Of a stretch of 64,000 nucleotides of DNA, positions 1 to 64,000 are shown piece by piece. The notes under the pieces were generated by a model. That model saw only the letters and a list, made by a program, of their open reading frames with translations. It made no database searches and was not told the origin of the DNA. Source of the stretch: a virus; IMG/VR virus record IMGVR_UViG_3300049460_000134, positions 1 through 64,000 of that record; one strand, written 5' to 3'. A program made the translations under genes and the position numbers. How positions within the stretch are numbered: the first letter of the stretch is position 1; every line of letters starts with the position of its first letter.

Positions 1-2289
1 CCGGCTCTGGATGCGATCAAGCTCACCAATCAGGGCTTGAACCTACAGGCACGCCAGGCGACCAACGCCGGCGATATCATGCGCCGCAACCTCTTCGGTC
101 AGCAGACCGTCGGTCGCATCCAGACTGTCATCGACAAGCTGAAGGAAATGGCCGGCATCATGACCGGTATTTCCCAGGTTGCTTCTAACCCGCTCGGCTT
201 CTCGGCGCAGGGTCTTGCAGCAGGCACGGCTCTGACCGGTGGATACGGCGGCGCTGCGAGCCTGAGCGCGCCTGTCAGTGCCAATGTCGAGCAGCTCATG
301 GCAACCGCCATGCAGCACCTGATCTCGAAAGGCTTCAGCCAGGTCGCAGCATCCGGCATTGTTGGCAACCTGGTCGGCGAGAGCAAGCTGAACGTCAACG
401 CGCGCGCAGTCGGTGACGGTCGCGACGGTTCTGACTCCATCGGTATCGCTCAGTGGAACTCCGATCGCGCTCAGAGGCTCATGGGTTTTGCTCAGCTTCA
501 GGGCAAGAGCTGGAACGATCTGACCGTCCAGCTCGACTTCCTCGTCCACGAGCTTCAGACGTCTCACCAGGACGCCAAGTCCGCGATCAACTCCGCGCAG
601 TCGCCGGCAGAAGCTGCTCGCGCCTTCATGAAGCTCTTCGAGCGTCCGTCCGACGAGTCCATGCGCAAGTCTGGTCCGTATCGTGCTGGCTATGCCGAGA
701 AGGCATTCGGCATGGGCAACGGCACTGGTCCGCTGGCTTTCAAGGCTCCGGCCGCCGCGGCTGCTAATTCGAATGTCGACACTGGCGTTATCCCGACTGC
801 AGACCCTGCACTGCAGAAGGAAATGCTCGACTATGAGCAGCAGCGTCTGAAGCTTCAGGATGACTATCTGAAGAAGGCCGCCGATCTCGACGCGCAGCAG
901 AAACAGCTCCAGGGCGACGAGAAGGTCCAGGCCGGCAAGGATTATATCGAGACGCTAAAGGGCAAGATCGACGCTGCCAAGCAGAGCCTCGACGGTCTCG
1001 ACAAGAACTATCGCGCCACGATCAAGCTGATCGAGAAGGGCGATATCGGCACGTCCAAGGACTACAAGGATCCGCAATACGCGGAAATGCTGCGCATCGC
1101 CAAGGAGACCGACAAGGTCGAAAACGATATGGCCGAGCGCAAGAAGGCCATGACGAGCCTTGAAAGCGGCAATGAGAAGATCAAGGAGCGCCAGCTCGAG
1201 ATCGAGAAGAGGATCGCCGAATACCAGGCGAAGACCAAAGATCCGACCGCGCGCCTCGACAGCTCAGGCTTGCAGGAAATGCGCCGGCTGATGGATGACC
1301 AGGTGCGCGACACCGAGACCGTCTACGGCAAGGGCACTGAGCAGTATAAGGCAGCGATCGCACAGCGCACATCGATGCTCCAGCAGTTCCAGCGCCAGGA
1401 GATCTGGGCTGAGACGGCGGCCGGCGCCGAGAGATCGCAGCAGGTTCGCGTCTCACTGATGACTGAGCGCCAGCAGCGCCAGTTCGCGATGGAGCAGGAG
1501 CTTCGCGAGATCGACCAGCGTGTCGAAGCCGCTCGCAAGGCCGGTATCCTCGACGTCGAGCTGACGCGCCAGGCTGAAGCCGAGAAGGCCGCCGTTCGTC
1601 AGAAGTATGCTGCCGAAACCCCGATGACCAAGCAGATGCGCGAGTGGTCGGATCTGTCGGGCAATTTGGAAAAGGCAACGACCGGCTGGATGGACTCGAT
1701 GGTGGACGGCATGGCCGGTCTCATCAACGGCACTGGCGATCTGCGCTCTGCGATCAACGGCATTGCGAACGACCTCATCAAGATCAGCCTAAAGGCAATG
1801 ATTGGCCAGATGAAGTCCGGAACGTCCGGATCTGCTGCTGCAGGTGCCGCGCCCGCCAATGGCTTCAAGGCGCTCTTCTCCAAGGTCGGCGTGCGCCACT
1901 CCGGCGGTCTGGCTGGCGAGTTCGGTGCGTCGCGCCTGGTCAATCCACAGGTGTTCAAGAACGCACGCAAGTTCCATAGCGGCGCGACGCAGATCGGCGG
2001 TCGTCGTCTGGCTCCTGGTGAGGTTCCGATCATCGCCAAGCGCGACGAAGGTATCTTCACGCCTGAGCAGATGAAGGCTCTCGGAAGTGGCTCTATGGGC
2101 GGTGGCAACGCGATCACCATCAATGCGCCGGTCACGGTCAACTCCAGCGGCGGCACGCCTGAGCAGAACGCCGATCTTGCCAAGCAGACGGCAAAGGAAA
2201 TGGAAGGAACGCTCCGCGGCGTCGTTGTCGACGAAATGCAGAAGCAGATGAAGGTTGGAAACATGCTTAACAACGGAAGGAGGGGCTGA
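1..2289 (+). CDS. Tail tape-measure protein (C-terminal part) with tail-lysozyme domain
   Basis: The frame is open from base 1, so the true start lies upstream and 762 residues are visible. Residues about 95-245 (counted from base 1) form a tail-lysozyme-type domain: GIVGNLVGES followed by DSIGIAQW and an Arg, the family's GN..ES...GiaQW..R pattern. Such domains cut peptidoglycan during DNA entry. A long charged coiled-coil stretch follows (about 277-550). The C-terminus shows the HSGG and 'EVPIIAKRDEGIFTPEQM' pattern common at the end of tape-measure proteins. The gene abuts the M-like tail gene (stop and start overlap by one base), matching lambda gene order. Function is well supported; total length is unknown. 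Confidence 0.9.
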   Translation, partial: PALDAIKLTNQGLNLQARQATNAGDIMRRNLFGQQTVGRIQTVIDKLKEMAGIMTGISQVASNPLGFSAQGLAAGTALTGGYGGAASLSAPVSANVEQLMATAMQHLISKGFSQVAASGIVGNLVGESKLNVNARAVGDGRDGSDSIGIAQWNSDRAQRLMGFAQLQGKSWNDLTVQLDFLVHELQTSHQDAKSAINSAQSPAEAARAFMKLFERPSDESMRKSGPYRAGYAEKAFGMGNGTGPLAFKAPAAAAANSNVDTGVIPTADPALQKEMLDYEQQRLKLQDDYLKKAADLDAQQKQLQGDEKVQAGKDYIETLKGKIDAAKQSLDGLDKNYRATIKLIEKGDIGTSKDYKDPQYAEMLRIAKETDKVENDMAERKKAMTSLESGNEKIKERQLEIEKRIAEYQAKTKDPTARLDSSGLQEMRRLMDDQVRDTETVYGKGTEQYKAAIAQRTSMLQQFQRQEIWAETAAGAERSQQVRVSLMTERQQRQFAMEQELREIDQRVEAARKAGILDVELTRQAEAEKAAVRQKYAAETPMTKQMREWSDLSGNLEKATTGWMDSMVDGMAGLINGTGDLRSAINGIANDLIKISLKAMIGQMKSGTSGSAAAGAAPANGFKALFSKVGVRHSGGLAGEFGASRLVNPQVFKNARKFHSGATQIGGRRLAPGEVPIIAKRDEGIFTPEQMKALGSGSMGGGNAITINAPVTVNSSGGTPEQNADLAKQTAKEMEGTLRGVVVDEMQKQMKVGNMLNNGRRG

Positions 2290-2645
2290 TGGCTCTGCTC
2301 TCGTTTTACCCGCCGATCGACCCATCGCCCTCCACAGGGCGAAAGGTTGAGTTCAAGATCCTCGAGGCCGATTTCGGGGAGGGCTATTCTCAGCCGACGC
2401 GCGATGGTGTGAACCATCGCCGACGCACGCTGACACTCACCTGGGATGCTCTCACCGACGAGCAGGCCGAGGAGATCTCCGGCTTTCTGTTCGACCGCGG
2501 CGGTGACGAAACCTTCTACTACACACCACCGCGAGAGACGAAGCCGGTGAAGTGGACGTGCAAGGACTACAGTGACGATGTTCAGAGCGGCGGCTATCGC
2601 AAAATCAGCGCGACCTTCGTCCAGAGCTTCACACTGCAAGTTTAG
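2289..2645 (+). CDS. Minor tail protein, lambda gpM-like
   Basis: 118 residues, close to lambda gpM (about 109). It sits between the tape-measure gene and an L-like gene, the lambda order. The sequence is a compact beta-rich protein with conserved-looking GDETFYY and TCKDYSDDV segments, consistent with the phage minor tail protein family (PF05939 type). The ATG overlaps the upstream stop. It probably forms part of the distal tail tip. The assignment rests on size, order and sequence style together. Confidence 0.8.
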   Translation: MALLSFYPPIDPSPSTGRKVEFKILEADFGEGYSQPTRDGVNHRRRTLTLTWDALTDEQAEEISGFLFDRGGDETFYYTPPRETKPVKWTCKDYSDDVQSGGYRKISATFVQSFTLQV

Positions 2646-2653
2646 GCTTTTAT

Positions 2654-2675
2654 GTCAGTAAAAACTGACTTACAA
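2654..2675. promoter_or_regulatory. Recurrent palindrome (operator candidate), site 1
   Basis: GTCAGT-AAAA-ACTGAC followed by TTACAA, 20 bases before the L-like gene. TACAAT at its right edge could act as a -10 box. The same element recurs across the window. Confidence 0.75.
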
Positions 2676-2695
2676 TTTCACTTCAATCCTATGAG

Positions 2696-3412
2696 GTGAA
2701 ATTGGTCACGATCTATCAATCCGCGCAGAGCCTGACGCCTGGTGAAGCAGTCTCCCTGTTCCGTATCGACGTGTCGTCGGTCGGCGGTGGACTGCTTTAT
2801 TTCGTCCAGGGCTCGGAATTTTCCGAGAAGATCAAGTTCGGCGGTATCGAGTATCAGCCGATGGACGTCGAGTTCGATGGTCTTGAGGTGACAGGGCAGG
2901 GCGCTCTGCCATCTCCCTCGATCCGATTGTCGAATACCGACGGCATTGCCCAAGCGATGATTAACACCTTCGGCGACCTTCTCGGTTGCGAGGTGCGCCG
3001 CATTCGCACGTTTAGGCGCCACCTGGACGGCCAGCCGGACGCAGATCCTTCCGCCTTCTTTGGTCCCGACGTCTTCCTTGTTGAGCGCAAGGTCTCGGAG
3101 AACCCTGTCTACATCGAATGGGAGCTCTCGGCTTCGATCGACCAGGAAGGTCGAATGATTCCTGGTCGTGTGGCGATCCGTGACACTTGCCTCTGGCGTT
3201 ACCGCGTCTGGAGCTCCGGTCAGGGCGCCTTCGACTACTCCAAGGCGCAATGCCCTTACACCGGCAATCGCTACTACGACATCAACAACCTTCCCACCAC
3301 AGCATCAAAGGACCGTCCGTCGCGGACGCTGGCCTGCTGCAAGTTGCGCTTCGGAGAGAACGCAGCCTTGCCGTTCGGCGGCTTCCCAGGCGTCGGGCGT
3401 GTGAGCGCATGA
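2696..3412 (+). CDS. Minor tail protein, lambda gpL-like (iron-sulphur tail-tip protein)
   Basis: 238 residues from a GTG; a TTG six bases downstream is an alternative start. The C-terminal part has the Cys pattern of gpL-type proteins (C in DTCLWRY, AQCPYTG, LACCKLRF), which in lambda gpL hold an Fe-S cluster. It lies between M-like and K-like genes and overlaps the next start (ATGA). The operator-type palindrome just upstream suggests that a transcript starts here. It is a component of the tail tip complex below the central J-like protein. Confidence 0.85.
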   Translation: MKLVTIYQSAQSLTPGEAVSLFRIDVSSVGGGLLYFVQGSEFSEKIKFGGIEYQPMDVEFDGLEVTGQGALPSPSIRLSNTDGIAQAMINTFGDLLGCEVRRIRTFRRHLDGQPDADPSAFFGPDVFLVERKVSENPVYIEWELSASIDQEGRMIPGRVAIRDTCLWRYRVWSSGQGAFDYSKAQCPYTGNRYYDINNLPTTASKDRPSRTLACCKLRFGENAALPFGGFPGVGRVSA

Positions 3413-4158
3413 TCCTGACAGAAGCAATTCGCGTTGCTGCTCGCGAGCACGCACGCGCCGAATACCCGAACGAGAGCTGCGGCCTGGTCGTCAACGGTTT
3501 CTATCTGCCCTGTCGCAATGTCGCGGCCGATCCCGCGCAAGACTTCGCGATCCATCCGCAGGACCAGGTGAAGGCCTTGAGCCGCGGCAAGATTCAGATG
3601 GTGATCCACTCGCATCCGAATGGTCCAATGTCGCCTACGCAGCTCGACATGGAAGGCCAGGTCAAGTCGGGTGTTCCGTGGGCGATCATCCCGCTCGATG
3701 AGGATCGGATTGGCGAGGCGCTCATCTGGGGTGACGACACCGATATTCCGCCGCTACTTGGTCGATCCTTCGTCCACGGCATCACCGATTGCTATTCCGT
3801 CGTGCGCGACACCTACCGGCTTGGCCGCAAGGGCTGTGCTGCGCAGGGTATCGAGTGGCCGCTTGATCCGATCATTCTCGGTGAAGTGCCGCGCGGCGAT
3901 CAGTGGTGGGCTGAGGGACAGGATCTTTACTCCAAGTTCGAAGAGTTCGGCTTCCGGGCGATCAACTTCTCCGAGATCCGCCCAGGCGACGCCTTTCTCA
4001 TTAAGGTTCACTCGCAGGTTCTGAACCATGCCGGCGTGCTCGTCGGTGGCGGCATGATCCTGCAGCACTTCCCGAACCGCCTGTCTTCGCGCGTTCCTGC
4101 TGGCCTCTGGGCTCGCAACGCAAACGTCTGGCTTCGGCATGAGGCAGTCAATGCGTAA
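3409..4158 (+). CDS. Tail assembly protein, lambda gpK-like (JAMM peptidase plus NlpC/P60)
   Basis: 249 residues; the ATG overlaps the upstream stop. The N-terminal half is a JAB/MPN domain with the metal motif HSHP...TQLD; the usual Ser of the HxH-x7-S-x2-D motif is Thr. The C-terminal half is NlpC/P60-like, with catalytic Cys in TDCYSVV and His in LNHAGVLV. In lambda the equivalent protein acts in tail-tip assembly and may help cell-wall penetration. A longer open frame extends upstream in phase but overlaps the L-like gene completely, so this start is preferred. Confidence 0.9.
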   Translation: MILTEAIRVAAREHARAEYPNESCGLVVNGFYLPCRNVAADPAQDFAIHPQDQVKALSRGKIQMVIHSHPNGPMSPTQLDMEGQVKSGVPWAIIPLDEDRIGEALIWGDDTDIPPLLGRSFVHGITDCYSVVRDTYRLGRKGCAAQGIEWPLDPIILGEVPRGDQWWAEGQDLYSKFEEFGFRAINFSEIRPGDAFLIKVHSQVLNHAGVLVGGGMILQHFPNRLSSRVPAGLWARNANVWLRHEAVNA

Positions 4159-4738
4159 GGTCTATCTGCACGGCGCCCTTGGCGAGAAATACGGCCACGA
4201 GTTCGATCTGGAGGTTGAAACCGCCTCTGAGGCCGTCCGTGCGCTCGGTGTCAATTTCCGAGAGTTCGCAACCGACATTCGATCGGGTGAATGGCATGTC
4301 ATCCGCGGCGATCTCGACGGCGGCATGGATCTGGACATCGACATGTGCGTCGGCTTTCGGCTTGGCGCTGCACCGCTGCATATCGTGCCTGTGATCGCAG
4401 GCTCCAAGAACAATGGGCTGCTCAAGATTGTGCTCGGCGTCGCCCTGATCGGCGCTGCCTTCCTGGTGCCTGGTGGTATGGCGGCTGCCGTTCCGTTCAC
4501 CGGCGGCATGCTGAAGGCAGGCAACCTCGCCATGATCGGTCTGGCGCTCGCTGCATCCGGCGTTTCGACCATGCTGACCCCTGAGAGCAAAAGCGAGGAC
4601 AGCGAGGAGAGCTACATCTTCTCCGGTCCCGGCAACAACTACGCCAACGGCTCCACCATCCCGATTGTCTACGGCGAAGTCATCACCGGTGGCGTGATGA
4701 TCTCGGCTGGCATCGACGTCGAACAGCTCGGAAACTAG
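4151..4738 (+). CDS. Tail assembly protein, lambda gpI-like
   Basis: 195 residues. An ATG at 4139 is in frame, but 4151 has the better-spaced Shine-Dalgarno (GAGG) and is chosen. The N-terminal half is ubiquitin-like in style (KVYLHGALGEKYG); two hydrophobic Gly/Ala-rich stretches follow (about 97-150), then a polar tail. This matches gpI-family proteins that sit between K and J genes and act in tail-tip maturation. It overlaps the K-like gene by eight bases. Confidence 0.85.
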   Translation: MRKVYLHGALGEKYGHEFDLEVETASEAVRALGVNFREFATDIRSGEWHVIRGDLDGGMDLDIDMCVGFRLGAAPLHIVPVIAGSKNNGLLKIVLGVALIGAAFLVPGGMAAAVPFTGGMLKAGNLAMIGLALAASGVSTMLTPESKSEDSEESYIFSGPGNNYANGSTIPIVYGEVITGGVMISAGIDVEQLGN

Positions 4739-4741
4739 CCC

Positions 4742-7700
4742 ATGTCCTTTCACTTCTCGTTCGAAAATCTCATCCGCGGTTCGAAGGGTGGCGGCAAGGG
4801 CAAGGGCGGCAGCTCTGGCAGTGACGCAAGCAACACGCTGCGCTCGAAGGCGCGCGCTCGCATTATCGAGGCAATCTCGGAAGGCCCCTGCGTCGGTCTC
4901 GTGAATTGGGATAAGTCCGTCTACTACGAAGAGACGCCGATCACGAACCCTGACGGCACGGTCAATTTCAAGAACGTCATTCTGCAGCAGCGTCTCGGCA
5001 CGCCTGACCAGGAGCACCTGACGGGCTTTGCGACCGCCGAGATTCCGTATGATGTCAACGTCAAGGTCGGCTACAACACCGGACCTGTTCAGCGCACGGT
5101 CATCGAGCCGAACGCGACCGCTATCCGCGCGGTCGTCAATATTCCCTCGCTTGCGAGCCAGAACAAGAAGTCCGGCGCGATCGAGACGGCTAGCGTCTCC
5201 TACGCTTTCGAAGTGCGTGGCTACAACGGTGGTTGGCAGCGTGTAGTCACCGAAAACCTCGTCAACCAGAAGACCACGTCCGCAGTCCAGCGCGCGCATC
5301 GCATCGATCTTCCCGACGGCGGTGCTCCCTGGGATGTGCGCATGGTGCGCCTCACGCCGGACTCCGACAACGAGCGCCTGCAGAACGACACGACCTGGGA
5401 AGGTTATGCTGTCCTCATCGAGGGCAAGTTCATCTATCCGCACACGGCGCTCGTAGCGACCGAAGTCAACGCGGAAGACATGGGTAACTCGATCCCGGCG
5501 CGCAAATACCGCTTCCGCGGCCGCATCATTTCGGTTCCGTCGAACTATGATCCGATCGGGCGCATCTACGCCGGTATCTGGGATGGCACGTTCAAGCAGG
5601 CTTGGACCAACAATCCTGCCTGGATCTTCTACGATATCCTCATCAACGACCGCTACGGCCTCGGCGAGTTCATCAATCCCGAAACGGTCGACAAGTGGAC
5701 GCTCTATCAGATCGCTCAGTATTGTGACCAGATGGTCAAGTCTGGCTTCAAGAACGCTGACACCGGCCAGGATATCTACGAGCCGCGCTTCACCTTCAAC
5801 GGCGTCCTGCAGTCTCGCCAGGAGGCCTACAAGGCGCTCCAGCAAATCACGACGACCTGGCGCGGCATGTGCTACTGGTCGCTCGGCCAGGTCTTCGCTA
5901 CCGCCGACATGCCGGCCGATCCGGTCAAGCTCGTCACGCCTGCCAACGTCATTGGTGGCGAGTTCAACTATTCCGGCACGGCCAAGAAGGCGCGCAGCTC
6001 GGTTGTTCTGGTCAAGTTCAACAACAAGGACAATTTCTATCAGCCCGAGCCGGAGCCGGTCACGAGCGATACGGCGCTTGCTCGCTTCGGCTGGCGCGAA
6101 AAGACTGTCGATCTTCTCGGCGCGACTACGCGCGGCGAGGCGCATCGCTATGGCAAGTGGATCATCGACACCGAAGAGAATGAAACCGAGACGGTCGAAT
6201 ACACGGCGTCCTGGGATCATGCCGATGTTCGGCCTGGCGACCTGATCGCAGTTGCGGATCCTCGCAAGGCGCAGATGCGTCTCGGCGGCCGCCTGGCATC
6301 GGCTGGCACGGACTACGTGACGCTCGACCAGCCGTTCGAACGGGCTGAAGGTGAGCTCTACAGCCTCATGATTGCTATGCCCGACGGCACGCTACACAAG
6401 GCGCCTGTCGATACCTGGGCTGACGAAGTCCTGGATGGCGACGGTAACAGCCTCGGCTTCCTGCGCGCGAACCTCGGCGAAGTGCTGCCGCAGCAGCCCG
6501 ACGTCAATACGATGTGGCTTGGCACCGGCACGGATATCCAGCCGCGCCAGTATCGCGTCATTGCCATGTCGGAAGAGAAGAAGAACCAGTTCAAGATCAC
6601 CGCTCTCTTCCACGATCCGAACAAGTTCGCGCGCGTGGAGGAGGGTATCTCCCTCGAGCCGATCACCTACACGCGTCCGAAGGGTCAGGTGGCGCCACCG
6701 ACCGGCCTGAAGGTGCGCGAAGTCTCCTACGTCAACAATGGGCGTCAATACGCGCGGCTCACGCTGTCGTGGGAGGTGCTGAACGACTATACGGTTCGCG
6801 AATACGAGGTCGGCGCTCTGCATCCGACGAAGGGCTACATCAAGCTCGGCACAACCGAAAACAGCTATATGGATCTCGATGATGCCGAGATCGGCCAATA
6901 CACCTTCTACGTCTACGCGATCGGCTACTCGACGCAGCGCTCGGCGCCGGCGACGTTCGACTACGAGTATGTCGGCTTCAATGGCCTGGCAGCGCCTTCC
7001 GTTACGGAGCTGAAGCTCGTCGATAACCCGAACGGGACCGAGTTCACCGGTCGCGACGTGATGATCTTCTGGAAGAATAACTTCCCGTCGTCCACGTCTA
7101 TTCTGGCTGATGACGCTTCGCCGACCGACGAGCAGAGCCCGTTCTATGCCGGTAACACCATCAAGGTCTACCACGCAGACAATGGCCAGCTACTGCGCCA
7201 GCAGCTCGTAACGGGCTCCGGCTTCACCTATAGCTACGAAATGAACAAGAACGACAGCACAGTTGCTGGTCTTGCTCATCCAACGCGCAAGCTGCGCTTC
7301 GAGGTTACGGTCTCGGCGACCTACAACAGAACGTCGGCTCAGGCGACTCTGACCGTGAACAACCCCGTTCCTGGTCTGGTGACGCTGCGCGCTTACGCCG
7401 ACGGCAAGAACATTCTCCTGAATTGGGATAACCCCGCCGAGAGCGACTTCGCCGGCGTCAAGGTTTGGGTCGAAGAGAACAACACGTTCGATCCCGACGC
7501 CACCGTCCCGTTCTATATCGGCCGCAATGATGCCGTCATCTATCCCGCCAAGGAAGTGACGATCTATCACGTTCGCATTGGCGCCTTCGACACGTTCGAC
7601 CAGGACATGCTGATTAGCGCGCCGCTCCAGGTCCAGACCGGTCGCATTCTCGACAGCACGCCGCCGGTCGTTCCGACTGGCCTGGCGCTGGAATCGGCGA

Positions 7701-9064
7701 TGGATGTTGGTCCTGACGGCACGCTGCGCGCGGTCGTTAAGGCAACGATCAACGCCAACACGGAAGATGATCTTGGCGGCTACCAGTTTCAGATCAAGGA
7801 AGATGATGGCAACTACATCACCTTCCCATCGAGCGAACCCGACTACGAATGGACGGTCACGCCTGGTCGCACCTATACGGTTCATGTTCGCGCGACCGAT
7901 CGTTACAACAATCCGTCGGACTACTGCGCTCCGGTCTCGATCGCTGCTGCGGTTGACGATGTTGCTCCGTCGACCCCGCAAAACGTCGGCGCCGTTGGCC
8001 TCTTCCGTTCGAATTGGGTGGATTGGGATCTTGTGCCTGATGCAGACACAAGCTTCTACGAGGTCGAGACCACCAAGAGCGGCCTGACGACGATCATGTC
8101 TTGCGCCGCGCCCGCCTTCATTCACTCGAACCTAGTCGTAGGCGAGGAGTGGATGTATCGCGTTCGCGCCGTCGATACCTCGGGCAATCGTTCCGACTGG
8201 TCCGAAGTGGCAATCGCAACTGTCGGCGCAATCAACCCTGGCGATCTTCCGCCTGACGCGATTATCTCCAGCTTCGCGCTGATCGACGAGGCATTCATCG
8301 AGAGTGCTCATATCGTCGAGATCGACGCCGCCAAGATCAAGGCAGGCACGGTCATCGCCGGTAACGTCATCGTGGCGACCAGTGGCGGAAATATTCCGCT
8401 GGCTGACATTGGCGCTGCTGGAGATCCGGCTGACACGATCAATCATGGCGCAACGCAGATCGAGCCTGGCAAGATCAAGATCGCCTCTGGCGTGACGCTG
8501 GCTGACTGGCGCTATGGTCCCGATCAGACGACGATCAACGGCGGCTCGATTGCAGCAAACACCATTGCAGCCAACTCGCTATCGATCGGTATGCGCGGTA
8601 TCTCGACGGACGGCCTGATCTTCGAACACAACAAGCCGGCGATCAACAACGTTTCCTGGACCGCCGGCACGGTTCGCTACATCGGCGACGATGGCAATGT
8701 AGCAACGCGTGCGATCTCGGCCGGCAGTGCCGTGTGGAGCGGCGGCTATATGTATCTGATCTGGATCAAGGGTGCCAACGCCCTGACCGCCACGACAGAT
8801 GGAGCCGTCGCGTTTGGTTCGAACGCGGTCATTCTGTCGATCTACGCAGGCGGCAAGGATCTGACGACCAACTACGGTCGCACGGTCATCGATGGCGATC
8901 AGATCAAGACCGGCTCGATCCAGGCCTCGGCGATCTCCGTAACATCGCTGTCGTCCCTCACGGCCAATATCGGCACGCTGACGGCTGGCAAGATGCAGTC
9001 CACTGATGGCCTGATGGTTGTCGATCTTGACCTTAAACGCATCCTGATTGCGGATTTAACATAG
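4742..9064 (+). CDS. Central tail-tip / host-specificity protein, lambda gpJ-like
   Basis: 1440 residues, longer than lambda gpJ (1132). The Gly/Lys/Ser-rich start (KGGGKGKGGSSG), then 'ARIIEAISEGPCVGLV', is typical of the J family. The middle part carries fibronectin-III-like repeats (for example LTLSWEVL, ILLNWDNP and VDWDLVPD segments). The C-terminus has repeated threonine/alanine-rich beta segments (IKAGTV, IKTGSI) like those of receptor-binding tips. It forms the central tail spike and probably determines host range. It is the largest gene in the window. Confidence 0.93.
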   Translation: MSFHFSFENLIRGSKGGGKGKGGSSGSDASNTLRSKARARIIEAISEGPCVGLVNWDKSVYYEETPITNPDGTVNFKNVILQQRLGTPDQEHLTGFATAEIPYDVNVKVGYNTGPVQRTVIEPNATAIRAVVNIPSLASQNKKSGAIETASVSYAFEVRGYNGGWQRVVTENLVNQKTTSAVQRAHRIDLPDGGAPWDVRMVRLTPDSDNERLQNDTTWEGYAVLIEGKFIYPHTALVATEVNAEDMGNSIPARKYRFRGRIISVPSNYDPIGRIYAGIWDGTFKQAWTNNPAWIFYDILINDRYGLGEFINPETVDKWTLYQIAQYCDQMVKSGFKNADTGQDIYEPRFTFNGVLQSRQEAYKALQQITTTWRGMCYWSLGQVFATADMPADPVKLVTPANVIGGEFNYSGTAKKARSSVVLVKFNNKDNFYQPEPEPVTSDTALARFGWREKTVDLLGATTRGEAHRYGKWIIDTEENETETVEYTASWDHADVRPGDLIAVADPRKAQMRLGGRLASAGTDYVTLDQPFERAEGELYSLMIAMPDGTLHKAPVDTWADEVLDGDGNSLGFLRANLGEVLPQQPDVNTMWLGTGTDIQPRQYRVIAMSEEKKNQFKITALFHDPNKFARVEEGISLEPITYTRPKGQVAPPTGLKVREVSYVNNGRQYARLTLSWEVLNDYTVREYEVGALHPTKGYIKLGTTENSYMDLDDAEIGQYTFYVYAIGYSTQRSAPATFDYEYVGFNGLAAPSVTELKLVDNPNGTEFTGRDVMIFWKNNFPSSTSILADDASPTDEQSPFYAGNTIKVYHADNGQLLRQQLVTGSGFTYSYEMNKNDSTVAGLAHPTRKLRFEVTVSATYNRTSAQATLTVNNPVPGLVTLRAYADGKNILLNWDNPAESDFAGVKVWVEENNTFDPDATVPFYIGRNDAVIYPAKEVTIYHVRIGAFDTFDQDMLISAPLQVQTGRILDSTPPVVPTGLALESAMDVGPDGTLRAVVKATINANTEDDLGGYQFQIKEDDGNYITFPSSEPDYEWTVTPGRTYTVHVRATDRYNNPSDYCAPVSIAAAVDDVAPSTPQNVGAVGLFRSNWVDWDLVPDADTSFYEVETTKSGLTTIMSCAAPAFIHSNLVVGEEWMYRVRAVDTSGNRSDWSEVAIATVGAINPGDLPPDAIISSFALIDEAFIESAHIVEIDAAKIKAGTVIAGNVIVATSGGNIPLADIGAAGDPADTINHGATQIEPGKIKIASGVTLADWRYGPDQTTINGGSIAANTIAANSLSIGMRGISTDGLIFEHNKPAINNVSWTAGTVRYIGDDGNVATRAISAGSAVWSGGYMYLIWIKGANALTATTDGAVAFGSNAVILSIYAGGKDLTTNYGRTVIDGDQIKTGSIQASAISVTSLSSLTANIGTLTAGKMQSTDGLMVVDLDLKRILIADLT

Positions 9065-9083
9065 TCAGTCAATATTGACTTAC
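9064..9083. promoter_or_regulatory. Recurrent palindrome (operator candidate), site 2
   Basis: GTCAGTCAATATTGACTTAC; its first bases overlap the J-like gene stop and it lies 25 bases before the next gene. Confidence 0.75.
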
Positions 9084-9108
9084 TTCGGATAGAGGATAGA
9101 ATTCGAGA

Positions 9109-9540
9109 ATGTCAAATCGCCTCGTTCTTGGCTCTTTCGATAACACGTATCTGCTCCGGGTCTCGCGACCCGGAGCGAACGTGCTCAACCCGAGCCTGCC
9201 GGTCGAGTCCCTGGCGTTCGACAGTCGCTGGACCAATATGTTTACGGTCGTCCAGAGCGGCAACATTCGCGGCATTATGGATAACGTCGATATGGTGGGC
9301 TGGATGTGGTATGCGGAGTTGGCTATCCCTGCCAGCTATTCCGGCCTGCCGCTGATCTTGCTTTCCGGACGCCCGGAATACAGCGCCAATTACAAGGCTG
9401 CGACCGTTGTAGGCGATCTCTTTGGTGGCTACGATTCTTCCACCCGCGTTCTGACGATCAGCGGTAATAGCGCCTGGTGGCCGAATGCCTCGGATTATCT
9501 TCCCTGGGGCTACTTCTACTATCATCTGTTGCAGGTCTGA
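9109..9540 (+). CDS. Small tail-associated protein, paralogue 1 of 3
   Basis: 143 residues, function unknown. It begins MSNRLVLG and then has VSRPGANVL near residue 23; the next two genes begin the same way, so the three look like tandem duplicates. Aromatic-rich C-terminal part (WWPNASDYLPWGYFYYH). Its place directly after the J-like gene and before the lysis genes suggests an accessory tail-tip or fibre protein, which is inference from position. It follows an operator palindrome. Confidence 0.75.
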   Translation: MSNRLVLGSFDNTYLLRVSRPGANVLNPSLPVESLAFDSRWTNMFTVVQSGNIRGIMDNVDMVGWMWYAELAIPASYSGLPLILLSGRPEYSANYKAATVVGDLFGGYDSSTRVLTISGNSAWWPNASDYLPWGYFYYHLLQV

Positions 9541-9944
9541 TGGCAAACCGTGTTCTCTTTGGCGCTCGCGGAGCCGAGCTGGGTCTGTGGATCTCCAAGC
9601 CTGGGGTGAATGTGCTGACGGCTGCCGACTCCGGCCTGCTGTTCAAGGCGAGTATGCGCGCCGCGCAGATAATCCAGTATGGTCGTATCGCGCAGCCTGG
9701 TGGAGCATTTATCAACACGGCGGTTAATATTCCGAACCTCGGATATCGTCCGATCATCGAGCATGAAAGCGTCGGTTGGCCGGCTGTTGTCTTTCAGTGG
9801 GTGTCCGCAACTCAGATCGTCTTCATGCAGGCGCCAAACCTGCCTGACGGTTCGCTCGGCAATCCCTTCGGAAACGGCACGGTCGATGGCGCGCCGTCCC
9901 AGCGCTTTGTCTATTATCGCGTTTGGAGCCTGCCCTGTGAGTAA
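9540..9944 (+). CDS. Small tail-associated protein, paralogue 2 of 3
   Basis: 134 residues, starting at the ATG that overlaps the upstream stop; a longer in-frame extension lies wholly inside the previous gene and is not used. It begins MANRVLFG with WISKPGVNVLTAA near residue 17, matching its neighbours. No known domain is recognised. Probably an accessory tail component. Confidence 0.75.
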   Translation: MANRVLFGARGAELGLWISKPGVNVLTAADSGLLFKASMRAAQIIQYGRIAQPGGAFINTAVNIPNLGYRPIIEHESVGWPAVVFQWVSATQIVFMQAPNLPDGSLGNPFGNGTVDGAPSQRFVYYRVWSLPCE

Positions 9945-10311
9945 TCGCGTTCTGCTTAATACCAGCGGTCTGAAGGTGTCACGTCCCGGTGTGAATGTCC
10001 TGACGGCTGGCAATGCCGATCTCAACTTTAATTCCGATTGGTCCGGCGTGAACCTGCTCATCAGCGGTCAGGTGAGGGTGGAGAACGGCGGAACGCAGAT
10101 CATTTACTTCGGCAAGACCTTTGACCAGCCGCCTGTTTGCCGAATTCCTTATCTGCAGGATGGCTTTGGCTGGTGGTTTTATCTGACATTCGGCGCCGCC
10201 AACTTAAACCTCGCGAGCGTTGCGCAGATCTACACTAACCGCCTCGAATTTCGAAACACCAGTGGCAGCGGCTATTGGGCCGGCTACTTTATTTGGAACT
10301 ACAGCGCATGA
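9937..10311 (+). CDS. Small tail-associated protein, paralogue 3 of 3
   Basis: 124 residues from a GTG overlapping the end of the previous gene (GTGAGTAA junction). It begins MSNRVLLN with VSRPGVNVLTAG near residue 14, the motif shared with the two preceding genes. It ends in an aromatic run (YWAGYFIWNYSA). No recognised domain. Probably an accessory tail or receptor-contact protein by context. Confidence 0.75.
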   Translation: MSNRVLLNTSGLKVSRPGVNVLTAGNADLNFNSDWSGVNLLISGQVRVENGGTQIIYFGKTFDQPPVCRIPYLQDGFGWWFYLTFGAANLNLASVAQIYTNRLEFRNTSGSGYWAGYFIWNYSA

Positions 10312-10724
10312 TTATCGAGCATAATTCCGAAGGTATGATTACCCACGTCGTCAACGATCCAATCCCCGCTGGATTGGTCGAGGTCATGGATGAGAATGGA
10401 GCGACCTACCTGAATTTTCCTCCCGTCAAGAAGGGTGACGAGACGGTCTTTGTCGAGTGCGATATCCAGTTCGACTATATCCGCGACGGCAAGATCACGC
10501 GCCGCCCGACGTTCGACCTACCGACCGAGCTTGACCTGAAGGTTGGCGAAACCAAGATCTTCCAGCTTCCGGCCGGAACCAAGGTTTATGTTGACGGCGA
10601 GCCTACGACGCTCGAAGATGGCGAGCTTGAGATCGGCGCAGAAATGCCGGCCGAATACCAGCTCTACATCACCAATTTCCCCTATGTCGAAGTCTTCCTG
10701 AAGGTGACTGTCCATGAAGCTTAG
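10308..10724 (+). CDS. Hypothetical tail-region protein
   Basis: 138 residues; the ATG overlaps the preceding stop. Acidic and beta-rich, without Cys clusters or membrane segments. A central 'LKVGETKIFQLPAGTKVYVD' segment suggests a carbohydrate-binding-like or jelly-roll beta fold, but no family is recognised. It belongs to the tight run of tail-associated genes. Confidence 0.7.
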   Translation: MIIEHNSEGMITHVVNDPIPAGLVEVMDENGATYLNFPPVKKGDETVFVECDIQFDYIRDGKITRRPTFDLPTELDLKVGETKIFQLPAGTKVYVDGEPTTLEDGELEIGAEMPAEYQLYITNFPYVEVFLKVTVHEA

Positions 10725-11097
10725 TCTGAAGAAGGATTTGACGCCGATCCGTGAGAAGTTTCTCGCGCAGATCGACGCTGACGCGAACCGTGCGCTTGAG
10801 AGCTATCGCACGTCAGGAAACTACGCGGTCGCTGTCTACGCGCAAAAGCGCGCTGAACTGAGCGCATATGATTCAGGTGAGAAGTCGGCCGAAGAGCTTG
10901 TCATGCTGTCGACCGAAGCGCTTGCGCTGAAGGAGCGCCCCGAAGTTATTCTCGATAGCTGGCGCGCAAAGGTCGCCGCGGAAGATGCAGCTCTTCCGAA
11001 GATCGAAGCCTATCGCCAGGTCGCCAAGCAGAAGGTGAGGGATGCTCAGACTCCGGCCGAGATCGAAGCGGTCGTTGCTGATCTGGTTTGGCCGTGA
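10714..11097 (+). CDS. Hypothetical helical protein of the tail region
   Basis: 127 residues, mostly alpha-helical and charged (KKDLTPIREKFLAQIDADAN). It overlaps the previous gene by eleven bases. Size and position are like small fibre-assembly or chaperone proteins, but no motif proves this. It is the last gene before the lysis block. Confidence 0.65.
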   Translation: MKLSLKKDLTPIREKFLAQIDADANRALESYRTSGNYAVAVYAQKRAELSAYDSGEKSAEELVMLSTEALALKERPEVILDSWRAKVAAEDAALPKIEAYRQVAKQKVRDAQTPAEIEAVVADLVWP

Positions 11098-11133
11098 TTT
11101 AGACTGGATTTGCGGATTCTCGTCTGGCATAAT

Positions 11134-11154
11134 ATCAGTAAAGATTGACTGACA
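11134..11154. promoter_or_regulatory. Recurrent palindrome (operator candidate), site 3
   Basis: ATCAGTAAAGATTGACTGAC, 20 bases before the first gene of the lysis block. An AT-rich CATAATAT lies at its left edge. Confidence 0.75.
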
Positions 11155-11174
11155 CTTATCCCACGAGGCGCGAT

Positions 11175-11516
11175 ATGGCTACTCCAAAGGCAACGTTCGG
11201 CCTTTCCGACGCGCAAGCACGCGTCGGCTTCTTTCTATCGGTGATCGCCGCCGGCACGTTCTTTTGGAACATCGCTGCCTGGAAGAACACCAAGGACTTC
11301 AATGACGAGCAGCTCATCAAGGCTGACCAGAAGCAGTCCGAACAGGTCGATAAGCTGGTGGGCAGCGTGGACAATCTCAAAGTCACCGTGACCGAGCTTG
11401 TGACCGAAATGAAGGTTGAGCGCGAGGTTCGCCAGAGGGCAGGGGACTTCGGTCCTTTCCCGCAACAGGTGAAGTCTGGCTCCAAGCTCACTCTCAATGA
11501 TCTGGGGATCCACTAG
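11175..11516 (+). CDS. Single-pass membrane protein of the lysis block
   Basis: 113 residues from ATG 11175 (ACGAGG Shine-Dalgarno upstream); an upstream in-frame ATG would lie inside the palindrome. One hydrophobic segment (about residues 16-38, FFLSVIAAGTFFWNIAAW) is followed by a helical, charged tail likely to form a coiled coil. It directly precedes the holin and may be an antiholin or holin partner; this is inference from order. Confidence 0.7.
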   Translation: MATPKATFGLSDAQARVGFFLSVIAAGTFFWNIAAWKNTKDFNDEQLIKADQKQSEQVDKLVGSVDNLKVTVTELVTEMKVEREVRQRAGDFGPFPQQVKSGSKLTLNDLGIH

Positions 11517-11758
11517 TGCGGCAGTATCTCGACGCGCATTTGCATCCCGATTGGGAGCTCATTCTGAAGAAGGCACGGTCGATCCGCTGGATGGCAGCCG
11601 CCTTCGTGTTCACCGTCCTCGAGGCGGTCTTTGCCTATTACGGCGCACCCTTCGGCATTCCGAAAGGGCTGTTCGCTGTTCTGTCCGGCATCACAACGGC
11701 TTTCGCCTTCTACTCCCGAATGAAGGCTCAAAAGGAATTCGAAAATGCCAATAAATAA
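11516..11758 (+). CDS. Holin-like membrane protein
   Basis: 80 residues from a GTG overlapping the upstream stop. Two hydrophobic segments (about 25-44 and 50-67) with a short basic tail (SRMKAQKEFENANK) match small two-helix holins. It lies between a membrane protein and the endolysin gene, and its end overlaps the endolysin start. It would form the inner-membrane lesion that triggers lysis. Confidence 0.75.
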   Translation: MRQYLDAHLHPDWELILKKARSIRWMAAAFVFTVLEAVFAYYGAPFGIPKGLFAVLSGITTAFAFYSRMKAQKEFENANK

Positions 11759-12395
11759 GCTTGTGCCATCCAAGCGCGCGGCCGCTGCGATCGCCGCCGC
11801 CATTGCGACCGCCAGTGCTGCTGGCTGGCACTCGACCAAGGATACCGATCCGGTCAAGCACGTCTACCCGCCGGCCGTCATCCTGGCGTCCGAACACCTG
11901 ATCAAGACCTGGGAAGGTGTTGTGCTGAAGACGCACTACGATCCCTTCGCCAAGATCAACGATATCTGCTACGGCAAGACGCGCATCAACGGAAAGCCAA
12001 TTCCGGCTGGCATGACCGTGACGCTCCAGCAGTGCCAGGATTGGCTGCGCGAGGATCTCTTCGCCGGCTATTACCAGCCGCTGACCAAGAAGATCACTGG
12101 CTACACGTCCTTTCCGATCGGCAACCAGGCATCTCAGCTCTCCGGCGGCTACAATTTCGGCGTCGGCGCCATGTCTAAGTCCACCGCCGCCAGGCTGGCA
12201 ACGGAAGCCTATCTCCTCTCGCTCAAGGGTGAGACCGCCAAGGCTACCGCCAAATATCTCGCATCCTGTGAAGCACAGCGCGCATTCGACAAGGCTGGTG
12301 GCCAGAAGGTCCGCGGTCTCGAGCTGCGCCGCGGCATGGGCGACAAGCAACGCATGGGCGAAGGTGAGGTCTGCGTCACCGGCCAGGTCAAGTAA
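11745..12395 (+). CDS. Endolysin, phage-lysozyme family (GH24-like), with N-terminal anchor
   Basis: 216 residues. A hydrophobic Ala-rich N-terminus (about 11-27) looks like a signal-arrest-release anchor. The lysozyme region has the catalytic Glu in IKTWEGVVLK, an Asp in HYDPF, and DICYGKT where most family members have TIGYGHT, so the usual catalytic Thr position is Asp. A later SGGYNFGVGA segment matches the family core. It cuts the glycan strands of peptidoglycan at the end of infection. Confidence 0.88.
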   Translation: MPINKLVPSKRAAAAIAAAIATASAAGWHSTKDTDPVKHVYPPAVILASEHLIKTWEGVVLKTHYDPFAKINDICYGKTRINGKPIPAGMTVTLQQCQDWLREDLFAGYYQPLTKKITGYTSFPIGNQASQLSGGYNFGVGAMSKSTAARLATEAYLLSLKGETAKATAKYLASCEAQRAFDKAGGQKVRGLELRRGMGDKQRMGEGEVCVTGQVK

Positions 12396-12404
12396 GGAAT
12401 AGAA

Positions 12405-12833
12405 ATGACGAAAGCGATTCAATCCGTAATTAGCGAAATCGCTCTTTCGCTAGTGTCCGATGGCAAGCCTGTCTTCGGTATCACTGAGCTCCAGGCCAGG
12501 CTCGATGGTGTTCCGGTCGAAGGCATCGAGGTCGATCCTGAAGATCTTCAGGATCTGCTCGGAGCCGAGCTCTTCGAGGCTAATGGCTATGACGAGCTTC
12601 CGGACGAGGTCCAGGCGCAGATGGTCCGCAACGCCTACGATCTCGGCGAGACGCGCGCCAACATTCTCCTCCAGGCTGCTCTGACACAGGTGACATCGGC
12701 TCTGCACATCACCGGCACGCTCGAAAAGGCCGACTTCGACTTCGCGCACCAGATTGCCAACGAGCAGCCAGGTCTCCTGTCGGATTGCCTGACGCAGCGC
12801 CGGACCATCCTCATGAAGAGGATCGAGGCATGA
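12405..12833 (+). CDS. Hypothetical protein between endolysin and spanin genes
   Basis: 142 residues with a clear AAGGAA ribosome site. Acidic and helical, no Cys clusters or membrane segments. It contains a repeat-like 'DLQDLLGAELFEANGYDELP' stretch. No family recognised. Position suggests co-expression with the lysis genes only. Confidence 0.65.
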   Translation: MTKAIQSVISEIALSLVSDGKPVFGITELQARLDGVPVEGIEVDPEDLQDLLGAELFEANGYDELPDEVQAQMVRNAYDLGETRANILLQAALTQVTSALHITGTLEKADFDFAHQIANEQPGLLSDCLTQRRTILMKRIEA

Positions 12834-13219
12834 TTTCGCTGACAGCCATCAAGGCCAACGCCAAGCTCATCGGTGCGGCGATCAGCGGTTTGGTCATCAT
12901 AGGCCTGTTCGCTACGGTTTTGATCCAGCACGCCAACCTGAAGGCAGCCGAAACCGCGCTCACCTCCGAGAAGGACAAGCGCCTGGCCGCGGAGTTCGCA
13001 CTGACCGACACGGTCAAGCGCCAGAACGCCCAGCTCGAAAACATCAAGATCCTCGAGGAGCAGCGCCAGGCAATCCCGGCTGCAGTCGAGCCCTTCTATC
13101 TGCGCCTCGATGCGCTCCAGACCAAGGATGAAACTACCGATGCGCAAAGCACTCTTGCTGACCGCCTTAATGGTCTCAACGCTGACGCTAACCGGCTGCT
13201 TGAGCAATCGAGCCGCTGA
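12830..13219 (+). CDS. Inner-membrane spanin subunit, Rz-like
   Basis: 129 residues from the ATG overlapping the previous stop. One N-terminal transmembrane segment (about 15-35) is followed by a long charged coiled coil (LKAAETALTSEKDKRLAAEF), the architecture of Rz. The o-spanin gene begins inside its 3' end in another frame, as with lambda Rz/Rz1. It joins the inner and outer membranes in the last step of lysis. Confidence 0.85.
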   Translation: MISLTAIKANAKLIGAAISGLVIIGLFATVLIQHANLKAAETALTSEKDKRLAAEFALTDTVKRQNAQLENIKILEEQRQAIPAAVEPFYLRLDALQTKDETTDAQSTLADRLNGLNADANRLLEQSSR

Positions 13220-13457
13220 TCGCTACGTCGCGGCACCTGTCGTCGAGGAATACAAGCCGAAACGGCCGGCAACCCTGAAGCTCGAAAACGAGACGTTCCG
13301 GATGTGTGAGCACGAGGACACGACGACTGTTGTCTGCATGGGTATCGACGACGCCAAGAAGATCATCCGGAATAAGGTGAAGATCACCTCGTATGTAAAG
13401 GAAACCAATGCGGTTTTAGACTTTTACGAACGTTCCGGAACGCCGTCTTCTCACTAA
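13140..13457 (+). CDS. Outer-membrane spanin lipoprotein, Rz1-like
   Basis: 105 residues. A lipoprotein signal ends in a lipobox (LTLTGC), predicting lipid attachment at Cys about 19. The start at 13140 is preferred over 13128 because AAGGA is better spaced, but both are possible. It overlaps the Rz-like gene by 80 bases in a different frame. The mature protein is somewhat longer than lambda Rz1 and contains two further Cys residues. Confidence 0.82.
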   Translation: MRKALLLTALMVSTLTLTGCLSNRAADRYVAAPVVEEYKPKRPATLKLENETFRMCEHEDTTTVVCMGIDDAKKIIRNKVKITSYVKETNAVLDFYERSGTPSSH

Positions 13458-13507
13458 TATAAGATACATAGAAAGATAGATTATTATGTATGAAGACGGC
13501 TCCGGAA
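13433..13507. repeat. 16-bp inverted repeat flanking a start codon
   Basis: The left arm 13433-13450 (TTCCGGA-AC-GCCGTCTTC) pairs with the right arm 13492-13507 (GAAGACGGCTCCGGAA) apart from a two-base bulge. The 41-base loop holds the ribosome site and ATG (13486) of the next gene. Confidence 0.8.
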
Positions 13508-15351
13508 AGACTTCTTCCTCTCATGCTTCGGATCTTAGATTTGCTGAGGTTTATAACGACCTTGCGACGTATCCTTTCCTCGCAGACGTAGCCTACGAGC
13601 TCGATATCTCCTATCAAACAGTCCGGAACAAAGCTGCGGTCCTGCGTGGTCGTAAGCGCCATGGAGAAGACGTTCCGGATCTGATCTCTCGTGTCGGTGT
13701 CAAAGCACCTGGCAAGGAGAAGGAATTTGTCGATCCGATCGTTCACGCGAACGCACGCGCCGATCATCTGCGCGAGCAGCTCCACGACCTCCTGACCTCG
13801 TCGCGCTATCCAGTGACCAACCCTGAAGCCGTGATGGTCGAGGGAACGCTGAACGACCGCTACAACAGAACGTCGGGCTCGCGTGAGAAAACCGAAGGTG
13901 TTCCGCGCACCTGGTTGACCGATAAGCTGCGCGGCGAAGGTGTCGAGGATCCTCGAGGCCGCAAGTTCCTGTTCACCGGCGCACAGAACGATTGTCCGGT
14001 CGATCCCGATTTCTGGCTGAACCTACAGGCCTACGCCGAATATCTCGACGCCGATATCGTCATTGGTCCAGGCACCTATGAAACGCAGTGGTGGGCTGAA
14101 AACAATCCTGCCGTCCGCTCTTACGCTCCGGAGATTCAGGAGTTCCTTTGCTTCGGCCAGATGGAGATCGGAAACGAGTTCGTCTTTGCAGGCGAAATGA
14201 ACATGCTGCCGACGGCAAACAGGCCGGTGTCTGACCTGGCGAATTACTCGGCCGGCAAGTGGACCGTGTTTCCGCATGCCAAGCGCCAGCTCCAGTCCAT
14301 CGCCTCGCTCGATCCACACAAGCAGGCTCACCAGATCATGACGACTGGCCTCGTCACGCGTCCGAAGATCATTCCGCGCAAGGCCGGCATCAAGTCGCTC
14401 GCCTATCACACGATCGGCGCCACCATCGTTGAGTTCGACCAGGATGGCGATCTCTTCTGTCGGCAGATCACCGCCGGTCCAAATGGCGCATTCTATGACC
14501 TCGAATACTTCGTCTCTGATGGCGTCGTAGACCTCCATGACGGTGTCGATCTGATCGTCGCCGCCGACTGGCACCTTCGCAAGTTCCACAAGGAGAACTC
14601 GAAGGCTGTCCTCCACCGATCGACCGGAATGATTGCGGTCCTGCAAGCGAAAGAACTGGCTGTTCATGACATCTTCGACAACGAAACGCGGAATCACCAC
14701 CACGTCCACGACAACGCCCATTCCTACGAAATGGCTATTCGAGGAAGAGAGAGCGTCTTCTCCGAGATTTCCGACGTCGCGGAATTCCTCGCTGAAGTCT
14801 CGCAGGCCGTAAAGGTCACGGTCGTCGAAGCCAACCACGATATCGCGCTTGAGCGCTATGTAAGGGAAGGGCGCTATCGCAACGACGGCATCAACATTCG
14901 GCTCGGCTTGCAGCTCGAGGACGCCTACCTGGAAGCGCGCGAGCGCCAGGCTAACCAGCTCGATAGTGGCGAGCCGGTCGATAGCTTCAGTCTTCTGGAA
15001 TACGCCGTCCGCACAATTGGGGACCGAGCCGATCTGGATCTGGGCAATGTGAATTGGGTCCACGATGGCTACTCCTACACGGTCAATGGTGTCGAGGTTG
15101 GCAATCACGGCTTCCGCGGTGCGAACGGAGCTCGCGGCACAATGGCAGGCTTTGCCGCGCTCGGCCGCAAGATGACGATCGGCGACAAGCACACGCCAGG
15201 CATTCTGGATGACGTGTTCTGCGTCGGCGCCATGAACCTTCGGCACGGCTACAATAAGGGGCCGAGCGGCTGGGCTGTCACTCAAGGCGTTCACTATCCA
15301 GATGGCAACCGCACGCTCGTTACCTTCCAGAACTCGAAATGGCGTGGCTGA
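13486..15351 (+). CDS. HTH and metallophosphoesterase-type protein (T5 A1-like style)
   Basis: 621 residues. Near the N-terminus (about 28-55) a helix-turn-helix-like segment is seen (LADVAYELDISYQTVRNKAA). The C-terminal half has calcineurin-type phosphoesterase motifs: ADWHL near 360, EANHD near 447, NHGFRG near 538 and GDKHTPG near 565. Proteins of this make-up occur in many large phages and are sometimes annotated as A1-like. The substrate is unknown; nucleic acid is likely given the HTH. It sits oddly between spanins and tail fibres. An inverted repeat encloses its start codon. Confidence 0.75.
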   Translation: MYEDGSGKTSSSHASDLRFAEVYNDLATYPFLADVAYELDISYQTVRNKAAVLRGRKRHGEDVPDLISRVGVKAPGKEKEFVDPIVHANARADHLREQLHDLLTSSRYPVTNPEAVMVEGTLNDRYNRTSGSREKTEGVPRTWLTDKLRGEGVEDPRGRKFLFTGAQNDCPVDPDFWLNLQAYAEYLDADIVIGPGTYETQWWAENNPAVRSYAPEIQEFLCFGQMEIGNEFVFAGEMNMLPTANRPVSDLANYSAGKWTVFPHAKRQLQSIASLDPHKQAHQIMTTGLVTRPKIIPRKAGIKSLAYHTIGATIVEFDQDGDLFCRQITAGPNGAFYDLEYFVSDGVVDLHDGVDLIVAADWHLRKFHKENSKAVLHRSTGMIAVLQAKELAVHDIFDNETRNHHHVHDNAHSYEMAIRGRESVFSEISDVAEFLAEVSQAVKVTVVEANHDIALERYVREGRYRNDGINIRLGLQLEDAYLEARERQANQLDSGEPVDSFSLLEYAVRTIGDRADLDLGNVNWVHDGYSYTVNGVEVGNHGFRGANGARGTMAGFAALGRKMTIGDKHTPGILDDVFCVGAMNLRHGYNKGPSGWAVTQGVHYPDGNRTLVTFQNSKWRG

Positions 15352-15353
15352 TG

Positions 15354-15382
15354 TTGTCAGTCATTATTGACTGACATATAAT
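15354..15382 (+). promoter_or_regulatory. Sigma-70-type promoter whose spacer is the recurrent palindrome, site 4
   Basis: TTGTCA, then a 17-base spacer, then TATAAT. The palindrome GTCAGTCATTATTGACTGAC (15356-15375) occupies the -35 end and spacer, so a bound protein would block RNA polymerase directly. The next gene starts at 15407. Confidence 0.8.
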
Positions 15383-15406
15383 TGCTGCTCAAGTAAGGAG
15401 ATCCGC

Positions 15407-15757
15407 ATGGCGTCGCAGAAGTTCAAGGGAAAGATCATCACGGCAGGATACGATTGGAGTATCCGGCTGAGCTTCGCTAACTCGGCGATTACCTTTCCTG
15501 CAAACTCAACGTTCACCAGCCAGGTCCGACGCGATCCAGAAGTGGATGACGTCATTGCGACACTGACGACGGCGAACGGCGGCATCGTCCGGATAGACGA
15601 GAAGACCCTTGAGATCCGGGTTGCTGGTGCATCGAGCGCCAACTGGCCGAACCGTGTCGCCTATATCGATGTGGTCCGCACCGACACCAATCCGAAGCAG
15701 CACCTCGGCTTTGAGCTGAAGGTTCCTGTTCGTCGCGCCATCACGCGGGGTCTGTAA
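15407..15757 (+). CDS. Hypothetical protein upstream of the tail-fibre gene
   Basis: 116 residues with an AAGGAG ribosome site. Beta-rich, with 'WSIRLSFANSAITFPANSTF' near the start. No family recognised. Its stop overlaps the fibre gene start, so the two are translated together. It could be a fibre-attachment or baseplate-type component, by position only. Confidence 0.7.
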   Translation: MASQKFKGKIITAGYDWSIRLSFANSAITFPANSTFTSQVRRDPEVDDVIATLTTANGGIVRIDEKTLEIRVAGASSANWPNRVAYIDVVRTDTNPKQHLGFELKVPVRRAITRGL

Positions 15758-18717
15758 TGGATACGATTGTCATTGAGGTCGGCGATGTCGACGTAAAGTT
15801 CCCATATGTGGCTGATGGCGTCGTCATCAGTGGCGATGATGCTGAGATCGAGATCGTGCAGCTCGGCGAGATCGTCGTTCCTGAAGTCGTCGGCTTTGCC
15901 GTTGGTCCGAAGGGCGATCCTGGTATCATCCACTACACGCCGGAATTCGAGGAGGCGCGTGACGAGGCGATCGCCGCTGCTCAAGCTGCCGCAGCTTCCG
16001 AAGCCGCAGCCGCCCAGAGCGAACACAATACCGATCTCAGTGAGACTGCGGCTGACCAATCGCGCGCAACCGCTGCTCAGAAGGCAATCGACGCTGCGAC
16101 GTCCGCACAGGAAGCCAAGGACGCTCGCGATATCACCATCCAGGCAAAGAACGACGGCGTCATAGCAAAGGATGCGGCTGTCGCTGCTCAAGGTGTTACC
16201 GAAACCGCACGCGATGCGGCGATCACCGCCAAGAACGATGCTCAGACGGCCAAGATCGGCGCCGACGCTGCGCAGATTGCTGCTGAAGCCGCGCAAGCAC
16301 TTGCCGAAGGCGAACATGCCGCGGCCGAGCTCGAAGCTGATAGAAGCGCACAGAGCGCATCCGACGCCCTTGCATATAAGAATGCTGCTGCAACTAGCGC
16401 GAACGCAGCCAGTGACTCTGCTACGGCCGCTGACGCGTCTGCTGGTGCTGCTTTGCAGTCGAAGAATGACGCTGCGACCTCTGCAAGCGATGCAGCGACG
16501 ACAAAGGGCGACGTTGACCAGGCAAAGACCGACACAGTCGCGGCCAAGAATGCCGCCCAGACTGCACAGACGGCGTCTGAGACGGCCCGTGACGGCGCGC
16601 AGTCGGCCAAGGCCGCTGCTGAAACCGCCCGTGACGTCTCACTGCAGGCAGTAACAGACGCTCAGACGGCTCAGACAGGTGCCGAGACCGCGCAGACTGC
16701 CGCGGAAGCTGCACAGGCTTACGCTGAGACGACGCGTGAGGTTATCGAGGAGCTCGTCGGCGATCTCGATGGCGTGGATCTCACGGCCTTCGCGACCAAG
16801 GGTGCCAATGGCTCCGACTTCACCGATCCGGCTCAGTTCCGCATCAACCTCAATCTGCAGGTCGCGTTGCCGACTGTTGATGACGCTGCTGCGTCTACCG
16901 GCTCGTCTCTCGATGTCGGCCTCTGGTCGCCGGCTGCTGTTCGTCTGAATGTCAGCACCTACGCTGCTCAGAAGGTTCACACGCATCCGACCAGTGATAT
17001 CGATGGTCTCGACGACTATCTGACCGCTTTCGTTCGCAAGGATCAGAACGGTTCGGATTTCGATGATCCTAACCAGGTGCGCGTGACCATCGGCGCTCAT
17101 GCCTCTATGGATCTCGTGACGCAGGAAGCTGCGGAAGCAGGCACAGAAACCGTCGAGCGCTCCTGGACTGCCAAGCGCGTTGCCCAGGCGATCAATGCGC
17201 AGGCGACCGGCGCGCTCACACCCGTCCTCGAGACCAAAGCGCCAAAGGATTCGCCGTCGTTTGTTGGCAGCCCGACTGCGCCAACACCTGCGCAAGGTGA
17301 TTTCGGCCCCGCGATCGCGACGACCGAGTTTGTCCAGATCGCGATCGGCGATCTGAAGGTCGGCGCTCCGGAGCTATACGACACACTCGCCAAGATCGGC
17401 ACCTGGCTTGAAGCAAACGATACCGAACTGGCGTCCGCGATCTCGTTCAAGGCGGATGCGTCCCAGGTCTACACGAAGGCGCAGGTCGACGCGGCGATCG
17501 CAAACGCCCCGCACGCTGACGCTACGCCGGTTGGCACGCTAATCTTCCGCACCAAGAGTGATACGCCGCTTGGATACCTGCCCGCTGAAGGCGGCACCTT
17601 TGACCAGGCGGTCTATCCTGATCTCTATGCCTTCCTGGGCACGAACGTCCTTCCGGACATGCGCGATCGCGTTCCGCGTGGCACTGGCACCCTGGCTGGT
17701 GCTGCTGGAACCACGCAGGAAGACGCCCTGCAGAATATTACGGGTAAGTTCAAGGTCGCAGGTCAGGTCGGTGGTATCGACGGCGCATCGGGTGTCTTTG
17801 CCATCAGTGATACGCCGGGATATTACCCTAACTCCTGGACGTCCACGACGAACGCCGCTGTCGGTTACGGCAACTTCGACGCTTCTCGCGTGGCTCGCAC
17901 CGCGACGGAAACTCGCGTCAAGTCGGCTGTCGGTCGCTTCTTCATCAAGGCATACTCTGCGGTCACTAACCCTTCGACTCTGGACATGGAGGCGCTGGCG
18001 CAGAAGATCAACGCGCTGCCGGCTATCAGCGCCACCTGGCCGATCGACGTTACCAAGCTCGGCGGCGTTGTAGCGGCAAACTATGCGCTCAAGACTGATC
18101 TTACGCCGTATTTCCCCGTCGCAGGCGGCCTCTTTGGCGGTGCAGTGACCTTTGCGGGTATACAGGGTAACTCCGCACAGGGCGATGCGACTGGCAATGT
18201 TACTATCCAGAACCTGACGAATGCGTCGACGGGCGACAGCGCCATGGCCGTCCTGAAGTTCCTCTGCAATGGCACCTACGGTATCAAGATGCATCTTCGC
18301 CCTGATGGCTACTTCGGCCTTGGTGGCTGGTCATCTGCGGCATGGCGCTGGTATTCTGCAGCAGACGGCACGATGGTCGCTTCGGGCAACATCGCCGCTT
18401 ACTCCGATCCGCGTTTGAAGGACGACGTGGAAGAGATCGACGGCGCGCTCGATATCATCAAGAGCCTGCGCGGCGTTCGCTTCACCTGGAACCACAGGAC
18501 TACGCTTATCGGTCGCCCTGGTGAACGCGACATAGGTATCCTCGCTGACGAAGTTGAGGCTGTTCTGCCTGAGATCGTCGGTCGCTCCATTCCTGACCCG
18601 ACGAATGATGACGAGCGGTGGAAGATCGTCGCTTACGACAAGCTGACGCCCGTTCTGATCCAGGCCGTCAAGGAGCTTTCGGCGCGCATCGAGCAGCTTG
18701 AGGGAAGGGTGGTCTAA
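15757..18717 (+). CDS. Tail fibre with coiled-coil shaft, tail-collar domain and S74 chaperone
   Basis: 986 residues. Residues about 61-326 are Ala-rich with repeating A-A-x-x-A segments, a trimeric coiled-coil shaft. About 593-720 is a phage tail-collar-type domain (GTLIFRTKSDTPLGYLPAEG). The last about 105 residues are an intramolecular chaperone of endosialidase (peptidase S74): AYSDPRLKDDV gives the autocleavage Ser-Asp dipeptide near residue 881, and RDIGILADEVEAVLPEIV is typical. The chaperone trimerises the fibre and is then cut off. It is the probable side fibre that contacts the host surface. Confidence 0.92.
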   Translation: MDTIVIEVGDVDVKFPYVADGVVISGDDAEIEIVQLGEIVVPEVVGFAVGPKGDPGIIHYTPEFEEARDEAIAAAQAAAASEAAAAQSEHNTDLSETAADQSRATAAQKAIDAATSAQEAKDARDITIQAKNDGVIAKDAAVAAQGVTETARDAAITAKNDAQTAKIGADAAQIAAEAAQALAEGEHAAAELEADRSAQSASDALAYKNAAATSANAASDSATAADASAGAALQSKNDAATSASDAATTKGDVDQAKTDTVAAKNAAQTAQTASETARDGAQSAKAAAETARDVSLQAVTDAQTAQTGAETAQTAAEAAQAYAETTREVIEELVGDLDGVDLTAFATKGANGSDFTDPAQFRINLNLQVALPTVDDAAASTGSSLDVGLWSPAAVRLNVSTYAAQKVHTHPTSDIDGLDDYLTAFVRKDQNGSDFDDPNQVRVTIGAHASMDLVTQEAAEAGTETVERSWTAKRVAQAINAQATGALTPVLETKAPKDSPSFVGSPTAPTPAQGDFGPAIATTEFVQIAIGDLKVGAPELYDTLAKIGTWLEANDTELASAISFKADASQVYTKAQVDAAIANAPHADATPVGTLIFRTKSDTPLGYLPAEGGTFDQAVYPDLYAFLGTNVLPDMRDRVPRGTGTLAGAAGTTQEDALQNITGKFKVAGQVGGIDGASGVFAISDTPGYYPNSWTSTTNAAVGYGNFDASRVARTATETRVKSAVGRFFIKAYSAVTNPSTLDMEALAQKINALPAISATWPIDVTKLGGVVAANYALKTDLTPYFPVAGGLFGGAVTFAGIQGNSAQGDATGNVTIQNLTNASTGDSAMAVLKFLCNGTYGIKMHLRPDGYFGLGGWSSAAWRWYSAADGTMVASGNIAAYSDPRLKDDVEEIDGALDIIKSLRGVRFTWNHRTTLIGRPGERDIGILADEVEAVLPEIVGRSIPDPTNDDERWKIVAYDKLTPVLIQAVKELSARIEQLEGRVV

Positions 18718-19109
18718 TGCCCGTCCCCTCGTCCGGTATCCTTTATATGAGCTATTTCAATACCGAGTTCGGCCTCGGCTACAGCTTTGCGTCCTATCGT
18801 GGCAGGGGTTCCGTGCCTGCTTCCGGGACCATCTACTTCTCGCAGATGTATGGGGCCGCGAACCGCGATCCTGTCAGCGGTGACTACTACACCCTCAATA
18901 GCTGGGAATGGGCCATGAACCCGACGGGTGGTGGCGACGGCCAGGGGCACCTGCAGCTACGCTGGAACGGCGCCATGGCCTACACCAACGGTATCCATGC
19001 CAATGTGACATCGATCACTTGGGGCGACGGCTGGACTTACTACCGCAGCACCTGGCGAGTGAAGTCAGGCTTATATGATCGTTACGGCGTTTATAGGATA
19101 AAGAATTGA
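18717..19109 (+). CDS. Small fibre-associated protein, possible adhesin
   Basis: 130 residues; the ATG overlaps the fibre stop (TAATG). Rich in Gly, Tyr and Trp (GGGDGQGHLQLRWNG; SGDYYTLNSWEW), like receptor-tip adhesins. A repeat-like pattern 'VPASGTIYFSQMY' / 'VPSSGILYMSYF' suggests a duplicated beta unit. No family recognised. Confidence 0.7.
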   Translation: MPVPSSGILYMSYFNTEFGLGYSFASYRGRGSVPASGTIYFSQMYGAANRDPVSGDYYTLNSWEWAMNPTGGGDGQGHLQLRWNGAMAYTNGIHANVTSITWGDGWTYYRSTWRVKSGLYDRYGVYRIKN

Positions 19110-19675
19110 ACAAGAACTACACCATTTCCCGCATCTTCCTTGATGGCGACAGCAAGATCACTGCTGTCGAGTTCCGGCTTGCGTTTACCCTTGATGAGTA
19201 TCCCGGCTTTGCGTCGGTTCATCAGGCCACTCAGTCCGTTCCCGAAACGCTCAGTGCCGACGCTACGGACGAGGAGATCATTGATCTGCTGCAGCCGGAG
19301 CTAATGCCGATCATCGGGCAGCTTGAGCTATACCACGGCAATCAGATCATGTGGCAACACAAGCTGGCGACTTCTACCGTCGTCCAGAAGGAAGAGCAGC
19401 CTGTCGCTTACGAGCCGCTATGGCCGGTTGACTTTAAGCTCGGCATGATGCGCCTCAATGTTACGCCTGACATGGTTGACGCTGCGATCTCCCAGCTCGA
19501 CGAGCCCGATCGGACCATTGCTCAGATCTACTGGACTTCGGCCAATCAGTTCATGCGTGACAATCCGCTGATCGACCAGATTGCCGGAGCCTTTGGCAAG
19601 ACGGCTGCCGAGGTCGATGCGGTTTGGCTGCAGGCGCAGGACAACGCCAAACAGAGTGCAAATTTGTCGGCTTAA
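19106..19675 (+). CDS. Hypothetical protein ending the tail-fibre operon
   Basis: 189 residues from a TTG that overlaps the upstream stop, with AGGATA as ribosome site. Mostly helical; the C-terminal part (about 110-185) is acidic. Position after the fibre genes suggests a fibre-assembly chaperone, but no motif supports it directly. The operon ends here, followed by a palindrome and the replication block. Confidence 0.65.
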   Translation: MNKNYTISRIFLDGDSKITAVEFRLAFTLDEYPGFASVHQATQSVPETLSADATDEEIIDLLQPELMPIIGQLELYHGNQIMWQHKLATSTVVQKEEQPVAYEPLWPVDFKLGMMRLNVTPDMVDAAISQLDEPDRTIAQIYWTSANQFMRDNPLIDQIAGAFGKTAAEVDAVWLQAQDNAKQSANLSA

Positions 19676-19677
19676 TT

Positions 19678-19699
19678 GTCAGTCAGTATTTACTGACAA
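19678..19699. promoter_or_regulatory. Recurrent palindrome (operator candidate), site 5
   Basis: TGTCAGTCA and TACTGACA arms, one of the most symmetric copies; 48 bases before the PhoH-like gene. Confidence 0.75.
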
Positions 19700-19747
19700 G
19701 ATGAATTCAGCGATACTGGTGACATTCGAAATACCGGAGTTCAACGA

Positions 19748-20608
19748 ATGTCCCAGGCTCGCCGCACCTCTAAGTCCGATAACAGGAAGGGGCGTCGCGA
19801 CGCCCGTAATCGTTCGGACAAGCATAACAATCTCGTTCAAGCCGTCATCGAAGAGCGTGCCGCTCGCACGCAGAAGCCGAAGACCAAGACCGGCCTCGTT
19901 GTCGCGCTCAATCCAGGTCAGAAGGCCTATGACGCCGCAATCCGCAGCTCCGACGTTGTATTCGGCATTGGACCGGCAGGAACCGGCAAGACCTGGTTCG
20001 CTGTTCAGCGTGCGGTCGAAGCCTATAAGGCAGGCCTCATTGAAAAGATCTACGTCACCCGACCGGCTGTCGAGGTCGAGCGCGGCATGGGCTTCCTGCC
20101 AGGTGAGCTGGATGAGAAGTTCGATCCATACCTGAAGCCGCTCGAAGAAGCGTTCATCGAAGCCTTTGGTGGCGAGGCTCAATACGGATGGGCGGTCGAG
20201 GCTGGCGTCATTGATCCGCGACCGCTCGCCTTCATGCGCGGCTGCACACTCAAGAATGGCTGGCTGCTAGCTGACGAAATGCAGAATGCCACTCAGACCG
20301 AGTTCAAGATGCTCCTGACGCGTTTCGGTGAAGCCGCCAAGTTCATCATCAATGGCGACCCGCGGCAGATCGACCAGAACATCCGCTCCGGTCTGCAAGA
20401 CGCGGTCAACCGCACCAGCACGATCGCCGGCGTTTCGACCGTCACCTTTGCCAAGACCGACATTGTCCGACACGGTCTCGTGCAGAAATTTGTAGAAGCT
20501 TACGAAGAGCCTTCGAATTCTGACTATTATGCTGACAACGAAGACAGCACGAGTGGGCTAAACAGGTTTCTTAATGCAAGCAGCGCAAACATCGGACGCA
20601 CGTATTGA
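19748..20608 (+). CDS. phoH: PhoH-like P-loop ATPase
   Basis: 286 residues. Walker A GPAGTGKT (75-82), VTRPAVEVERGMGFLPGELD, the Walker B segment WLLADEMQN and NGDPRQID are all PhoH hallmarks. The basic N-terminus may bind nucleic acid. PhoH-like proteins are common in large phages; their role is thought to be in RNA or phosphate-stress metabolism and is not settled. It is the first gene after the structural block and shares its 3' end with the next gene. Confidence 0.92.
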   Translation: MSQARRTSKSDNRKGRRDARNRSDKHNNLVQAVIEERAARTQKPKTKTGLVVALNPGQKAYDAAIRSSDVVFGIGPAGTGKTWFAVQRAVEAYKAGLIEKIYVTRPAVEVERGMGFLPGELDEKFDPYLKPLEEAFIEAFGGEAQYGWAVEAGVIDPRPLAFMRGCTLKNGWLLADEMQNATQTEFKMLLTRFGEAAKFIINGDPRQIDQNIRSGLQDAVNRTSTIAGVSTVTFAKTDIVRHGLVQKFVEAYEEPSNSDYYADNEDSTSGLNRFLNASSANIGRTY

Positions 20609-21287
20609 TCCAATTGACGACGACATCGTAGCGTTCAAATACCTAGACAAGAAGCTCCAGGCTCTCGAGCCGGAGCTTTTTCGCTCCAAGTGGTTCGACT
20701 ATCGGATGATGACGCCGGTCCAGGCGACCAGGCTCTATATCGAGGCCTTCTCCGAGATCTATCGCTCCTATTTCGCGACCGAGATCAACAAGAAGGCAGC
20801 ACCCTTCATCAAGCTCGTCACCGCCGACAAGATCATGGCAGGGCTTGAGGCCGACGATCGCAAGGCGAAGTCGATGTTCTCCAGCTACTCCAGAGGCCGC
20901 CAGGTCGCAGACGCGATCGGCATGCCATACAAGCACTATATCCATATCACGATGGGCTACAGGCTCCGTTTCTGGCAGCAACGCGGCCTTCCGCAGCCGC
21001 ACCAGCTCTATGCGAGCGTGGATGTGGAGAAGACAATCGCACGCTGGGAAGAAATGCAGGCTGGCGAATTGTTTCTGTCTGAACATCCGGCATACATGCT
21101 CCAGAACTATCACGGCCTGGCTCACCAGGACGACTATCACGAGTGGCTCATCAAACAGGCCGGTATCCGGTCTAACCCTGCGCAAGCGTTCGCGCGCTTC
21201 ATTAATGATGATCTGCTGCCGCTCGACAAGGTGAGCGCTCGCCTCGACCCTGACATGGTCATGCGCGTTCACTCGTATCTCCGATAG
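20574..21287 (+). CDS. Hypothetical protein overlapping phoH
   Basis: 237 residues; it starts 35 bases inside the PhoH-like gene in another frame. Helical, with a basic middle (RKAKSMFSSYSRGRQVADAI) and an aromatic region (YKHYIHITMGYRLRFWQQRG). No recognised motif. It is followed by a strong hairpin terminator, so it ends the phoH operon. Confidence 0.7.
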   Translation: MQAAQTSDARIDPIDDDIVAFKYLDKKLQALEPELFRSKWFDYRMMTPVQATRLYIEAFSEIYRSYFATEINKKAAPFIKLVTADKIMAGLEADDRKAKSMFSSYSRGRQVADAIGMPYKHYIHITMGYRLRFWQQRGLPQPHQLYASVDVEKTIARWEEMQAGELFLSEHPAYMLQNYHGLAHQDDYHEWLIKQAGIRSNPAQAFARFINDDLLPLDKVSARLDPDMVMRVHSYLR

Positions 21288-21298
21288 CAACCCAAATC

Positions 21299-21343
21299 AG
21301 TCGCGCATATTCTCTGAAACAAGAGATAGCGCGACTTGCTTTT
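21299..21343 (+). terminator. Hairpin terminator after the phoH operon
   Basis: AGTCGCGC pairs with GCGCGACT, extended by TATTCTCT against AGAGATA, then TTGCTTTT. Confidence 0.75.
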
Positions 21344-21353
21344 GACTAAGCAT

Positions 21354-21374
21354 GTAAGTAAATACTGACTGACA
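21354..21374. promoter_or_regulatory. Recurrent palindrome (operator candidate), site 6
   Basis: GTAAGTAAATACTGACTGAC, 17 bases before the helicase gene and just after the terminator hairpin. Confidence 0.75.
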
Positions 21375-21390
21375 CTGAAAGGTAGGCGCA

Positions 21391-22761
21391 ATGGCACTCG
21401 CAGCACAACAGACCGAAGAAGAATACGAGACACCGGTCGGCGGCGAAGAGGCGACTGCGCAATTCGAGTTCGACGAGGGCTTTCAGAAGAAGACCTTGGC
21501 GCTCTTCATGCGTGACAGCCGTTTTGCAAACACGACGAAGGATCTGATCGAGCCTTCCTATTTCACGAACGAAGCCAATGGCACGCTCGTTCGCATCATT
21601 CGTGACCATGTGCGCGTGCATCGAGCACCGCCGGATCTGCGAATCCTCACACAGCTTATCAAGGACGAGAAAGCCGCCAAGCGCATCCGCGACGATCAGA
21701 TCGAGGATATCAAGACAGCGATCAAGGATAGCGTAAAGGCCGATCTGTCGAACGCCACCTACGTCCAGGGAAAGGTCATCGACTTCGCCAAGCATCAGGC
21801 GATGGAGCAGGCGATCCTGAAGAGCGTCGAGCTCCTGCAGAAAGGCGACTTCAAGGGCATTGAGAAGCTGCAGAAGCAGGCGCTCGCGATAGGCTCGGTC
21901 GATGATGACGACGACTACGACTACTTCCGCGAGATCGACAGTCGCACGCAGCTCCGCGAGGACTTCAAGGCCGGCAAGATCGTAAAGCGCGGCATCACGA
22001 CCGGCTATGCCGAGATTGACGAGAACCTCTACCACTACGGTTGGGGTCGCAAGGAAATGTCGCTCATGATGGGCGCTGCGAAGGCCGGCAAGTCCCTATC
22101 GCTAGGGGAGTTCACCAAGAACGCCTCGCTGATCGGCTTCAACACCGCTTATCTGTCGTGCGAAGTCTCGAAGGAAATCATCGCCGACCGCCTTGATGCG
22201 AATATTGCTGACACCGCCATGCGTCTGCTCAAAGACGATCCGCAGGTCGTGCGCAATCGCATCAAGGCGGCTGAAGCAAAGGCCGGCGCTCTTAAGATCC
22301 GTGACTTCGCTTCAGGCACGCTGAAGCCGAACAGGGTCCGCCAGATCATCGAGCGCTACCGTGCCGATGGCATCGTGCTCGATCTCCTGACTGTCGACTA
22401 CGCGGACATCATGGCGGCTGAATACCGCTCGGACAACCAGATCGACAATATGCGCTCGATCTATATCGATCTCCGCGCGATCGCCCATGAATACGACCTG
22501 GCGATGCTGACGGCCACGCAGACCAACCGTGCTGGCGCTGCCGCTCACACGTCGAAGATGACCGACGTCGCCGAAGACTTCAACAAGATCCGAACCGCCG
22601 ACGTGGTCATTTCGATCAACGCGACCGAGGCTGAGAAGCAGTCCGGTGAAGCGCGTCTGCATTGGGTTGCATCCCGTAACACCGAAGACGGCTTCTCGCT
22701 GCGCATCCGCCAGGAGCGCGACAAGCTGAAGTTCCTTACGAAAGTTCTTGGCCGCGCATGA
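21391..22761 (+). CDS. Replicative DNA helicase, DnaB/gp4 RecA-fold type
   Basis: 456 residues. Walker A GAAKAGKS near 228-235, Walker B region VLDLLTVDYADIM near 330, and the LTATQTNR segment place it in the DnaB-like hexameric helicase family. The N-terminal about 180 residues are helical, like the DnaB N-terminal domain. It unwinds DNA ahead of the phage polymerase. The next gene, the primase, starts inside its stop codon, so helicase and primase are coupled as separate polypeptides. Confidence 0.92.
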   Translation: MALAAQQTEEEYETPVGGEEATAQFEFDEGFQKKTLALFMRDSRFANTTKDLIEPSYFTNEANGTLVRIIRDHVRVHRAPPDLRILTQLIKDEKAAKRIRDDQIEDIKTAIKDSVKADLSNATYVQGKVIDFAKHQAMEQAILKSVELLQKGDFKGIEKLQKQALAIGSVDDDDDYDYFREIDSRTQLREDFKAGKIVKRGITTGYAEIDENLYHYGWGRKEMSLMMGAAKAGKSLSLGEFTKNASLIGFNTAYLSCEVSKEIIADRLDANIADTAMRLLKDDPQVVRNRIKAAEAKAGALKIRDFASGTLKPNRVRQIIERYRADGIVLDLLTVDYADIMAAEYRSDNQIDNMRSIYIDLRAIAHEYDLAMLTATQTNRAGAAAHTSKMTDVAEDFNKIRTADVVISINATEAEKQSGEARLHWVASRNTEDGFSLRIRQERDKLKFLTKVLGRA

Positions 22762-23852
22762 GCGACAATATCTTCCAGGAAATCACGGAAGAGCTCGATC
22801 TGGAGTTCTTCTTCGACCACCAGTCGCTCGCCTTCAAAATGGGGCGTGGCTCCTCTGGTATGCAGATCAACGCCAAGTATTGCCCCGCTTGTGGTGACAG
22901 CCGCTCGCGCGTCTATCTGAACGCCGAGTCCGGCCTGGGCAACTGCTTCAAGTGCAACCAATCCTACAACAAGCTGCGCTTTGCCCACATGACCTTCGGC
23001 CATGACGATCATCAGTGGGGTGAAACGATCAAGATGCTGAAGGAAGTCTTGAAAGACCAGGGCTGGCGGCCAAAGCGCATGGCAACCGCGGCGGTCGATC
23101 CCGGCCAGGTTAGGTTGCCGCTGTCGATTCCACTACCTACTGCCGAAGGTGAGAATCTCCAATACCTCGAAAACCGAGGGATTACAATCGAATACGCCAA
23201 ATACTTCCAGTTGAGATACTGCCAAATGGGCTTCTGGATGGTGACTGGCGACGACGGCAAGAAGTGGCCGCAGAAGTTCGACAACCGCTGCATCATCCCG
23301 GTCTACGACCTCGATGGCGAGCTGAAGACGTTCCAGGGGCGCGATCTCACTGGCGAGGCTGAGAGGAAGTATCTCTTCCCAATCGGTCTGCCAGGAACCG
23401 GTCGCTATCTCTACAACGGTCAGAACGTCCAGGCGACGGACGAAGTCGCGATGGGCGAAGGTGCATTCGACGTTGCGGCGATCAAGATCGCGTTCGACGA
23501 GGACGTGCAGCTCAGGCGCATCGTCGCGATCGGCTCATTCGGCAAGCATCTGTCCTATGGCTCGACTGACGGCAATGACCAGTTCGGCCGATTCCTGCAG
23601 TTGAAGCGGGGAGGGCTGAAGCGCGTCACGATCATGTGGGACGGCGAAGAGAAGGCGCTGCTCGCTGCACTCGACGCCGGCAAGAAGCTGACGTCCATCG
23701 GCCTCGAGGCGCGCATTGCACTCCTGCCACGCGGCAAGGATCCAAACGAAATTCCAGGTTCGGTCACGCGAGACTGCTACTACAAGGCAACGACCTGGAC
23801 ACCGGCGCTCGACGTAAGATGGCGCCTCAAAAACCCCTACGCGCGTCGCTAG
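22758..23852 (+). CDS. DNA primase, zinc-ribbon plus TOPRIM
   Basis: 364 residues. An N-terminal zinc ribbon has C42, C45, C63 and C66 (YCPACG; NCFKC). A TOPRIM-type core follows, with GEGAFDVAAIK near 233 and a later MWDGEE acidic motif. It makes RNA primers for replication together with the adjacent helicase. Overlap with the helicase gene is four bases. Confidence 0.9.
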   Translation: MSDNIFQEITEELDLEFFFDHQSLAFKMGRGSSGMQINAKYCPACGDSRSRVYLNAESGLGNCFKCNQSYNKLRFAHMTFGHDDHQWGETIKMLKEVLKDQGWRPKRMATAAVDPGQVRLPLSIPLPTAEGENLQYLENRGITIEYAKYFQLRYCQMGFWMVTGDDGKKWPQKFDNRCIIPVYDLDGELKTFQGRDLTGEAERKYLFPIGLPGTGRYLYNGQNVQATDEVAMGEGAFDVAAIKIAFDEDVQLRRIVAIGSFGKHLSYGSTDGNDQFGRFLQLKRGGLKRVTIMWDGEEKALLAALDAGKKLTSIGLEARIALLPRGKDPNEIPGSVTRDCYYKATTWTPALDVRWRLKNPYARR

Positions 23853-23876
23853 TAACCAATAAAAATTGACTTACAA
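23853..23876. promoter_or_regulatory. Recurrent palindrome (operator candidate), site 7, degenerate left arm
   Basis: AATAAAAATTGACTTACAA keeps only the right arm well. CTTACA (23870-23875) inside it is the -35 of the promoter below. Confidence 0.6.
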
Positions 23877-23899
23877 CCCGATGCGCGTAGCAGTATAAA
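23870..23899 (+). promoter_or_regulatory. Promoter candidate for the WGR-ligase operon
   Basis: CTTACA, followed by ACCC, an 18-base spacer in all, then TATAAA. It shares the (G/T)(C/A)CA-NNCC start and TAT-rich -10 with a set of phage promoters seen elsewhere in the window. Confidence 0.65.
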
Positions 23900-23926
23900 G
23901 AAGCATCAGAATAACGAGAGAGATCA

Positions 23927-24487
23927 ATGCTTTACCCAATCGAAGTCGCTCGCGTGATGTTGGAGTATTCCGACGGACGCAAGTCGAACAAATTCTATGA
24001 ACTGTTCTTTGTCCAAACGTCCGACGGCCGTTCGGCCGTCATCCGGCGTTACGGCAAGATCGGTGCATTCGGCGACGTTGTCGAAAGTATCCACCAGAGC
24101 ATTCTCGCCGGCGAGAAGGAGTTCGAAAAGCTCCTGAAGCAGAAGACCGGCAAGGGCTATCAGTCGAAGAAGAACACGACTGAGATCGCCCAGGACGCAT
24201 CCGGTCTGCGAGCGCTCTTTGGACCGGCGCTGTGGCCGAAGCTGTCTGCGAAGATGGTTGCTCACCTCGATCCTTCCGTCAACACCAGCACGCGCGCTCC
24301 TGAAGCGCCACCGCCGCGCTTCGACGAGGACGGCAATTTCACACCGCCGCCGCCGAAGGTCCACTCGCCGGAAGAGATCGCAGCCGCACGCGCTCGCCAA
24401 CAGGAAGAGCGTGAGCGCCAGGCCGAGATCGAGCGAGCCGAAGCCGCCCAGGAATATCGCAAGATGCCAGGTTTCGGACGCTTCTAA
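23927..24487 (+). CDS. WGR-domain protein
   Basis: 186 residues. Residues about 15-70 (NKFYELFFVQT, VIRRYGKIGAFGD) match the WGR domain found in PARPs and attached to some bacterial DNA ligases, where it contacts DNA ends or nicks. A Pro-rich linker (FTPPPPKVHSPEE) and an acidic helix follow. The C-terminus is GFGRF; two other proteins of this phage end in NYGRF. It lies three genes before the DNA ligase, so a role in DNA-end handling is likely. Confidence 0.8.
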   Translation: MLYPIEVARVMLEYSDGRKSNKFYELFFVQTSDGRSAVIRRYGKIGAFGDVVESIHQSILAGEKEFEKLLKQKTGKGYQSKKNTTEIAQDASGLRALFGPALWPKLSAKMVAHLDPSVNTSTRAPEAPPPRFDEDGNFTPPPPKVHSPEEIAAARARQQEERERQAEIERAEAAQEYRKMPGFGRF

Positions 24488-24540
24488 GTCACCAGCCAAC
24501 AGCTCACTTTGTCGAGCAGCTACGCGCCGAGCTTCAGCAC

Positions 24541-24762
24541 ATGCATCCCATAGATTGGGATAGCCGCAAGACGACGCTGCTTGAAGAGATCGGCTCACGA
24601 CCGGACCTCGAGGACATTCTCATGGAAGTCGGAGAGCAGGGCGATCGAACCGACGCGCGCATCCGCACAACCGTTCGTCGCGCTTTGCGGCGCCAGGCAT
24701 TCCAACAATCAATCCGCGATCGAGCCGAAAAGCTCAATCTGCCGAACTACGGGAGATTCTAA
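24541..24762 (+). CDS. Small helical protein with C-terminal NYGRF
   Basis: 73 residues. The start is uncertain: ATG 24541 has no clear Shine-Dalgarno, and the frame stays open upstream to the end of the WGR gene with protein-like sequence. Charged and helical, no known domain. The last codons include GGGAGA, which also serves as ribosome site for the next gene, whose ATG overlaps the stop. Its tail resembles that of the WGR protein. Confidence 0.65.
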   Translation: MHPIDWDSRKTTLLEEIGSRPDLEDILMEVGEQGDRTDARIRTTVRRALRRQAFQQSIRDRAEKLNLPNYGRF

Positions 24763-25328
24763 TGGCCTTCTATCTGACCCTGTCAGCCAAGAACCAGTTT
24801 TCCTTTACCTGCCCGACCTTCAATGCCGAAACCAAGATGTCGGCATGCATGGCACTGCGCGAAGCAGTCTGGATGGGCAAGCACGTCGAGAAGCGGCGCG
24901 GCTGCCAGGCTGCAATGAACTGCGGCATGTGCCCAGCGGCTGCGATCGTCAGCCGCATCAACTATGCGCGCGAGCCAGTCAGCGACGATTACGGTTCGCT
25001 GGAGCCGAAGAAGGGCAAGCTGCACGCCAACATTCTGCAGCGCATCCTCAATGTCATTCCTCGCCAGAAGGAGCTCGAGCGGATCGGCGTGTCTGATGCC
25101 GAGCGCGATCTCCTCATGACCAGCAGGGCGCGCATCGAGGCGCAGCTCAAGTCTGCACCTGGTGACAAGGCTCAATTCATCGAACCGCGGCGGGTCAAAG
25201 ACACGCCGATCTCCACCAGACTTGCGGCTTCCGAGAAGCCGAAGACCACCTCAACCCAAAACGCAATCAACCATGCAGCAGCGACCGGCGACATTGCAGC
25301 CGCGATCACCGCGAAGATGGCAGCTTAA
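24762..25328 (+). CDS. Cysteine-rich protein, possible metal binder
   Basis: 188 residues. The N-terminal third contains five Cys (C17, C29, C48, C53, C56; FTCPTF, SACMAL, RGCQAAMNCGMC), which could hold zinc or an Fe-S cluster. A helical middle follows, then a flexible Thr/Lys linker and the tail INHAAATGDIAAAITA, which recurs almost unchanged at the end of the protein at 47661-48008. It lies directly upstream of the DNA ligase. Function unknown. Confidence 0.75.
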   Translation: MAFYLTLSAKNQFSFTCPTFNAETKMSACMALREAVWMGKHVEKRRGCQAAMNCGMCPAAAIVSRINYAREPVSDDYGSLEPKKGKLHANILQRILNVIPRQKELERIGVSDAERDLLMTSRARIEAQLKSAPGDKAQFIEPRRVKDTPISTRLAASEKPKTTSTQNAINHAAATGDIAAAITAKMAA

Positions 25329-25337
25329 GGAGTAAGC

Positions 25338-26900
25338 ATGAATTCCGCACAGGCATTGGAGCTGATCGAAGCGATCGGCGCCGCATCCAGCCGAACCGAC
25401 AAGCAGGCGATCCTGACAGGTCTCCTGCAAACGGATCTCGGCAAGTTCATCTGCAAGTGGTCCTACGACCCCTTCATCACTTATGGGATCAAGGTGAAGA
25501 AGATGCCTGCCCAGGTGCCGCAGGACTACATCAACATCACCGATGGCGTCGTTCTGCGCGTTCTGAAGGGTCTGTCTACGCGCGAACTCACCGGCAACAA
25601 AGCAGCCGACGAGATCAACACGCTGTTCAAGGTTCTGAACGAGCCGAGCCGGCAGATCTTCTTCAAGATCCTCGCGCGCGACTGGAAGGTTGGGATCTCC
25701 AACTCGACGATTGCAGCCGTGCTGCCGAACTTCCTACCATCCTTCGGCGTCATGCGTGCGCATCCATATGAGGAAAAGCGCGTTCAGGAATTCCCGATGG
25801 TTGGCGAGCCGAAGCTTGATGGCTGGCGCTCATCATTTATCGCGTTTGCAGGGCAGGGCGCGTTCTTCACACGCTCCGGCTCGGCAATGGATGGCCTGGC
25901 TCACATGGCGCCGGCACTGATGAAGGCGCTCGAATATGTTCGCGACATGCCGATCGATCAGACGGCGGCGACAGAGCTCGGCACGACCGTCGAATATCTG
26001 AACCTGCTGCGACAGGTGGCATCGTTCGATGAGAACGGCCATGCCAACGTCATGATCGACTCCGAGTCCGTGACTGGTCTCTTTGCCACGACCAACGTCG
26101 TTCGTTCGAAGACGGAAGATGCAGAGGCCGAAATGCACGCCTTCGATATCGTGCCTTACGCCGAATTCGTCGATCCGAAGCCCTTCAAGATGCCCTACAT
26201 CAAGCGGCGCAAGGTGGTCGAGCTGTTCGTGAAGATCGCACAGCGCTTCGCCAACTTCATCTACTGGACGCCGCGGAAAGCACTGCACAGCCACGAAGAA
26301 GTCTATGCCTACTACGACGAGTGCCAGAACATGACGCTCGCCAGGTATCTCGCTCGCGGCGACGCAGAGCGCGAGGCTGAACTGCTGAAGGTGCTGGTCG
26401 ACAAGCAGACCGGTCTGCCGAAAGGCCTGGAAGGCGCAATGGTCAAGGATCCACGCGGCTTCTACGAAAAGAAGAAATCCTATTCCTGGATGAAGCTCAA
26501 GGCCGAGGAAACGATCGATCTCTTCATCACCGGCTTCTTCAACGGCGAGGAGGGCACGAAATACGAAAACATGATGGGCGGCGCGATCGTCGATCATGAT
26601 GGCGTTGAGGTGCGCGTCGGCGGTGGGTGGTCGGACGAAGAGCGCGAGCAGCTCTGGAAGGATTGGTGCCACGACGCTGATATTGTCGGTGTTGATCCCC
26701 TGGTCGGCTTCAAGAAAGGCTGGTCAACGAGCTTTGAGTCGATCCAGCGCCACGCACATCGTTTCAAGTTCCTCGGCCGGATGCTCGAAATCAAGTTCAA
26801 CGAAGTCACGCCTGACGGCTCGCTGCGCCATCCGCGCAAGATCCGTTTCCGCGATGACAAGGCCGGCGAAGCAATGCGCGAATGGAAGGCAGCAGCATGA
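25338..26900 (+). CDS. ATP-dependent DNA ligase
   Basis: 520 residues. The nucleotidyl-transfer motif is EPKLDGWR, with the adenylated Lys at 159. Later motifs include EGAMVKDP and YSWMKLKAEETIDL (motif V, final Lys pair). Length and arrangement are like T4-type ligases with a helical N-terminal domain (1-150). It seals nicks during phage replication and repair. The phosphoesterase gene overlaps its stop. Confidence 0.93.
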   Translation: MNSAQALELIEAIGAASSRTDKQAILTGLLQTDLGKFICKWSYDPFITYGIKVKKMPAQVPQDYINITDGVVLRVLKGLSTRELTGNKAADEINTLFKVLNEPSRQIFFKILARDWKVGISNSTIAAVLPNFLPSFGVMRAHPYEEKRVQEFPMVGEPKLDGWRSSFIAFAGQGAFFTRSGSAMDGLAHMAPALMKALEYVRDMPIDQTAATELGTTVEYLNLLRQVASFDENGHANVMIDSESVTGLFATTNVVRSKTEDAEAEMHAFDIVPYAEFVDPKPFKMPYIKRRKVVELFVKIAQRFANFIYWTPRKALHSHEEVYAYYDECQNMTLARYLARGDAEREAELLKVLVDKQTGLPKGLEGAMVKDPRGFYEKKKSYSWMKLKAEETIDLFITGFFNGEEGTKYENMMGGAIVDHDGVEVRVGGGWSDEEREQLWKDWCHDADIVGVDPLVGFKKGWSTSFESIQRHAHRFKFLGRMLEIKFNEVTPDGSLRHPRKIRFRDDKAGEAMREWKAAA

Positions 26901-27487
26901 CCGTCTTTTTCACAGGATGCACTCACTTCGGTCACGCCAACATCATCAAGTTGGCGGATCGACCCTTCGAAACAGTCGAGCACATGAATGCGGAGCTCAT
27001 TCGGCGCTGGAACGAGAAGGTCCAGAATGGCGATACCGTCTATCATCTGGGCGACGTTGCCTGGGGCAGCCAGGTCGAGGATTTCTTCCTTGAGCTGAAT
27101 GGCAACATCATCTTCATCGCCGGCAATCATGACGATCCTAACGAGATGGAGAACCTCGAGCGGGACTATGCGGATCACGTCCAGGTTATGAATTACCACG
27201 AGCTGAAGATCGAGAAGCAGCGTCTGGTGCTCTTCCATTATCCGATCGACGACTGGAATGGTCGCTGGCGTGGCTCGATTCATCTGCACTGCCACACGCA
27301 TTCCAAGACGCTGCGCAATCCGCATCTGCCTTACGTGGCGTCTAGCGATCTCGAATTCGGCGAGAAGACGGAGCTCGGTCGCAACTACCCGATCGATATG
27401 ACGTGCAACCGCTTCTGTGTCGGCATGGATTCGACCGACTTTGCGCCGATCTCCTTCGATGAGATCATGCAGGAGGCACGCGCATGA
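26897..27487 (+). CDS. Calcineurin-type metallophosphoesterase
   Basis: 196 residues from the ATG overlapping the ligase stop. Full motif set: CTHFGH, GDVAWG, GNHDD and HCHTHS, so two metal ions should be bound. Small stand-alone enzymes of this type are frequent in large phages; substrates include phosphodiesters and nucleotides, and the actual one is not evident. Operon with the ligase suggests nucleic-acid ends. Confidence 0.88.
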   Translation: MTVFFTGCTHFGHANIIKLADRPFETVEHMNAELIRRWNEKVQNGDTVYHLGDVAWGSQVEDFFLELNGNIIFIAGNHDDPNEMENLERDYADHVQVMNYHELKIEKQRLVLFHYPIDDWNGRWRGSIHLHCHTHSKTLRNPHLPYVASSDLEFGEKTELGRNYPIDMTCNRFCVGMDSTDFAPISFDEIMQEARA

Positions 27488-27825
27488 CAGAGGTCAAGGT
27501 CGCACGCGCGTCAACTCGCAACGTCGAAATCTTCATCGCTGGCGACATGAACGTCGCCAAGCAGATCTGCCGCGAGTTCTGCTTCTCGGTAGGCGCTTGC
27601 GTTACGATCGAGCCGACGGACTACATCTACCGTGGTGGCGAGGAGGCTGGCGTTCGCGTCGGCTTCATCAACTATCCTCGTTTCCCCAAAGAGGAAGAGA
27701 AAATCATGGAGCTCGCCAAGAAGCTCGGCAATGCCTTGATGGATGGCCTGTTTCAGCACTCCTTCTCGATCGTTGGACAGACAGAAACCATCTGGTATTC
27801 CCGTCGTCCGGAAAATCATCGTTAG
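27484..27825 (+). CDS. Hypothetical protein ending the ligase operon
   Basis: 113 residues; the ATG overlaps the phosphoesterase stop. Mixed alpha/beta, with DMNVAKQICREFCFSVGACV and a basic C-terminus (WYSRRPENHR). No family recognised. Last plus-strand gene before the minus-strand island. Confidence 0.7.
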   Translation: MTEVKVARASTRNVEIFIAGDMNVAKQICREFCFSVGACVTIEPTDYIYRGGEEAGVRVGFINYPRFPKEEEKIMELAKKLGNALMDGLFQHSFSIVGQTETIWYSRRPENHR

Positions 27826-27837
27826 CCGCAGTTAATT

Positions 27838-27866
27838 TCGAAAAGCCTCTGATTTCTCGCTATTAT
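27838..27866 (+). promoter_or_regulatory. Weak promoter candidate before a non-coding stretch
   Basis: CTCGCTATTAT matches the -10 region of the promoter at 41013; the -35 (TCGAAA) is poor. No gene follows before the terminator at 27923, so it could drive a short RNA of about 80 bases. Confidence 0.35.
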
Positions 27867-27922
27867 CTAAGCAGCGACGAAGATCAGTTCCTGGTTTTTC
27901 ATTGCGGTCTCCTTGTTACCTT

Positions 27923-27960
27923 GCCTCAGGCTCACACCTGGGGCTTTTTTTTTTTTTTTT
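27923..27960. terminator. Strong intrinsic terminator with a 16-T tract
   Basis: GCCTCAGG pairs with CCTGGGGC around a six-base loop, then 16 consecutive T (27945-27960). It separates the ligase operon from the convergent RepC gene, whose stop codon overlaps the T tract. Confidence 0.92.
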
Positions 27961-29068
27961 AGTGGTGTCGTCGCCGCTTCATCGCCAGGATCTCTTGCTC
28001 GAGGTCCATTTCACCGCACGCCACCTTCCGCGCGGTCGCTCGATAGAAGCCGCCAAAGTTCTTGATGGTCTGCCGGCCTCGCTGATCTGCCGTGTATTGC
28101 TGGAGCACCATGAAGAAGACCACCGCCGCGCGTTGTCGCCCTAATTCGTCGCAGGCTTCCTCCCAGGCGCTCCGGTGCGTCCCAAACACGCCGCGGAGCT
28201 CGGCCGCCGCTTTAACCAGGTCGCCAATGTCTGTCACGCGACCGCAATACTCGATCGCATCAGGGCAGGCGGCCATGATATCGCCCAGCCGGATCGGCTT
28301 GCTCCCCAATCCTTCCGTGCCTTTTGAACAAGGCTGCTCAAAGTTCTCGTTGTTGTTCTTATTGTGACGGCAATTATTGCCGGCATTGGCGGTATTAAAT
28401 AGTTCCTCTGCTTCTTTCGTGAGAGCGCGCCAATCGTTCAGAATGGGGCCAGGAGAGCGTTTCTTCGATCTGCGCGGCGTGTGCTCGGCCAAAGCCTGAT
28501 AACGCTGCTCAAGAGCGCCCGTGTCGATATCGGGGTGATGCTCATGCAAAGCCCTGATGACTTCCATCACTGAGCGCCGAGAGACCGTGACGGCGTCAAA
28601 CTCCTGGCTCCAAATGATCTCCTGCTCGCGCATCCGATCGGCGATGGCCTGGAACTCGTCCTGGCGATCGAGAAGAGGGGAAAGGTCGAAGCCGTAGGCG
28701 TCGATGATCTGCTGCGTGCGGAAGTCTCGCTCGGCATATCTTTTGCCATTCGGAGAGTTTTTCGAGAGCACCAGGCCGGCGCTGATAAGATTGCGCAAGG
28801 CGTTGCGGATCTGCCGCTCGGAATAACCGGTCGCCTGGCACAGCGCATCATTGGACGGCCAGACAAGGATTCTTCCCTTGAGTGGCTCTTTGAAGAAGCT
28901 AATCAACGTCCCGAGGACGGCTATACTTGCCCTATCCAGTTGAAGCGCGCGGTCGGCGAGCTTTTTGACTTGGTAGAGTTTGCGCTTGTCGGCGTCGAAA
29001 TGCTGATTAATCAGTAAGTGCTGACTCGCGGAGAGCTTGCGCCACCCGCTATTGTGTTGAGTCTCCAT
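27959..29068 (-). CDS. repC: RepC-type replication initiator
   Basis: 369 residues, slightly shorter than plasmid RepC (about 400). A winged-helix region (about 70-100, PSNDALCQATGYSERQIRNA) matches the RepC N-terminal DNA-binding domain. The last about 110 residues carry the RepC C-terminal pattern: CPDAIEY, LVKAAAELRGVFGTH, WEEACDELGRQRAA, GGFYRATARKV. In repABC plasmids RepC starts replication at an origin inside its own gene. Here it is on the minus strand, against all neighbours, downstream of an RHH gene. A variant of the phage palindrome lies at 29010-29026 near its 5' end. RepA and RepB partners are not seen. Confidence 0.85.
   Translation of the reverse strand: METQHNSGWRKLSASQHLLINQHFDADKRKLYQVKKLADRALQLDRASIAVLGTLISFFKEPLKGRILVWPSNDALCQATGYSERQIRNALRNLISAGLVLSKNSPNGKRYAERDFRTQQIIDAYGFDLSPLLDRQDEFQAIADRMREQEIIWSQEFDAVTVSRRSVMEVIRALHEHHPDIDTGALEQRYQALAEHTPRRSKKRSPGPILNDWRALTKEAEELFNTANAGNNCRHNKNNNENFEQPCSKGTEGLGSKPIRLGDIMAACPDAIEYCGRVTDIGDLVKAAAELRGVFGTHRSAWEEACDELGRQRAAVVFFMVLQQYTADQRGRQTIKNFGGFYRATARKVACGEMDLEQEILAMKRRRHH
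29010..29026. promoter_or_regulatory. Palindrome variant inside the 5' end of repC
   Basis: ATCAGTAAGTGCTGACT has both arms of the recurrent palindrome with a different centre. It lies about 40 bases inside the RepC coding region. Confidence 0.5.
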
Positions 29069-29121
29069 GACTCTATTTTCCCCATGTCAGGGCAAAACTT
29101 CGCCGTTCGCTCCGAAGAACG

Positions 29122-29230
29122 TTGACAGCGATTCGGTTTCATGGGAAAACACACTTGCTAAGGGTGTTGGGTTTCCCAATCCACGATTTCAGGGCTTCGG
29201 AAGTTACCAGCTTCCGGAGCCCTTTCGTTT
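29122..29230 (+). ncRNA. Candidate antisense RNA opposite the repC leader
   Basis: TTGACA (29122-29127) is a good -35; the matching -10 (GAAAAC, 17 bases on) is weak. Downstream are a small hairpin (TTGGG-TTT-CCCAA) and a 12-bp stem GGGCTTCGGAAG / CTTCCGGAGCCC with TTTCGTTT, a plus-strand terminator. The position mirrors the counter-transcribed RNA that controls repC in repABC plasmids. Inference; no transcript evidence. Confidence 0.45.
29192..29230 (+). terminator. Strong hairpin between the RHH gene and repC
   Basis: 12-bp stem with six-base loop and a T-rich tail on the plus strand. On the minus strand it lies in the leader of repC. Confidence 0.75.
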
Positions 29231-29426
29231 ATGCCGCGTTAAAATCCCTCATTTTCAAAGCCTCTTGCAGTGCAACGGAGATCGCCTCAGACTTCGTGCC
29301 GATCTTGTTCTCGGCCTGGAAGTCGCTCAGCTTGGCGTTCACGTCGGCCGGCAGCCATATGGTCGCCTGGACGAGACCAGCCTGTTTTCGACGGATACGA
29401 TGTTCAGCCATTCTAGCTGCACTCAT
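29229..29426 (-). CDS. Ribbon-helix-helix (CopG/Arc-type) regulator
   Basis: 65 residues from ATG 29426, with AAGGAG at the right distance upstream; a longer in-frame version lacks a ribosome site. ATIWLPADVNAKLSDFQ then a KSEAISVALQEAL helix is the ribbon-helix-helix pattern of small DNA-binding repressors and antitoxins. No toxin partner is adjacent. It precedes repC by 160 bases on the same strand, so control of repC copy number is the likely role. Confidence 0.75.
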   Translation of the reverse strand: MSAARMAEHRIRRKQAGLVQATIWLPADVNAKLSDFQAENKIGTKSEAISVALQEALKMRDFNAA

Positions 29427-29803
29427 ACTGCGAATCTCCTTGATGCACGTTGCGGTCACAAGTGACACCGATTCTGGTGATTTGGCAATACAGCGCGCTT
29501 TTGAAGCACAAGGTTTAGATTCGCTCTGTTTGAAAGAGGGAGCGTAAAGTCGCAATCACTGGATGAATATGAAAAATTATAATCGCATAGGTTTAATTAT
29601 GGAACATCGCGAATCCTTTGTGTTGTGGAAATGTCAACATTTGTGAGATCGCCATTTTTGGGGTATCGAATCCTTCAATTGAAGTGCCATTCGCGTTGAA
29701 ATTCAAGGACTCGAGCCGATTATCAAGCAAATTAAAGATCCCGAATATCCACTCACAAACCTGTCATCCGTCAAGGAGATTACGGAAAATTAATCGACTC
29801 AAA

Positions 29804-29825
29804 GTAAATCAGTATTGACTTACAA
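29804..29825. promoter_or_regulatory. Recurrent palindrome (operator candidate), site 8
   Basis: GTAAATCAGTATTGACTTAC upstream of the XRE-type regulator gene. CTTACA with an 18-base spacer to GATTAT could also form a promoter here. Confidence 0.65.
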
Positions 29826-29849
29826 CCCTTTACGATATCTATGATTATC

Positions 29850-29878
29850 GAAGCAGTCCTGAGTAGCGTTGCTATTAT
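29850..29878 (+). promoter_or_regulatory. Promoter candidate for the XRE-type regulator
   Basis: GAAGCA, GTCC, 17-base spacer in all, then TATTAT (29873-29878). Same pattern as promoters at 40102 and 41013. Confidence 0.55.
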
Positions 29879-29947
29879 CTCAGCATAACAAAACAAAACG
29901 CTGTCAAATAAAGAAATGAAGAGCCAAGTGGAGTGAAGGGTTCACCT

Positions 29948-30367
29948 ATGGAACATAAGAATAAAAAAGAATTCAATCGGCCTTTTGCTGACAGCAAGGT
30001 TTCGAAATTCATGACCAAGCGCATCGAGCAGCTCGGCAAGCCAAACCGCGAAATCGCGCAGGCAGCCGGCTTCACGTCTGGTCCGAACATCATTTCGATG
30101 ATTAAGAATGGCGACGTCAAACTGCCGCTCGATCGTGTCGTTCCGATGGCACACGCGCTGAAGACGGACCCTGCTGCTCTGATGCGCATGGCGCTTGAGC
30201 AGCATATGCCACTCAAGGAATTCCCCGAGATCCGCAAGGTGATGACAGACGTTCTGTCAGAAAACGAGCGCGAGATCCTGGAATTGATCCGTGAGACTTC
30301 CGGTAACTCCGATCCGGGTCTTAACGATCACCGCCGTCAGGCGATCAAGGACGCATTCGCAGCGTAA
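29948..30367 (+). CDS. XRE-type helix-turn-helix regulator
   Basis: 139 residues from ATG 29948; a GTG fifteen bases upstream is an alternative. Residues about 33-56 (NREIAQAAGFTSGPNIISMI) form a Cro/CI-type helix-turn-helix, and PLDRVVPMAHALKTDPAALM is the usual following helix pair. The C-terminal half is helical and may dimerise. The gene has an operator palindrome upstream and further copies at 30439 and 30713. It is therefore the best candidate in the window to bind them. That link is inference. Confidence 0.82.
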   Translation: MEHKNKKEFNRPFADSKVSKFMTKRIEQLGKPNREIAQAAGFTSGPNIISMIKNGDVKLPLDRVVPMAHALKTDPAALMRMALEQHMPLKEFPEIRKVMTDVLSENEREILELIRETSGNSDPGLNDHRRQAIKDAFAA

Positions 30368-30397
30368 TCCAGCGTAGACTGAAAAACTAGGGCGTTC

Positions 30398-30429
30398 GAG
30401 CCGCAGCACCTTGCGGCTCTAACTTTTTC
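30398..30429 (+). terminator. Intrinsic terminator after the XRE-type gene
   Basis: GAGCCGCA pairs with TGCGGCTC around a short loop, followed by TAACTTTTTC. Confidence 0.88.
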
Positions 30430-30438
30430 AATATAGGG

Positions 30439-30460
30439 GTCAGTCAAATTTTACTGACTC
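30439..30460. promoter_or_regulatory. Recurrent palindrome (operator candidate), site 9
   Basis: GTCAGTCAAATTTTACTGAC, 20 bases before a small gene and right after a terminator. Confidence 0.75.
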
Positions 30461-30479
30461 TGCGCAAAGGACATGGCAC

Positions 30480-30701
30480 ATGACTTCACCTCTAACTCAC
30501 GACCAGATCAATTCCTGCCAGGAGCTCGACTTCGAAACGGCAATTATTGAGGCCGACAAACTCGAGAACGCCAACCGGCAGGAAGCAGGCGGTTGCACTG
30601 TCTACACTGGTCGTCACCCTGAACATGGTGACATCCATATTATTATCCCTCCCCTCGGTGGTGGGCTCCTTCTGTTCCCGTTTGTATCCCGCATCTTTTA
30701 A
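30480..30701 (+). CDS. Small hypothetical protein
   Basis: 73 residues with AAAGGA as ribosome site. Acidic first half; the second half is hydrophobic and Gly/Pro-rich (IHIIIPPLGGGLLLFPFV), so membrane association is possible. It stands alone between a terminator and two operator palindromes. No family recognised; codon content is reasonable for a real gene. Confidence 0.55.
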   Translation: MTSPLTHDQINSCQELDFETAIIEADKLENANRQEAGGCTVYTGRHPEHGDIHIIIPPLGGGLLLFPFVSRIF

Positions 30702-30712
30702 TGCGAGAACGT

Positions 30713-30734
30713 ATCAGTAAAGATTGACTGACAA
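30713..30734. promoter_or_regulatory. Recurrent palindrome (operator candidate), site 10
   Basis: ATCAGTAAAGATTGACTGAC, nearly identical to site 3; 12 bases before the CobT-like gene. Confidence 0.75.
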
Positions 30735-30746
30735 CGGGACACCTCA

Positions 30747-33248
30747 ATGAACAAAGAAATCGTCATCCTTCGCGAAGCAATCAACAAGATCATTCCAATG
30801 ATCGCAGGCAAAGGCCTGAAGGTCACGCAGATCGGAACTGGTGCTTACGTGAAGGCTCATCCTTCAACGGGTGTCCCGTATCTCGTCAACATTCCATCGA
30901 TTCCAGATAATGCGACTCCGGAGTTCGTGACCTCCATTCAAGGCTTCATCGACCATGAAGTCAGTCACGTCCTTTTCACCGACTTTTCCTACAAGATGGG
31001 TCAGAAGTCGCGCCGGCTGCACAGCCTGCACAACGTCTTCGAAGACACCATGATCGAGCGCAAGATGGCGGACAAGTTCTCCGGCTCGAAGCGCAACCTG
31101 GCGACACTGCGCGCCTGGTTCTGCGAAAACATCACGAAGCCAGCGCTCGCATCCGCAAAGTCTGAAGAGGAAGCTTTCGGCTACCTCCTGGTCGTTGCCA
31201 TGCGAGCGCTCGCCGGCCACCGTGAAATGAAAGACTTCCTCGACGACAATAATCTCTGGGCGCAGCCGCTTCTCGCAGCTCTCATGAGCAAGATGCCGGC
31301 CGATTTCGTGAAGCGCATCCCTCTCCTCAACTCGACGGCTGAAACCTACGACGCCGCCGTCCAGCTCGAAGCAATCCTTTATCCGCCACCGCCACCTGCC
31401 CCGCCGCAGCCTGAGCCTCAGCCGGAAGAACAGGACGAGGATGAGAGTGGCGAAGGCGATCAGGACCACTCTGACGAGGAGCAGACCGGCGACGGTGAAG
31501 GCGAAGGTGAGCGTGAGCACACCGAGGACAACGAGAACGCGTCCGGCGGTGAAGAAGAAGAAGACGACGACATGGAGATCGAGGAGCAAGAGCTCTTCGG
31601 CGATGAGGATGAGGACGAAGATGCCGGCGAAGGTGAAAAGAGCGCCGACGAGGAAACTGAAGCCGACGCTGACAGCGACAGCAGCGACGATGGCGATGAC
31701 GACGCGTCTGGCGAAGAAGATGCCGAAGGCGACGCTGACGGCTCCGAAGATGAAGCCGATGAAGATGCTGGTGAGGATGAGCGTAAAGGCTCCGGCAAGG
31801 CCAGCGACAAAGACGGCGACGCTGACGATGCCGATGATGAGAATGGTTCTGGCAAGTCGTCCGATGATGACGATGACGGAGACCAGGAAGAGGATTCAGG
31901 CGATGCTGCTGACGGTTCGCAAGCATCAGAACCTGACGAGGATGCTGAAGGCGACGACGGTGAGACGGATACCGCCGATCAGTCCGATGGATCTGCCGAG
32001 TCGGAAGTGGACGATCAGGATGATGAGAGCGACGGCGACGCTGGCGGCGGTGATGCCGATGGTGAGACCGAAGAAGGTGATGAAGCCGACGACGAGAGCG
32101 ACGCTGAAGGCGGCTCTGACGTTGCGGTAGAAACCGATAGTGACGACGACGGCGACGGAGCCGAAAAGCCTGAAGAGGAAAACGAAGAAGGCGTGGCTGG
32201 TGTCGGCTACGACGAGCACAACCCCTTCGAAGCGCTCGATGACGATGACCTTGTCGACAAGGATCTGTCCTCGTCGATCGCAATCCTCATTCAGAAGGAA
32301 GCGATCAAAGCCATCCTCTCGTCTGAATACTCCGTTCTGACGCGCCAATACGATCGCATCGAACCGCTTCCGGTTCCGGAGACATTCGCTCAGGAGCACG
32401 TCACGCGGCTCGACGACGCAACGCGGCAGATGACCGGTGTCATGCAGAAGGACATTGAGCGCATGATGGCTGCTCAGTCGCGCGTCTTCAAGGTCGGCGG
32501 TCAGCGCTCCGGTCGTCTGAACGGACCTGGTCTGCATCGCATCATGTCCAACGACGATCGCGTGTTTGCTCGCCGAGAAGAGATCAAGGCGAAGGACACT
32601 GCCGTCTCGCTGCTGATGGACTGCTCCGGCTCGATGGAAGGTGCAAAGCAGGCGACCGCCGTGTCAGCCTCCTACGCGCTCGCAACGACCCTTGAGCGCG
32701 TCAACATTCCTTGCGAGTGCCTGGGCTTCACGACGATGGGCTACATCGGTCGCAACAACACGCAGCAATGGCCCCTCTCCCATCGTCAGTGGGAAGAGCT
32801 GATGGAGCATTTCAACGCCGAAGTCGCAAAGGGCGTCACGTTCCATCGGTTCATGCCGATCTTCATGCCGGTCTTCAAAGGCTTCCAGGAGCGCGTCAAC
32901 GCCGAGATCAAGCGTCGCTTCGCCTACATGCAAATCAAGCAGCCACACCAGGGCGGCAACATCGACGGCGAGTCCCTGGAATATGCAGCGATGCGGCTCG
33001 CGCAGCGCAAGGAAAAGCGCAAGGTCATCATCGTTCTGTCAGACGGTCATCCAGCCGGCGCTCTGAACGATTCCGAGCATCTGAAGATGATGGCCGAGCG
33101 CCTGACGAAGCAAGGCTACGACCTCGTCGGTATCGGCATCAAGGATCACGCTGTCAGCCGCTTCTACGACAAGCATGTGGTGTTGCAGGACATCGCCGAT
33201 CTCCCTGGTGAAGTCATGAAGCAGCTTCGTGTCATCCTGCAGAAGTGA
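30747..33248 (+). CDS. cobT: CobT-like protein: HExxH region, acidic linker, VWA domain
   Basis: 833 residues in three parts. The N-terminal part (1-212) has HEVSH (70-74) and LHNVFEDTMIER, the pattern of metallopeptidase-like domains paired with VWA proteins. Residues about 213-480 are a Pro-rich then extremely acidic Asp/Glu/Ser linker. The last about 220 residues are a VWA domain with a MIDAS motif (MDCSGSM) and CobT-like NIDGESLEYAAMRL and VLSDGHP. CobT works with the AAA+ protein CobS in cobaltochelatase; a CobS-like gene follows at 34096. In phages the pair probably remodels another complex, target unknown. Confidence 0.85.
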   Translation: MNKEIVILREAINKIIPMIAGKGLKVTQIGTGAYVKAHPSTGVPYLVNIPSIPDNATPEFVTSIQGFIDHEVSHVLFTDFSYKMGQKSRRLHSLHNVFEDTMIERKMADKFSGSKRNLATLRAWFCENITKPALASAKSEEEAFGYLLVVAMRALAGHREMKDFLDDNNLWAQPLLAALMSKMPADFVKRIPLLNSTAETYDAAVQLEAILYPPPPPAPPQPEPQPEEQDEDESGEGDQDHSDEEQTGDGEGEGEREHTEDNENASGGEEEEDDDMEIEEQELFGDEDEDEDAGEGEKSADEETEADADSDSSDDGDDDASGEEDAEGDADGSEDEADEDAGEDERKGSGKASDKDGDADDADDENGSGKSSDDDDDGDQEEDSGDAADGSQASEPDEDAEGDDGETDTADQSDGSAESEVDDQDDESDGDAGGGDADGETEEGDEADDESDAEGGSDVAVETDSDDDGDGAEKPEEENEEGVAGVGYDEHNPFEALDDDDLVDKDLSSSIAILIQKEAIKAILSSEYSVLTRQYDRIEPLPVPETFAQEHVTRLDDATRQMTGVMQKDIERMMAAQSRVFKVGGQRSGRLNGPGLHRIMSNDDRVFARREEIKAKDTAVSLLMDCSGSMEGAKQATAVSASYALATTLERVNIPCECLGFTTMGYIGRNNTQQWPLSHRQWEELMEHFNAEVAKGVTFHRFMPIFMPVFKGFQERVNAEIKRRFAYMQIKQPHQGGNIDGESLEYAAMRLAQRKEKRKVIIVLSDGHPAGALNDSEHLKMMAERLTKQGYDLVGIGIKDHAVSRFYDKHVVLQDIADLPGEVMKQLRVILQK

Positions 33249-33255
33249 GGCGCTG

Positions 33256-33993
33256 ATGATCCGAGAGCTCATCAACCGCGGCGCGCTGTTCGTCATCAAC
33301 CACAGCGCCGGCAAGGACAGTCAGGCAATGAGCGTGCTTTTAAAGCGGCTCGTGCCTGCTGAGCAACTCCTGGTCATTCACGCGGATCTCGGCGAGGTCG
33401 AATGGGATGGCAATGTCGAGCATATCAAGAGCACGATTGGCGATCTGCCGCTGATCGTCTGCCGCAACGAGAACAAGACCTTGCTCGAAATGGTGGAGCG
33501 CCGCGGCATGTGGCCCTCCCCTTCTCAGCGCCAATGCACGAGCGACCTGAAGCGCGATCCGATCAATCGAGAGGTCCGGCGCTATCTGAAGGCCAATCCG
33601 CGCTACAACGGGCTTGTGGTGAACTGCATGGGCATTCGCGCTGCGGAGAGTCCCGCCAGGAGCAAGCAGAAGCCCTTCCGCTTCGACCAGCGCAACAGCA
33701 AGGCCGGACGCGAGGTCTATGATTGGCTGCCCATCTTCGAAAAGACGACGGAAGAGGTCTTCCAGATCATCGCCGATGCCGGTGAGCAACCGCATCCAGC
33801 CTATGCCGCCGGCATGTCCCGCCTCTCCTGCGTCTTCTGCATCATGGCGAGCCTGAAGGATCTGCGCACCGCCGCGCGCCTGAAGCCTGATCTTTATCGC
33901 AAATATGTGGAGCTCGAAAAGCGGATCGGCCACACGATCAATATGGAAGGTCGCCCTCTCGAAGAGGTCACAGGGATCCTCGCCGCAGCATAA
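33256..33993 (+). CDS. PAPS-reductase-family / DndC-like protein
   Basis: 245 residues from ATG 33256. HSAGKDSQAM near residue 17 is the PP-loop of adenylyl-transferring PAPS-reductase-type enzymes. RQCTSDLKRDPI and SCVFCIMA supply Cys residues in the places seen in DndC-like and phage PAPS-reductase proteins. It is placed between CobT-like and CobS-like genes. Possible roles are sulphur chemistry on nucleic acid or nucleotide activation; the substrate cannot be read from the sequence. Confidence 0.85.
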   Translation: MIRELINRGALFVINHSAGKDSQAMSVLLKRLVPAEQLLVIHADLGEVEWDGNVEHIKSTIGDLPLIVCRNENKTLLEMVERRGMWPSPSQRQCTSDLKRDPINREVRRYLKANPRYNGLVVNCMGIRAAESPARSKQKPFRFDQRNSKAGREVYDWLPIFEKTTEEVFQIIADAGEQPHPAYAAGMSRLSCVFCIMASLKDLRTAARLKPDLYRKYVELEKRIGHTINMEGRPLEEVTGILAAA

Positions 33994-33998
33994 TTTCC

Positions 33999-34017
33999 AA
34001 GTAAAAATTGACTTGCA
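33999..34017. promoter_or_regulatory. Recurrent palindrome (operator candidate), site 11
   Basis: AAGTAAAAATTGACTTGCA; a short hairpin GACTTG-CATCC-CAAGTC overlaps its right arm. First of two tandem copies before the CobS-like gene. Confidence 0.6.
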
Positions 34018-34030
34018 TCCCAAGTCGTTT

Positions 34031-34046
34031 GTCAGTAAAAATTGAC
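34031..34046. promoter_or_regulatory. Recurrent palindrome (operator candidate), site 12
   Basis: GTCAGTAAAAATTGAC, the core palindrome, 14 bases after site 11 and 49 before the CobS-like gene. Confidence 0.7.
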
Positions 34047-34095
34047 AATAAGAAAAGCGAAGAAATCGCTAGATCAACACAACAAACGGAGCCGA

Positions 34096-35349
34096 ATGAA
34101 CATGACGACTGCTGTCGCCGCCGCCGATGATATGATTGTCTGCAAGATTGATGGCGCTCTCTGCCACTCGATCCGCGTTCACCTCAAGCATAACCACCCT
34201 GAATGGACGATTGACCGCTACAAGGAAGAGTTTCCTGGCGAGCCGCTGTTGTCGGCATTCGGTGAGGCGCAGGCTCGCAAGATCCGCGCACAGAAGCAGG
34301 CTGAAGAGCGCCGCAAGGAGCGCATGGCGCAGTTTCAGCCGTCGCAGCCCTGGGCGTTCGAAGAGCGCTATATGCACGAGGTCTTCGGCATCGACACGCC
34401 GATCGTCGGCTCTGCCGGTCAGCCGATCAAGATCAACTATCTGACGGAGTGCCATCCGGAGGCTGAAATCTACCTTCAGGATATCGATCCGGACTACGTC
34501 TTCAACATCGACCTGCTGAAGAAGGCCAACATCGCCTACGAACTCAACATGCCCTTCTATGCCTGGGGCTTTCACGGCACAGGCAAGACGACACTGCTTG
34601 AGCAGACGGCGGCTCGCACTGGCCGCCCATTCCTGCGCGTTCAGCACACCGGCAACACCGAAGAGGCGCACATCGTCGGCCAATATGTCGTCAAGACCAT
34701 CCCTGTCGAGGAAGAAGAGCTCGGCGCTGACGGCGTGAAGCACAGGGTCATCAAGCAGAAGGCCGTCACGGAGTTTCAGCCTGGTCCGCTCGCCGTCGCA
34801 ATGAAATACGGCATGGTCTACTGCGCCGACGAATACGACTTCGCAATGCCGTCAGTCATCGCGCTCTATCAGCCGGTGCTCGAAGGCAAGGCGCTCGTCA
34901 TCAAGGATGCACCGCCTGAATGGCGTGTGACGCGTCCGCACCCCGACTTCCGCTTCGTCGCGACTGGCAACACCAACGGTTCAGGCGACGAGACTGGTCT
35001 TTATCAAGGCACGATGATGCAGAACGCCGCGAGCTACTCGCGCTTCACCATCACGGAAGAGGTTAAGTATATGCCGAAGGAGCAAGAGGCGCTTGTCCTT
35101 CGCTCGCGCACCGGTCTGACGAAGGCTGACGCGATGAAGTTCGTGGAAGTTGCGACCGCGATCCGTGAGGCGTTCGCAACCGGCCTGATCTCGATGCCCG
35201 TATCGCCGCGCGAAATCATCGGCGCTGCTAAGCTGTCGATCATCTACGGCGACAATCCGAAGCAAGGTCTGCGCCTCGCATACACCAACCGCTGCACGCG
35301 CGTCGATCAAAAGGCGGTCGATGATGTGGCTCAGAGGTATTTCGGCTGA
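34096..35349 (+). CDS. cobS: CobS-like AAA+ ATPase with N-terminal Ros/MucR-like zinc-finger motif
   Basis: 417 residues from ATG 34096 (CGGAG ribosome site); an upstream TTG lies in the palindrome. EVFGIDTPI, DIDPDYVF, Walker A GFHGTGKTTL (about 156-165), DEYDFAMPSV, VATGNTNGSGDETGLYQGT and MPVSPREII follow CobS almost segment by segment. An extra N-terminal module (C16, C23, H29, H34; HSIRVHLKHNHPEW, then YKEEFP) resembles the Ros/MucR finger of alphaproteobacterial regulators. The protein probably forms a hexamer working with the CobT-like VWA protein. Its stop overlaps the sigma-like gene start. Confidence 0.88.
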   Translation: MNMTTAVAAADDMIVCKIDGALCHSIRVHLKHNHPEWTIDRYKEEFPGEPLLSAFGEAQARKIRAQKQAEERRKERMAQFQPSQPWAFEERYMHEVFGIDTPIVGSAGQPIKINYLTECHPEAEIYLQDIDPDYVFNIDLLKKANIAYELNMPFYAWGFHGTGKTTLLEQTAARTGRPFLRVQHTGNTEEAHIVGQYVVKTIPVEEEELGADGVKHRVIKQKAVTEFQPGPLAVAMKYGMVYCADEYDFAMPSVIALYQPVLEGKALVIKDAPPEWRVTRPHPDFRFVATGNTNGSGDETGLYQGTMMQNAASYSRFTITEEVKYMPKEQEALVLRSRTGLTKADAMKFVEVATAIREAFATGLISMPVSPREIIGAAKLSIIYGDNPKQGLRLAYTNRCTRVDQKAVDDVAQRYFG

Positions 35350-35981
35350 TGCTCGATTACCGCGAAAGCGCACCTCGCATCGCAAGGATCGCGAACGCTG
35401 TTGCATACCAGCTCTCCGGATCTGGTGTGCATTCCATGACCAGGGACGACGTTGAGCAGGAGCTTTGGATCGTCTGGTGCATGGCGCGCGACAAGTATGA
35501 TCCCTCGCTCGGTGTTCCCTTTGAGGCCTTCCTCATCAACGGGATCAAGATGCACATCCGATCGAGCATCAAGCGCAAGGCATTCAAGCGAGCTGCCGAA
35601 GAGTGGGGCAAGAGCCTCGACGCTCCAGTCAGCAAGGATGAAGGCGGCGCGACGGTCGGCGAAACGATCGCGGAAGACTTCAGCTTCATGGATGACATCG
35701 AGGCTGAAGGACAGTTCCAGTTCATCGTCTCGCGTTTGACAGAGCGCGCCGCGACATTCGTTCGTCTGCTGCGCGACCAGCCGCAGATCCTGATCGATGC
35801 ACTGAAAGCTCTCGAAGAGCGCTCCAACTACGCAAAGGAACTTGGCGTCAGCAACATGCTGTTCCGCCAGGTGACGACGTCCATGATTTTCAAGCTGATG
35901 GGATGCGATCGTCCAGAGCGCACGCGCATCCTCGCTGAAGTCCGTCAAGTGACGGAGAAAGAACTGAGGAAGCTCGCATGA
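35349..35981 (+). CDS. Sigma-70-family-like factor
   Basis: 210 residues; the ATG overlaps the CobS-like stop. Residues about 30-75 (RDDVEQELWIVWCMARDKYD, then GVPFEAFLINGIKMHIRSSI) match sigma region 2: the core-binding 'DLxQEg' helix followed by 'F.a....rI'. The rest is helical and has no obvious region 4, so -35 recognition may be missing or different. It could direct host RNA polymerase to phage promoters such as the TATTAT set. Plausible, not proven. Confidence 0.72.
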   Translation: MLDYRESAPRIARIANAVAYQLSGSGVHSMTRDDVEQELWIVWCMARDKYDPSLGVPFEAFLINGIKMHIRSSIKRKAFKRAAEEWGKSLDAPVSKDEGGATVGETIAEDFSFMDDIEAEGQFQFIVSRLTERAATFVRLLRDQPQILIDALKALEERSNYAKELGVSNMLFRQVTTSMIFKLMGCDRPERTRILAEVRQVTEKELRKLA

Positions 35982-36502
35982 CAATTCCAAGCTTCGCTCC
36001 TGGCTGTTTTGGTTCTGCAATGGGCTTTGACGATACGGCGCCGATCTGCGTGGTCTGCACTTTCCGCGAGACATGCAAGCCGATGCACGAGGCCAATCTC
36101 GTCAAGCTGCGCGAGGCGTGCGGTATCAAGAAGGTCGAGCGACGCAAGAAGGTTACGGCTGATCCCGCTCAGGAAGGCGGCCTGACTGTGCCGAAGAAGA
36201 CACTGGAGCTGGTCGACAAGTTCGAACAGGCTGGTCTGAGCGTCACGACCGCACTTGCTGAAGGCAAGAACCCCTTCGCGCAGACAGCCATGCACTTCAT
36301 GACGATCGCCTCACATCTGCTGCTCCGGCTCAACCGGCCGCTGCGCCAGGCGGATCTCTGCATGGCGTTGCAGACGAAGCTGCACTGGACCAAAGGCACC
36401 GCAGACAGTCACGCACGTATGGCAATCCAGGCGCTCGAATATGTCGGCGCAGTGCGCGTCACAGAAGGCGGCGTTAGATTGGCAGGTGTGAATGAGGGAT
36501 AA
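35978..36502 (+). CDS. Hypothetical protein with N-terminal Cys cluster
   Basis: 174 residues; the ATG overlaps the upstream stop. C10, C24, C27 and C33 (PGCFGS; CVVCTFRETC) could bind zinc or an Fe-S cluster. The C-terminal half (about 95-174) looks like a winged-helix fold (HWTKGTADSHARMAIQALEY). A DNA-binding regulatory role next to the sigma-like gene is possible; no family recognised. Confidence 0.72.
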   Translation: MTIPSFAPGCFGSAMGFDDTAPICVVCTFRETCKPMHEANLVKLREACGIKKVERRKKVTADPAQEGGLTVPKKTLELVDKFEQAGLSVTTALAEGKNPFAQTAMHFMTIASHLLLRLNRPLRQADLCMALQTKLHWTKGTADSHARMAIQALEYVGAVRVTEGGVRLAGVNEG

Positions 36503-36806
36503 GCCAGCCTACCGCATGTTCTTCACCTGCGAAGACGTCAACGAGCCGGCGATCCGGTGCGGCGTCATCGATGTTCGCGAAAACCTGATTGCAGCCGCCG
36601 GTCCAACGAGAGCCGAGCTCCAGGATATCGAAGAGTCCATCGAGCGCATGTGGAGCGTCAAGAACATCGCCATCCATGAGTGGTGCCGCCGCTCAGACGT
36701 CCACCAGTCCAGTTATCACCTCAATACAACTCTCAGGAGACCTTATGCAATCGATCCTCGCAGCCCGGACAGACTTCTCGCTCGGCGAAAGCATTCTGAC
36801 GGCTGA
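36492..36806 (+). CDS. Small hypothetical protein overlapping the polymerase gene
   Basis: 104 residues starting inside the previous gene and ending 62 bases inside the polymerase gene. The first about 70 residues look protein-like (FFTCEDVNEPAIRCGVIDV), with three Cys; the tail is basic. The last part may be only read-through sequence. No family recognised. Confidence 0.55.
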   Translation: MRDKPAYRMFFTCEDVNEPAIRCGVIDVRENLIAAAGPTRAELQDIEESIERMWSVKNIAIHEWCRRSDVHQSSYHLNTTLRRPYAIDPRSPDRLLARRKHSDG

Positions 36807-39800
36807 AAAGCTGGTCGATATCGCCGTTGAGCAGAAAGCCACTGCCGTCGCGATCACCGACACCATGTCTGTTACAGGCATGATCGACTTCACCAATCGC
36901 GCCAAGAAGCAGAACGTCAAGCCGATCATCGGTGTTCGGCTGCGCATGTCTGACGATCCGACCTGGCGGCCGGCGAAGGGCGAGAAGAAGAAGCACATGC
37001 CGCCTGAGCACTTCCTTACGGCATATGTGCTGACTGAAGTCGGCATGAAGGCCATCTTCCGTCTGCTGACCAAGGCGAACGGTCCTGATCGCTTCTACTA
37101 CACCGCCAAGCTTTCTTATCAGGATCTCTACGACGAGCTTGGCAAGATGCTCTCCGGCAACCTCGCTATTCATCTCGGCGAGACGCACGGCGTCTTGATG
37201 CATCCAGCCTATGAGCAGATCATTGAGAAGCTGGTGCTGCACCTTGGCGAAGGCTACGTCTACACGCCGGCGATCCCGATCAACACACCCTACTTCGGCG
37301 CCGTCAATCAGCGATCGGAGCAGATCGCGATCAGATACAGCCTGCCGCCGCTTGTCGTGCGCCCCGCCTACTACGAAGCGAACCAGGCCGACGCGCACGA
37401 AATCATGGGTGCGATCTCCAACGGCAACAAGATCGAAGACGGCTGGCACCGCTCGGCGCACAATCGCGACTTCCATGTGCTCGGCGCGCAAGATCTCGCC
37501 AATGAGGTCATTGCCGCAGCAAAGCACCTGAAGCTGCGCGGTGTGCAGAACGCCGGCAACTTCTTCAAGCGTGGTCTCGCCAACACCGATCGCCTGGTCA
37601 ACGAGGTCGAATACGAATGGTCCAAGCAGCCGGTCTCGCTGCCACAGATGGCGCCTGACGAGTTCAAGGCTGTCGTCGATGAGTGCAAGAAAGGCTGGGC
37701 TGAGCGCTTCTCATCTGAAGCCTTCGGTCACGTTCCAACGAAGGAAGAGTTGGTCGAGGTCTATAAGCCGCGCCTCACGTATGAGCTGGAGATCCTGAAG
37801 AAGCTCAACTTCTCTGGCTACTTCCTACTCGTGCAGGACGTGGTGCAGTTCTCCAAGAAGGCAGGCATTCTCGTTGGACCAGGCCGCGGCTCTGTTGGTG
37901 GTTCGCTCGTCGCTTATCTGATGGGTATCACAGACTGCGATCCGATCCGCTTTGGCCTGCTTTTTGAGCGCTTCATCAATCCTGAGCGTCTCGACCTTCC
38001 TGACGCAGACTTGGACTTCATGTCTGAGCGCCGGCACGAGGTTGTCGAATATCTCATTCAGAAGCACGGCGAAAAGCGCGTCGCTGGTGTGTCGAACTTC
38101 GGCCGCCTGGCTGCAGCGTCTTCGATCCGCGACGTCGGGCGCACCTTCGGCATTCCTGAGAAGGAATATTCGGTCTCGAAGTATGTGCCAAAGCTTCACG
38201 GTGCCAACGTGCCGCTACCAGGCTGCGCAGAGCAGGTTCCGGAGATCCAGGCATTCGCCGACAAGTATCCGGCGCACTGGACCATTATGGAGCGCCTGGA
38301 AGGCACGATCCGCAACATGTCGCAGCACGCAGCCGGCATTGTCGTCGGTGGTGTGGATCTCGAAGAGCGCGCGGTCATCGAAAAGCGCAAGGGAGATTCG
38401 GCAGTCGTCTGCTGGGACAAGCGCATCGTTGAGGATCAAGGCCTGGTCAAGATGGATATCTTGGGTCTGAACACGCTCGACCTGATCTCGCTGGTGCTCC
38501 AATACATCATGGAGCGGCGCCAGAAGAAGATTAACCTGATGAAGATCCCGCTCGACGATCCGAAGGTGCTCGAAAACTTCGCCAAAGGGCTCACGACTGG
38601 CGTCTTCCAGTTCGAAAGCTCTGGCATGCGCAAGCTGCTGCGCGAGCTCGGCGCCGATGGCACGATTACCTTCGATGACGTGACTGCCGCGACCGCGCTC
38701 TATCGTCCAGGTCCAATGGAATCTGGCATGATGGACAGCTACTACAAGCGCAAGCAAGGCAATGAATACGTCGAATATGACCATCCACTCATGGAAGACG
38801 TGCTGAAGGAAACCTTCGGCGTTATCGTCTACCAGGAACAGGTCATGAAGATCTCCCAGGTCATCTGCGGCTACTCCGGCGCTGACGCCGACAAGCTGCG
38901 TAAGATCATGGGTAAAAAGCTGCCTGAAGAAATGAAGAAGGAGCGCGGCAAGTTCTGCGACGGTGCGGTCAAGACGATCCAATGCACTGAGGAATGGGCA
39001 GGCGCTCTCTTCGACAAGATCGAAGGCTTCGCTGGTTACGGCTTCAACAAGTCGCACTCGGTCGAATACTCGCTGATTTCCTGGCAGTCCATGTGGCTGA
39101 AGACTCACTATCCGGTCGAGTTCTTCGCGGCAGCACTCACGCTGATGGATCAGGACAAGCTACCGGCGATCCTGCGTGATGCTGCTCGCTTCGGCATTGA
39201 GGTATCGATGCCTGACATCAACATTTCGACCGGTCGTTTCGAGATCGCGACTGATGTGCGCCTGGTCATCCCCTTCCAGCGCATCAAGGGCATTTCAACC
39301 AACACGACGGCCGCCATCCTCGCCGCGCGCGAAGATGGACCCTTCAAGAACAAGGCTGACTTCCTCGATCGCGTCAACAAGACCAAGTGCAACAAGAAGC
39401 ATCAGGAGGCGCTCGACCTTGTCGGTGCGTTCTGTCGCATCGAGGTCGGTCAAGTTGCGTCGGCTGATCCCAGTCGCATTCGTGACCAGCTCGAGCTGTT
39501 GCCTGGCCTCGTGACAGCGACCGTGCCGATCAATCGCACCATGCCGCACGACAAAGCGACCAAGGAGGCAATCGCTGATGTGATCGCCGACTATAAGGAA
39601 GCTCTGTCTGAAGACGGCATCATGGTCCAGCCGTGCTTTGGCAAGCGTGCGCAATTCATGATCATTGCCGACGCGCCAACGAGCGCTGAAGAGCAGGAAG
39701 GCCTGATTGGCTATGGCAAGACGTCTGCGCCTGTCGTTGACGCTCTGGCGGCCCACGAGCTGTCACGCGATGACGCCTACTGGACGGCAATGCTGAAGCG

Positions 39801-40098
39801 GCCGAAGGCTGGCAAGCAAGTTACAGCGGAAGAGATCGAGATGTATTGGCCGTATCTCGAGCGCGAGATCCAGATCCTCGAGCCGCCGACCATCATCCTG
39901 ATCGGCACATCGGTCATCCGGAAGTTCTTCCCTGACATGCAAGGCAAGGCATCCGACAACGCCGGCAAGGTGATCTACCACAAGGAGCTCGATGCAAACA
40001 TCGTCATCGGCTTCAATCCCGGCGAGATCCACTACGCACCCGAAAAGCAGGAGATCCTCGAGGACGCATTCGCGTCGGTTGTCGATCTCCTTGATTAA
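36745..40098 (+). CDS. dnaE: DNA polymerase III alpha subunit fused to a uracil-glycosylase-like domain
   Basis: 1117 residues from ATG 36745 (CAGGAGA site). The catalytic core is clear: GPGRGSVGGSLVAYLMGI, LPDADLDFMSERR (catalytic Asp pair), QHAAGIVVGG, KMDILGLNTLDL, and FNKSHSVEYSLISWQ. The PHP domain at the N-terminus lacks its metal ligands (AARTDFSLG and ITDTMS where His residues are usual). From about 971 to the end, IADAPTSAEEQEGLIGYGKT, ILEPPTIILIGTSVI and GFNPGEIHY follow the uracil-DNA-glycosylase superfamily instead of the usual tau-binding tail. It is the phage replicase. No separate proofreading exonuclease is seen in the window. Confidence 0.93.
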   Translation: MQSILAARTDFSLGESILTAEKLVDIAVEQKATAVAITDTMSVTGMIDFTNRAKKQNVKPIIGVRLRMSDDPTWRPAKGEKKKHMPPEHFLTAYVLTEVGMKAIFRLLTKANGPDRFYYTAKLSYQDLYDELGKMLSGNLAIHLGETHGVLMHPAYEQIIEKLVLHLGEGYVYTPAIPINTPYFGAVNQRSEQIAIRYSLPPLVVRPAYYEANQADAHEIMGAISNGNKIEDGWHRSAHNRDFHVLGAQDLANEVIAAAKHLKLRGVQNAGNFFKRGLANTDRLVNEVEYEWSKQPVSLPQMAPDEFKAVVDECKKGWAERFSSEAFGHVPTKEELVEVYKPRLTYELEILKKLNFSGYFLLVQDVVQFSKKAGILVGPGRGSVGGSLVAYLMGITDCDPIRFGLLFERFINPERLDLPDADLDFMSERRHEVVEYLIQKHGEKRVAGVSNFGRLAAASSIRDVGRTFGIPEKEYSVSKYVPKLHGANVPLPGCAEQVPEIQAFADKYPAHWTIMERLEGTIRNMSQHAAGIVVGGVDLEERAVIEKRKGDSAVVCWDKRIVEDQGLVKMDILGLNTLDLISLVLQYIMERRQKKINLMKIPLDDPKVLENFAKGLTTGVFQFESSGMRKLLRELGADGTITFDDVTAATALYRPGPMESGMMDSYYKRKQGNEYVEYDHPLMEDVLKETFGVIVYQEQVMKISQVICGYSGADADKLRKIMGKKLPEEMKKERGKFCDGAVKTIQCTEEWAGALFDKIEGFAGYGFNKSHSVEYSLISWQSMWLKTHYPVEFFAAALTLMDQDKLPAILRDAARFGIEVSMPDINISTGRFEIATDVRLVIPFQRIKGISTNTTAAILAAREDGPFKNKADFLDRVNKTKCNKKHQEALDLVGAFCRIEVGQVASADPSRIRDQLELLPGLVTATVPINRTMPHDKATKEAIADVIADYKEALSEDGIMVQPCFGKRAQFMIIADAPTSAEEQEGLIGYGKTSAPVVDALAAHELSRDDAYWTAMLKRPKAGKQVTAEEIEMYWPYLEREIQILEPPTIILIGTSVIRKFFPDMQGKASDNAGKVIYHKELDANIVIGFNPGEIHYAPEKQEILEDAFASVVDLLD

Positions 40099-40101
40099 AC
40101 C

Positions 40102-40130
40102 AGCGCAACCCATTGTTTGAGCGCTATTAT
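40102..40130 (+). promoter_or_regulatory. Promoter candidate, GCGCA/TATTAT type
   Basis: AGCGCA, ACCC, 17-base spacer in all, TATTAT (40125-40130). AGCGC and GCGCT at the two ends of the element can pair as a hairpin. The next gene starts at 40151. Confidence 0.65.
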
Positions 40131-40150
40131 CACTGAAACAGGAGTTTCAA

Positions 40151-40687
40151 ATGTCAGAACAGAAAAAGGCCAAGACCATTACGGTCGTGGATTACGTCGA
40201 TGCCGCACAGTTGAAGGCCGATCTAGCCTACTCCACCGCGGACTTGTCGACAGCCTTCATGAAACAGGCCAGCCTCTTTGCGCACTACGGCATTCTTGCC
40301 GCCAAGGCCTCGCGCCAGGTGAACAATATCAAGATGCTGGTCGAGAACACCGAGGCGCAAGTGTCGCGCATCATCCGAGACGAGCTCGCAGCCACCGGCG
40401 CGAAAGTGACAGAAGGCAACATTGCCGCCCAGGTCACACGCCACGAGCGCGTCAGAGCGGCGCAGCGTGCGCTCAACGAGGCTCGCCAGATCGAGGACGT
40501 GACGAAGACGGCTGTCGAAGCCTTCCGTCACCGCCGCGATATGCTAATCCAGCAAGGCTTTATCCAACGTGAGGAAATGAAGGGAGAGTTGAAGATCGGC
40601 GCCGCCAACGAGCGCGCTCAGGACGTCGAGGACTTGAAAGCCGCCTACATGGCTCGCGCCAAGAACAAAAGTGCAGAAGCCGCGTAA
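40151..40687 (+). CDS. Helical protein, possible UvsY-like recombination mediator
   Basis: 178 residues, almost entirely helical. A middle stretch (RALNEARQIEDVTKTAVEAF, then RRDMLIQQG) has the spacing seen in phage UvsY-type mediators that load RecA-like proteins on SSB-coated DNA. It lies upstream of SSB, exonuclease and RecA genes, which fits. The resemblance is weak; a structural virion role is not excluded. Confidence 0.5.
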   Translation: MSEQKKAKTITVVDYVDAAQLKADLAYSTADLSTAFMKQASLFAHYGILAAKASRQVNNIKMLVENTEAQVSRIIRDELAATGAKVTEGNIAAQVTRHERVRAAQRALNEARQIEDVTKTAVEAFRHRRDMLIQQGFIQREEMKGELKIGAANERAQDVEDLKAAYMARAKNKSAEAA

Positions 40688-40724
40688 AAAGACTAGCAGT
40701 CCGTGAATTTTTCGTTATTAACGT

Positions 40725-40746
40725 GTCAGTAAATACTGACTTACAA
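40725..40746. promoter_or_regulatory. Recurrent palindrome (operator candidate), site 13
   Basis: GTCAGTAAATACTGACTTAC, 15 bases before a frameshifted small gene. Confidence 0.75.
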
Positions 40747-40761
40747 ATCGGAGTGAAGGAA

Positions 40762-41009
40762 ATGAAAATCGAAACCATCGTAGACTTCTTCAGAGCCTCT
40801 TCGGCATCGAGGACACGGTCGAGAGCATCGTCTCGCCGATCACCAAGATCGTCGACAAGCTGGAAAAGCACGAGAAGAAGTCCCTGGACGAAGCCCAGCG
40901 CCACGAAGAGGCCGCTCGCAAGGCCAAGGAAGCTGCCCTCCAGAAGAAGATCGTCGCCAACCGTGCTGCCGGCCAGCGCGTGAAATATTCCGCTCTCGTC
41001 GCTGAATAA
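40762..41009 (+). pseudogene. Small coiled-coil protein gene with an apparent one-base deletion
   Basis: ATG 40762 has a good GGAG site and starts MKIETIVDFFR, but that frame then turns Ser/Arg-rich. From about 40797 another frame reads LFGIEDTVESIVSPITKIVD and on through a charged coiled coil (HEKKSLDEAQRHEEAARKAK) to TAA 41007-41009, with no start codon of its own. One extra base near 40791-40797 would join the two parts into an about 82-residue protein. It is either a true frameshift, a programmed shift or a sequencing error; no clear slippery heptamer is seen. Confidence 0.7.
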
Positions 41010-41012
41010 AAG

Positions 41013-41041
41013 CGCGCAACCCTTCGAACTCTCGCTATTAT
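41013..41041 (+). promoter_or_regulatory. Promoter candidate for the SSB gene, GCGCA/TATTAT type
   Basis: CGCGCA, ACCC, 17-base spacer in all, then TATTAT (41036-41041). Confidence 0.7.
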
Positions 41042-41073
41042 GTTCTTAGCGAATTAGCGAATTCGCTAAGAAC
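41042..41073. repeat. 14-bp perfect inverted repeat in the SSB leader
   Basis: GTTCTTAGCGAATT, four-base loop, AATTCGCTAAGAAC. It begins right after the -10 box, so it would fold at the 5' end of the SSB mRNA or serve as an operator. The unit CGAATTAGCGA recurs at 45109-45119. Confidence 0.85.
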
Positions 41074-41111
41074 TAACGAACCAAAGAACCATCGAACCAA
41101 AGGACTTAGTT

Positions 41112-42053
41112 ATGGCTCTCTCTCCTGCTCTCCAGAAACTCGTTTCGAACGCTGCTAACAAGTATCAGCGCTCCAGCGGCGACCGCATCAAGCCGAAAGA
41201 AGGCATGAACCGTTACCGCATCGTCATTCCAAATCCTGACGAACAGTTCTGGGCAGATCTCGGCGTTCACTGGATCAAGGCTGAAGAAAACGGCAAGCCG
41301 TTCGCTGTCGTCGGTTGCTCCGACGTGTGCTTCGGTGAACCGTGCGAAATCGACACCGCGATCAACGAGGCGATCAAGAACGCCTTTGATGAAGAATCCC
41401 GCAAGCTCTATGAGAGCTGGCGCGCGAAGAAGACCGTTCTCCTGAACGTGCTCGATCGCTCCAAGGGCTCGTCTGATCCCGACAAGGTCCAGATCCTCGA
41501 AATCACCGGCGGCACGTTCGGTAACATCATGGGTCTGGTGCAGCAGTTCGCCGAAGAAGGCGTCGATCTTCTCGATGCAGTCGAAGGTATGGACATCATG
41601 ATTACGAAGACCGGCAAGGGTCTTCAGACCGAATACTCGGTCAACACGGCGCCTGGCGCTTCGAAGCCGGTCACGAAGGCTCATATGGGCGGCGTGAACG
41701 ACCTGAAGCAGCACATCAACCGTGAGTTCTTCAAGGGCGAAGAACAGAAGGCGCTGACCTTCATCGCGCAGACGGCACAGATCGACGTTCCGCGTCTCGG
41801 CTCTTCGGCCGCAAAGACGCCGACGGCTGCTCTGACTTCGCGTGCCGCTACCGTCAAGCAGCCGGTTGAAGAAGAACCTGCTGAAGAGCCGGTCGAAGTC
41901 GATGAAGGCGATATCGCTCAGGTCGAGCGTGAGGAAGCAGCTACCAAGCCTGCTCCGAAGAAGACTGTCGCTGCGGCAGTCGAAGAAGCCGCCGAAGCCG
42001 CCGTTGATGACGGTGACATCGACGACGTCCTCGCTGATCTGGACAACCTGTAA
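41112..42053 (+). CDS. Single-stranded DNA-binding protein, gp32-like
   Basis: 313 residues. The middle region (KKTVLLNVLDRSKGSSDPDK, LEITGGTFGNIMGLV) resembles T4 gp32-type core domains. The C-terminal about 80 residues are a flexible acidic tail ending GDIDDVLADLDNL, the usual protein-interaction tip. It coats single-stranded DNA and recruits replication and recombination partners. A strong promoter and a 14-bp hairpin precede it, hinting at translational autocontrol as in gp32. Confidence 0.8.
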   Translation: MALSPALQKLVSNAANKYQRSSGDRIKPKEGMNRYRIVIPNPDEQFWADLGVHWIKAEENGKPFAVVGCSDVCFGEPCEIDTAINEAIKNAFDEESRKLYESWRAKKTVLLNVLDRSKGSSDPDKVQILEITGGTFGNIMGLVQQFAEEGVDLLDAVEGMDIMITKTGKGLQTEYSVNTAPGASKPVTKAHMGGVNDLKQHINREFFKGEEQKALTFIAQTAQIDVPRLGSSAAKTPTAALTSRAATVKQPVEEEPAEEPVEVDEGDIAQVEREEAATKPAPKKTVAAAVEEAAEAAVDDGDIDDVLADLDNL

Positions 42054-42066
42054 CCGCCGCTGCGCC

Positions 42067-42157
42067 GCGCGAAAACGCGCAGTTGGTCGGCAGCTCGGAT
42101 AGTCGCGCATCCGAGCTTGTCATCTGAGGCAGAGAGCCGCTCCTACACCGCTCTCTG
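42067..42157. other. Three consecutive hairpins after the SSB gene
   Basis: GCGCG-AAAA-CGCGC (42067-42080); AGCTCGGAT with ATCCGAGCT (42092-42117); CAGAGAGC with GCTCTCTG (42130-42157). All perfect stems. No T tract follows these three. Confidence 0.75.
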
Positions 42158-42163
42158 ACCTCC

Positions 42164-42210
42164 AAGCCGGAAGTGCTGCCCCGTTCTCTGCACTTCCGGC
42201 TTACTCTTTT
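42164..42210 (+). terminator. Intrinsic terminator with a 13-bp stem
   Basis: AAGCCGGAAGTGC pairs with GCACTTCCGGCTT, then ACTCTTTT. The exonuclease start is only 16 bases on, so read-through or attenuation must feed that gene; no other promoter is obvious. Confidence 0.85.
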
Positions 42211-42225
42211 CCAAAAGGTATTTCA

Positions 42226-43185
42226 ATGAACCGCTATCTGCTGATCGACGGCCCCAATATCACGCATGCCGCGAACAACACGAAAAAGCTGACTGTCGGC
42301 GACGTCCAGGTCCAGGCGGTCTATCAGTTTCTCCAAATTCTCCGGCGCATTCAGTCTGTTTACGCCTCCTACACGCCGATCGTTCTCTGGGACGGTGCTT
42401 CCTGGCGTCGCATGGCCTATCCTGAATACAAGGCTAATCGCGACAAGCCTGCCACCTCGCAGATTGAAATTCAGCAGAAGGAAGCTCGCGAGCAGGCACA
42501 GAAGCAGATGCCGGCAATCAAGAAGGCACTCGAGCTGCTTGGCGTTACGCAGATCAAGGCTGCGAACATGGAAGCAGACGACCTGGCCGCCATCGTTGGC
42601 GATCGCTACGCAGCCAAAGGCGCGAAGATCGTTCTCGTCTCCGGCGATAAGGATTGGGTGCAGCTCGTCAACGACAACATCATCTGGTTCGATCCGATCG
42701 TCGATCGCAAGATCCGCAAGTGGGAAGATATCAACGAGGCGCTCGGCTACGATCTCAAGGGCTTTCAGCAGTTCCTCGAAATGAAGTGCCTGTTTGGCGA
42801 CTCCGGCGACAACATTCCTGGCGTCGGTGGCGTTGGCGAGAAAGGCGCGATCGACTTCCTCAATCAGTATGGCTCGCTCGCGAACTTTTCCAACATGTGC
42901 ATCGACGGCTCGCTCGATCTGAAGAAGGTGCCGAAAAAGTATCGCAACCTTGTCGAAGACGAGGACCGGCGCATCAAGTTCGCTTTCAACATGAAGCTGA
43001 TGGACCTGCGCACGACGCAGCGCCCTGATCCGCTGAACCTCGCGGTCAACAAGGGCACGCCTGACATTCAGCGGTTCGAGAACTTCTGCAACCGCTTCCT
43101 CTTCAAGTCGATCACCAAGAACCTAACGGTCTGGGCGAGCGTCTTTCCAGCCCTCCATGAACTGCAACAGGAGCTAGCAGCATGA
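42226..43185 (+). CDS. 5'-3' exonuclease / flap endonuclease (RNase H type)
   Basis: 319 residues. Metal-binding Asp residues of the FEN family: LLIDGPN (D8), MEADDLAA, VSGDKDW and FGDSGDNIPGVGGVGEKGA (helix-hairpin-helix). Length and motif order match phage T5 D15-type and T4 RNase H enzymes. It removes RNA primers and flaps on the lagging strand. A run of four hairpins precedes it, and the stop overlaps a small membrane gene. Confidence 0.92.
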   Translation: MNRYLLIDGPNITHAANNTKKLTVGDVQVQAVYQFLQILRRIQSVYASYTPIVLWDGASWRRMAYPEYKANRDKPATSQIEIQQKEAREQAQKQMPAIKKALELLGVTQIKAANMEADDLAAIVGDRYAAKGAKIVLVSGDKDWVQLVNDNIIWFDPIVDRKIRKWEDINEALGYDLKGFQQFLEMKCLFGDSGDNIPGVGGVGEKGAIDFLNQYGSLANFSNMCIDGSLDLKKVPKKYRNLVEDEDRRIKFAFNMKLMDLRTTQRPDPLNLAVNKGTPDIQRFENFCNRFLFKSITKNLTVWASVFPALHELQQELAA

Positions 43186-43382
43186 TTACCCTCTCAATCC
43201 TATCGGTCGCACTGTTTGCGTGCGGCTGGTGCCTCGCAGTCGCTGTCATGCACGAAATGACAGAGCACCGCGGATATCCGGTCTACCTCGCCTCTCTGCT
43301 CTGGCCGTTTGTCGTCCTCTTCGTTCTTCTCCAGGCGATCTACGACTGGCTCAAGCACCTTTACGCCAGGAGATACGCATGA
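43182..43382 (+). CDS. Small two-segment membrane protein
   Basis: 66 residues with two hydrophobic segments (about 3-22 and 37-55) and a basic C-terminus (YARRYA). The ATG overlaps the exonuclease stop and its own stop overlaps the next start. Function unknown. Confidence 0.7.
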   Translation: MITLSILSVALFACGWCLAVAVMHEMTEHRGYPVYLASLLWPFVVLFVLLQAIYDWLKHLYARRYA

Positions 43383-43942
43383 GCGTCCAGAAGCTCGAAG
43401 AAGCGGTCTCGAAGGTCGCCGGTTCAGTCCAGGCACTGACGAAGTCCTTCGAGAAGATCGCCGCCGATGTCACTGAAGAAGATATGGAAAAGGCGTTCCA
43501 CTATCTCTACGGCATGTTCATCGCAGCGAAGGAACGCGCAGCACTCGATCACCGGATCGCGCAGGGCGTTTCACCGAAGTTCTCGCTGGCAGATATCAAG
43601 CTGCCGCCGAAGACAGTGATGATCCCGGCAGGCACCATTCAGCTCACGCCATCAGCCGCTCCGGCGCATCCCGTTCAGCAGGTTGTGGTCGCGGCGCCAA
43701 CCGAGACAGCCATTCCGGCGGAAGCAGTTGGCGCCGGTGGTGAAATCGATCTGAGCAAGGTCGATGGCAAGCAAGCAGCAAAGCTAATTGGCGGCCGCCT
43801 GACGCGTTCCGCCAAGGAAGCACTCCCCAGAACTCCTCGCGTGCGCAAATTCCAGTCAGTCAAAACTGACTTACACGACGAGGACGACGACGCTTCCGCC
43901 GATGACGAAAGCGAAGTCGATTTCATTGACGACAACGAGTAG
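43379..43942 (+). CDS. Hypothetical protein with acidic tail upstream of recA
   Basis: 187 residues from the ATG overlapping the previous stop; upstream open sequence in this frame lies in the membrane gene. Helical N-terminus (VQKLEEAVSKVAGSVQALTK), Pro/Ala-rich middle, basic patch (PRTPRVRKF) and very acidic end (EDDDASADDESEVDF). The recurrent palindrome is embedded in its coding sequence at 43855-43875. No family recognised. Confidence 0.72.
   Translation: MSVQKLEEAVSKVAGSVQALTKSFEKIAADVTEEDMEKAFHYLYGMFIAAKERAALDHRIAQGVSPKFSLADIKLPPKTVMIPAGTIQLTPSAAPAHPVQQVVVAAPTETAIPAEAVGAGGEIDLSKVDGKQAAKLIGGRLTRSAKEALPRTPRVRKFQSVKTDLHDEDDDASADDESEVDFIDDNE
43855..43875. promoter_or_regulatory. Recurrent palindrome inside a coding region, site 14
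   Basis: GTCAGTCAAAACTGACTTAC, read as codons for VKTDL in the upstream gene; 77 bases before recA. No room for it between the genes, so it is kept inside the coding region. Confidence 0.7.
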
Positions 43943-43952
43943 GAGACAAGAA

Positions 43953-45053
43953 ATGGCATCTGCAGACGATATCGCATCCGTTCTGGCAAGCGTCGTAGGC
44001 GAAAGCGACGAGCAATCGACGGTCACGCAGTATCTCGACACCGGCTTCCCGCCGCTCAATCATGCGCTCAGCCATCGCTGGGATGGCGGTCTGCCGGTCA
44101 AGCGCATCGTTGAAATCTACGGTCCTGAATCTTCCGGCAAGACCGCGCTCGCAACCTGCGCAATGGCTGATGCTCAGCGCCAGGGCGGCTTTGCCGGCTT
44201 CTCCGACCACGAGCGCTCCTTCGACCAGCCGCAGGGTGTCAACCTCGGCCTCTCGACCGATCCGAACAAGTGGCTCTACAAGAAGCCGAAGACGTTCGAA
44301 GAGTCGCTGGCTCTCTGCGTCAAGGTTGCAACCGCTCTGCGCGTCGGCAAGCTGATCGCTCCGGAAGCGCCGATCGCTTGGGTGTTCGACTCCCTCGCCT
44401 TCATGGTGCCGAACTCCGCACTCTACGAAATGAAGGCAGGCAAGGTCGTCAAGGAAAAGGATCCGAACGATCGTTCCATGCACGACAACACAGCTCTGGC
44501 TCGTGCAACGTCGGCTCACTTCCCGGCATTTGCTCAGCACGTCGAGGATCTCGGCATCTGCGCGATCTTCCTCAACCAGATCCGCATGAACATCGGCGTC
44601 GTCTACGGCAACCCTGAAACGACACCTGGCGGCAAGACGCCGAAATACGTGTTCTCGCAGCGTATTTCGCTCGGCTCTTCCAAGATCACCAAGGGCGACG
44701 GCGAGAATGCTGTGGTGCTCGGCGCACAGATCAAGGCCAAGGTCGTGAAGAACAAGGTCTCGCGTCCGTTCGAAACCGCCAAGTGGCGCTTCGAATTCCA
44801 GGACAACGGCCAGGGTCACTTTGCCATTGCTCGCTCGTTGATCGAGTTCCTCATCGGCGAGAAGATCCTCAAGCAGACCGGCGCCTACGTCCAGTGGACC
44901 GACGGCAAGAAGTATTTCGCAACCGCCCTTGCGAAGAAGGTCGAGGATGAAGGCCTCCTGGATGAGCTCAAGGCTCTGCTGCCGGCGGCTGAAGAATACG
45001 AGGCACCGGTCGAAGCTGGCAATGACGCCGAAGAGCAGGCTGAAGCCGCATAA
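43953..45053 (+). CDS. recA: RecA/UvsX-type recombinase
   Basis: 366 residues from ATG 43953 (AGGAGA site); an upstream in-frame start is less well placed. Walker A GPESSGKT (57-64), Walker B region APIAWVFDSLAFM, the LNQIRMNIG segment (L2-like loop) and KYVFSQRISL fit the RecA family. Its acidic tail is like other RecA proteins. It drives strand exchange and recombination-dependent replication with the SSB and possible mediator upstream. Confidence 0.92.
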   Translation: MASADDIASVLASVVGESDEQSTVTQYLDTGFPPLNHALSHRWDGGLPVKRIVEIYGPESSGKTALATCAMADAQRQGGFAGFSDHERSFDQPQGVNLGLSTDPNKWLYKKPKTFEESLALCVKVATALRVGKLIAPEAPIAWVFDSLAFMVPNSALYEMKAGKVVKEKDPNDRSMHDNTALARATSAHFPAFAQHVEDLGICAIFLNQIRMNIGVVYGNPETTPGGKTPKYVFSQRISLGSSKITKGDGENAVVLGAQIKAKVVKNKVSRPFETAKWRFEFQDNGQGHFAIARSLIEFLIGEKILKQTGAYVQWTDGKKYFATALAKKVEDEGLLDELKALLPAAEEYEAPVEAGNDAEEQAEAA

Positions 45054-45072
45054 GGAAAAATAGCGTCCTGCG

Positions 45073-45101
45073 ATTCACTTCCGCTGATTTCACGCTATTA
45101 G
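45073..45101 (+). promoter_or_regulatory. Promoter candidate before the ASCH gene
   Basis: ATTCAC, TTCC, 17-base spacer in all, TATTAG. AGCGT and ACGCT flank it as a hairpin. CGAATTAGCGA (45109-45119) follows, as after the SSB promoter. Confidence 0.5.
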
Positions 45102-45137
45102 TCTGTAACGAATTAGCGATTTAGCGGGGTGATTTGC

Positions 45138-45650
45138 ATGAAGGTTATTTCAATCTGGCAGCCCTGGGCGACACTGATCGTCCGGGGCTTCAAAATCTTT
45201 GAAACACGCACTTGGGCGCCGCCTCGTTCGGTGATCGGTCAGCGTATCGGGATTGCTGCGACGAAGAACCTTTTGCCGCAGCAGATGGCAGCATACAAAG
45301 ATCCGGATTTCCAGTTCATGTATCAGACGCTGGATCTGCCGCCGATCGAAGAGCTGCCGCGTGGTTATCTGCTCGGCACGGCTGAGCTGAACTCCTACGA
45401 AGTCATCACGGATGAGTTCCTGGAGGAGATCACGCTCGAAGAGAAAGCCTACGGTTGGTATAAGCCTGGCGGGTTTGCCTGGCGCATGATGAAGCCGGAA
45501 CTTCTCGACCATCCGATCCCGATCAAGGGCGCTCAAGGCCTTTATGAATGGAAGGGCTTCGAGAATGGCACGCAAACCGAAGGTCAGGTCAACGATCGTC
45601 CGCAAGGGTCGGCGGATCTACGGCCACATCTTTCACTTTGCCAATCGTGA
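45138..45650 (+). CDS. ASCH-domain protein
   Basis: 170 residues from ATG 45138; a GTG nine bases upstream is possible. The start KVISIWQPWATLIVRGFKIF followed by ETRTW, and GYLLGTAELNSYEVI, match the ASCH fold, an RNA- or modified-nucleoside-binding beta barrel. The last about 28 residues overlap the next gene and look unconserved. Its role in phages is not established. Confidence 0.8.
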   Translation: MKVISIWQPWATLIVRGFKIFETRTWAPPRSVIGQRIGIAATKNLLPQQMAAYKDPDFQFMYQTLDLPPIEELPRGYLLGTAELNSYEVITDEFLEEITLEEKAYGWYKPGGFAWRMMKPELLDHPIPIKGAQGLYEWKGFENGTQTEGQVNDRPQGSADLRPHLSLCQS

Positions 45651-45963
45651 CGTCTACCTCGCCAGTCGGAAGCTCGATCAGATCTTCCGGTCTGGTGAGA
45701 AGACCAATTCTGACGCCGTGCGCAACGACGTCGCTTGCTGGGCGATCGATGAGGAGACGCTCGGTGAAATGCGCCTGATGGGTATTCGATACGTCGGCGT
45801 GCGCGTGCGGCAGAACAACGACATTTACGTCACCTGCATCGACAATTTCTTCAACCGCAAACTCTCGAAATTCCTTGATTATGGCAGACGTGGTGGTGCA
45901 CAACAGCGCTACCTTCCCCTGCAGCATTTCAAATACTTGCCGGGTAAAGTTAAGATTAGATAG
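45565..45963 (+). CDS. Hypothetical basic protein
   Basis: 132 residues from ATG 45565, overlapping the ASCH gene by 86 bases in another frame. Basic N-terminus (ARKPKVRSTIVRKGRR) and a basic C-terminus (LPGKVKIR), consistent with nucleic-acid binding. No family recognised. The large overlap means one of the two gene ends may be over-called. Confidence 0.65.
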   Translation: MARKPKVRSTIVRKGRRIYGHIFHFANRDVYLASRKLDQIFRSGEKTNSDAVRNDVACWAIDEETLGEMRLMGIRYVGVRVRQNNDIYVTCIDNFFNRKLSKFLDYGRRGGAQQRYLPLQHFKYLPGKVKIR

Positions 45964-45972
45964 GAGCAAACT

Positions 45973-46383
45973 TTGAAGCATTTCACTATCCACGTTCCAA
46001 AAGGCACGGATCTTCAGGACCGCCACGGCAATCGGGTGCAATCGGAAGGCGTTAACGTCAGTCTGGCCGCGCCAACGGTTGAAGCCGCACTGCTGCTCGG
46101 CTCTGTGATCTACGCGACCAGGATCGACGAAGATCCAATCACCACCTTCATCACTTCCCCTGCGACCAAGGGAAGCGAAATCCTTTCGGAGCTGATTGAG
46201 CGCGCCTCCGATATCTCCGGCACGATCGCAATTGAAGGCGGTGTGATTGTCGACAACTCTGAAAGCCTCGAGCTGTTTATTAGCGCATCCGAAAATGGCA
46301 AGAAGCGTTGGCTGCGGATGAGCGGCAACGGTTCGAATATGTCACCTTGGGATGTGGTCGAAGGGCTTCAGAAGATCTTCTGA
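45973..46383 (+). CDS. Hypothetical protein, TTG start
   Basis: 136 residues from a TTG with a good AGGAG site; no nearby ATG fits. Mixed alpha/beta. A central TTFITSPATKGSEILSELIE and C-terminal SASENGKKRWLRM are the only distinct segments. No family recognised. Ends an operon: a hairpin follows within 15 bases. Confidence 0.68.
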   Translation: MKHFTIHVPKGTDLQDRHGNRVQSEGVNVSLAAPTVEAALLLGSVIYATRIDEDPITTFITSPATKGSEILSELIERASDISGTIAIEGGVIVDNSESLELFISASENGKKRWLRMSGNGSNMSPWDVVEGLQKIF

Positions 46384-46395
46384 GAATCCAATGCG

Positions 46396-46422
46396 AAGCG
46401 ACTTGCATCCCAAGTCGCTTTT
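46396..46422 (+). terminator. Hairpin overlapping the next promoter
   Basis: AAGCGACTTG pairs with CAAGTCGCTT around CATCC, then TT. The same bases contain the -35 (CTTGCA) of the promoter at 46402, so terminator and promoter are merged. Confidence 0.75.
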
Positions 46423-46430
46423 CGTATAAC
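46402..46430 (+). promoter_or_regulatory. Promoter candidate for sbcD-like gene
   Basis: CTTGCA, TCCC, 17-base spacer in all, TATAAC. The operator palindrome starts eight bases after the -10. Confidence 0.75.
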
Positions 46431-46437
46431 TGCATTA

Positions 46438-46459
46438 GTAAGTAAAAATTGACTGACGA
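46438..46459. promoter_or_regulatory. Recurrent palindrome (operator candidate), site 15
   Basis: GTAAGTAAAAATTGACTGAC at the expected transcription start of the sbcD-like gene, 13 bases before its start codon. Confidence 0.75.
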
Positions 46460-46472
46460 ACAAGGAGCAGCA

Positions 46473-47570
46473 GTGAGCTACGTCATCCTCTCAGATATCC
46501 ACGCTCATAAGTGGACAATGTTCTCCAAGCCGACGGCCGAAGGCGTCAACGGGCGGCTGCAGATCATCATCGACGAGATCCTGCGCGCTGCAAAGCATGC
46601 CGTCTCGATCAAGGCATCGCATATCGTCATCGCTGGCGACATTCTGCACGTTCGCGGCTCGATCGACCCTGAAGTTCTCAATCCGCTCGAAGAGACTTTC
46701 GAGCAGGTGCTGGAAATGGGGCTCGATATCGCTGCGATCCCAGGCAATCACGACCTGGCCGGCAAGGAAACGACGAAGCTCGGCAATGCCATTCGCACCT
46801 TCGGCAAGCTCTCGAAGAAGGGCAAGTGCTTCATTGTCGATGAAAAGCCGACGATCCGCTGGATGGGCGATCACCTCATCGCAATGTTCCCCTTCCGCGC
46901 TTCCTACACCGATCTGCTCGCGGACATGCAAGTCATCGCTGACGAGCTCGGCGAGCGCGTGAAGGAAACGGACGCATTCATCCACTCTGGTATCGACGGC
47001 GTGTTGCCTGCCATGCCGGATCACGGTCTGACGGCGCAGATGCTTCAGACGTTCGGCTTCAGGAACGTCTTTGCCGGCGACTATCACAATTACAAGGATC
47101 TCGGCGGCGGCATCTATTCAATCGGCGCACTCACGCATCAGACCTGGGGTGATGTCGGTTCACGCGCTGGCTTCCTGGTGGTCGAGGATGACGGCACCAT
47201 CAAGCATATGGCAACGCACGCGCCGCGCTTCGTCGATGTCACCGGCATGACTGACGAGGAAGAAATGCTGTCGGCGGTCGCCGGCAACTATGTCCGCTTC
47301 TCCGCAAAGGACATGACGACGACTGAGATTGCAGAGATCCGCAAGTTCTTCGAAGGCGCCAATGCTGCCGGCGTGTCGATCATCGCCACTAAATCAGTTG
47401 TCACCGCTCGGAGACCCGGAGCCGCAAAGGCTGGTGCCTCGCTCGATGACTCGGTCACGGCGTTCGTCGACAACGACACCAATCTGCCGACCTTCATCGA
47501 TCGAGCCAGGCTGAAGTCCGCATGCGCTGACGTGCTCGCAAAAGCCAGATCGGTGCACGAAGAAGCCTAA
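46473..47570 (+). CDS. sbcD: SbcD/Mre11-like nuclease subunit (gp47 type)
   Basis: 365 residues from GTG 46473 (AAGGAG site). An upstream TTG in frame lies inside the operator and is rejected. Phosphoesterase motifs: LSDIHAHK, IAGDILHVRG, IPGNHD, HSGIDG and FAGDYHNYK. It pairs with the Rad50-like protein encoded at 48776 to process DNA ends and hairpins. Four small genes separate the two subunits. Confidence 0.9.
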   Translation: MSYVILSDIHAHKWTMFSKPTAEGVNGRLQIIIDEILRAAKHAVSIKASHIVIAGDILHVRGSIDPEVLNPLEETFEQVLEMGLDIAAIPGNHDLAGKETTKLGNAIRTFGKLSKKGKCFIVDEKPTIRWMGDHLIAMFPFRASYTDLLADMQVIADELGERVKETDAFIHSGIDGVLPAMPDHGLTAQMLQTFGFRNVFAGDYHNYKDLGGGIYSIGALTHQTWGDVGSRAGFLVVEDDGTIKHMATHAPRFVDVTGMTDEEEMLSAVAGNYVRFSAKDMTTTEIAEIRKFFEGANAAGVSIIATKSVVTARRPGAAKAGASLDDSVTAFVDNDTNLPTFIDRARLKSACADVLAKARSVHEEA

Positions 47571-47660
47571 TGACAAAGCACAGACTTACAATAACCGAAA
47601 GCTTCCCTGCGCGTGACGCGCTAGTGTGCGTTAACACGTTGAATTAACTAAGGAAAGAAC

Positions 47661-48008
47661 ATGCAGCTTTTCAGCATTGAGTATGACCAGTTGACGCTTG
47701 AGAGCCTTTTCGACGCCGATGGCAACTACGTCGAAACGGTCGAGTTGCGTCAGCGCCGACGCATTCACGATCTGCCGCTTCAGACGATGGCTATGTATCG
47801 CGAGAAGATGCAGGGGCTGAACTTCACGGTCGAGCGCCAGAGCGAAGTCTCGAATGAGCCGCTGAAGCGCGAGCGCCGCACTTATTCGCATAAAGGCGCT
47901 GCAAAGGCGCCTGTCAGCACGACGCCGGTCAAGTCGCGCCAGCAACAGATCAACGAAGCCGCTGCGTCCGGCAACATCGCTGCGGCAATTACAGCAGGAG
48001 CACGCTGA
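47661..48008 (+). CDS. Hypothetical protein with shared C-terminal IAAAITA tail
   Basis: 115 residues with AAGGAA site. N-terminal beta-rich part, basic middle (KRERRTYSHKGAAKAP), then a tail INEAAASGNIAAAITAGAR that nearly repeats the end of the protein at 24762-25328. The shared tail suggests a common binding partner. A half palindrome (GACTTACAATAACC) lies near 47583. Function unknown. Confidence 0.7.
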   Translation: MQLFSIEYDQLTLESLFDADGNYVETVELRQRRRIHDLPLQTMAMYREKMQGLNFTVERQSEVSNEPLKRERRTYSHKGAAKAPVSTTPVKSRQQQINEAAASGNIAAAITAGAR

Positions 48009-48202
48009 TGGCGACTTGGTTTGGAGTTCGAGTTGGCGCGTTGAAGAACATTTACGCGCACCGGGACGCCGGTGTGATCATAAGTGGTGCTTGGGCTGAC
48101 CGTGAATGGGTTGATGCAAGCGCTGAAGACGCCAAAGCAGACACGTCATGGAAGCTGATCGGGCGCGTTAGGATCAAAGCTCTCAAGGAGAAGGCTCAAT
48201 GA
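48008..48202 (+). CDS. Small hypothetical protein
   Basis: 64 residues; the ATG overlaps the previous stop. Compact, Trp-rich (WFGVRVG, GAWADREWVD), ending in basic helix (RIKALKEKAQ). Next start overlaps its stop. No family recognised. Confidence 0.62.
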   Translation: MATWFGVRVGALKNIYAHRDAGVIISGAWADREWVDASAEDAKADTSWKLIGRVRIKALKEKAQ

Positions 48203-48561
48203 CAAAACTCGTCACTCTCGCCGAATGCCCACCTGGCGCGTTCATGTTCAACGGCCACATGGGCTTCAAGACCGAGTATCGCCTCGAAGGCGGCCGAACT
48301 GAAGCCTACTGCATGTCGAGCGGCGAATGTTTCATTGGTGGCGCTGAAAGCAGCGAGGCGCGCGAAGAGCTCCTTGTTTATCCGGTCAATGCTGAGGCGC
48401 TCTATCTGCACTGCGCCAAGTTCAAGACCGATCAGCGCATCGACTGCTCCGAGACGGTCTACCAGACAGATCGCGTGATCCAGAACGCCTACGAATTCAT
48501 CGATGGCGTCTGCGAGATCATCGGCTACCCCAAAGACGAAGACGAGGAGGGTGACGAGTAA
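48199..48561 (+). CDS. Hypothetical acidic protein
   Basis: 120 residues, ATG overlapping the upstream stop. Five or more Cys spread through the chain (AECPPG, YCMSSGECF, LHCAKF) and an acidic end (KDEDEEGDE). Beta-rich small domain likely; no family recognised. Confidence 0.68.
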   Translation: MTKLVTLAECPPGAFMFNGHMGFKTEYRLEGGRTEAYCMSSGECFIGGAESSEAREELLVYPVNAEALYLHCAKFKTDQRIDCSETVYQTDRVIQNAYEFIDGVCEIIGYPKDEDEEGDE

Positions 48562-48779
48562 TGCGTATGTGGACCCGCAAGAGCGGCTCGCAGCGCCGTT
48601 CCAAAATTCAAGCCGTCGAGATCGCACCCAATTTTTGCGGTCAGAACGGCAGTCAGAACCTCGCAATCAAAACCGAAGACGGTTGGTTGGTCCTCGAGCC
48701 TGAGAGTGAGGCCGAGACGCGCCAGCTCATGAGCACCGCGGCCATCATCTTTCGTAACTACCGGGAGCCACGCATTTGA
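48561..48779 (+). CDS. Small hypothetical protein before sbcC
   Basis: 72 residues; start overlaps the upstream stop and the end overlaps the Rad50-like start. Basic N-terminus (MWTRKSGSQRRSK). Sequence IKTEDGWLVLEPESEAE suggests a small beta domain. No family recognised. Confidence 0.62.
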   Translation: MRMWTRKSGSQRRSKIQAVEIAPNFCGQNGSQNLAIKTEDGWLVLEPESEAETRQLMSTAAIIFRNYREPRI

Positions 48780-50725
48780 AATTCAAGACCCTAACCATTG
48801 AGAACTTCCTCGCGATCGCTGAAGGCAAGGTCGAGCTCGCAGACCGCGGCCTGGTGCTCATTCAAGGCGTGAACAATGACGACACGTCCGCTGCATCGAA
48901 CGGCGCCGGCAAGTCATCGCTCGCCGACAGTCTGTGCTGGTGCCTCTACGGCGAGACAGCACGCGGTGTTTCCGGCGACGACGTCATCAACGACACCGCT
49001 GGCAAGAACACGCGTGTCGAGGTGGTCATCGAGGACGATGGCAACATCTACACGATCGCGCGCCACCGCAAGCACAAGCCGAACAAGAACGCGCTGACCG
49101 TCTTCCATCAGGGCGCAACGCTCGGCTCTGCGCCGAAGGATCTGACGAAAGGCACCGACAAGCTGACGCAAGTCGTTGTCGACAAGATCATCGGCGCATC
49201 CCTCGAGGTGTTCCGTTCTGCCGTCTACGCCGGTCAGGAACAAATGCCAGACCTTCCGGCGATGACAGATAAGAGCCTCAAGCTCCTGATCGAAGAGGCG
49301 TCCGGCGTCACACTGCTTGAATCGGCCTATACAGAAGCACGCGAGCGGCTTGGTGTCGTCACTGGCAACGTCGAGCGCGTCAAGCAGGAGACGGAGCGCC
49401 TGGAACACAGCGCCAAGCATCACCGCGACAACGTGGCTGAATTCGAGCGCATCCGCGACGAATGGGATACGGCTCAGAAGAAGCGCGCCGAAGACGAGAA
49501 GGATATCGCGCGCACGAAAGTCTCTGACGTCAAGGTGATCGACGCCGAGCTCGCCAGGGATCCGAACGCCGAAGCCGACTATGAGGCTGCGATCGCCGTG
49601 ATCGACAACAAAATCGACTCGGTCGATTATCAGAACACGGAGCTTGCCGAGCACGAGACGCTCGTCGCCCAGGCGTCAGCCAAGATGCTCGCGCTCGATC
49701 GGCAGGTGAAGCTCGCGGCTGATGCAACGCGCAAGCACAAGACGGCATATGAGCAGATCAATCACAAGATCGGCTGCCCCTGCGACGGCTGCGGCCGCGA
49801 AATCACCGCGGAAGAGATCTCCGCAGCATCTGATGCTGCCAAGCGCGACCTGACGACGAAAGCAACTGAATATCGCTCGCTCAAGTCTGAGCTGGAAGCA
49901 GCTCAAAAAGAGACAGAGAAGCGCTGTGACGAGCGGGACGCGTTCAAAGCGTCAATGACTGATCTAAGCACAGTCACGCGCGACAGAGCGCATCTACAAG
50001 CTAAGCTCGACGAGGTCCGTCGCAAGGTTCAGGCGCGAAACACGCTGGCTGATGCAGCGAGAACGCATGTGAACCGGTCGAAGGCGATCATGGCCGAGGA
50101 GAATCCGCACCTGGCGAACATCGAGCGGCATAGGAAGCTGCTCGAAAAAGCCGAGAAGGATCTCGCAGGGCTCAAATCGACAGCCGAACAGCTCGAAACG
50201 GATCACGCGCACGCATCTGCTGTCGCCAAGGTGTTCTCGCCGGCCGGTGTCAGAGCGCACATCCTCGACCAAGTGACGCCGTTCCTCAACGATCGCACGG
50301 CGCACTACCTGGCGACGCTGTCCGACGGCAACATCACGGCGACCTGGACGACACTTGTGTTGAACGCCAAGAGTGAGCTTCGCGAAAAGTTCTCCATCGA
50401 GGTTGTCAATGAGAAAGGCTCGCAGAAGTTCGCCGGCCTCTCAGGCGGTGAGAAGCGCAAGGTCCGCGTGGCGACAGCATTGGCGCTGCAAGACCTGGTC
50501 GCGACACGCGCCGCCAAGCCGATCGAACTCTTCATCGGCGACGAGATTGACCATGCGCTCGATGAGCCTGGTCTGGAACGCCTGACGACGATCCTCGAAG
50601 AGAAGGCGCAAGAGCGCGGCTCAGTGTTCGTCATCAGCCATAACTCGCTGTCCGATTGGATTCCTCAGATCATCGAGGTTGAGAAGAAGAACGGCCAAAC
50701 CACACTCAGAGAGGTTACAGCATGA
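48776..50725 (+). CDS. sbcC: SbcC/Rad50-like ATPase (gp46 type)
   Basis: 649 residues from a TTG overlapping the previous stop. Walker A NGAGKSS near residue 43-50, a long coiled coil, a zinc-hook-like CPCDGCG near 332, then signature LSGGEKRKV near 555 and Walker B-type LFIGDEID near 585. This is the SMC-like partner of the SbcD-like nuclease; the complex cuts DNA ends and hairpins and aids recombination. Length is close to phage gp46 proteins. Confidence 0.92.
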   Translation: MKFKTLTIENFLAIAEGKVELADRGLVLIQGVNNDDTSAASNGAGKSSLADSLCWCLYGETARGVSGDDVINDTAGKNTRVEVVIEDDGNIYTIARHRKHKPNKNALTVFHQGATLGSAPKDLTKGTDKLTQVVVDKIIGASLEVFRSAVYAGQEQMPDLPAMTDKSLKLLIEEASGVTLLESAYTEARERLGVVTGNVERVKQETERLEHSAKHHRDNVAEFERIRDEWDTAQKKRAEDEKDIARTKVSDVKVIDAELARDPNAEADYEAAIAVIDNKIDSVDYQNTELAEHETLVAQASAKMLALDRQVKLAADATRKHKTAYEQINHKIGCPCDGCGREITAEEISAASDAAKRDLTTKATEYRSLKSELEAAQKETEKRCDERDAFKASMTDLSTVTRDRAHLQAKLDEVRRKVQARNTLADAARTHVNRSKAIMAEENPHLANIERHRKLLEKAEKDLAGLKSTAEQLETDHAHASAVAKVFSPAGVRAHILDQVTPFLNDRTAHYLATLSDGNITATWTTLVLNAKSELREKFSIEVVNEKGSQKFAGLSGGEKRKVRVATALALQDLVATRAAKPIELFIGDEIDHALDEPGLERLTTILEEKAQERGSVFVISHNSLSDWIPQIIEVEKKNGQTTLREVTA

Positions 50726-51171
50726 TTATTCTCGACTGCCCATTTTGCTCCAAGCCGCCGATCTTCACGTCCATGCGCGATGTGGAAGACGGCTTCGATC
50801 ATTGCTTCTCGCTCGTATGTTCAGAGTGCGGAATCGAAATGACCGACGAGTATAAGGATGACCTCCTTGCGCGCTGGAATAAGCGATCGATTCCGACGAA
50901 CGCCATGCCAAGCGAGGAAGTTCTGAACGCCGGCTATGACGCGGCGCGCGATCAGAATGGTCTCCCGCCGGAAGGTCTGGTTCTCGGTCATGTCGGCAAG
51001 ATTTTCGTGGCGATGATCAATGCCGAAGTCGAAGAGCAGGTGAGCAAGCCGTCGATCCCATGCGAGCCTGATCCGGTCGGCATCTTCCATGCTTACGATC
51101 AGCCGATCGAGTATCTGCATAGCCACGATCTTCATGCAGGCGACCAGCTTTTTGTGAGGAAGGTAGCGTGA
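50722..51171 (+). CDS. Lar-like zinc-ribbon protein
   Basis: 149 residues; the ATG overlaps the sbcC stop. The first 60 residues follow the restriction-alleviation (Lar) pattern: DCPFCSKPP, VCSECGIEM and LLARWNKR. In Rac prophage Lar modulates type I restriction; other family members are of unknown role. The C-terminal about 85 residues are an unrelated extension. An anti-restriction role is possible, not shown. Confidence 0.7.
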   Translation: MIILDCPFCSKPPIFTSMRDVEDGFDHCFSLVCSECGIEMTDEYKDDLLARWNKRSIPTNAMPSEEVLNAGYDAARDQNGLPPEGLVLGHVGKIFVAMINAEVEEQVSKPSIPCEPDPVGIFHAYDQPIEYLHSHDLHAGDQLFVRKVA

Positions 51172-51395
51172 CCGACATCGTCTACCACCTGGCACAGCTC
51201 CGGCACGCCTATGCAAAGCTGAAGGCCGGCGAGGTCATTCGCCAGGCTCAATTTGCCGATGGGCTGATCGCACCTGCGATCCGAGCCCTCGAGGAACTGG
51301 TCGATCAGCGCCACGATCATCGAGGCATGGAGCGCTGGGCTGAATACGATCCGAAGCCCTCGTTCCTTTCACGCGTTCTGAGGAGGAAGATATGA
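51168..51395 (+). CDS. Small hypothetical helical protein
   Basis: 75 residues from a GTG overlapping the Lar-like gene stop. Helical and charged (AQLRHAYAKLKAGEVIRQAQ), ending SRVLRRKI. No family recognised. Confidence 0.62.
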   Translation: MTDIVYHLAQLRHAYAKLKAGEVIRQAQFADGLIAPAIRALEELVDQRHDHRGMERWAEYDPKPSFLSRVLRRKI

Positions 51396-51595
51396 GCGGC
51401 CTAGAGGTCGTAGGAGCAGCCGCGATCTACATCGTGGCCGTCATCGTCGCTGGCTACATCGGCGCAGGCCTCACCGCGTTCCTCACTCGCAAGAGCGGCT
51501 TGGAAGGGCTCGCGCTGATCGTTGTCGTCCCGATGGCAATCTGGATCGTCGGCGCCATCGTCGGTCTCATCCTCCTGGGAGCGGCAATCGCGTGA
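51392..51595 (+). CDS. Small two-segment membrane protein
   Basis: 67 residues with two long hydrophobic segments (about 5-30 and 40-65) separated by TRKSGLEG. The ATG overlaps the previous stop. The stop lies inside a terminator hairpin. Possibly a membrane-modifying or superinfection protein; unknown. Confidence 0.68.
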   Translation: MSGLEVVGAAAIYIVAVIVAGYIGAGLTAFLTRKSGLEGLALIVVVPMAIWIVGAIVGLILLGAAIA

Positions 51596-51606
51596 AAAAT
51601 TCACGC
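51590..51606 (+). terminator. Short hairpin at the end of an operon
   Basis: GCGTGAA-AAA-TTCACGC, overlapping the stop codon of the membrane gene. No T tract, so termination strength is uncertain. Confidence 0.55.
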
Positions 51607-51631
51607 AGCCCACGAATTCACTGACTATTAT
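51602..51631 (+). promoter_or_regulatory. Promoter candidate, GCA/TATTAT type
   Basis: CACGCA, GCCC, 18-base spacer in all, TATTAT (51626-51631), directly followed by the operator palindrome at 51633. Confidence 0.7.
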
Positions 51632-51632
51632 T

Positions 51633-51652
51633 GTCAGTAAACATTGACTGAA
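51633..51652. promoter_or_regulatory. Recurrent palindrome (operator candidate), site 16
   Basis: GTCAGTAAACATTGACTGAA, one base after the -10 box and nine before the next start. Confidence 0.75.
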
Positions 51653-51661
51653 GGTTTGGAA

Positions 51662-52141
51662 ATGGCAAGAAAAACCCTTGATGAAGCCGAAAAGGCAAGG
51701 CTTCAGCGTATTGCCGACCGCATTTTCGAGAAGGTGAAGGCACTCGACGGCATCTATTACGTCGAAGGCATGCATCAGCTTCCGGTTCTGCGGCACGACA
51801 GTGAATACCGCCAGGCGCCGATCGATAGCTCGATCGAGTTCCTGCTCTCCTCCGTCCGCGTTGGCGGCCGCGGACAAATCATCTTCTGCTTCGAGCCGGC
51901 TGATAACCGTGAATTCAAGCATATTGAGGTCGAACAGCGGAAGATGGACGACGTCTTCCCTCTTTTCGGTCCCGCCTATGCTGAAGCAATCGGCTCCGAG
52001 CAAGAGAACTTCGAGGCTCTGATCAACGAGACGTCCGAGGCGCTCGAGCTTGAGGACGAAGCCGCCGAGATCCGCAAGGCTCAAGAAGCTGAAGAGGCTC
52101 TCGAAAACAATCGCAAACTCCAAAACTACGGGAGATTCTAA
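51662..52141 (+). CDS. Hypothetical acidic protein with C-terminal NYGRF
   Basis: 159 residues from ATG 51662. Helical N-terminus, a beta-rich middle (SSIEFLLSSVRVGGRGQIIF) and a long acidic helix. It ends LQNYGRF, like the protein at 24541-24762, and the codons for GRF again contain the ribosome site (GGGAGA) of the next gene. Operon with the RuvC-like gene. Function unknown. Confidence 0.72.
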   Translation: MARKTLDEAEKARLQRIADRIFEKVKALDGIYYVEGMHQLPVLRHDSEYRQAPIDSSIEFLLSSVRVGGRGQIIFCFEPADNREFKHIEVEQRKMDDVFPLFGPAYAEAIGSEQENFEALINETSEALELEDEAAEIRKAQEAEEALENNRKLQNYGRF

Positions 52142-52734
52142 TGGCAAAGATCCGCATTGGCGGTCTCGATGGTTCGCTGCGCAACTTCGGCATAGCGAAG
52201 CTGGACTATGAAACGGACACCGGCGAGCTCGAGCTGGTTGGTCTGAAACTGATCGAGACGGAAAAGACGAAGGCAAAGCAGGTGCGCGCCTCGTCCGATA
52301 CCTATGAGCGCGCCAGGACGCTCGCGACCGAGGCAGACGCCTACCTCGAGGACTGCGATATCATCTTCGCCGAAATCCCGTTCGGCGGTAAATCCTATGA
52401 CGCCGTGCTTGGCTTCGGGATTGTGATTGGCGTCTATGGCGCGCTCTCGCTGAAGACCCCGCTGATCGAGGTCGCTCCGGCTGAGACGAAGAAGGCAGCC
52501 GTCGGCACGCGCACTGCGTCGAAGGAAGAAATGATTGCCTGGGCATTTGAGAAGTTCCCGGATGGTCCGTGGCTGCGACACGCCAAGAACGGCAAGGGCT
52601 ACAGCAAGGGCGATCCGACCAACGCAAACGAACACCTGGCAGACGGCTGCGGCGTTGCCTTTGCAGGTATCAAGACGCCGGCGTTCCGCCAGGCTGCCGC
52701 AATGCTCGCGACTTCGCTCAAGAAGGCAGCATAA
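52141..52734 (+). CDS. RuvC-like Holliday-junction resolvase
   Basis: 197 residues; the ATG shares one base with the upstream stop. RNase H-fold motifs: GGLDGSLRNFGIA (first Asp, D10), IIFAEIPFGG (Glu) and ANEHLADGCGVAFAG (last acidic site), with KKAAVGTRTASKEEM typical of RuvC-like phage enzymes. It should cut branched DNA before packaging. A promoter and operator lie ahead of the two-gene operon. Confidence 0.85.
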   Translation: MAKIRIGGLDGSLRNFGIAKLDYETDTGELELVGLKLIETEKTKAKQVRASSDTYERARTLATEADAYLEDCDIIFAEIPFGGKSYDAVLGFGIVIGVYGALSLKTPLIEVAPAETKKAAVGTRTASKEEMIAWAFEKFPDGPWLRHAKNGKGYSKGDPTNANEHLADGCGVAFAGIKTPAFRQAAAMLATSLKKAA

Positions 52735-52755
52735 TCGTAAAATCAAGCCTGTTTA

Positions 52756-52777
52756 GTCAGTAAAAACTGACTTACAA
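52756..52777. promoter_or_regulatory. Recurrent palindrome (operator candidate), site 17
   Basis: GTCAGTAAAAACTGACTTAC, identical over its whole length to site 1; followed by TACAAT as possible -10. 30 bases before the nrdB-like gene. Confidence 0.8.
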
Positions 52778-52807
52778 TGAGCACACCTTTCACTGCAGGA
52801 GCACCGA

Positions 52808-53770
52808 ATGCTTTTCGAACGCCAGGTCGAGCGTCTGCCCGACCATTATCCGTGGACACAGGACTACATCGAAGCCATGCAGGATGGCTTCTGGACCGCA
52901 AAGAAGTTCACTTTCGACACCGACAAGACCGACTATGAGCTCAATCTCAATGAGGCTGAGCGCCAGATGGTCACGCGCTGCCTTGCAGCGATCGCCCAGA
53001 TCGAGGTCTCCGTGAAGGAGTTCTGGAAACGCCTCGGCGATCATCTTCCGCATCCTTCGATTAAGGATCTCGGGATCACGATGGCCTACATCGAGGTCAT
53101 CCATAACAACGCCTACGAAAAGCTCCTGAAGAAGCTCGGTCTGATCGACGTCTTCAAGGACAACATGAGTGTTCCGGCTGTTGCTGGGCGCGTCGGCTAT
53201 CTCAACAAGCACGGCGAGCGCGTCTACAGCGACAACCGCAAGCAATACATCTACAGCCTGATCCTTTTCACGATGTTCGTGGAAAACGTCAGCCTCTTCA
53301 GCCAGTTCTACGTGATCCTCTGGCTCAACCGCTTTCAGAACGTGCTCAAGGATGCTGCGCAGCAGGTGAAATACACGCGCAACGAGGAGCTTCTACACGC
53401 CCAGGCCGGCGCCAAGATCATCATGACGCTCCGCAAGGAATATCCGGAGCTGTTCGATCAGGAAATGGAACGCAAAATCAAGCACGAATGCCACGTCGCG
53501 TTCGGCGCTGAATGCGAACTCATCAACTGGATGATCGGCGATTTCCAGGGCGACAAGCTCAATGCCGAAGTGCTCAAGGGCTACGTTGCTCAGCGCTTCA
53601 ACGAAAGCCTCGAAATGGTCGGCTACGAGCCGGTCTTCCACGTCGACAAGTCCGTCCAGGAGGCGACCTTCTGGATGACCGAGGGGCTCTACGCTCCATC
53701 GAAGGTCGATTTCTTCCACTCTGAACCCACCGAATACGCGCAGGCCGACTCTGCGGACGACGAATTTTAA
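52808..53770 (+). CDS. nrdB: Ribonucleotide reductase, small (beta) subunit
   Basis: 320 residues. Ferritin-like helices carry paired metal ligands: IAQIEVSVKEFW, MAYIEVIHNNAYEKL (E-x2-H with a following Tyr), FVENVSLFSQFY, and RNEELLHAQAG (E-x2-H). The acidic C-terminus (ADSADDEF) is where beta subunits dock on alpha. It supplies the radical for dNTP synthesis with the adjacent large subunit. Confidence 0.92.
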   Translation: MLFERQVERLPDHYPWTQDYIEAMQDGFWTAKKFTFDTDKTDYELNLNEAERQMVTRCLAAIAQIEVSVKEFWKRLGDHLPHPSIKDLGITMAYIEVIHNNAYEKLLKKLGLIDVFKDNMSVPAVAGRVGYLNKHGERVYSDNRKQYIYSLILFTMFVENVSLFSQFYVILWLNRFQNVLKDAAQQVKYTRNEELLHAQAGAKIIMTLRKEYPELFDQEMERKIKHECHVAFGAECELINWMIGDFQGDKLNAEVLKGYVAQRFNESLEMVGYEPVFHVDKSVQEATFWMTEGLYAPSKVDFFHSEPTEYAQADSADDEF

Positions 53771-53784
53771 AAGGACTGAAGATT

Positions 53785-55467
53785 ATGCGACAAGATTATG
53801 CCTGGCTGAACCAGGTGGCTCTAACTACGCTCTCGCGCGGCTATCTGCGCGAGGGCATCGCGCCTGAGAACCTCAAGGAAGAGGCGATCGCGCGTGTCAA
53901 TGCCATCGTAGATCGTGCAGAAGAAATCCTCGGTTTTGAACTGCCGACGCTGCGCCTGGGCGTCAAGCGCGGTTGGGTCTCACCCGCCTCTCCGATCTGG
54001 TCGAACTTCGGCGCTGGGCGCGGTCTGCCGATTAGCTGCAACGGCAGCTTCATGGCCGACGACATGGACTCCATTCTCTTCAAGAATGCCGAGATTGGCA
54101 TGATGACGAAGGAAGGCGCTGGCACTTCTGTCTATATGGGCAAGCTGCGTCCGTTCGGCTCTGCTATCTCTGGCGGTGGACGCTCGGAAGGTCCGACGCA
54201 TTTCGCTCGGCTGCCGCAGGAACAGGTGACTGTCGTCTCGCAGGGCAACACGCGCCGCGGCAATGCAGCCGTCTACCTCGATATCGAGCATGAAGACGCC
54301 GAGCGCTGGCTGGATATGCGTTCGATCTCTGGTGGCGTGCACCATCCGATCCAGCATCTTTCGTTCGGCGTGGTCATCGGCGACGACTGGATGAACGCGA
54401 TGCTCGCCGAAGAAAAGGGCGGTCCTAAGCGCAAGCTGATGGCGAAGATTCGCAACAAGCGGCGCGAGACTGGCTTTCCCTACATTGTCTTCCGCGACAA
54501 CGCCAACAATGCTCGCCCGGAAGTGCTGAAGCGGCTTGGTCTGCTGATCTATGCCTCGAACCTGTGCACTGAGGTCATGCTGCCGTCCGGTCCCGACGAA
54601 AGCTTCGTCTGTGATCTGTCCTCGGTCAATGCGCTCTATTACCACGAGTGGAAGAGCACGCCGTTCGTCCGCGAAATGATCTACATGCTCGACGCGGTGA
54701 TGACGGAATACATCGAGAAGATCCGCGGTGTCCGGCTGCTCGCTGATGCGCTTCGCTTTGCAGAACGCTGGCGCGCTCTTGGTCTCGGTGTTCTCGGCTG
54801 GCATTCGCTGCTGCAATCGCAGATGATCGCCATCGAAAGCGATGAGGCTCGAGCGCTGAATATCGAAATCAGCGAGTATCTCGCCACCGAGTCACACGCC
54901 GCATCCCGCGACCTCGCCGAACGTCTTGGAGAGCCGGAAGGGCTGAAGGGCACTGGCTACCGCAACCTGACGGTTAATGCGATCGCGCCTACCACATCCT
55001 CGTCGATCATCTGCGGCCAAGTTTCGCAGCAACGCGAGCCTTGGACTGCAAATATCTTCGAGAACGACAATGCCAAGGGCGTTTTCACGCAGCGCAACGT
55101 GTTCCTTGAGGAGCTGCTCGAAAGCAAGGGGCGCAACGACCAGCAGACTTGGCTCTCGATCTTGCAGAATGCCGGCTCCGTGCAACATTTGGACTTCCTG
55201 ACGCAGCACGAGCGCAACGTCTTCAAGACCTTTGCCGAGATCGACCAGGCAGAGCTGATCCGTCAGACTGCGGACTGCCAGAAGTATATCGATCAGGGCA
55301 TCAGTCATAACATCATCCTGCCGCCCGAAGCGACGATGAAGGAAGATATCGATCTGATCGTGTTGGCGTGGAGAAGCGGTTTGAAATCGCTCTACTATCG
55401 CAAGGGCTTGAACAAGGCACAGGAACTGGCTCGCCAGAATGCTTCCTGCGTGGCGTGTGAGGCGTAA
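53785..55467 (+). CDS. nrdA: Ribonucleotide reductase, large (alpha) subunit
   Basis: 560 residues, short for the family: no N-terminal ATP-cone is seen, so activity regulation by dATP is probably absent. Active-site landmarks: PISCNGSFM, NLCTEVMLPSGPDESFVCDL (the N-x-C-x-E triad and partner Cys), and a C-terminal redox pair near the end (ASCVACEA). With the beta subunit and the following glutaredoxin it forms a complete dNTP-making set. Confidence 0.93.
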   Translation: MRQDYAWLNQVALTTLSRGYLREGIAPENLKEEAIARVNAIVDRAEEILGFELPTLRLGVKRGWVSPASPIWSNFGAGRGLPISCNGSFMADDMDSILFKNAEIGMMTKEGAGTSVYMGKLRPFGSAISGGGRSEGPTHFARLPQEQVTVVSQGNTRRGNAAVYLDIEHEDAERWLDMRSISGGVHHPIQHLSFGVVIGDDWMNAMLAEEKGGPKRKLMAKIRNKRRETGFPYIVFRDNANNARPEVLKRLGLLIYASNLCTEVMLPSGPDESFVCDLSSVNALYYHEWKSTPFVREMIYMLDAVMTEYIEKIRGVRLLADALRFAERWRALGLGVLGWHSLLQSQMIAIESDEARALNIEISEYLATESHAASRDLAERLGEPEGLKGTGYRNLTVNAIAPTTSSSIICGQVSQQREPWTANIFENDNAKGVFTQRNVFLEELLESKGRNDQQTWLSILQNAGSVQHLDFLTQHERNVFKTFAEIDQAELIRQTADCQKYIDQGISHNIILPPEATMKEDIDLIVLAWRSGLKSLYYRKGLNKAQELARQNASCVACEA

Positions 55468-55468
55468 G

Positions 55469-55711
55469 ATGAGTATTCACGTTCTCATCCGATCCAATCC
55501 ACCCTGTCCTTCCTGCCTCAAGACAAAAGCGCTCCTTGAGCGGCGCGGTCTGGCCTTCACGGCAGAAGATCACGAGACGCCGGAGAAGGTTGAGACCTTC
55601 GTCGCTGCCGGCCATCGCACCTTTCCGCGCGTCTTCATTGACGACAAGCTGATAGGTGGCTTCGAAGATCTCGAACGCCATCTTGCTTCGCTGGAAGATG
55701 ACGATTTCTGA
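55469..55711 (+). CDS. Glutaredoxin
   Basis: 80 residues from ATG 55469, just after the reductase stop. The active site is CPSC (SNPPCPSCLKTKALLE), with FPRVFIDDKLIGGFEDLE, the cis-Pro and glutathione-binding GG region. It would re-reduce the phage ribonucleotide reductase. Confidence 0.92.
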   Translation: MSIHVLIRSNPPCPSCLKTKALLERRGLAFTAEDHETPEKVETFVAAGHRTFPRVFIDDKLIGGFEDLERHLASLEDDDF

Positions 55712-55720
55712 GAAATAGCG

Positions 55721-55749
55721 CTTGCGTCCCAATCGCGCATCGTTATAAA
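55721..55749 (+). promoter_or_regulatory. Promoter candidate, CTTGCG/TATAAA
   Basis: CTTGCG, TCCC, 17-base spacer in all, TATAAA. GCGC arms in the element can pair. The operator palindrome begins seven bases later. Confidence 0.72.
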
Positions 55750-55756
55750 TGCTCTT

Positions 55757-55778
55757 GTAAGTAAATACTGACTGACAC
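55757..55778. promoter_or_regulatory. Recurrent palindrome (operator candidate), site 18
   Basis: GTAAGTAAATACTGACTGAC, with an extra half site GTCAGTCAG at 55790. Seven bases before a small reading frame. Confidence 0.72.
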
Positions 55779-55785
55779 GAAAGCG

Positions 55786-55914
55786 ATGTGTCAGTCAGTT
55801 CCAGCGATCGAAGATCAACCGCTCTACGAGGTGTCGCCTTATGAACCGCTAAGTCGGGTTTATCAGTCAAAATTGATTAAGAAAAAGACGTCGCCAGGAG
55901 CCGTCAGAAAATAA
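55786..55914 (+). CDS. Very small reading frame, possible NUMOD4-type remnant
   Basis: 42 residues. IEDQPLYEVSPYEPLSRVY resembles the NUMOD4 segment of homing-endonuclease proteins (lYeVSnyGrV). SPGAVRK at the end recalls KPGAIRKRL in the HNH-type protein at 63430-63837. It is either a real small protein or the 5' remnant of a broken endonuclease gene. Ribosome site weak (AAGCG). Confidence 0.4.
   Translation: MCQSVPAIEDQPLYEVSPYEPLSRVYQSKLIKKKTSPGAVRK
55862..55879. promoter_or_regulatory. Recurrent palindrome variant, site 19
   Basis: ATCAGTCAAAATTGATTA, both arms shortened; it lies in the small reading frame ahead of a structured segment. Confidence 0.5.
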
Positions 55915-55920
55915 ACCTGG

Positions 55921-56028
55921 CTCTTATGTGAGTGGAGCGCGAAGGCTGAGCTAAAGGCCTGTTGTATTCGCGATGCAGCGAAACGAGAAAACCGGATTCT
56001 CGCGTAGCGGGCTCCGCTCACATAAGAG
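55921..56028 (+). ncRNA. Structured RNA candidate with an 18-bp closing stem
   Basis: 55921-55938 pairs with 56011-56028 over 18 bp (one G-U pair); core CTCTTATGTGAG / CTCACATAAGAG. The 72-base interior holds a hairpin CGAGAA-AACCGGA-TTCTCG and a nested GCGAAGGC...GCC...TTCGC fold. The 415 bases between glutaredoxin and the next clear gene contain no other convincing content. A 47-codon frame (55973-56116) crosses its 3' part but has no ribosome site. Class unknown. Confidence 0.55.
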
Positions 56029-56126
56029 ACCTGACGAGGACTGCGGTGAAGTCTCTCGCTTACAAGCGTGGCTAGGGTTCGAGTCCCTTAAGGGTCGCCT
56101 GTTCAACACCTACTGAGGAGAAGCGC

Positions 56127-56411
56127 ATGTCTGCCACCATTCTTGCATTCAAGCCGCGTTCTAAGCCAGAGCCGGAGTCCGTAAAGCAGCCGGCGCCTAA
56201 CCAGCTCGAGATTTCAAAGTTTGAGTGCGATCACCTCGACCGCGTGATTGATCGCGCCGTCCATGTGCTTGACGTCATCCACTCTGGTCCGGCGCTCATC
56301 AAGCAGTTCCTCGCCGGCCAGCGCACGATCGCCTCCACCGTCAAGCACGGCGGCGTCGAATACGAGCTGCAGATCAGCCTCGTCGAAAAGCATTCCCCTC
56401 GCTTCGCATAA
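56127..56411 (+). CDS. Hypothetical protein
   Basis: 94 residues with a strong GAGGAG site. A Pro/Lys-rich start (KPRSKPEPESVKQPAP) is followed by a small alpha/beta region (HLDRVIDRAVHVLDVIHSGP). No family recognised. Confidence 0.68.
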   Translation: MSATILAFKPRSKPEPESVKQPAPNQLEISKFECDHLDRVIDRAVHVLDVIHSGPALIKQFLAGQRTIASTVKHGGVEYELQISLVEKHSPRFA

Positions 56412-56423
56412 TAGGAGATTCCA

Positions 56424-56669
56424 TTGCGAAACTTTCTTTCTCGCCTTTTCCGCCGCAACCAGACGATCGTCACGAACGTCTCGGTCAATCACCAGGTCAA
56501 CGTGATCCGTGATGACGCCGACTATATCGACGCGCTCGAAAACCGGATCGCCGATCTCCTGGTCGCCAACACCGACTACGTGATGCGCCTTCAGGCTCGC
56601 GGCATTCGCGTCAAGGAGCTCGAGACGGAAAACGCCGAGCTGCGCGCACAGATCCCTGTTGCGGCATAA
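56424..56669 (+). CDS. Small coiled-coil protein, TTG start
   Basis: 81 residues from a TTG with AGGAGA site. Basic N-terminus (RNFLSRLFRRNQ), then a coiled coil (YIDALENRIADLLVANTDYV; KELETENAELRAQ). No family recognised; perhaps a scaffold or DNA-associated protein. Confidence 0.65.
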   Translation: MRNFLSRLFRRNQTIVTNVSVNHQVNVIRDDADYIDALENRIADLLVANTDYVMRLQARGIRVKELETENAELRAQIPVAA

Positions 56670-56674
56670 CGCAC

Positions 56675-56881
56675 ATGGGGCTTTCGGCTAACGGGAAGCC
56701 TATAACGCCCTACCAAGGCTCGTGGGCATGGAAAATGGAGCAGCGCCGCAAGCTCGGCGCGCTTCGCGAGCAAGAAACCACCCTCTTCATCAATGGCAAC
56801 AATCGCGAGGCTGCAGAGCGTCGCGACGAAGCCGCAGATCTCGAAAGGAGCTTACATGGCGGACAGACGCCTAACGACTGA
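56675..56881 (+). CDS. Small hypothetical protein
   Basis: 68 residues, helical and charged (KMEQRRKLGALREQETTLF; REAAERRDEAADLERSL). It overlaps the next gene by 26 bases. No family recognised; ribosome site is not clear. Confidence 0.55.
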   Translation: MGLSANGKPITPYQGSWAWKMEQRRKLGALREQETTLFINGNNREAAERRDEAADLERSLHGGQTPND

Positions 56882-57086
56882 AGACAGGCATACGCCGAAG
56901 TTGAAGCAGATCGCCGGTCTCATCCAGGGACTGACCTTCCGCGAAATGCAGCATATCTCGGAATTGCTGAGGGATGAGCTGCAAGTGAGCGGCTCAATGC
57001 CTGTTACCGATGCGCTGCTAAAAGTTGCCGACAATCTTCTCGGCTTCGACACGCAGACCGGAATTCCCTTTCGTTCCGCTTCCTGA
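56856..57086 (+). CDS. Small hypothetical protein before thymidylate synthase
   Basis: 76 residues from ATG 56856 (AAAGGAG site). Helical; [20 protein letters not shown] suggests a compact helical bundle. No family recognised. Confidence 0.65.
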
Positions 57087-57105
57087 AACAATAAGGACAC
57101 CTCCT

Positions 57106-58101
57106 TTGACCTTTCTCATCAATGACCCTGTGACGAAGATCACCGGCGACTACAGCTTCGACGGCACGGTCGTCGCAGCATTCGACAAGCAGGACGGCAA
57201 GCAACGCTACGTCGTCGAGGACGATCGCGGCGCGCTGCATATCTACAGCGAACAGAACCTCCGGCTGATCGGCAACATGGCTGATCACCAGTATCTGCGT
57301 GTCCTCAAGAAGCTGCTCGACAAGGGCGTCTATCGCGAAGGTCGCAACGGCGGCACTTATGGTCTCTTCGGCGAACAGATGCGCTTCGACCTCTCTCGCG
57401 GCTTCCCGCTGCTGACGACCAAGAAGGTTCACTTCCACTCCATCGTCGTTGAATTGCTCTGGTTCCTCCGCGGCGAGACGAACATCAAGTTTCTGAAGGA
57501 CCATAACGTCTCGATCTGGGATGAATGGGCTGACGAGAAGGGTGATCTTGGTCCGGTCTACGGCGCGCAGTGGCGCACCTGGCCGACGATCGAGCATCAG
57601 TGCGCCGATATCTACTATCCCGGCCACATCGACCAGATCCAGAAGGTGATCGACGGCCTCAAGCGCGATTCATACGGTCGCCGGCACATCGTCTCGGCAT
57701 GGAATCCGGCTGAGATCGATGAAATGGCGCTTCCGCCCTGTCACTGCCTCTTCCAGTTCTTCGTGTCTGACAACAAGCTGAGCTGCCAACTCTACCAGAG
57801 GAGCGCAGATTGGTTTTTGGGGGTCCCATTCAACGTTGCCTCATACGCGCTGCTGACCATGCTGATTGCGCGCGAAACCGGCCTTCAGCTTGGCGAATTC
57901 GTGCATAGCTTCGGCGATCTGCACCTCTACGCCAATCACATCGAGCAGGCCAAGGAGCAGCTCACTCGCGAGCCGCGCAAGTTGCCGAAGGTGCTCATCA
58001 ATCCGGACATCGACAAGCACATCTTCGACCTGGAAGTCGGTGACGTCGCTCTCGTCAACTACGATCCCCATCCAGCGATCAAAGCGCCGGTCTCAGCGTA
58101 A
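57106..58101 (+). CDS. thyA: Thymidylate synthase with N-terminal extra domain
   Basis: 331 residues from a TTG (AAGGAC site). Residues 1 to about 58 form an extra beta domain ([35 protein letters not shown]). The rest is a full ThyA-type enzyme: [20 protein letters not shown], the catalytic Cys in [10 protein letters not shown] (C212), [13 protein letters not shown] and HLYANH. It makes dTMP from dUMP using methylene-tetrahydrofolate. A Met at the domain border has no ribosome site, so the fusion seems real. Confidence 0.92.
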
Positions 58102-58109
58102 GATATCCA

Positions 58110-58139
58110 CGCGCAACCCAACATTTCTTGCGCTATTGT
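58110..58139 (+). promoter_or_regulatory. Promoter candidate, GCGCA/TATTGT type
   Basis: CGCGCA, ACCC, 18-base spacer in all, TATTGT. GCGCAA (58111) and TTGCGC (58128) pair as a hairpin. The operator palindrome follows at once. Confidence 0.68.
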
Positions 58140-58160
58140 GTCAGTAACAATTGACTGATA
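58140..58160. promoter_or_regulatory. Recurrent palindrome (operator candidate), site 20
   Basis: GTCAGTAACAATTGACTGAT, directly after the TATTGT box and 25 bases before a small gene. Confidence 0.75.
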
Positions 58161-58185
58161 GCGCGAGCAAAGATAAGGACGATCC

Positions 58186-58389
58186 ATGTCAGAAAAGATC
58201 GACATTCACATCGACCACTACATCGCCCAGGAAGGCGGTGTTGGCTTCTACTATTCGGTGATGCCATCGACTGAGCTGTTTGGACCGTTCGAAACTGCAC
58301 AACTCGCCGCTGAAGGTGCTCTCGCAGCGCTTCAAGGGGCGATGGACGACATTGTAATGGCCGCACTCGGCATCGAAAAAGGAGAGTAA
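58186..58389 (+). CDS. Small hypothetical protein before dUTPase
   Basis: 67 residues. GGVGFYYSVMPSTELFGPFE followed by a helix (AQLAAEGALAALQGAMDDIV) resembles small phage proteins with a 'GPF.s...A...A' pattern. Function unknown. Confidence 0.65.
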   Translation: MSEKIDIHIDHYIAQEGGVGFYYSVMPSTELFGPFETAQLAAEGALAALQGAMDDIVMAALGIEKGE

Positions 58390-58391
58390 AC

Positions 58392-58859
58392 ATGGGCGGC
58401 ACGCTCATTGAACAGACCAAGGTTATCGTGAGCAAGGTTCACGAGAAGGCATTCATTCCGACATACGGATCTGACGAGGCGGCCGGCGCTGACCTTTACG
58501 CTGTTGTCGATGGTCCGGACGCTATCCCGGTTCCGGTCGGCGAGCGCGTGCTCGTCAAGACCGGCTTGTCGATCGAGCTCCTGCCTGGCTACGAAGCCCA
58601 GGTGCGTCCTCGTTCCGGTCTGGCACTGAAGCAGGGCATCACGGTCCTCAACACGCCTGGCACGATCGACAGCGACTATCGCGGCGAGGTTGGCGTCATC
58701 CTTTATAACGCTGGCAACCGGACGTATTTCGTCAACCACGGCGATCGCATCGCTCAGTTGGTGATTGCGCCTGTCGTGCGCGGTGTCTTCGTTGTCGGCG
58801 AACTCAGCGACAGTAACCGCGGCGAAGGTGGCTTTGGCTCGACTGGAGTTTCCGCCTAA
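58392..58859 (+). CDS. dut: dUTPase
   Basis: 155 residues. All five trimeric dUTPase motifs are present: GADLYAV, VRPRSGLAL, TIDSDYRGEV, GDRIAQLVI and RGEGGFGSTG. It hydrolyses dUTP, keeps uracil out of DNA and supplies dUMP for the thymidylate synthase encoded just upstream. Confidence 0.95.
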   Translation: MGGTLIEQTKVIVSKVHEKAFIPTYGSDEAAGADLYAVVDGPDAIPVPVGERVLVKTGLSIELLPGYEAQVRPRSGLALKQGITVLNTPGTIDSDYRGEVGVILYNAGNRTYFVNHGDRIAQLVIAPVVRGVFVVGELSDSNRGEGGFGSTGVSA

Positions 58860-59479
58860 TGCTCTACGGCATCTGCGGTGCTCATCGCAGTGGAAAAACC
58901 ACACTTGCCAAGCGCGTCGCGGAAGAACTTGGTATCGAGTTCATCGATACCTCGTTCGGCTCCATCAGCAAGGGCAAACGCAATCCGGTCGCTCCCATGA
59001 CTCTCAGGGAGCGGCTCGACATTCAGGTTCACGGCCTGGAACGCCACCTGGAGCTCATCCTTCAGGCAAGCCGGCCGGCAATCGTCGATCGCACGCCGCT
59101 CGACATGTTCGGCTATCTCCTCGCAGAATTTCACATGACCTCCGATCGCCATGCTGATGCGGACGTCCTGGAAGGAGCTGCCTACCTCGCCGAGCAATAC
59201 CTCGAGGCTGTGAAGCTCAACTACGACATGGTCTTCTTCACGGAGATCCTGCCGGTCTACGAGGTCGATACCTCGAAGCCGACGCCGCCAAACAATCGTG
59301 CCTTCCAGCTTCACCTGGACGCGATCATCCGCGGCGGTCTGCATCGGCTCCATGACGAGATCAACCATGCCGTTGTGCCAGCGATACCGCTTGCGGAGCG
59401 CGTGGAACAGGTCTCGGAACTGATCGTGGAGCGGATGAACGAAATCGACGACCAGCGCAAAGCCGTCGGATTCCACTAA
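58859..59479 (+). CDS. P-loop kinase-like protein, possibly nucleotide kinase
   Basis: 206 residues; the ATG shares a base with the dUTPase stop. P-loop GAHRSGKTT (7-15), then DRTPLDMFGYL, like AAA_28/nucleoside-kinase proteins. Position after dUTPase and thymidylate synthase suggests a deoxynucleotide kinase, but substrate residues are not identified. Confidence 0.75.
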   Translation: MLYGICGAHRSGKTTLAKRVAEELGIEFIDTSFGSISKGKRNPVAPMTLRERLDIQVHGLERHLELILQASRPAIVDRTPLDMFGYLLAEFHMTSDRHADADVLEGAAYLAEQYLEAVKLNYDMVFFTEILPVYEVDTSKPTPPNNRAFQLHLDAIIRGGLHRLHDEINHAVVPAIPLAERVEQVSELIVERMNEIDDQRKAVGFH

Positions 59480-59494
59480 GCCACACGAAAAAGC

Positions 59495-59517
59495 CACGCG
59501 CATCCCAACTGCGCGTG
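59495..59517 (+). terminator. Hairpin merged with the next promoter
   Basis: CACGCGCA pairs with TGCGCGTG around TCCCAAC. It contains the -35-like CGCGCA of the promoter at 59497. No T tract. Confidence 0.6.
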
Positions 59518-59526
59518 AGCTATTCA
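59497..59526 (+). promoter_or_regulatory. Promoter candidate for the rII operon
   Basis: CGCGCA, TCCC, 18-base spacer in all, TATTCA. The -10 overlaps the left arm of the operator palindrome. Confidence 0.6.
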
Positions 59527-59544
59527 GTAATTATTGACTGACAA
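59523..59544. promoter_or_regulatory. Recurrent palindrome (operator candidate), site 21
   Basis: TTCAGTAATTATTGACTGAC, 31 bases before the rIIA-like gene. Confidence 0.75.
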
Positions 59545-59575
59545 CAAACAAGAACAGACACAAGGAGACAGAAGC

Positions 59576-61912
59576 ATGGAAGTTTCGCAGCTTGCGCAGC
59601 TCGACACACACGCCGTCATCGGCGGTGAAGATCCTGAAGCGTTCGGCATGGCTGATACTCCAGAATTCTATCAGATGCTCTCAGCCAGCATCTATCGCGA
59701 CAAGATCCGCGCAGTCGTGCGCGAGACGATCTGCAATGGCTGGGACGCGCATATCATGGGCGGCTGCACCGACAAGGCAGTGCAAGTTACACTCACGGAC
59801 GAGGAGCTTGTCATCAAGGACTTCGGTCCCGGCATTCCGCATGAGAAGATGCGGCCGATCTATTGCATCTACGGCGTTTCGACGAAGGTGAAGGATGAGA
59901 GCCAGACCGGCGGTTTCGGTCTCGGATCCAAGTCGCCATTCGCCGTCACCGATCACTTCTCCGTCGTCTCGTGCTTTGCAGGCACACGCTCTGTCTATGC
60001 CATCTCTCGCGGTGGCAAAGCTACAAGCGGCAAGCCTGACATGCGCCGCATGGTCGCCGTGCCGACAACCGAAAGCGGCGTCACTGTCACGGTCCCGATC
60101 AAAAAGGAAGAGCGCGAGAGCTTTGCCAAGCACATTCGCGCCGTTGCAAAGCAGGGCGGCATGCTGGTGACGCTGAACGGCGAACTTCTGGAGCGCTTCG
60201 ATTACGAGGAGGCGCGCAAGACTGAGTTCTGCGTCGTCGCGCCTCACTGGATGCACGAAAGCCGCATCTATACGCTCTACGGCACCGTCCTCTATCCGGT
60301 GATGACGACCGACCCTGATATCTCCAAGCTGACACGCGATATCGAAGGCCTGATCGGCTACGGCTCGACGCTGGTTATCGTTGCCCCGCCGAATTCAGTC
60401 GAAGTCACGCCGTCGCGCGAGTCCCTCTCTTTTACGGATGGAACCACCGACACCATCAAGCGGCTGCTCGACAAGGCATGCACGCGCATCAGCAAGGCAA
60501 TTCCGGCAGCTACTAAGCTCGCTGTCGATGCACGCGTTGCAAAGAACGGCCGCCTAGCGCTCGCGAGCAAGATCCACGCGATCAGAGAGGTGCCTGAGAA
60601 GGTTCTCTCCAGTGCGCTCGCGATCGCCGAGCACGCCGTCCGCTCGAATCCTGATAACCATATCCAGTATGATCGACAGCGGCGCCTATGCCTTCAGGCA
60701 GCGCAGCGACTGTTCAAAGATGATCGCCGCACCTTCCGCCGTGCGCTGAAGCGTGGTTACAACGCTGGCGAGGACAGCTTCAAGGCGTCGAGCAAGCCGC
60801 TCATCCGCATTGCCTCGAAGATGGGCATGCTGAAGGATGCGCACCTCTTCAACATCTACGCCTATCGCTACCAGACGATCGGCTCCAAGACCAATCCGCT
60901 GAAGGAGCACGACACCGGGGTCGTTAGGCCTGTCCTTTGCGTGGCGCGCAATCTGCGCGATCTGCGACCGACGATGAGCGGTGCAAGCAGCGGTTTTCCG
61001 CCGGACAAGGATAGCTTCATCGCCGGCCTGGTCATGCGCCAGTGGACTGCGGAGCGCCTGAAGCAGCTTCGCGCGCTCGCCGAGCACTACAAGCTGAAGC
61101 TGGTCATCTTCGATTACGAAGCAGCGAAGAAGCCGAAGAAAGCACCGGTCAAGCGCGAAAAGATCGTCGACAAGTATTTCGCCCTTGGTGATTTCAGGGG
61201 AACGACTTGCGAAACGGCAAACCTCGAAAATCCGAAATACTTCCTGATGAGCTTTGCGCGCGAAGGCATGCGTTCGCCCTTTCAGGATGAAGGCCATCAA
61301 TACCACCACCTTCTTGCGAAGCGCTATCCGGAGACGGCTGTCATTTCGTCCAAGACAGACGCTGAGAAGCTGATGAAGCGCGGCGCAGTCAATCTGACCG
61401 GTGTCATTGCCAAGCGCATTGCGGAGCTCGCTGGGGTCCGTGAGGTCCAATACGCTTACGCGATCCGCGAAGGCCTGATGTGCAACGGCAATTATCACCA
61501 CTACCCATCAGACCTGGCCATTTCGTTCGCCAAGCTCGACATGCGGATTGCAAAGCGCCTGTTCCCCGACAAGGCGACGCCTGGCGCTCTCGCTGAAGAA
61601 GGCTTGCTTCTGAACGACGTGATGAACTCGCTGCGGCTCGATTATCAGGACCGCAACTGCGGCGGCAATGAAGCCAAGCTCAAGATCTGGACGTCTGCGA
61701 GAGAGACCTACAAGGCCATGACCACGTCATATGCCGACCAGAAATTCAGTTACTTGAGCGTCCTGGCAGGCATCAGAGTTACCGGCGGCATCAAACGCAA
61801 GATCGATGATCTCCACGACATCATCGTCTTTTTGCAGGACCGCGAGAGTAAGTCAAAATTGACTGAATCCCTTTTGAACCCAATTGCTAACGCCCAGAAG
61901 GAGGCAGCATGA
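59576..61912 (+). CDS. rIIA: rIIA-like GHKL ATPase
   Basis: 778 residues from ATG 59576 (AAGGAGA site). The N-terminal GHKL ATPase domain shows RETICNGWDAH (N box), KDFGPGIP and GGFGLGSKSPFA. T4 rIIA is 725 residues and is needed to grow on lambda lysogens by resisting the RexAB exclusion system. Here it is followed by an rIIB-like gene whose start overlaps its stop. A palindrome lies inside its 3' end (61848). A role in superinfection or anti-exclusion is inferred. Confidence 0.9.
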   Translation: MEVSQLAQLDTHAVIGGEDPEAFGMADTPEFYQMLSASIYRDKIRAVVRETICNGWDAHIMGGCTDKAVQVTLTDEELVIKDFGPGIPHEKMRPIYCIYGVSTKVKDESQTGGFGLGSKSPFAVTDHFSVVSCFAGTRSVYAISRGGKATSGKPDMRRMVAVPTTESGVTVTVPIKKEERESFAKHIRAVAKQGGMLVTLNGELLERFDYEEARKTEFCVVAPHWMHESRIYTLYGTVLYPVMTTDPDISKLTRDIEGLIGYGSTLVIVAPPNSVEVTPSRESLSFTDGTTDTIKRLLDKACTRISKAIPAATKLAVDARVAKNGRLALASKIHAIREVPEKVLSSALAIAEHAVRSNPDNHIQYDRQRRLCLQAAQRLFKDDRRTFRRALKRGYNAGEDSFKASSKPLIRIASKMGMLKDAHLFNIYAYRYQTIGSKTNPLKEHDTGVVRPVLCVARNLRDLRPTMSGASSGFPPDKDSFIAGLVMRQWTAERLKQLRALAEHYKLKLVIFDYEAAKKPKKAPVKREKIVDKYFALGDFRGTTCETANLENPKYFLMSFAREGMRSPFQDEGHQYHHLLAKRYPETAVISSKTDAEKLMKRGAVNLTGVIAKRIAELAGVREVQYAYAIREGLMCNGNYHHYPSDLAISFAKLDMRIAKRLFPDKATPGALAEEGLLLNDVMNSLRLDYQDRNCGGNEAKLKIWTSARETYKAMTTSYADQKFSYLSVLAGIRVTGGIKRKIDDLHDIIVFLQDRESKSKLTESLLNPIANAQKEAA
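61848..61867. promoter_or_regulatory. Recurrent palindrome inside a coding region, site 22
   Basis: GTAAGTCAAAATTGACTGAA, coding for SKSKLTE near the end of the rIIA-like protein, 41 bases before the rIIB-like start. Confidence 0.65.
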
Positions 61913-63279
61913 CAAATAAGGTTCGCATTGCCGGTGCTATCGCATCGAACACCGGCGTAACGTTTTATCTCGACAATGGCGGCGAGCTTAACCTCGCCAA
62001 AGACCACCCGACGACGATCAAGGTCATGGACCTCGTAGTCGAGGCGCTGAAGCGCAATGAACAGGTTACGATCAACCTGGATGACTTCTCGGTCGAGAAG
62101 AAGCTGGAGAAGCAGACCAGGGGCGCGATCCGTCTCGTTCGCGGCGCTTTCTCGAAGATCAAGGCGATGCTCGGTGGTTCGACCGAAGACGCCGACGTCG
62201 AAAAGCTTGGACAGGTTCGACTTGCATCGCCGGCGAGTCCCGCCGCGCCTGTCAGCTCGCCGATGCCGATCGAGCCGGAAGAGCTGCACGCCATTGTCGA
62301 CGGCAAGATCATTCCAGGCGTAGAAGCGCTCTCGACGCACATCGAGCACGCCGTCGAGACCAACGACACCGAAGGCTTGCAGCGCTTCATGGAACGCATT
62401 GCAGCCGTCATCGACACGCGCTCACACTCTGTCAAGGAGCTGCTTAATTTCATGAGGCGCGGTGATCTGCCGATCGCGAAGGACGGCTCGATCGTCGCTT
62501 ACAAGGTGCTGCAGTCGAGAGCCACTGGCTTCGTCGATTGCCACTCGAAGAAGGTGACGCAGAAGCTCGGCTCTTTCGTGCAGATGGACGAAAAACTCGT
62601 CGATCCGAACCGTCGCAACGAATGCTCGACTGGCCTGCATATCGCGCGCCGTGCTTATCTCAGCGGCTTTGGTGGCGACATCATCACACTGGTCAAGGTC
62701 GCACCTGAAGACGTGATCGCGGTTCCGCCAGGTGAGCCGAACAAGATGCGCGCCAAAGGCTATCACATCTGCGCTGTGCTGCCGAAGGACGTTCACCAGA
62801 CCCTACGCAACAACCAGCCGATGACTGGCAATGAGAAGGCGGCAAAGCTGCTCGCTGACGTGATCGCCGGCAATCACACGCCCATCCTCGAGTTCGTCAA
62901 TATCGGCTCTGCAATGGGCGGCAATGTGACCGTCACGCCCGTCGAAGGCGCCAAGAAGATTGCTCGTGCTGCAGTCGGCACCTCTGGCACCGCAAAGGCG
63001 CTCGATGACAAGGCGCCTGAAGAGAAGGTCGAGCTGTCGCTCAAGGAAGTCCGGAAGAAGGTCGATGATGCTTACGTAGAGGCCAAGAAGGTCAAGAAGC
63101 CAAAGGCAGTGAAGACTACGAAGGCCAAGGCTCCTGCGAAATCGGCACCTGTCGCACGGCAGATCCCTGAGAAGTATCAGAAGGCGCTCGATCTGATTGC
63201 AGCCGGTCAGTCCCAGCGCGAGGTGGCGAAGCTCCTCAACGTCTGCCCCAAGACGATGCGCAAATACCTGAAGGGCTGA
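61909..63279 (+). CDS. rIIB: rIIB-like protein with C-terminal HTH
   Basis: 456 residues, longer than T4 rIIB (312). The N-terminal RIIB domain begins VRIAGAIASNTGVTFYLDNG, and the middle LLNFMRRGDLPIAKDGSIVA with STGLHIARRAYL is the family core. A Lys/Ala-rich linker leads to a C-terminal helix-turn-helix (ALDLIAAGQSQREVAKLLNV, KTMRKYLKG). It acts with rIIA; DNA binding by the HTH is inferred. Confidence 0.9.
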   Translation: MTNKVRIAGAIASNTGVTFYLDNGGELNLAKDHPTTIKVMDLVVEALKRNEQVTINLDDFSVEKKLEKQTRGAIRLVRGAFSKIKAMLGGSTEDADVEKLGQVRLASPASPAAPVSSPMPIEPEELHAIVDGKIIPGVEALSTHIEHAVETNDTEGLQRFMERIAAVIDTRSHSVKELLNFMRRGDLPIAKDGSIVAYKVLQSRATGFVDCHSKKVTQKLGSFVQMDEKLVDPNRRNECSTGLHIARRAYLSGFGGDIITLVKVAPEDVIAVPPGEPNKMRAKGYHICAVLPKDVHQTLRNNQPMTGNEKAAKLLADVIAGNHTPILEFVNIGSAMGGNVTVTPVEGAKKIARAAVGTSGTAKALDDKAPEEKVELSLKEVRKKVDDAYVEAKKVKKPKAVKTTKAKAPAKSAPVARQIPEKYQKALDLIAAGQSQREVAKLLNVCPKTMRKYLKG

Positions 63280-63280
63280 C

Positions 63281-63433
63281 ATGACGCGCATTGAAGCTCG
63301 CATCCAACGCAATCGAGTGATCGCCAGGTTCCTTTTCGTGGCGGCACTCATCGCTCTCGCAGCCGACTTCGCTCAGCAAGCCGGCCTCATCCCTCACCTC
63401 GAGCCTGCACCGCTCACACGGAGTATCAAGTGA
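63281..63433 (+). CDS. Very small membrane protein
   Basis: 50 residues: ATG right after the rIIB stop (AAGGG site). Basic N-terminus (RIEARIQRNR), one hydrophobic segment (FLFVAALIALAA, about 18-29) and a short Pro-rich end. Its stop overlaps the next GTG start, as elsewhere in this genome, which supports it being translated. Function unknown. Confidence 0.6.
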   Translation: MTRIEARIQRNRVIARFLFVAALIALAADFAQQAGLIPHLEPAPLTRSIK

Positions 63434-63837
63434 GTAGGCCTTCGCTCTACGGGACTTGGGGCTCGATGATGCAGCGCTGTTACAACACAGAACGCGATTC
63501 CTACCCCAAATACGGTGGTCGCGGCATCAAGGTCTGCGATCGCTGGCACGACTTCCGGAACTTCGAGGCGGATATGTCGCCTCGACCAGATAACACAAGC
63601 CTCGATCGTATCGACAACGAAGGAGACTATGAACCTTCAAATTGTCGATGGGCTACGCGCACTGAACAAGCGCGCAACCGCATGTCGAATGTTCCCCTCG
63701 AATTTGAAGGCGTCACCAAGCTTGAGTGCGAATGGTGCGAGGAGAAGGGAATGAAACCAGGAGCCATCAGAAAACGTCTGAGACGCGGCTGGACCGTCGA
63801 GCAGGCTATTTCTCTACCACAAGGAGTTAGACTTTGA
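63430..63837 (+). CDS. HNH-type endonuclease-like protein
   Basis: 135 residues from a GTG overlapping the small membrane gene. WGSMMQRCYN, YPKYGGRGIKVCDRW, TSLDRIDNEGDYEPSNCRWA and TEQARNR follow a widespread phage HNH-like family, ending in a helix repeat (GAIRKRLRRGWTVEQAISLP). Such proteins often act as homing endonucleases or nicking enzymes. It sits between genes rather than in an intron. Confidence 0.82.
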   Translation: MSRPSLYGTWGSMMQRCYNTERDSYPKYGGRGIKVCDRWHDFRNFEADMSPRPDNTSLDRIDNEGDYEPSNCRWATRTEQARNRMSNVPLEFEGVTKLECEWCEEKGMKPGAIRKRLRRGWTVEQAISLPQGVRL

Positions 63838-64000
63838 ACACTGAACGCAAATCCAATTACATGCACACTTCGAACGGCAAGAAATACTGGCCGCTCGATC
63901 CGCGCCCTGAAGAAGTCCACCTCGAGGTCGTGGCGCACCACCTGGCAACGCGTGCTCGCTACAACGGCGCAACGCAGCATCCGGTCTTCAAGTCGCGCAT
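63834..64000 (+). CDS. HD-domain phosphohydrolase, 5' part
   Basis: 55 residues visible from a TTG with AAGGAG site; the gene runs past the window. SNGKKYWPLDPRPEEVHLEV followed by AHHLATRARYNG matches the N-terminal segment of HD-superfamily hydrolases of the YfbR-like type (pldPrpedi.i.DIAhaLa...Rf.G). The catalytic HD pair itself lies outside the window. Confidence 0.72.
   Translation, partial: MNTERKSNYMHTSNGKKYWPLDPRPEEVHLEVVAHHLATRARYNGATQHPVFKSR

Follow-up and report, generated by a model that had tools for sequence, protein, structure and literature searches.

In phage P1, a single repressor, C1, acts through 22 operators that are dispersed over the phage genome (PMC8546580). Cluster A mycobacteriophages such as L5 and Bxb1 carry 24-34 intergenic stoperators, 13-bp asymmetric sites that are mostly not associated with promoters, that block elongation and whose sequence drifts with the repressor helix-turn-helix (HTH) across lineages (PMC3029335, PMC6550527). 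Among phages that are kept as plasmids, pLM21S1 is a plasmid-like prophage without an integrase that is not induced by mitomycin C (PMC4447125). In lysogens of Cyrano, an SSU5-like E. coli phage-plasmid, CYRAN_45 is expressed tenfold above the local prophage background and is entered in a table that marks master repressors (PMC9928086). In the open-licence literature, to which our search was confined, we found no description of a lysogeny regulon in phage-plasmids of the SSU5 or RHEph10 type, nor of SSU5-like operators.

Here we analyse a 64,000-base stretch of viral DNA (the window), positions 1-64000 of a virus record that is 115,555 bases long (a 115.6-kb genome). The nearest annotated relatives are the Rhizobium phages RHEph10 and RHph_Y2_11, and related resident plasmids are found in sequenced bacteria (pLM21S1, Pararhizobium p5, a Shinella plasmid and a Methylobacterium plasmid). 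The host group of the virus is the root-nodule bacteria, and RepC, ParA, CobT/CobS and core genes in common place its genome among the RHEph10-like phage-plasmids. We compared ten RHEph10-like genomes, with Cyrano as the eleventh, and also scanned the SSU5-like phage-plasmids Klebsiella pJN2-26 and PhiR41_1.

The window contains dispersed copies of a palindrome that, together with a phage-encoded XRE-type protein, resembles the described systems in part. As in P1, the phage is kept as a plasmid and one putative repressor would act at dispersed operators; however, the operators of P1 are asymmetric and 17 bp long, ATTGCTCTAATAAATTT, whereas the element described here is a 22-bp dyad of other sequence, has about twice as many sites and is paired with an XRE/434-type protein, with no Coi/Lxc-like partners identified. 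The intergenic location, and a site sequence that changes from lineage to lineage along with the HTH of the putative repressor, are shared with L5 and Bxb1, but L5 stoperators are asymmetric, lie in one orientation and are unrelated in sequence, and a larger share of the sites described here is found at promoters. With its symmetry over 22 bp, its unrelated sequence and its higher copy number, the element thus belongs to neither the P1 C1 nor the L5 system. The XRE HTH fold, the dyad operator and the position of the helix-3 residue are those of 434/lambda-type repressors, which in contrast to the roughly 48 sites here serve one immunity region with few operators.

A 22-bp dyad is dispersed over the whole genome

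The element is a 22-bp dyad, TGTMAGTMAAWWTTKACTKACA, with the architecture TMAGTMA-N4-TKACTKA and half-sites that contain a 4-bp repeat (GTMA-GTMA). An earlier note on the window had described a palindrome of 16-22 bases; the palindrome is present, but the 16-mer core is too short and the full unit is the 22-bp dyad. The core that it gave, GTCAGT-N3/4-ACTGAC, occurs exactly five times against 0.00 expected, and all 22 of its listed sites were recovered, 0-3 bases from the starts given there and at 25-35 bits (Table 1). A position weight matrix built from these 22 sites, with a best score of 16.6 bits across 20 shuffled genomes, identified 25 further sites in the remaining 51.6 kb. These held-out sites scored at least 17 bits, and 22 of the 25 are intergenic in a region (64-115.6 kb) where intergenic sequence makes up 17%. 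The whole genome has 48 sites where 0.3 would be expected, more than the 'more than 20' of the note, at a median spacing of 2.1 kb. Of these 48, 43 were intergenic against 5.5 expected (p=3e-35). Those at 43854 and 61847 count as 'genic' but are situated where the upstream gene ends, at its 3' end. What had been read as a variant within repC (29009..29030, plus strand) scored 12.1 bits, which is at chance level because shuffles exceed it, and is probably no site; a marginal match at 58187 (15.5 bits) is also inside the shuffle range.

The sites precede start codons as had been proposed, with the dyad centre usually 18-140 bp away (median 38, ten genomes). The note placed them before plus-strand genes; outside the window, minus-strand and divergent genes are preceded as well. 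An arm bias toward one orientation was partial and was seen only in G000 and the RHEph10 group.

Table 1 Predicted operators and associated features in the window
Feature	Position	Strand	Detail
Operator site, 18 bp past stop codon	2653..2674	+	35.5 bits
Operator site, stop-codon-proximal	9063..9084	+	33.1 bits
Operator site, -10-like box just upstream	11133..11154	+	33.4 bits
Operator site within TTGTCA-N17-TATAAT	15355..15376	+	33.5 bits
Operator site, stop-codon-proximal	19677..19698	.	35.3 bits
Operator site preceding DnaB-like helicase gene	21353..21374	+	34.3 bits
Operator site, stop-codon-proximal	23854..23875	+	28.6 bits
RepC plasmid replication initiator	27959..29068	-	RP-C match 1.7e-37
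Operator site ~143 bp upstream of XRE gene, conserved in relatives, putatively autoregulatory	29803..29824	+	28.3 bits
TTGACT, putative -35 of XRE promoter inside operator	29815..29820	+	TTGACTTA conserved in almost all close XRE leaders and in many distant ones
CTATGA, putative -10 of XRE promoter, spacer 18	29839..29844	+	CTATAT/CTATAA equally spaced in relatives
XRE/434-type HTH protein, 139 aa, proposed global repressor	29948..30367	+	
Terminator-like hairpin directly 3' of XRE gene	30398..30419	+	
Operator site preceding 73-aa ORF	30438..30459	.	27.5 bits
73-aa ORF, conserved, between putative repressor and CobT genes	30480..30701	+	
Operator site preceding cobT-like gene	30712..30733	+	33.4 bits
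Operator site, first of pair preceding cobS-like gene	33996..34017	+	25.2 bits
Operator site, second of pair preceding cobS-like gene	34030..34051	+	25.8 bits
Operator site preceding small ORF	40724..40745	+	35.3 bits
Operator site, 3' end of gene preceding recA; same place in RHph_Y2_11 and RHEph10	43854..43875	+	33.5 bits
Operator site, -10-like box upstream, preceding exonuclease subunit 1 gene	46437..46458	+	32.4 bits
Operator site, -10-like box upstream	51632..51653	+	29.1 bits
Operator site preceding ribonucleotide reductase genes	52755..52776	+	34.6 bits
Operator site, -10-like box upstream	55756..55777	+	34.3 bits
Operator site	55861..55882	+	26.0 bits
Operator site	58139..58160	+	30.6 bits
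Operator site preceding rIIA-like gene	59522..59543	+	30.8 bits
Operator site, 3' end of rIIA before rIIB; near same place in RHph_Y2_11	61847..61868	+	30.4 bits

The dyad is conserved in related phage-plasmids

In each of the ten RHEph10-like genomes, TMAGTMA-N4-TKACTKA ranked first or close to first in an unbiased count of 5-mer dyads. Symmetric matrices found 38-53 sites in each of the ten (chance null 0-0.4, below 0.5 throughout), and the intergenic share was 87-100% in nine of them and 78% in the Methylobacterium plasmid, with 4-7 intergenic sites per genome expected by chance. Scrambled control seeds gave few sites, except for two seeds that gave many, mostly the same motif in another register. 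Seeding with ungapped palindromes in GC-rich loci was abandoned, as it was swamped by GC-rich matches. Two positions of the dyad drift between lineages: base M is either A or C, and the fourth position is either A or G.

Cyrano has 27 sites (null 0.8), 23 of which are intergenic. The homologous SSU5-like form, GATARGTAAGTACTTACYTATC, differs in its longer outer arms and in occurring at fewer sites, 24-30 in each of Cyrano, pJN2-26 and PhiR41_1. A matrix derived from Cyrano, with no training on either of the other two, found 30 sites in pJN2-26 and 24 in PhiR41_1, where fewer than one would be expected by chance; applied to pLM21S1, it found 42.

An XRE-type protein is the probable binder

By predicted fold and by sequence, the XRE protein is a member of the XRE/434 type of HTH proteins. 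In its AF2 model (pLDDT 87) residues 33-54 form the HTH, and the HTH domain superposes on that of 434 Cro (2cro) with an rmsd of 1.7 Å; the Pfam match to HTH_3 (E=0.002) is below the gathering score, and no cleavage domain was seen in the protein. Among the reciprocal-best genes common to all eleven genomes, Cyrano included, it is the only classical HTH regulator, and the gene order XRE-small ORF-CobT-CobS is kept in the compared genomes. Its homologue in Cyrano is CYRAN_45 (33%), a 'putative repressor' that has the same neighbourhood and a related dispersed palindrome.

All ten Rhizobium-type genomes have a site upstream of the XRE gene. Allowing up to two mismatches, 37 of 39 XRE loci of viral contigs have one within 330 bp upstream; the site total in the viral loci was 265 against 43 in the control. 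In the most distant loci the leader site is weak (two mismatches). TTGACTTA is invariant in most XRE-leader sites, even where the lineage consensus elsewhere is TTACTTA, and the G concerned is otherwise rare (2 of 80 half-sites in pLM21S1). In several of these leaders CTATAT, CTATAA or CTATGA stands 18 nt after TTGACTTA, and the two elements likely form the XRE promoter, with the operator covering its -35 box. In SSU5-like genomes the palindrome comes after a TAATAT box that precedes the XRE gene.

In alignments with 434 Cro and 434 repressor, XRE residue 44 falls on the first helix-3 Gln, which in 434 repressor contacts bases. Of 123 columns, residue 44 was the best for operator base ±4, with Asn accompanying A and Lys accompanying C; the mean fraction of C at ±4 was 0.24 for Asn, 0.75 for Gln and 0.94 for Lys. 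The association is partly phylogenetic, as 2 of 314 CobS columns performed equally well, and in a phylogeny-aware pair test the independent pairs were never opposite, at a number too small for significance. HTH distance predicted motif distance when CobS was controlled for (partial r 0.27, p=0.001) and when the rest of XRE was controlled for (partial r 0.36, p=0.0005), in partial Mantel tests that may be over-confident; whole-XRE distance gave no significant prediction of the motif beyond CobS (p=0.08). We also looked for an independent link between XRE and the motif at equally similar homologues on Rhodobacterales chromosomes and on non-phage plasmids (Cereibacter, Gemmobacter and Thauera). 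The motif was absent from these loci, so the presence of an XRE protein does not by itself imply the dyad, and specificity must differ elsewhere in the family.

Sites lie at promoters and behind stop codons

For counts of site anatomy, genes were called anew (11 of 11 checked RHEph10 genes were exact). Of 433 sites in the ten genomes, 355 lie between tandem genes; divergent gene pairs flank 39 and convergent pairs 8, and 28 are intragenic. Two classes recur. In class 1, the dyad begins shortly after the end of a -10-like hexamer (13-17 such sites in each genome, compared with 1.5-5 in control stretches; about 35-45% of tandem sites), an arrangement clearest in pLM21S1, V1VFA-S and X66 as TCC...GCGCTATAA; with the hexamer in this position, the operator would span roughly +1 to +22. 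In class 2 (15-19 sites in each genome), the dyad centre is at most 35 bp past the stop codon before it and a -10-like box is mostly absent; stop-codon-proximal sites make up about 40%. A site directly before a hairpin terminator was seen at 107571 here and at 469 in RHEph10, and few such cases occur overall; as a general stop-proximal layout this pairing was rejected, as it accounts for 1-3 sites per genome with no excess over site-free gaps.

The promoter overlap that had been noted at 15354 is there (TTGTCA-N17-TATAAT), but it is not the general arrangement: many sites are directly 3' of a -10-like box, and a large group follows stop codons without one. We nevertheless considered whether the dyad switches genes on, either as a phage promoter in its own right or as a target of an activator or the phage sigma factor (35349-35981). 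Many sites have TTGACT in the right arm, the sites precede genes, and the protein with sigma-70 region 2 is conserved in the Rhizobium-type genomes. However, outside the XRE leader no -10 box is enriched 17-18 nt after TTGACT, so that a sigma-70 promoter with its -35 in the right arm was rejected as a general rule. The -10-like boxes that do occur are upstream of the dyad, which would itself be transcribed; many sites follow immediately after a stop codon; the dyad symmetry is true; and motif-bearing Cyrano has no reciprocal-best match to the sigma protein. We regard an activating role as improbable.

Other readings of the dyad

Palindromic partition sites exist, and the centromere sites of N15 are dispersed near promoters. 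The dyads might be dispersed sites for ParB or another partition protein that organise the plasmid prophage, with their placement at genes a by-product, and ParA is conserved, together with two ParB-like proteins, in almost every genome, Cyrano too. Rather than clustering near parAB, as parS sites do, the dyads are spread genome-wide in 40-50 copies, each preceding an operon and many exactly at a -10 box. One dyad is on the XRE promoter, and the XRE HTH tracks the dyad sequence. Five genomes have, within 7 kb of parA, a cluster of another repeat, CGCTAA/TAGCGA, which is the more likely centromere. We therefore attach little probability to a partition role.

The earlier note had named two possible binders, the XRE protein and a small RHH protein (29229..29426, minus strand). 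The RHH gene is adjacent, RHH tetramers like tandem short repeats of the kind found in the half-site (GTMA-GTMA), and RHH genes occur in many Rhizobium-type relatives. Yet no dyad directly precedes the RHH gene, and RHH was undetected in Cyrano and in many motif-bearing viral loci. XRE, on the other hand, is conserved with the motif in all compared genomes, has its own operator, has an HTH that tracks the motif and has a homologue reported as a prophage master repressor, and for these reasons we favour it and think it very unlikely that RHH is the binder. The least probable reading, to which we assign almost no weight, is that the dyad functions at the RNA level, forming a 7-9-bp tetraloop hairpin that serves processing, attenuation or stability: TMAGTMA-N4-TKACTKA could fold and many sites are intergenic within operons, but half-site arms do not covary (pairing at or below shuffled in nearly all genomes), which indicates a DNA operator, part of the left arm would be lost from the transcript at promoter-class sites, and an Rfam search gave no match.

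Discussion

Our data suggest that the dyad is, with good probability, the operator of a genome-wide prophage repressor, bound by an XRE homodimer. As far as can be read from the DNA, the arrangement is that expected of a global prophage repressor: many copies of one site, mostly intergenic, and a phage-encoded DNA-binding protein with its own operator. Of the readings considered, the sequence best supports the proposal that a single dimeric DNA-binding protein controls most operons, in a layout like that of L5 stoperators.

We propose that the XRE homodimer would occupy the 22-bp dyad. At class 1 sites it may block initiation at promoters, and at stop-proximal sites it may act as a roadblock against read-through, in the manner of stoperators. 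The operator over the -35 box of the XRE gene would allow autorepression. With this operator of its own and a terminator 3' of the gene, XRE could be made alone while the rest of the genome is silent. Such silencing would keep the phage in the plasmid state and may confer superinfection immunity, the specificity of which would drift between lineages.

More tentatively, and at somewhat less than even chances, one ancestral regulon of 25-50 dispersed dyads may underlie lysogeny in both RHEph10-like and SSU5-like plasmid-prophages of Alpha- and Gammaproteobacteria, with operators that drift with the helix-3 residue (Asn, Gln or Lys) to give immunity groups and with a large share of sites acting as elongation roadblocks.

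SSU5- and RHEph10-type phage-plasmids are abundant and carry genes from one bacterium to another. Our analysis names their likely repressor, provides an operator code that can be tested in some fifty genomes and loci, and yields predictions of which relatives are cross-immune. Judged from sequence, this would be a third case of genome-wide control by dispersed operators, beside P1 C1 and L5.

Operator polarity and neighbouring elements

At operators lying between genes of the same direction in the genome that holds the window, G at +3 was favoured in the downstream arm (0.89), against 0.38 for its counterpart, C at -4. This asymmetry constitutes an orientation bias relative to transcription, which was also found, in weaker form, in the RHEph10 group. 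Many operators were preceded by a promoter-like element of non-TTGACA type, GCATCCCAA or GCACTCCAA followed after about 12-17 nt by GCGCTATAA, most distinct in pLM21S1, V1VFA-S and X66; it might be read by a conserved phage sigma-like protein or by an activator.

CobT-like and CobS-like genes neighbour the putative repressor gene in Alpha- and Gammaproteobacterial phage-plasmids alike, and no further cobalamin genes were seen near the pair in this neighbourhood.

The SSU5-like Cyrano, pJN2-26 and PhiR41_1 carry a further dispersed palindrome, AACAA-N-TTGTT or AAACA-N3-TGTTT, at 11-14 copies per genome. Near parA, one CGCTAA/TAGCGA-rich repeat reads TTCGCTAAATCG..TTAGCGA. Such repeats are grouped within 7 kb of parA in this genome and four relatives, with AGCTAG or CCATGG words at that place in other lineages, and the cluster is a candidate centromere.

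Features of the window and the parA-proximal region
Feature	Position	Remark
Non-TTGACA promoter-like element	window, about 46400, 55720, 58100, 59490	upstream of operators
CobT-like VWA protein	window 30747-33248	long acidic stretch; near putative repressor gene
CobS-like AAA ATPase	window 34096-35349	near putative repressor gene
Sigma-like protein	window 35349-35981	
CGCTAA/TAGCGA-rich repeat family	genome 92400-97815 (locus L002, 8400-13815)	distinct from operator dyad

Follow-up and report, generated by a model that had tools for sequence, protein, structure and literature searches.

The window, a 64-kb stretch of viral DNA, carries a gene for RepC, a plasmid-type replication initiator, among the genes of a tailed phage. 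An earlier note on this DNA offered two explanations, namely, a phage-plasmid lifestyle or the recruitment of a plasmid initiator for lytic replication, and the question is which of these the locus supports. The window covers positions 1 to 64,000 of a record of 115,555 bp (IMG/VR record IMGVR_UViG_3300049460_000134). Both ends of this contig lie inside the tape-measure gene, indicating a near-full, circularly permuted tailed-phage genome (115.6 kb). We conclude that the virus is very likely a phage-plasmid of the RHEph10/pLM21S1 group whose basic replicon lies in the window, with a lytic or a low-copy plasmid state, a RepC replicon controlled by an RHH protein and a ctRNA (an incA-like antisense RNA), and a separate ParA/ParG-like partition system.

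The inverted two-gene island (RepC and a small RHH-like protein, minus strand) was found as the earlier note had described it (Table 1). It is bordered on one side by a GC hairpin followed by the longest homopolymer of the window and on the other side by the AT-rich region that the note had reported. The claim that these are the only minus-strand genes held within the window, where they are the sole credible ones among the ORFs conserved in relatives, but not for the genome, in which the partition genes at 93 to 94 kb (beyond the window) are also on the minus strand. The minus-strand ORFs at 3594-3785 and 3754-4140 overlie plus-strand tail genes and were rejected as shadow ORFs.

Table 1. Features of the RepC island and its borders, in window coordinates
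Feature	Position	Strand	Evidence or remarks
ATP-dependent DNA ligase, left border of the slot	25338..26900	+	Conserved flank in relatives
Intrinsic terminator, ends plus-strand operon and abuts repC stop codon	27923..27960	+	GC hairpin 27923-27944, then 16 T 27945-27960
repC, plasmid replication initiator, 369 aa	27959..29068	-	Pfam RP-C 1.7e-37, RP-C_C 7.6e-18
Candidate oriV, AT-rich dip in repC	28328..28417	-	42% GC; lowest-GC 90-bp stretch of the gene
RHH-repC intergenic leader, 160 bp, predicted ctRNA target	29069..29228	-	Similar gap length in relatives and in Microvirga repB-repC gap
Predicted antisense promoter	29122..29150	+	TTGACA 29122-29127, 17-bp spacer, GAAAAC 29145-29150
Predicted ctRNA, ~75 nt, inferred ends	29157..29231	+	Covariance model; terminator
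Small RHH-like DNA-binding protein, 65 aa, presumably represses its own operon (RHH-repC)	29229..29426	-	Orthologues upstream of repC; fold
Divergent promoter/operator region between RHH-repC and HTH gene, AT-rich	29427..29932	.	40.3% GC (window, 57.5%)
HTH regulator, divergent from island, candidate lysis/plasmid-state switch	29948..30367	+	PHROG transcriptional regulator 2.4e-5
CobT-like VWA protein, right border of the slot	30747..33248	+	Pfam CobT_C 5.9e-32; conserved flank

The RepC protein is full length, as had been claimed, with both Pfam RepC domains above the cutoff, and it matched a PHROG of replication proteins (3.4e-59). A search of PDB sequences found no relatives, and the best PDB match of the predicted structure (pLDDT, 86.6) was DnaD. 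Structures were predicted from alignments of the window proteins with proteins encoded at viral- and genome-contig loci. In the RepC model, a DnaD/MarR-like winged-helix N-terminal part is joined to a helical C-terminal domain through a low-confidence stretch (aa 235 to 255), which adjoins the AT-rich dip of the gene and may be a linker. The annotated repC starts of RHEph10 (L010 5998-7101) and V1VFA-S (L007 23507-24619) lie approximately 33 to 50 codons late relative to the conserved N terminus.

Using tblastn, we found RepC relatives in ten Rhizobium phage records (40 to 43% identity) and, as the best plasmid relative (57%), in p5 of Pararhizobium qamdonense, a circular element of 115,652 bp with phage genes. 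The inverted island lies between the genes for DNA ligase and HTH-CobT-CobS-sigma-DnaE in p5, pLM21S1, Shinella unnamed3, pRlX6, RHEph10, Y2_11, N1_10, X66, and V1VFA-S, and the arrangement is the same in M. oryzae unnamed2 and AMS5 pAMS5a as far as the stretches examined extend. Five of these (p5, pLM21S1, Shinella unnamed3, pRlX6, and M. oryzae unnamed2) are circular 115- to 119-kb elements of sequenced bacteria with both the island and its flanks, and others, including RHEph10, were isolated as plaque formers. Relatives are therefore on record both as circular plasmids and as phage isolates, and the window genome is known as a contig. Relatives among viral contigs were recovered by an alignment search, a search for close relatives with the single protein having given none. 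In pRlX6 (L019 1425-6897), repC is split into two ORFs and the CobT region is in pieces, as in a decaying phage-plasmid or as a result of sequencing errors.

The island is already known from the RHEph10/pLM21S1 phage group (PMC4447125, PMC5537653, PMC12509600). The accessible text of these reports describes pLM21S1, a relative of RHEph10, as a plasmid-like prophage that has RepC but lacks an integrase (PMC4447125, PMC5537653) and that mitomycin C did not induce (PMC4447125), and calls B1VFA/V1VFA-S phage-plasmid-like (PMC12509600); in the same text, no member of the group is shown switching between states. The window genome shares with pLM21S1/RHEph10, B1VFA, and V1VFA-S its size, the slot (ligase, inverted repC/RHH, HTH, CobT, CobS, sigma, and DnaE), a ParA module, and the lack of an integrase, although its RepC is only 40 to 43% identical to theirs. 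It belongs to the group by its inverted RHH-repC island between the ligase and HTH/CobT/CobS/DnaE genes and by a ParA without an integrase. The virus is probably able to persist in its bacterial host as a plasmid, as viruses already known do. What the accessible parts of these papers name is parA, parB, and repC, leaving the antisense RNA and the ParG-like partner undescribed (PMC4447125, PMC5537653, PMC12509600). We found no description of the ctRNA, the ParG-like partner, the mixing of phage and plasmid RepCs, or the exchangeable slot in the open-access papers searched. RepC phage-plasmids, formerly recorded as isolated cases, here form a broad group, with 43 phage-context RepC sequences analyzed, whose members share a conserved cassette for plasmid copy control, with an antisense RNA that the Rfam model misses.

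The proposed RHH regulator is supported by its positional orthologue in pLM21S1, which passes Pfam RHH_1, and by its fold; its own Pfam score is weak and below the cutoff (MazE-like, 0.0018). The gene starts with ATG at 29426, nine bases downstream of a Shine-Dalgarno sequence (AAGGAG), and its product shares 53% identity across 49 residues with the small protein that precedes repC in p5. The predicted fold (pLDDT, 85) consists of a short extended stretch followed by helices 27-40 and 45-64 and aligns with RHH proteins such as NikR and ParD, with no PDB match being significant. RHH orthologues lie directly upstream of repC in most phage members and in many Methylobacteriaceae plasmids. Across the divergent region, the HTH protein is 48% identical to that of p5, and its position is conserved across the group. 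The start region of the HTH gene (TATGGAACAT, 29939-29956) recurs 349 bp upstream, within the AT-rich gap (29590-29607; 83% over 18 nt). No convincing iterons were found in 27900-30000.

RepC had been described as otherwise the hallmark of repABC plasmids. These plasmids do share RepC, but RepC without repAB is not unusual, as in plasmids of Microvirga and Methylobacterium. Like repABC plasmids such as p42d of R. etli (PMC3155836), the window has a RepC initiator, a predicted ctRNA before repC, and an AT-rich, origin-like stretch in repC. In contrast to them, it has an RHH protein upstream of repC instead of adjacent repA and repB (tblastn detected neither RepA nor RepB in the window), its partition genes lie elsewhere and are of another type, and its RepC falls in a separate clade. 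The RepC-only plasmids of Microvirga and Methylobacterium are closer, with the order RHH-ctRNA-repC without repAB in many cases and a RepC from the same clade; they differ in that the flanks seen (up to 7 kb per side) contain no phage genes, and some have repAB upstream or downstream.

The slot between the ligase and CobT genes was then compared across a wider backbone recovered by a CobT search of viral contigs. Most of the closer backbone relatives with the slot in view carry RepC. In contig L192, the slot (5349-7236) contains an inverted RPA-type plasmid initiator (RPA, 2.2e-74) and a tyrosine integrase; others hold ParA and an integrase (L174), ParA-ParB (L196), ParA (L211), or an HTH_36 protein that weakly matches RepC-N (L171). 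The backbone order helicase-primase-ligase-CobT-CobS-DnaE is also that of SSU5-type enterobacterial phage-plasmids, for which tyPPing provides a type-specific set of protein profiles with thresholds (PMC12977533). SSU5, however, has small genes and a tRNA rather than RepC in the slot, and the window CobT is approximately 31 to 37% identical to that of the enterobacterial members. Pseudomonas phage nickie has this backbone with ligase, one small gene, and then cobT, without the island; no ParA, integrase, or RPA was detected anywhere in its genome, and it is absent from the RepC matches. The lytic backbone thus works without RepC, whose role is most likely in the plasmid state and not in lytic growth. 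Relatives that share the backbone but have nothing in the slot offer a natural test of the genes that turn a lytic phage into a phage-plasmid.

The genome of nickie likewise weighs against the second explanation in the earlier note, in which RepC would open the origin for lytic replication before the phage helicase, primase, and polymerase take over. The proximity of repC to phage replication genes and the resemblance of its winged helix to phage O-like and other initiators would fit such a role, but the slots of other backbone relatives hold partition genes or an integrase and not lytic functions, and an inverted gene with an antisense-RNA brake suits copy control, not a burst. We therefore consider recruitment for lytic growth unlikely. 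The phage-plasmid lifestyle, on the other hand, is well supported by the island in circular elements of the same size, the ParA and ParG-like pair, the absence of a detected integrase, and the mixed RepC tree described below.

The RepC of repABC plasmids is known as an incompatibility factor (PMC3155836), and the island might act mainly in incompatibility or superinfection exclusion, in which case the ctRNA and RepC would block related phage-plasmids or plasmids of the repABC type. This seems very unlikely to us, given that incompatibility follows from replication control without a separate purpose and that a complete initiator with both domains has been retained. We give hardly any credence to a recent passive insertion or a functionless relic: the split repC of pRlX6 indicates that decay occurs in the group, but the window RepC is intact, and the order RHH-ctRNA-repC has been kept in the same slot across very divergent members (RepC identity down to approximately 33%).

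For the phage-plasmid reading, gene content, synteny, antisense-element homology, origin-like composition, and phylogeny are in hand, and from these we infer transcription, repression, replication, and partition activities. After infection, the virus would either replicate lytically with the phage helicase, primase, DnaE, and ligase or be maintained as a circular plasmid of low copy number. As a plasmid, it would produce RepC from the minus-strand RHH-repC operon, and this RepC, acting mainly in cis, would open an AT-rich origin within its own gene. Copy number would be restrained at two levels, by a putative autorepression through the RHH protein and by the ctRNA, a plus-strand RNA that would pair with the repC leader and lower RepC levels, as the ctRNA of repABC plasmids does. 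The separate ParA and ParG-like pair would provide partition, and the divergent HTH protein may be the switch.

The predicted ctRNA ends in an intrinsic terminator with a 15-pair hairpin (29191-29223, plus strand); the -10 hexamer of its promoter is poor. Relatives have the same gap layout, and so does a genuine repABC plasmid of Microvirga between repB and repC. An antisense-strand TTGAC is present within the gap at 132 of 132 RepC loci (43 phage, 28 repC-only, 3 repC-repAB, and 58 repABC), which are related sequences and not 132 independent events, and it lies approximately 50 to 67 nt upstream of repC in all but one, where it is slightly displaced. The consensus fold keeps the terminator stem, with two-sided changes in 7 of 12 pairs. 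With a covariance model (R1) built from 14 phage loci outside the clade of the window, the top match in a search space of 532 kb was the window itself (29123-29244, plus strand; 48 bits; E = 1.5e-8) and the second was the Microvirga repABC site (E = 6.7e-8), these E-values being rough. In the repABC operons of Mesorhizobium and Sinorhizobium, the model found sites that scored lower (22.7 and 21.3 bits) but were correctly placed.

Rfam gave no credible match on the island, its ctRNA family missing the window. The Rfam families RF00489/RF00490 (ctRNA_p42d and S-element) match canonical repABC operons (e.g., L096 6743-6898 and L021 2263-2416) but not the phage forms of this group, with no match in the window, the Microvirga plasmid (L016), or pLM21S1 (L003), and a conserved sense-leader switch like the Rfam S-element was unsupported in the window. 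Together with the R1 matches, this identifies the RHH-repC gap, by sequence and structure, as the site of a repABC ctRNA homologue whose form lies outside Rfam coverage. The Rfam ctRNA family could be extended to the phage and Microvirga forms.

In p42d, RepC is the sole operon protein required for replication and acts in cis, and oriV maps to an AT-rich stretch of repC or its vicinity (PMC3155836). The composition of the window repC fits this placement, as does a perfect 7+1+7 dyad (CGGCAAT-T-ATTGCCG, 28368-28382) inside the dip, which makes the dip a candidate origin. A dip occurs at an equal relative position (0.6) in 35 of 43 phage repC genes and 56 of 58 repABC repC genes. Dyads in the AT-rich part exceeded those in synonymous-codon shuffles (P ≤ 0.1) in 20 of the 43 phages, compared with 0 to 4 for the other parts tested.

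The earlier note had proposed a search for parA and parB beyond the window. ParA is encoded at 93414-94055 of the full record (G000; minus strand) and is 67% identical to that of p5; as read from the sequence, its gene overlaps a small ParG-like gene by 4 bp. A small ParA ATPase with a 4-bp-overlapping small gene resembles ParFG (type Ib) partition, the ParG likeness coming only through the p5 orthologue of the small protein (PDB 1p94 ParG, 8.6e-4; Pfam ParG, 3.5e-4, just below the cutoff), with no Pfam ParG match for the window genome's own protein. In pLM21S1 and V1VFA-S, parA is likewise followed by an overlapping small gene, whose product has no Pfam match. The search for parB turned up two ParB_N proteins near the terminase, and no ParB HTH domain (HTH_ParB) was detected in the genome. 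We therefore rejected these proteins as the centromere binder in favor of the ParG-like protein, and the "parB" of published annotations may not be a centromere binder. No integrase or resolvase was detected in the genome (Phage_integrase PF00589 and PF00239).

A palindrome, TTAGCGAATTCGCTAA, and near copies of it occur in the window (41046-41069) and at 89230, 89633, 94073, and 95750 of G000 (L005 5230-11765), as well as in p5 (L009 40819-49192 and L002 9015-9038; 10 copies in L009 versus 0.3 expected). Such palindromes are far above chance in both genomes, clustered around parA and in intergenic gaps, and absent from the pLM21S1 stretch tested. They are candidate operators or centromere sites.

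RepC phylogeny, which the earlier note had suggested as a check, mixed phage and plasmid copies rather than placing this RepC among strictly lytic phages only. The RepCs of the group's phages and of Methylobacteriaceae plasmids formed one group (SH-aLRT, 100) apart from canonical repABC RepCs. In a second, careful tree, built from 61 sequences with canonical RepC as the root, the phage label required 8 changes, at least 7 of them forced by well-supported branches, with the qualification that some plasmid labels were assigned only because up to 7 kb of flanking sequence showed no phage genes and a few may be mislabeled. Phages formed a single clade in 0 of 200 bootstrap trees. The RepC of pMRAD01 (586 kb; repC-repA-repB) was sister to that of the M. 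oryzae phage-plasmid. With at least 7 switches between phage and plasmid, phages may seed the plasmid replicons of rhizobia and methylobacteria. On balance, we lean toward a siphophage superfamily of approximately 100 to 120 kb, ranging from SSU5-like to alphaproteobacterial members, in which one lytic backbone has a single ligase-CobT slot that exchanges plasmid-state modules (RHH-ctRNA-repC, RPA and integrase, ParA and integrase, ParAB, or nothing); the RepC version would have moved repeatedly between phages and plasmids with its antisense-RNA copy control, so that phages would supply replicons to the plasmids of alphaproteobacteria.

Near nif genes on pRLb1, a symbiosis plasmid of R. leguminosarum, there is a solo RHH-ctRNA-repC cassette (L014 7634-9122). 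Its RepC is nested within those of Rhizobium phages, a position in the tree that suggests capture of the cassette from a phage.

Follow-up and report, generated by a model that had tools for sequence, protein, structure and literature searches.

A DnaE-type phage polymerase with a C-terminal uracil-DNA glycosylase fold that lacks the uracil-excising residues

A dnaE-like gene of a rhizobial phage raises the question of what the fold of a repair enzyme does on a replicase. The gene lies in the window, the stretch of 64,000 nt that was analysed here and that is part of a virus record of 115,555 bases. We asked whether the C-terminus of the encoded polymerase is indeed a uracil-DNA glycosylase (UDG) domain, whether it is likely to remove uracil, and which role would be compatible with its residues and its distribution.

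Domain architecture of the polymerase

The gene and the parts of its product are located as follows:

36745..40098, plus strand: dnaE-like gene for DNA polymerase III alpha with a C-terminal UDG-fold domain, 1117 aa (Pfam matches; phrog_405 spans residues 5-1116)
36745..39441, plus strand: PHP, Pol III alpha, finger and HHH domains, residues 1-899 (Pfam PF02811, PF07733, PF17657 and PF14579, above cut-off)
39487..39501, plus strand: QLELL, residues 915-919, candidate beta-clamp-binding motif just past HHH (Q..[LMIF][LMIFV] in 87/96 aligned relatives)
39553..40095, plus strand: UDG-fold domain, residues about 937-1117 (PF03167 score, AlphaFold model and structural matches)

The ATG at 36745 was used as start, which agrees with the residue numbering of the first-pass annotation; an alternative, longer ORF of 1169 aa starts with TTG at 36589. 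The earlier identification of the product as DNA polymerase III alpha (DnaE) was borne out by the four Pfam domains and by structure comparison. DnaE structures gave the best matches to the full-length AlphaFold model over residues 1-908 (Z up to 41.5), and bacterial DnaE proteins were the nearest solved relatives by sequence for residues 7-901. D420, D422 and D571, which we take to be the three catalytic aspartates of DnaE, were invariant in 35 full-length relatives. By its domain set and these three residues the protein is a member of the C-family DnaE polymerases. In the full-length model, QLELL is located where a helix ends. The alpha subunit of E. coli has its clamp motif at the same place, after HHH. 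No match to a beta clamp was found with PF02768, and the polymerase probably uses the host clamp via the motif past HHH.

The C-terminal 196 aa alone matched PF03167 with 38.7 bits (cut-off 24.3), and when the entire record of 115,555 bases was scanned, this domain was the sole match (38.9 bits). The match covers residues 968-1100. TIGR00758, the model for UDG family 4, scored about 55.4 bits, which is under its own cut-off of 125.3 and does not place the domain in that family. A phmmer search of the PDB with the C-terminus retrieved the UDG of S. tokodaii (7e-9) and UdgX (3e-6). The AlphaFold model of residues 879-1117, built from 48 window and viral sequences, reached a mean pLDDT of 87, with block means of 90-97 from residue 929 onwards. 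Its best structural match was the Thermotoga UDG (1vk2; Z 22.5, 2.4 Å over 180 residues), followed by the S. tokodaii UDG (Z 22.4, 2.5 Å over 178 residues), UdgX and, lower, human TDG and E. coli Mug. In the full-length model (mean pLDDT 87, pTM 0.73) the blocks of the UDG part had pLDDT values of 76-94, below those of the domain model, and UDG structures matched it over residues 936-1117. Structure prediction, which could have returned a model without a UDG fold, thus confirmed the predicted UDG alpha/beta fold of the C-terminal domain. The first-pass annotation had assigned the last 145 or so residues to the domain. The assignment as UDG-like holds, but the extent does not: since the structural matches begin at residues 936-942, we place the start of the domain near 937 (39553) and not at 970.

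About 37 residues, in which no Pfam match was found, separate HHH (ending at 899) from the UDG fold. As this is too short for an OB fold, we concluded that OB is absent. A typical DnaE1 has OB and a C-terminal domain after HHH; here neither is found and the UDG fold occupies their place, just as the first-pass annotation had proposed.

Positions 39655-40098 form the 3' end of a single unbroken ORF. We scanned 237 loci, which were fetched because they match the domain and cannot reveal polymerases of the clade that do without it. The domain was found in an ORF in 236 of them, and the polymerase core was present in the same ORF in 228 of these 236. Six of the other eight ORFs, those without core, run off the contig, and two (L301 and L331) have an upstream stop. 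A gene boundary between core and domain would have spoken against a fusion; with the single frame here and with core and UDG joined in 228/236 ORFs, an independent gene or a frameshift was rejected. Some dnaE genes are broken upstream of the domain, for example beside a NUMOD4-domain gene on the A. baumannii plasmid ZW85p2, in whose annotation the C-terminal part is listed as a uracil-DNA glycosylase family protein.

Residues at the active-site positions

The domain was aligned with a non-redundant set of DnaE-linked domains, which comprised 54 sequences at first and 97 after two more scans, that of the window included. Three sequences shorter than 230 aa and rows with fewer than 150 aligned residues were left out. 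The positions that correspond to functional residues of UdgX are:

39670..39672, plus strand: Asp 976, at the motif-1 Glu position (UdgX E52); Asp in 96/97 domains
39787..39789, plus strand: Ala 1015, at the position of the uracil-reading Asn (UdgX N91); Asn in 0/97 (Thr 33, Ala 31, Gly 17, Ser 15, Pro 1)
39796..39807, plus strand: Lys 1018 (UdgX K94 position) to Lys 1021; both Lys in 96/97, the remaining row being gapped
40015..40017, plus strand: Asn 1091, at the motif-B His position (UdgX H178); His in 0/97 (Asn 73, Ser 18, Ala 4, Thr 1, one gap)
40033..40035, plus strand: Tyr 1097, at the UdgX R184 position in the DNA-intercalating loop; Phe 58, His 29, Tyr 7, Val 1, Met 1 and one gap in the 97

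At the R184 position an aromatic residue or His was present in 94/97 domains. The stacking position (UdgX F65) had Phe in 4/97, in a column that is uncertain by one, with Tyr 990 adjacent.

The family-4 UDGs (S. tokodaii 4zbx, T. maritima 1vk2, T. thermophilus 1ui0) and UdgX share the fold with the domain over 173-180 residues (Z 20-22). The family-4/5 motifs named in the first-pass annotation are present and align with those of family 4, but their key residues are missing. Family-4 UDGs and UdgX have GE(A/G/Q)PG, Asn and His, together with the Fe-S cysteines (family 4) or the KRRIH loop (UdgX), whereas the window protein has ADAPT, Ala, Asn and neither of the latter two. Compared to the solved family-4 enzymes, motif 1, GE(A/G)PG, is changed to ADAPT, the Asn of TN to Ala 1015, the Cys after Lys to Arg 1019, and the His of HP(S/A) to Asn 1091. 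T1014 had been considered for the position of the uracil-reading Asn and was rejected, as the alignment to solved enzymes gives A1015. None of the four family-4 Fe-S cysteines was found in the aligned window protein, and the alignment to UdgX lacked the KRRIH R-loop with the cross-linking His. Asn and His were both present in 4/4 non-redundant family-4/UdgX-like controls.

The corresponding Asn and His of UdgX form bonds with uracil (PMC10359453), and each of the exchanges F65A, N91A, K94A and H178A abolished uracil excision (PMC10776899); these data come from Ala mutants of a different protein. The alignment of catalytic residues gave a mixed picture, with Asp 976, Lys 1018 and Lys 1021 kept in 96/97 domains, Asn and His gone from 97/97, and Phe left in 4/97. 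Because the residues for binding and cutting uracil are lost, each of them being needed in UdgX, uracil excision by the known route appears very unlikely. In E. coli Mug the Asn position is taken by Lys, yet the enzyme is active (PMC10776899), and since Mug lacks the Asn, the domain may act on another base by another route, for which Asp 976 could activate water. The earlier suggestion that the domain repairs uracil was not supported, as the uracil-binding and uracil-cutting residues are absent from 97/97 domains, and in view of this loss we rejected active uracil repair as the best reading. Reading of template uracil, the other activity that had been suggested, is unlikely to occur via the known contacts, given the loss of the uracil-holding Asn and His, but might proceed in a different way.

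A CxxC motif followed by His 6-9 residues past the second Cys was found in 44/97 domains, and a loose pattern detected a later Cys in 32 of those 44. The domain of Pseudomonas phage nickie has retained both CxxC and His. Judged by sequence, the set appears to be what is left of the family-4 Fe-S site, with altered ligands. It has been lost from the branch of the window, while CxxC persists in sister branches, in some cases with an additional Cys.

For eight pairs with dS <1.2, dN/dS was 0.024-0.351 for the domain and 0.022-0.192 for the core; the remaining four of the 12 pairs had saturated or undefined dS and were not used. Ten columns of the domain were invariant in 48 sequences, two of them Lys and several structural. 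The dN/dS values indicate a domain that is faster-evolving than the core, yet not decaying, with purifying selection continuing.

Distribution and comparison with other polymerase-linked domains

The same fusion was also found in other phages. A tblastn search with the full protein matched 1336 phage records. Among the 60 matches listed of these 1336, 30 reach residue 1116 or 1117, all with at least 36.8% identity, and the other 30 end between residues 877 and 943, with at most 33.8% identity. Salmonella phage SSU5 has a full-length relative (37.5% identical). With the C-terminal 196 aa alone, 40 phage records were matched, which comprise the same 30 full-length ones and 10 others, seven annotated as DNA polymerases and three unannotated. 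The viral match lists were used with the best 80 of 129 and the best 80 of 160 matches. Exactly one PF03167 match was present in each of 20 records with the fusion, in 17 of them above the cut-off.

The domain was further found in 934 plasmid records (E ≤0.01), 748 of which matched across 80% or more of the query. Klebsiella, Escherichia, Acinetobacter and Enterobacter account for most of the 934 records. Several of the plasmid records were SSU5-like (20 of the 934 rows viewed, four records examined). SSU5-related phage-plasmid types occur in Acinetobacter, Klebsiella, Y. pestis and Salmonella (PMC12977533). Since the window contains a RepC gene, as does the phage RHEph10, its virus is probably a phage-plasmid as well:

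27959-29068, minus strand: RepC gene

SPO1 gp31, PaBG and Thermus phage phiLo (PDB 9qhs) likewise have a UDG-like domain fused to a phage replicase. As the first-pass annotation had stated, the glycosylase-like domain of SPO1 is linked to an unrelated polymerase, which belongs to family A. In family-A phage polymerases the UDG-like domain is N-terminal, while it is C-terminal in the DnaE of the window, which is of another polymerase family. Structure 9qhs, for which our literature search retrieved no paper, matches the domain model with Z 15.1 over 153 residues.

We compared 51 non-redundant PolA-linked phage UDG domains, taken from the best 80 of 91 matches, with four truncated ORFs left out. 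Both Asn and His were present in 38, His only in 10, Asn only in two and neither in one, proportions that are biased because the search pattern admitted just P, N or G at the Asn position. All four checked residues were found in 35/51; the phiLo domain has all four, and the SPO1 domain lacks Asn and Phe. Because 38/51 PolA-linked domains keep Asn and His, loss in every copy was observed in the DnaE lineage alone. Convergent inactivation of all polymerase-linked UDG domains, considered when four of five PolA-linked domains lacked the Asn at first, was refuted by the same count. In a tree that also included five PolA-linked and five family-4/UdgX-like rows, the DnaE-linked domains grouped on a branch of their own (100/100). 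The rows linked to PolA were not monophyletic in this tree, which carries a long-branch warning for PolA_LysYB1, F4_mega and C_L092.

The architecture is already known and is ordinary for its phage group. Timinskas et al. (2013) described an unusual DnaEX variant that has an archaeal-type UDG domain, PF03167, instead of OB and the C-terminal domain and that is an additional polymerase of some Y. pestis and S. enterica strains (PMC3919608). The window protein has the same order, PHP-Pol3-(HhH)2 and then PF03167, without OB and C-terminal domain, and comes from a rhizobial phage branch and not from Yersinia or Salmonella strains. The portions of that article considered here do not discuss the active site or a phage origin. 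The GenBank record of RHEph10 carries the note 'uracil-DNA glycosylase-like'. Added here are the spread of the fusion, the finding that all copies compared have lost the excising residues, the contrast to PolA-linked domains and the changed Cys/His set elsewhere in the clade. A literature search, with most subscription papers outside its scope, retrieved no text that addresses the loss of active-site residues from DnaE-linked UDG domains.

Possible roles of the domain

Sequence and model establish the fusion, the predicted fold, the clade-wide loss of the excising residues and purifying selection. A structural or DNA-binding role fits these results best. We consider it probable, with moderate confidence, that the protein is the phage's own DnaE replicase, in which a non-excising UDG fold serves as a template- or DNA-binding module replacing OB. 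A UDG-fold domain related to family-4 UDGs would have supplanted OB and the C-terminal domain. No longer excising uracil, it would act as a non-catalytic nucleic-acid-binding module and may hold template or single-stranded DNA near the polymerase, in the role of the lost OB. The window encodes gp32-like, DnaB-like helicase and primase proteins near dnaE, and further a 5'-3' exonuclease, a ligase, an ordinary ThyA (NCBIfam), a dUTPase, a ribonucleotide reductase alpha subunit and a RecA relative. A further gene lies elsewhere in the record:

66033-66500 of the record: DnaQ-like exonuclease

With dUTPase and an ordinary thymidylate synthase present, no gene for dUTP exclusion is missing, which counts for the replicase with a non-excising module.

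The UDG fold could instead be a docking domain that connects the polymerase with the phage helicase, primase or gp32-like protein or with the host clamp loader. In E. coli the C-terminal domain of alpha binds tau, and here this domain was replaced along with OB; the helicase, primase and gp32-like genes near dnaE and the structural nature of several invariant residues point in the same direction. The best-kept side chains, however, those of Asp 976, Lys 1018 and Lys 1021, sit in active-site motifs, and we regard docking as rather unlikely. These nearly invariant Asp and Lys residues in the former active site would suit a template sensor that binds uracil, an abasic site or another lesion without cutting and pauses the polymerase, as would the location on a replicase and the fold of a uracil-binding family. 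Archaeal family-B polymerases are paused by a uracil pocket. We give a sensor slightly less credence than docking, as 97/97 domains have lost the two uracil-holding residues of UdgX, Asn and His, and as a dUTPase was found in just 12/20 records with the fusion, so that a tight link to dUTPase, and with it to uracil handling, was rejected.

A glycosylase still active on uracil or on a new base, which would repair DNA during replication, seems improbable. The UDG fold, a water-activating Asp 976 and the activity of Mug without the Asn (PMC10776899) would be compatible with it, and uracil removal was proposed by the authors for the PolA-linked domain of PaBG (PMC7412058). Against it stand the absence of Asn, His and the stacking Phe, each required in UdgX (PMC10776899), and of Fe-S cysteines in the window protein. 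That the domain is a decaying passenger, left over from an enzyme and now without function, is hardly credible: the excising residues and, in the branch of the window, also the Fe-S cysteines are lost, but dN/dS is low, positions are invariant and the domain lies in an ORF in 236/237 loci (fetched for matching it).

Returning to the replicase with a non-excising UDG fold, a more far-reaching version is speculative and, in our view, rather doubtful. A clade of phage or phage-plasmid replicases would have turned a repair glycosylase into a non-cutting template reader that replaces OB and whose Asp 976 and Lys 1018/1021 may recognise a particular base or lesion. The 44/97 domains with CxxC and His may hold an altered Cys/His metal centre that was lost in the rhizobial branch. 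The role of a repair fold on a replicase once cutting is lost thereby becomes a testable question.

A modified thymine such as hydroxymethyluracil, possible for SPO1, was unsupported here, the thymidylate synthase being an ordinary ThyA. Two of the four examined plasmid records name the domain 'uracil-DNA glycosylase' as a separate gene. The excising residues are missing in every copy compared, which argues against this label. We suggest that phrog_4335 and phrog_13175, two PHROG families of unknown function, represent the C-terminal part of such polymerases.

Genes around the polymerase gene

The window and the adjoining part of the same virus record contained the following features.

Window 27959-29068, minus strand: RepC-type plasmid replication gene
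Window 30747-33248, 33229-33993 and 34042-35349, upstream of dnaE: CobT-like and CobS-like genes with a PAPS-reductase-like gene between them
Record 66033-66500, just beyond the window: DnaQ-like exonuclease domain (PF00929)

CobT-like and CobS-like genes were also present upstream of dnaE in the phages RHEph10, SSU5 and nickie. RHEph10 has no annotated gene between the two, whereas the window harbors the PAPS-reductase-like gene at this place. The DnaQ-like exonuclease is a candidate proofreader for the DnaE polymerase of the window. The presence of the RepC-type gene suggests that the phage is able to live as a plasmid.

Active-site residues and the Cys/His set

The uracil-reading Asn was absent in the PolA-linked UDG domains of SPO1 (locus L206) and of the PMBT14 group (L014, L013, L015), and SPO1 also possesses a gene for dUMP hydroxymethylase. 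The loss of Asn in PolA-linked domains may be tied to modified pyrimidines. Manatee (L011) kept the Asn despite a gene annotated as pyrimidine hydroxymethylase.

Of the 97 DnaE-linked copies of the UDG domain, 44 carried a CxxC motif followed by His at their beginning, including those of loci L004, L089, L090, L093 and L097. Judged from these residues, an altered metal site is possible in such domains.

Unusual DnaE-UDG loci

The DnaE-UDG gene of Photobacterium ganghwense (L106) was located on a contig of 1,045,246 bases, perhaps within an integrated element. The ORFs of L065 and L085 comprised 1347 aa, and the approximately 200 extra aa are possibly an intein. 5'-shortened ORFs were present inside their contigs at L038, L045, L054, L090 and L099; a gene for a NUMOD4-domain protein adjoins one such shortened ORF.
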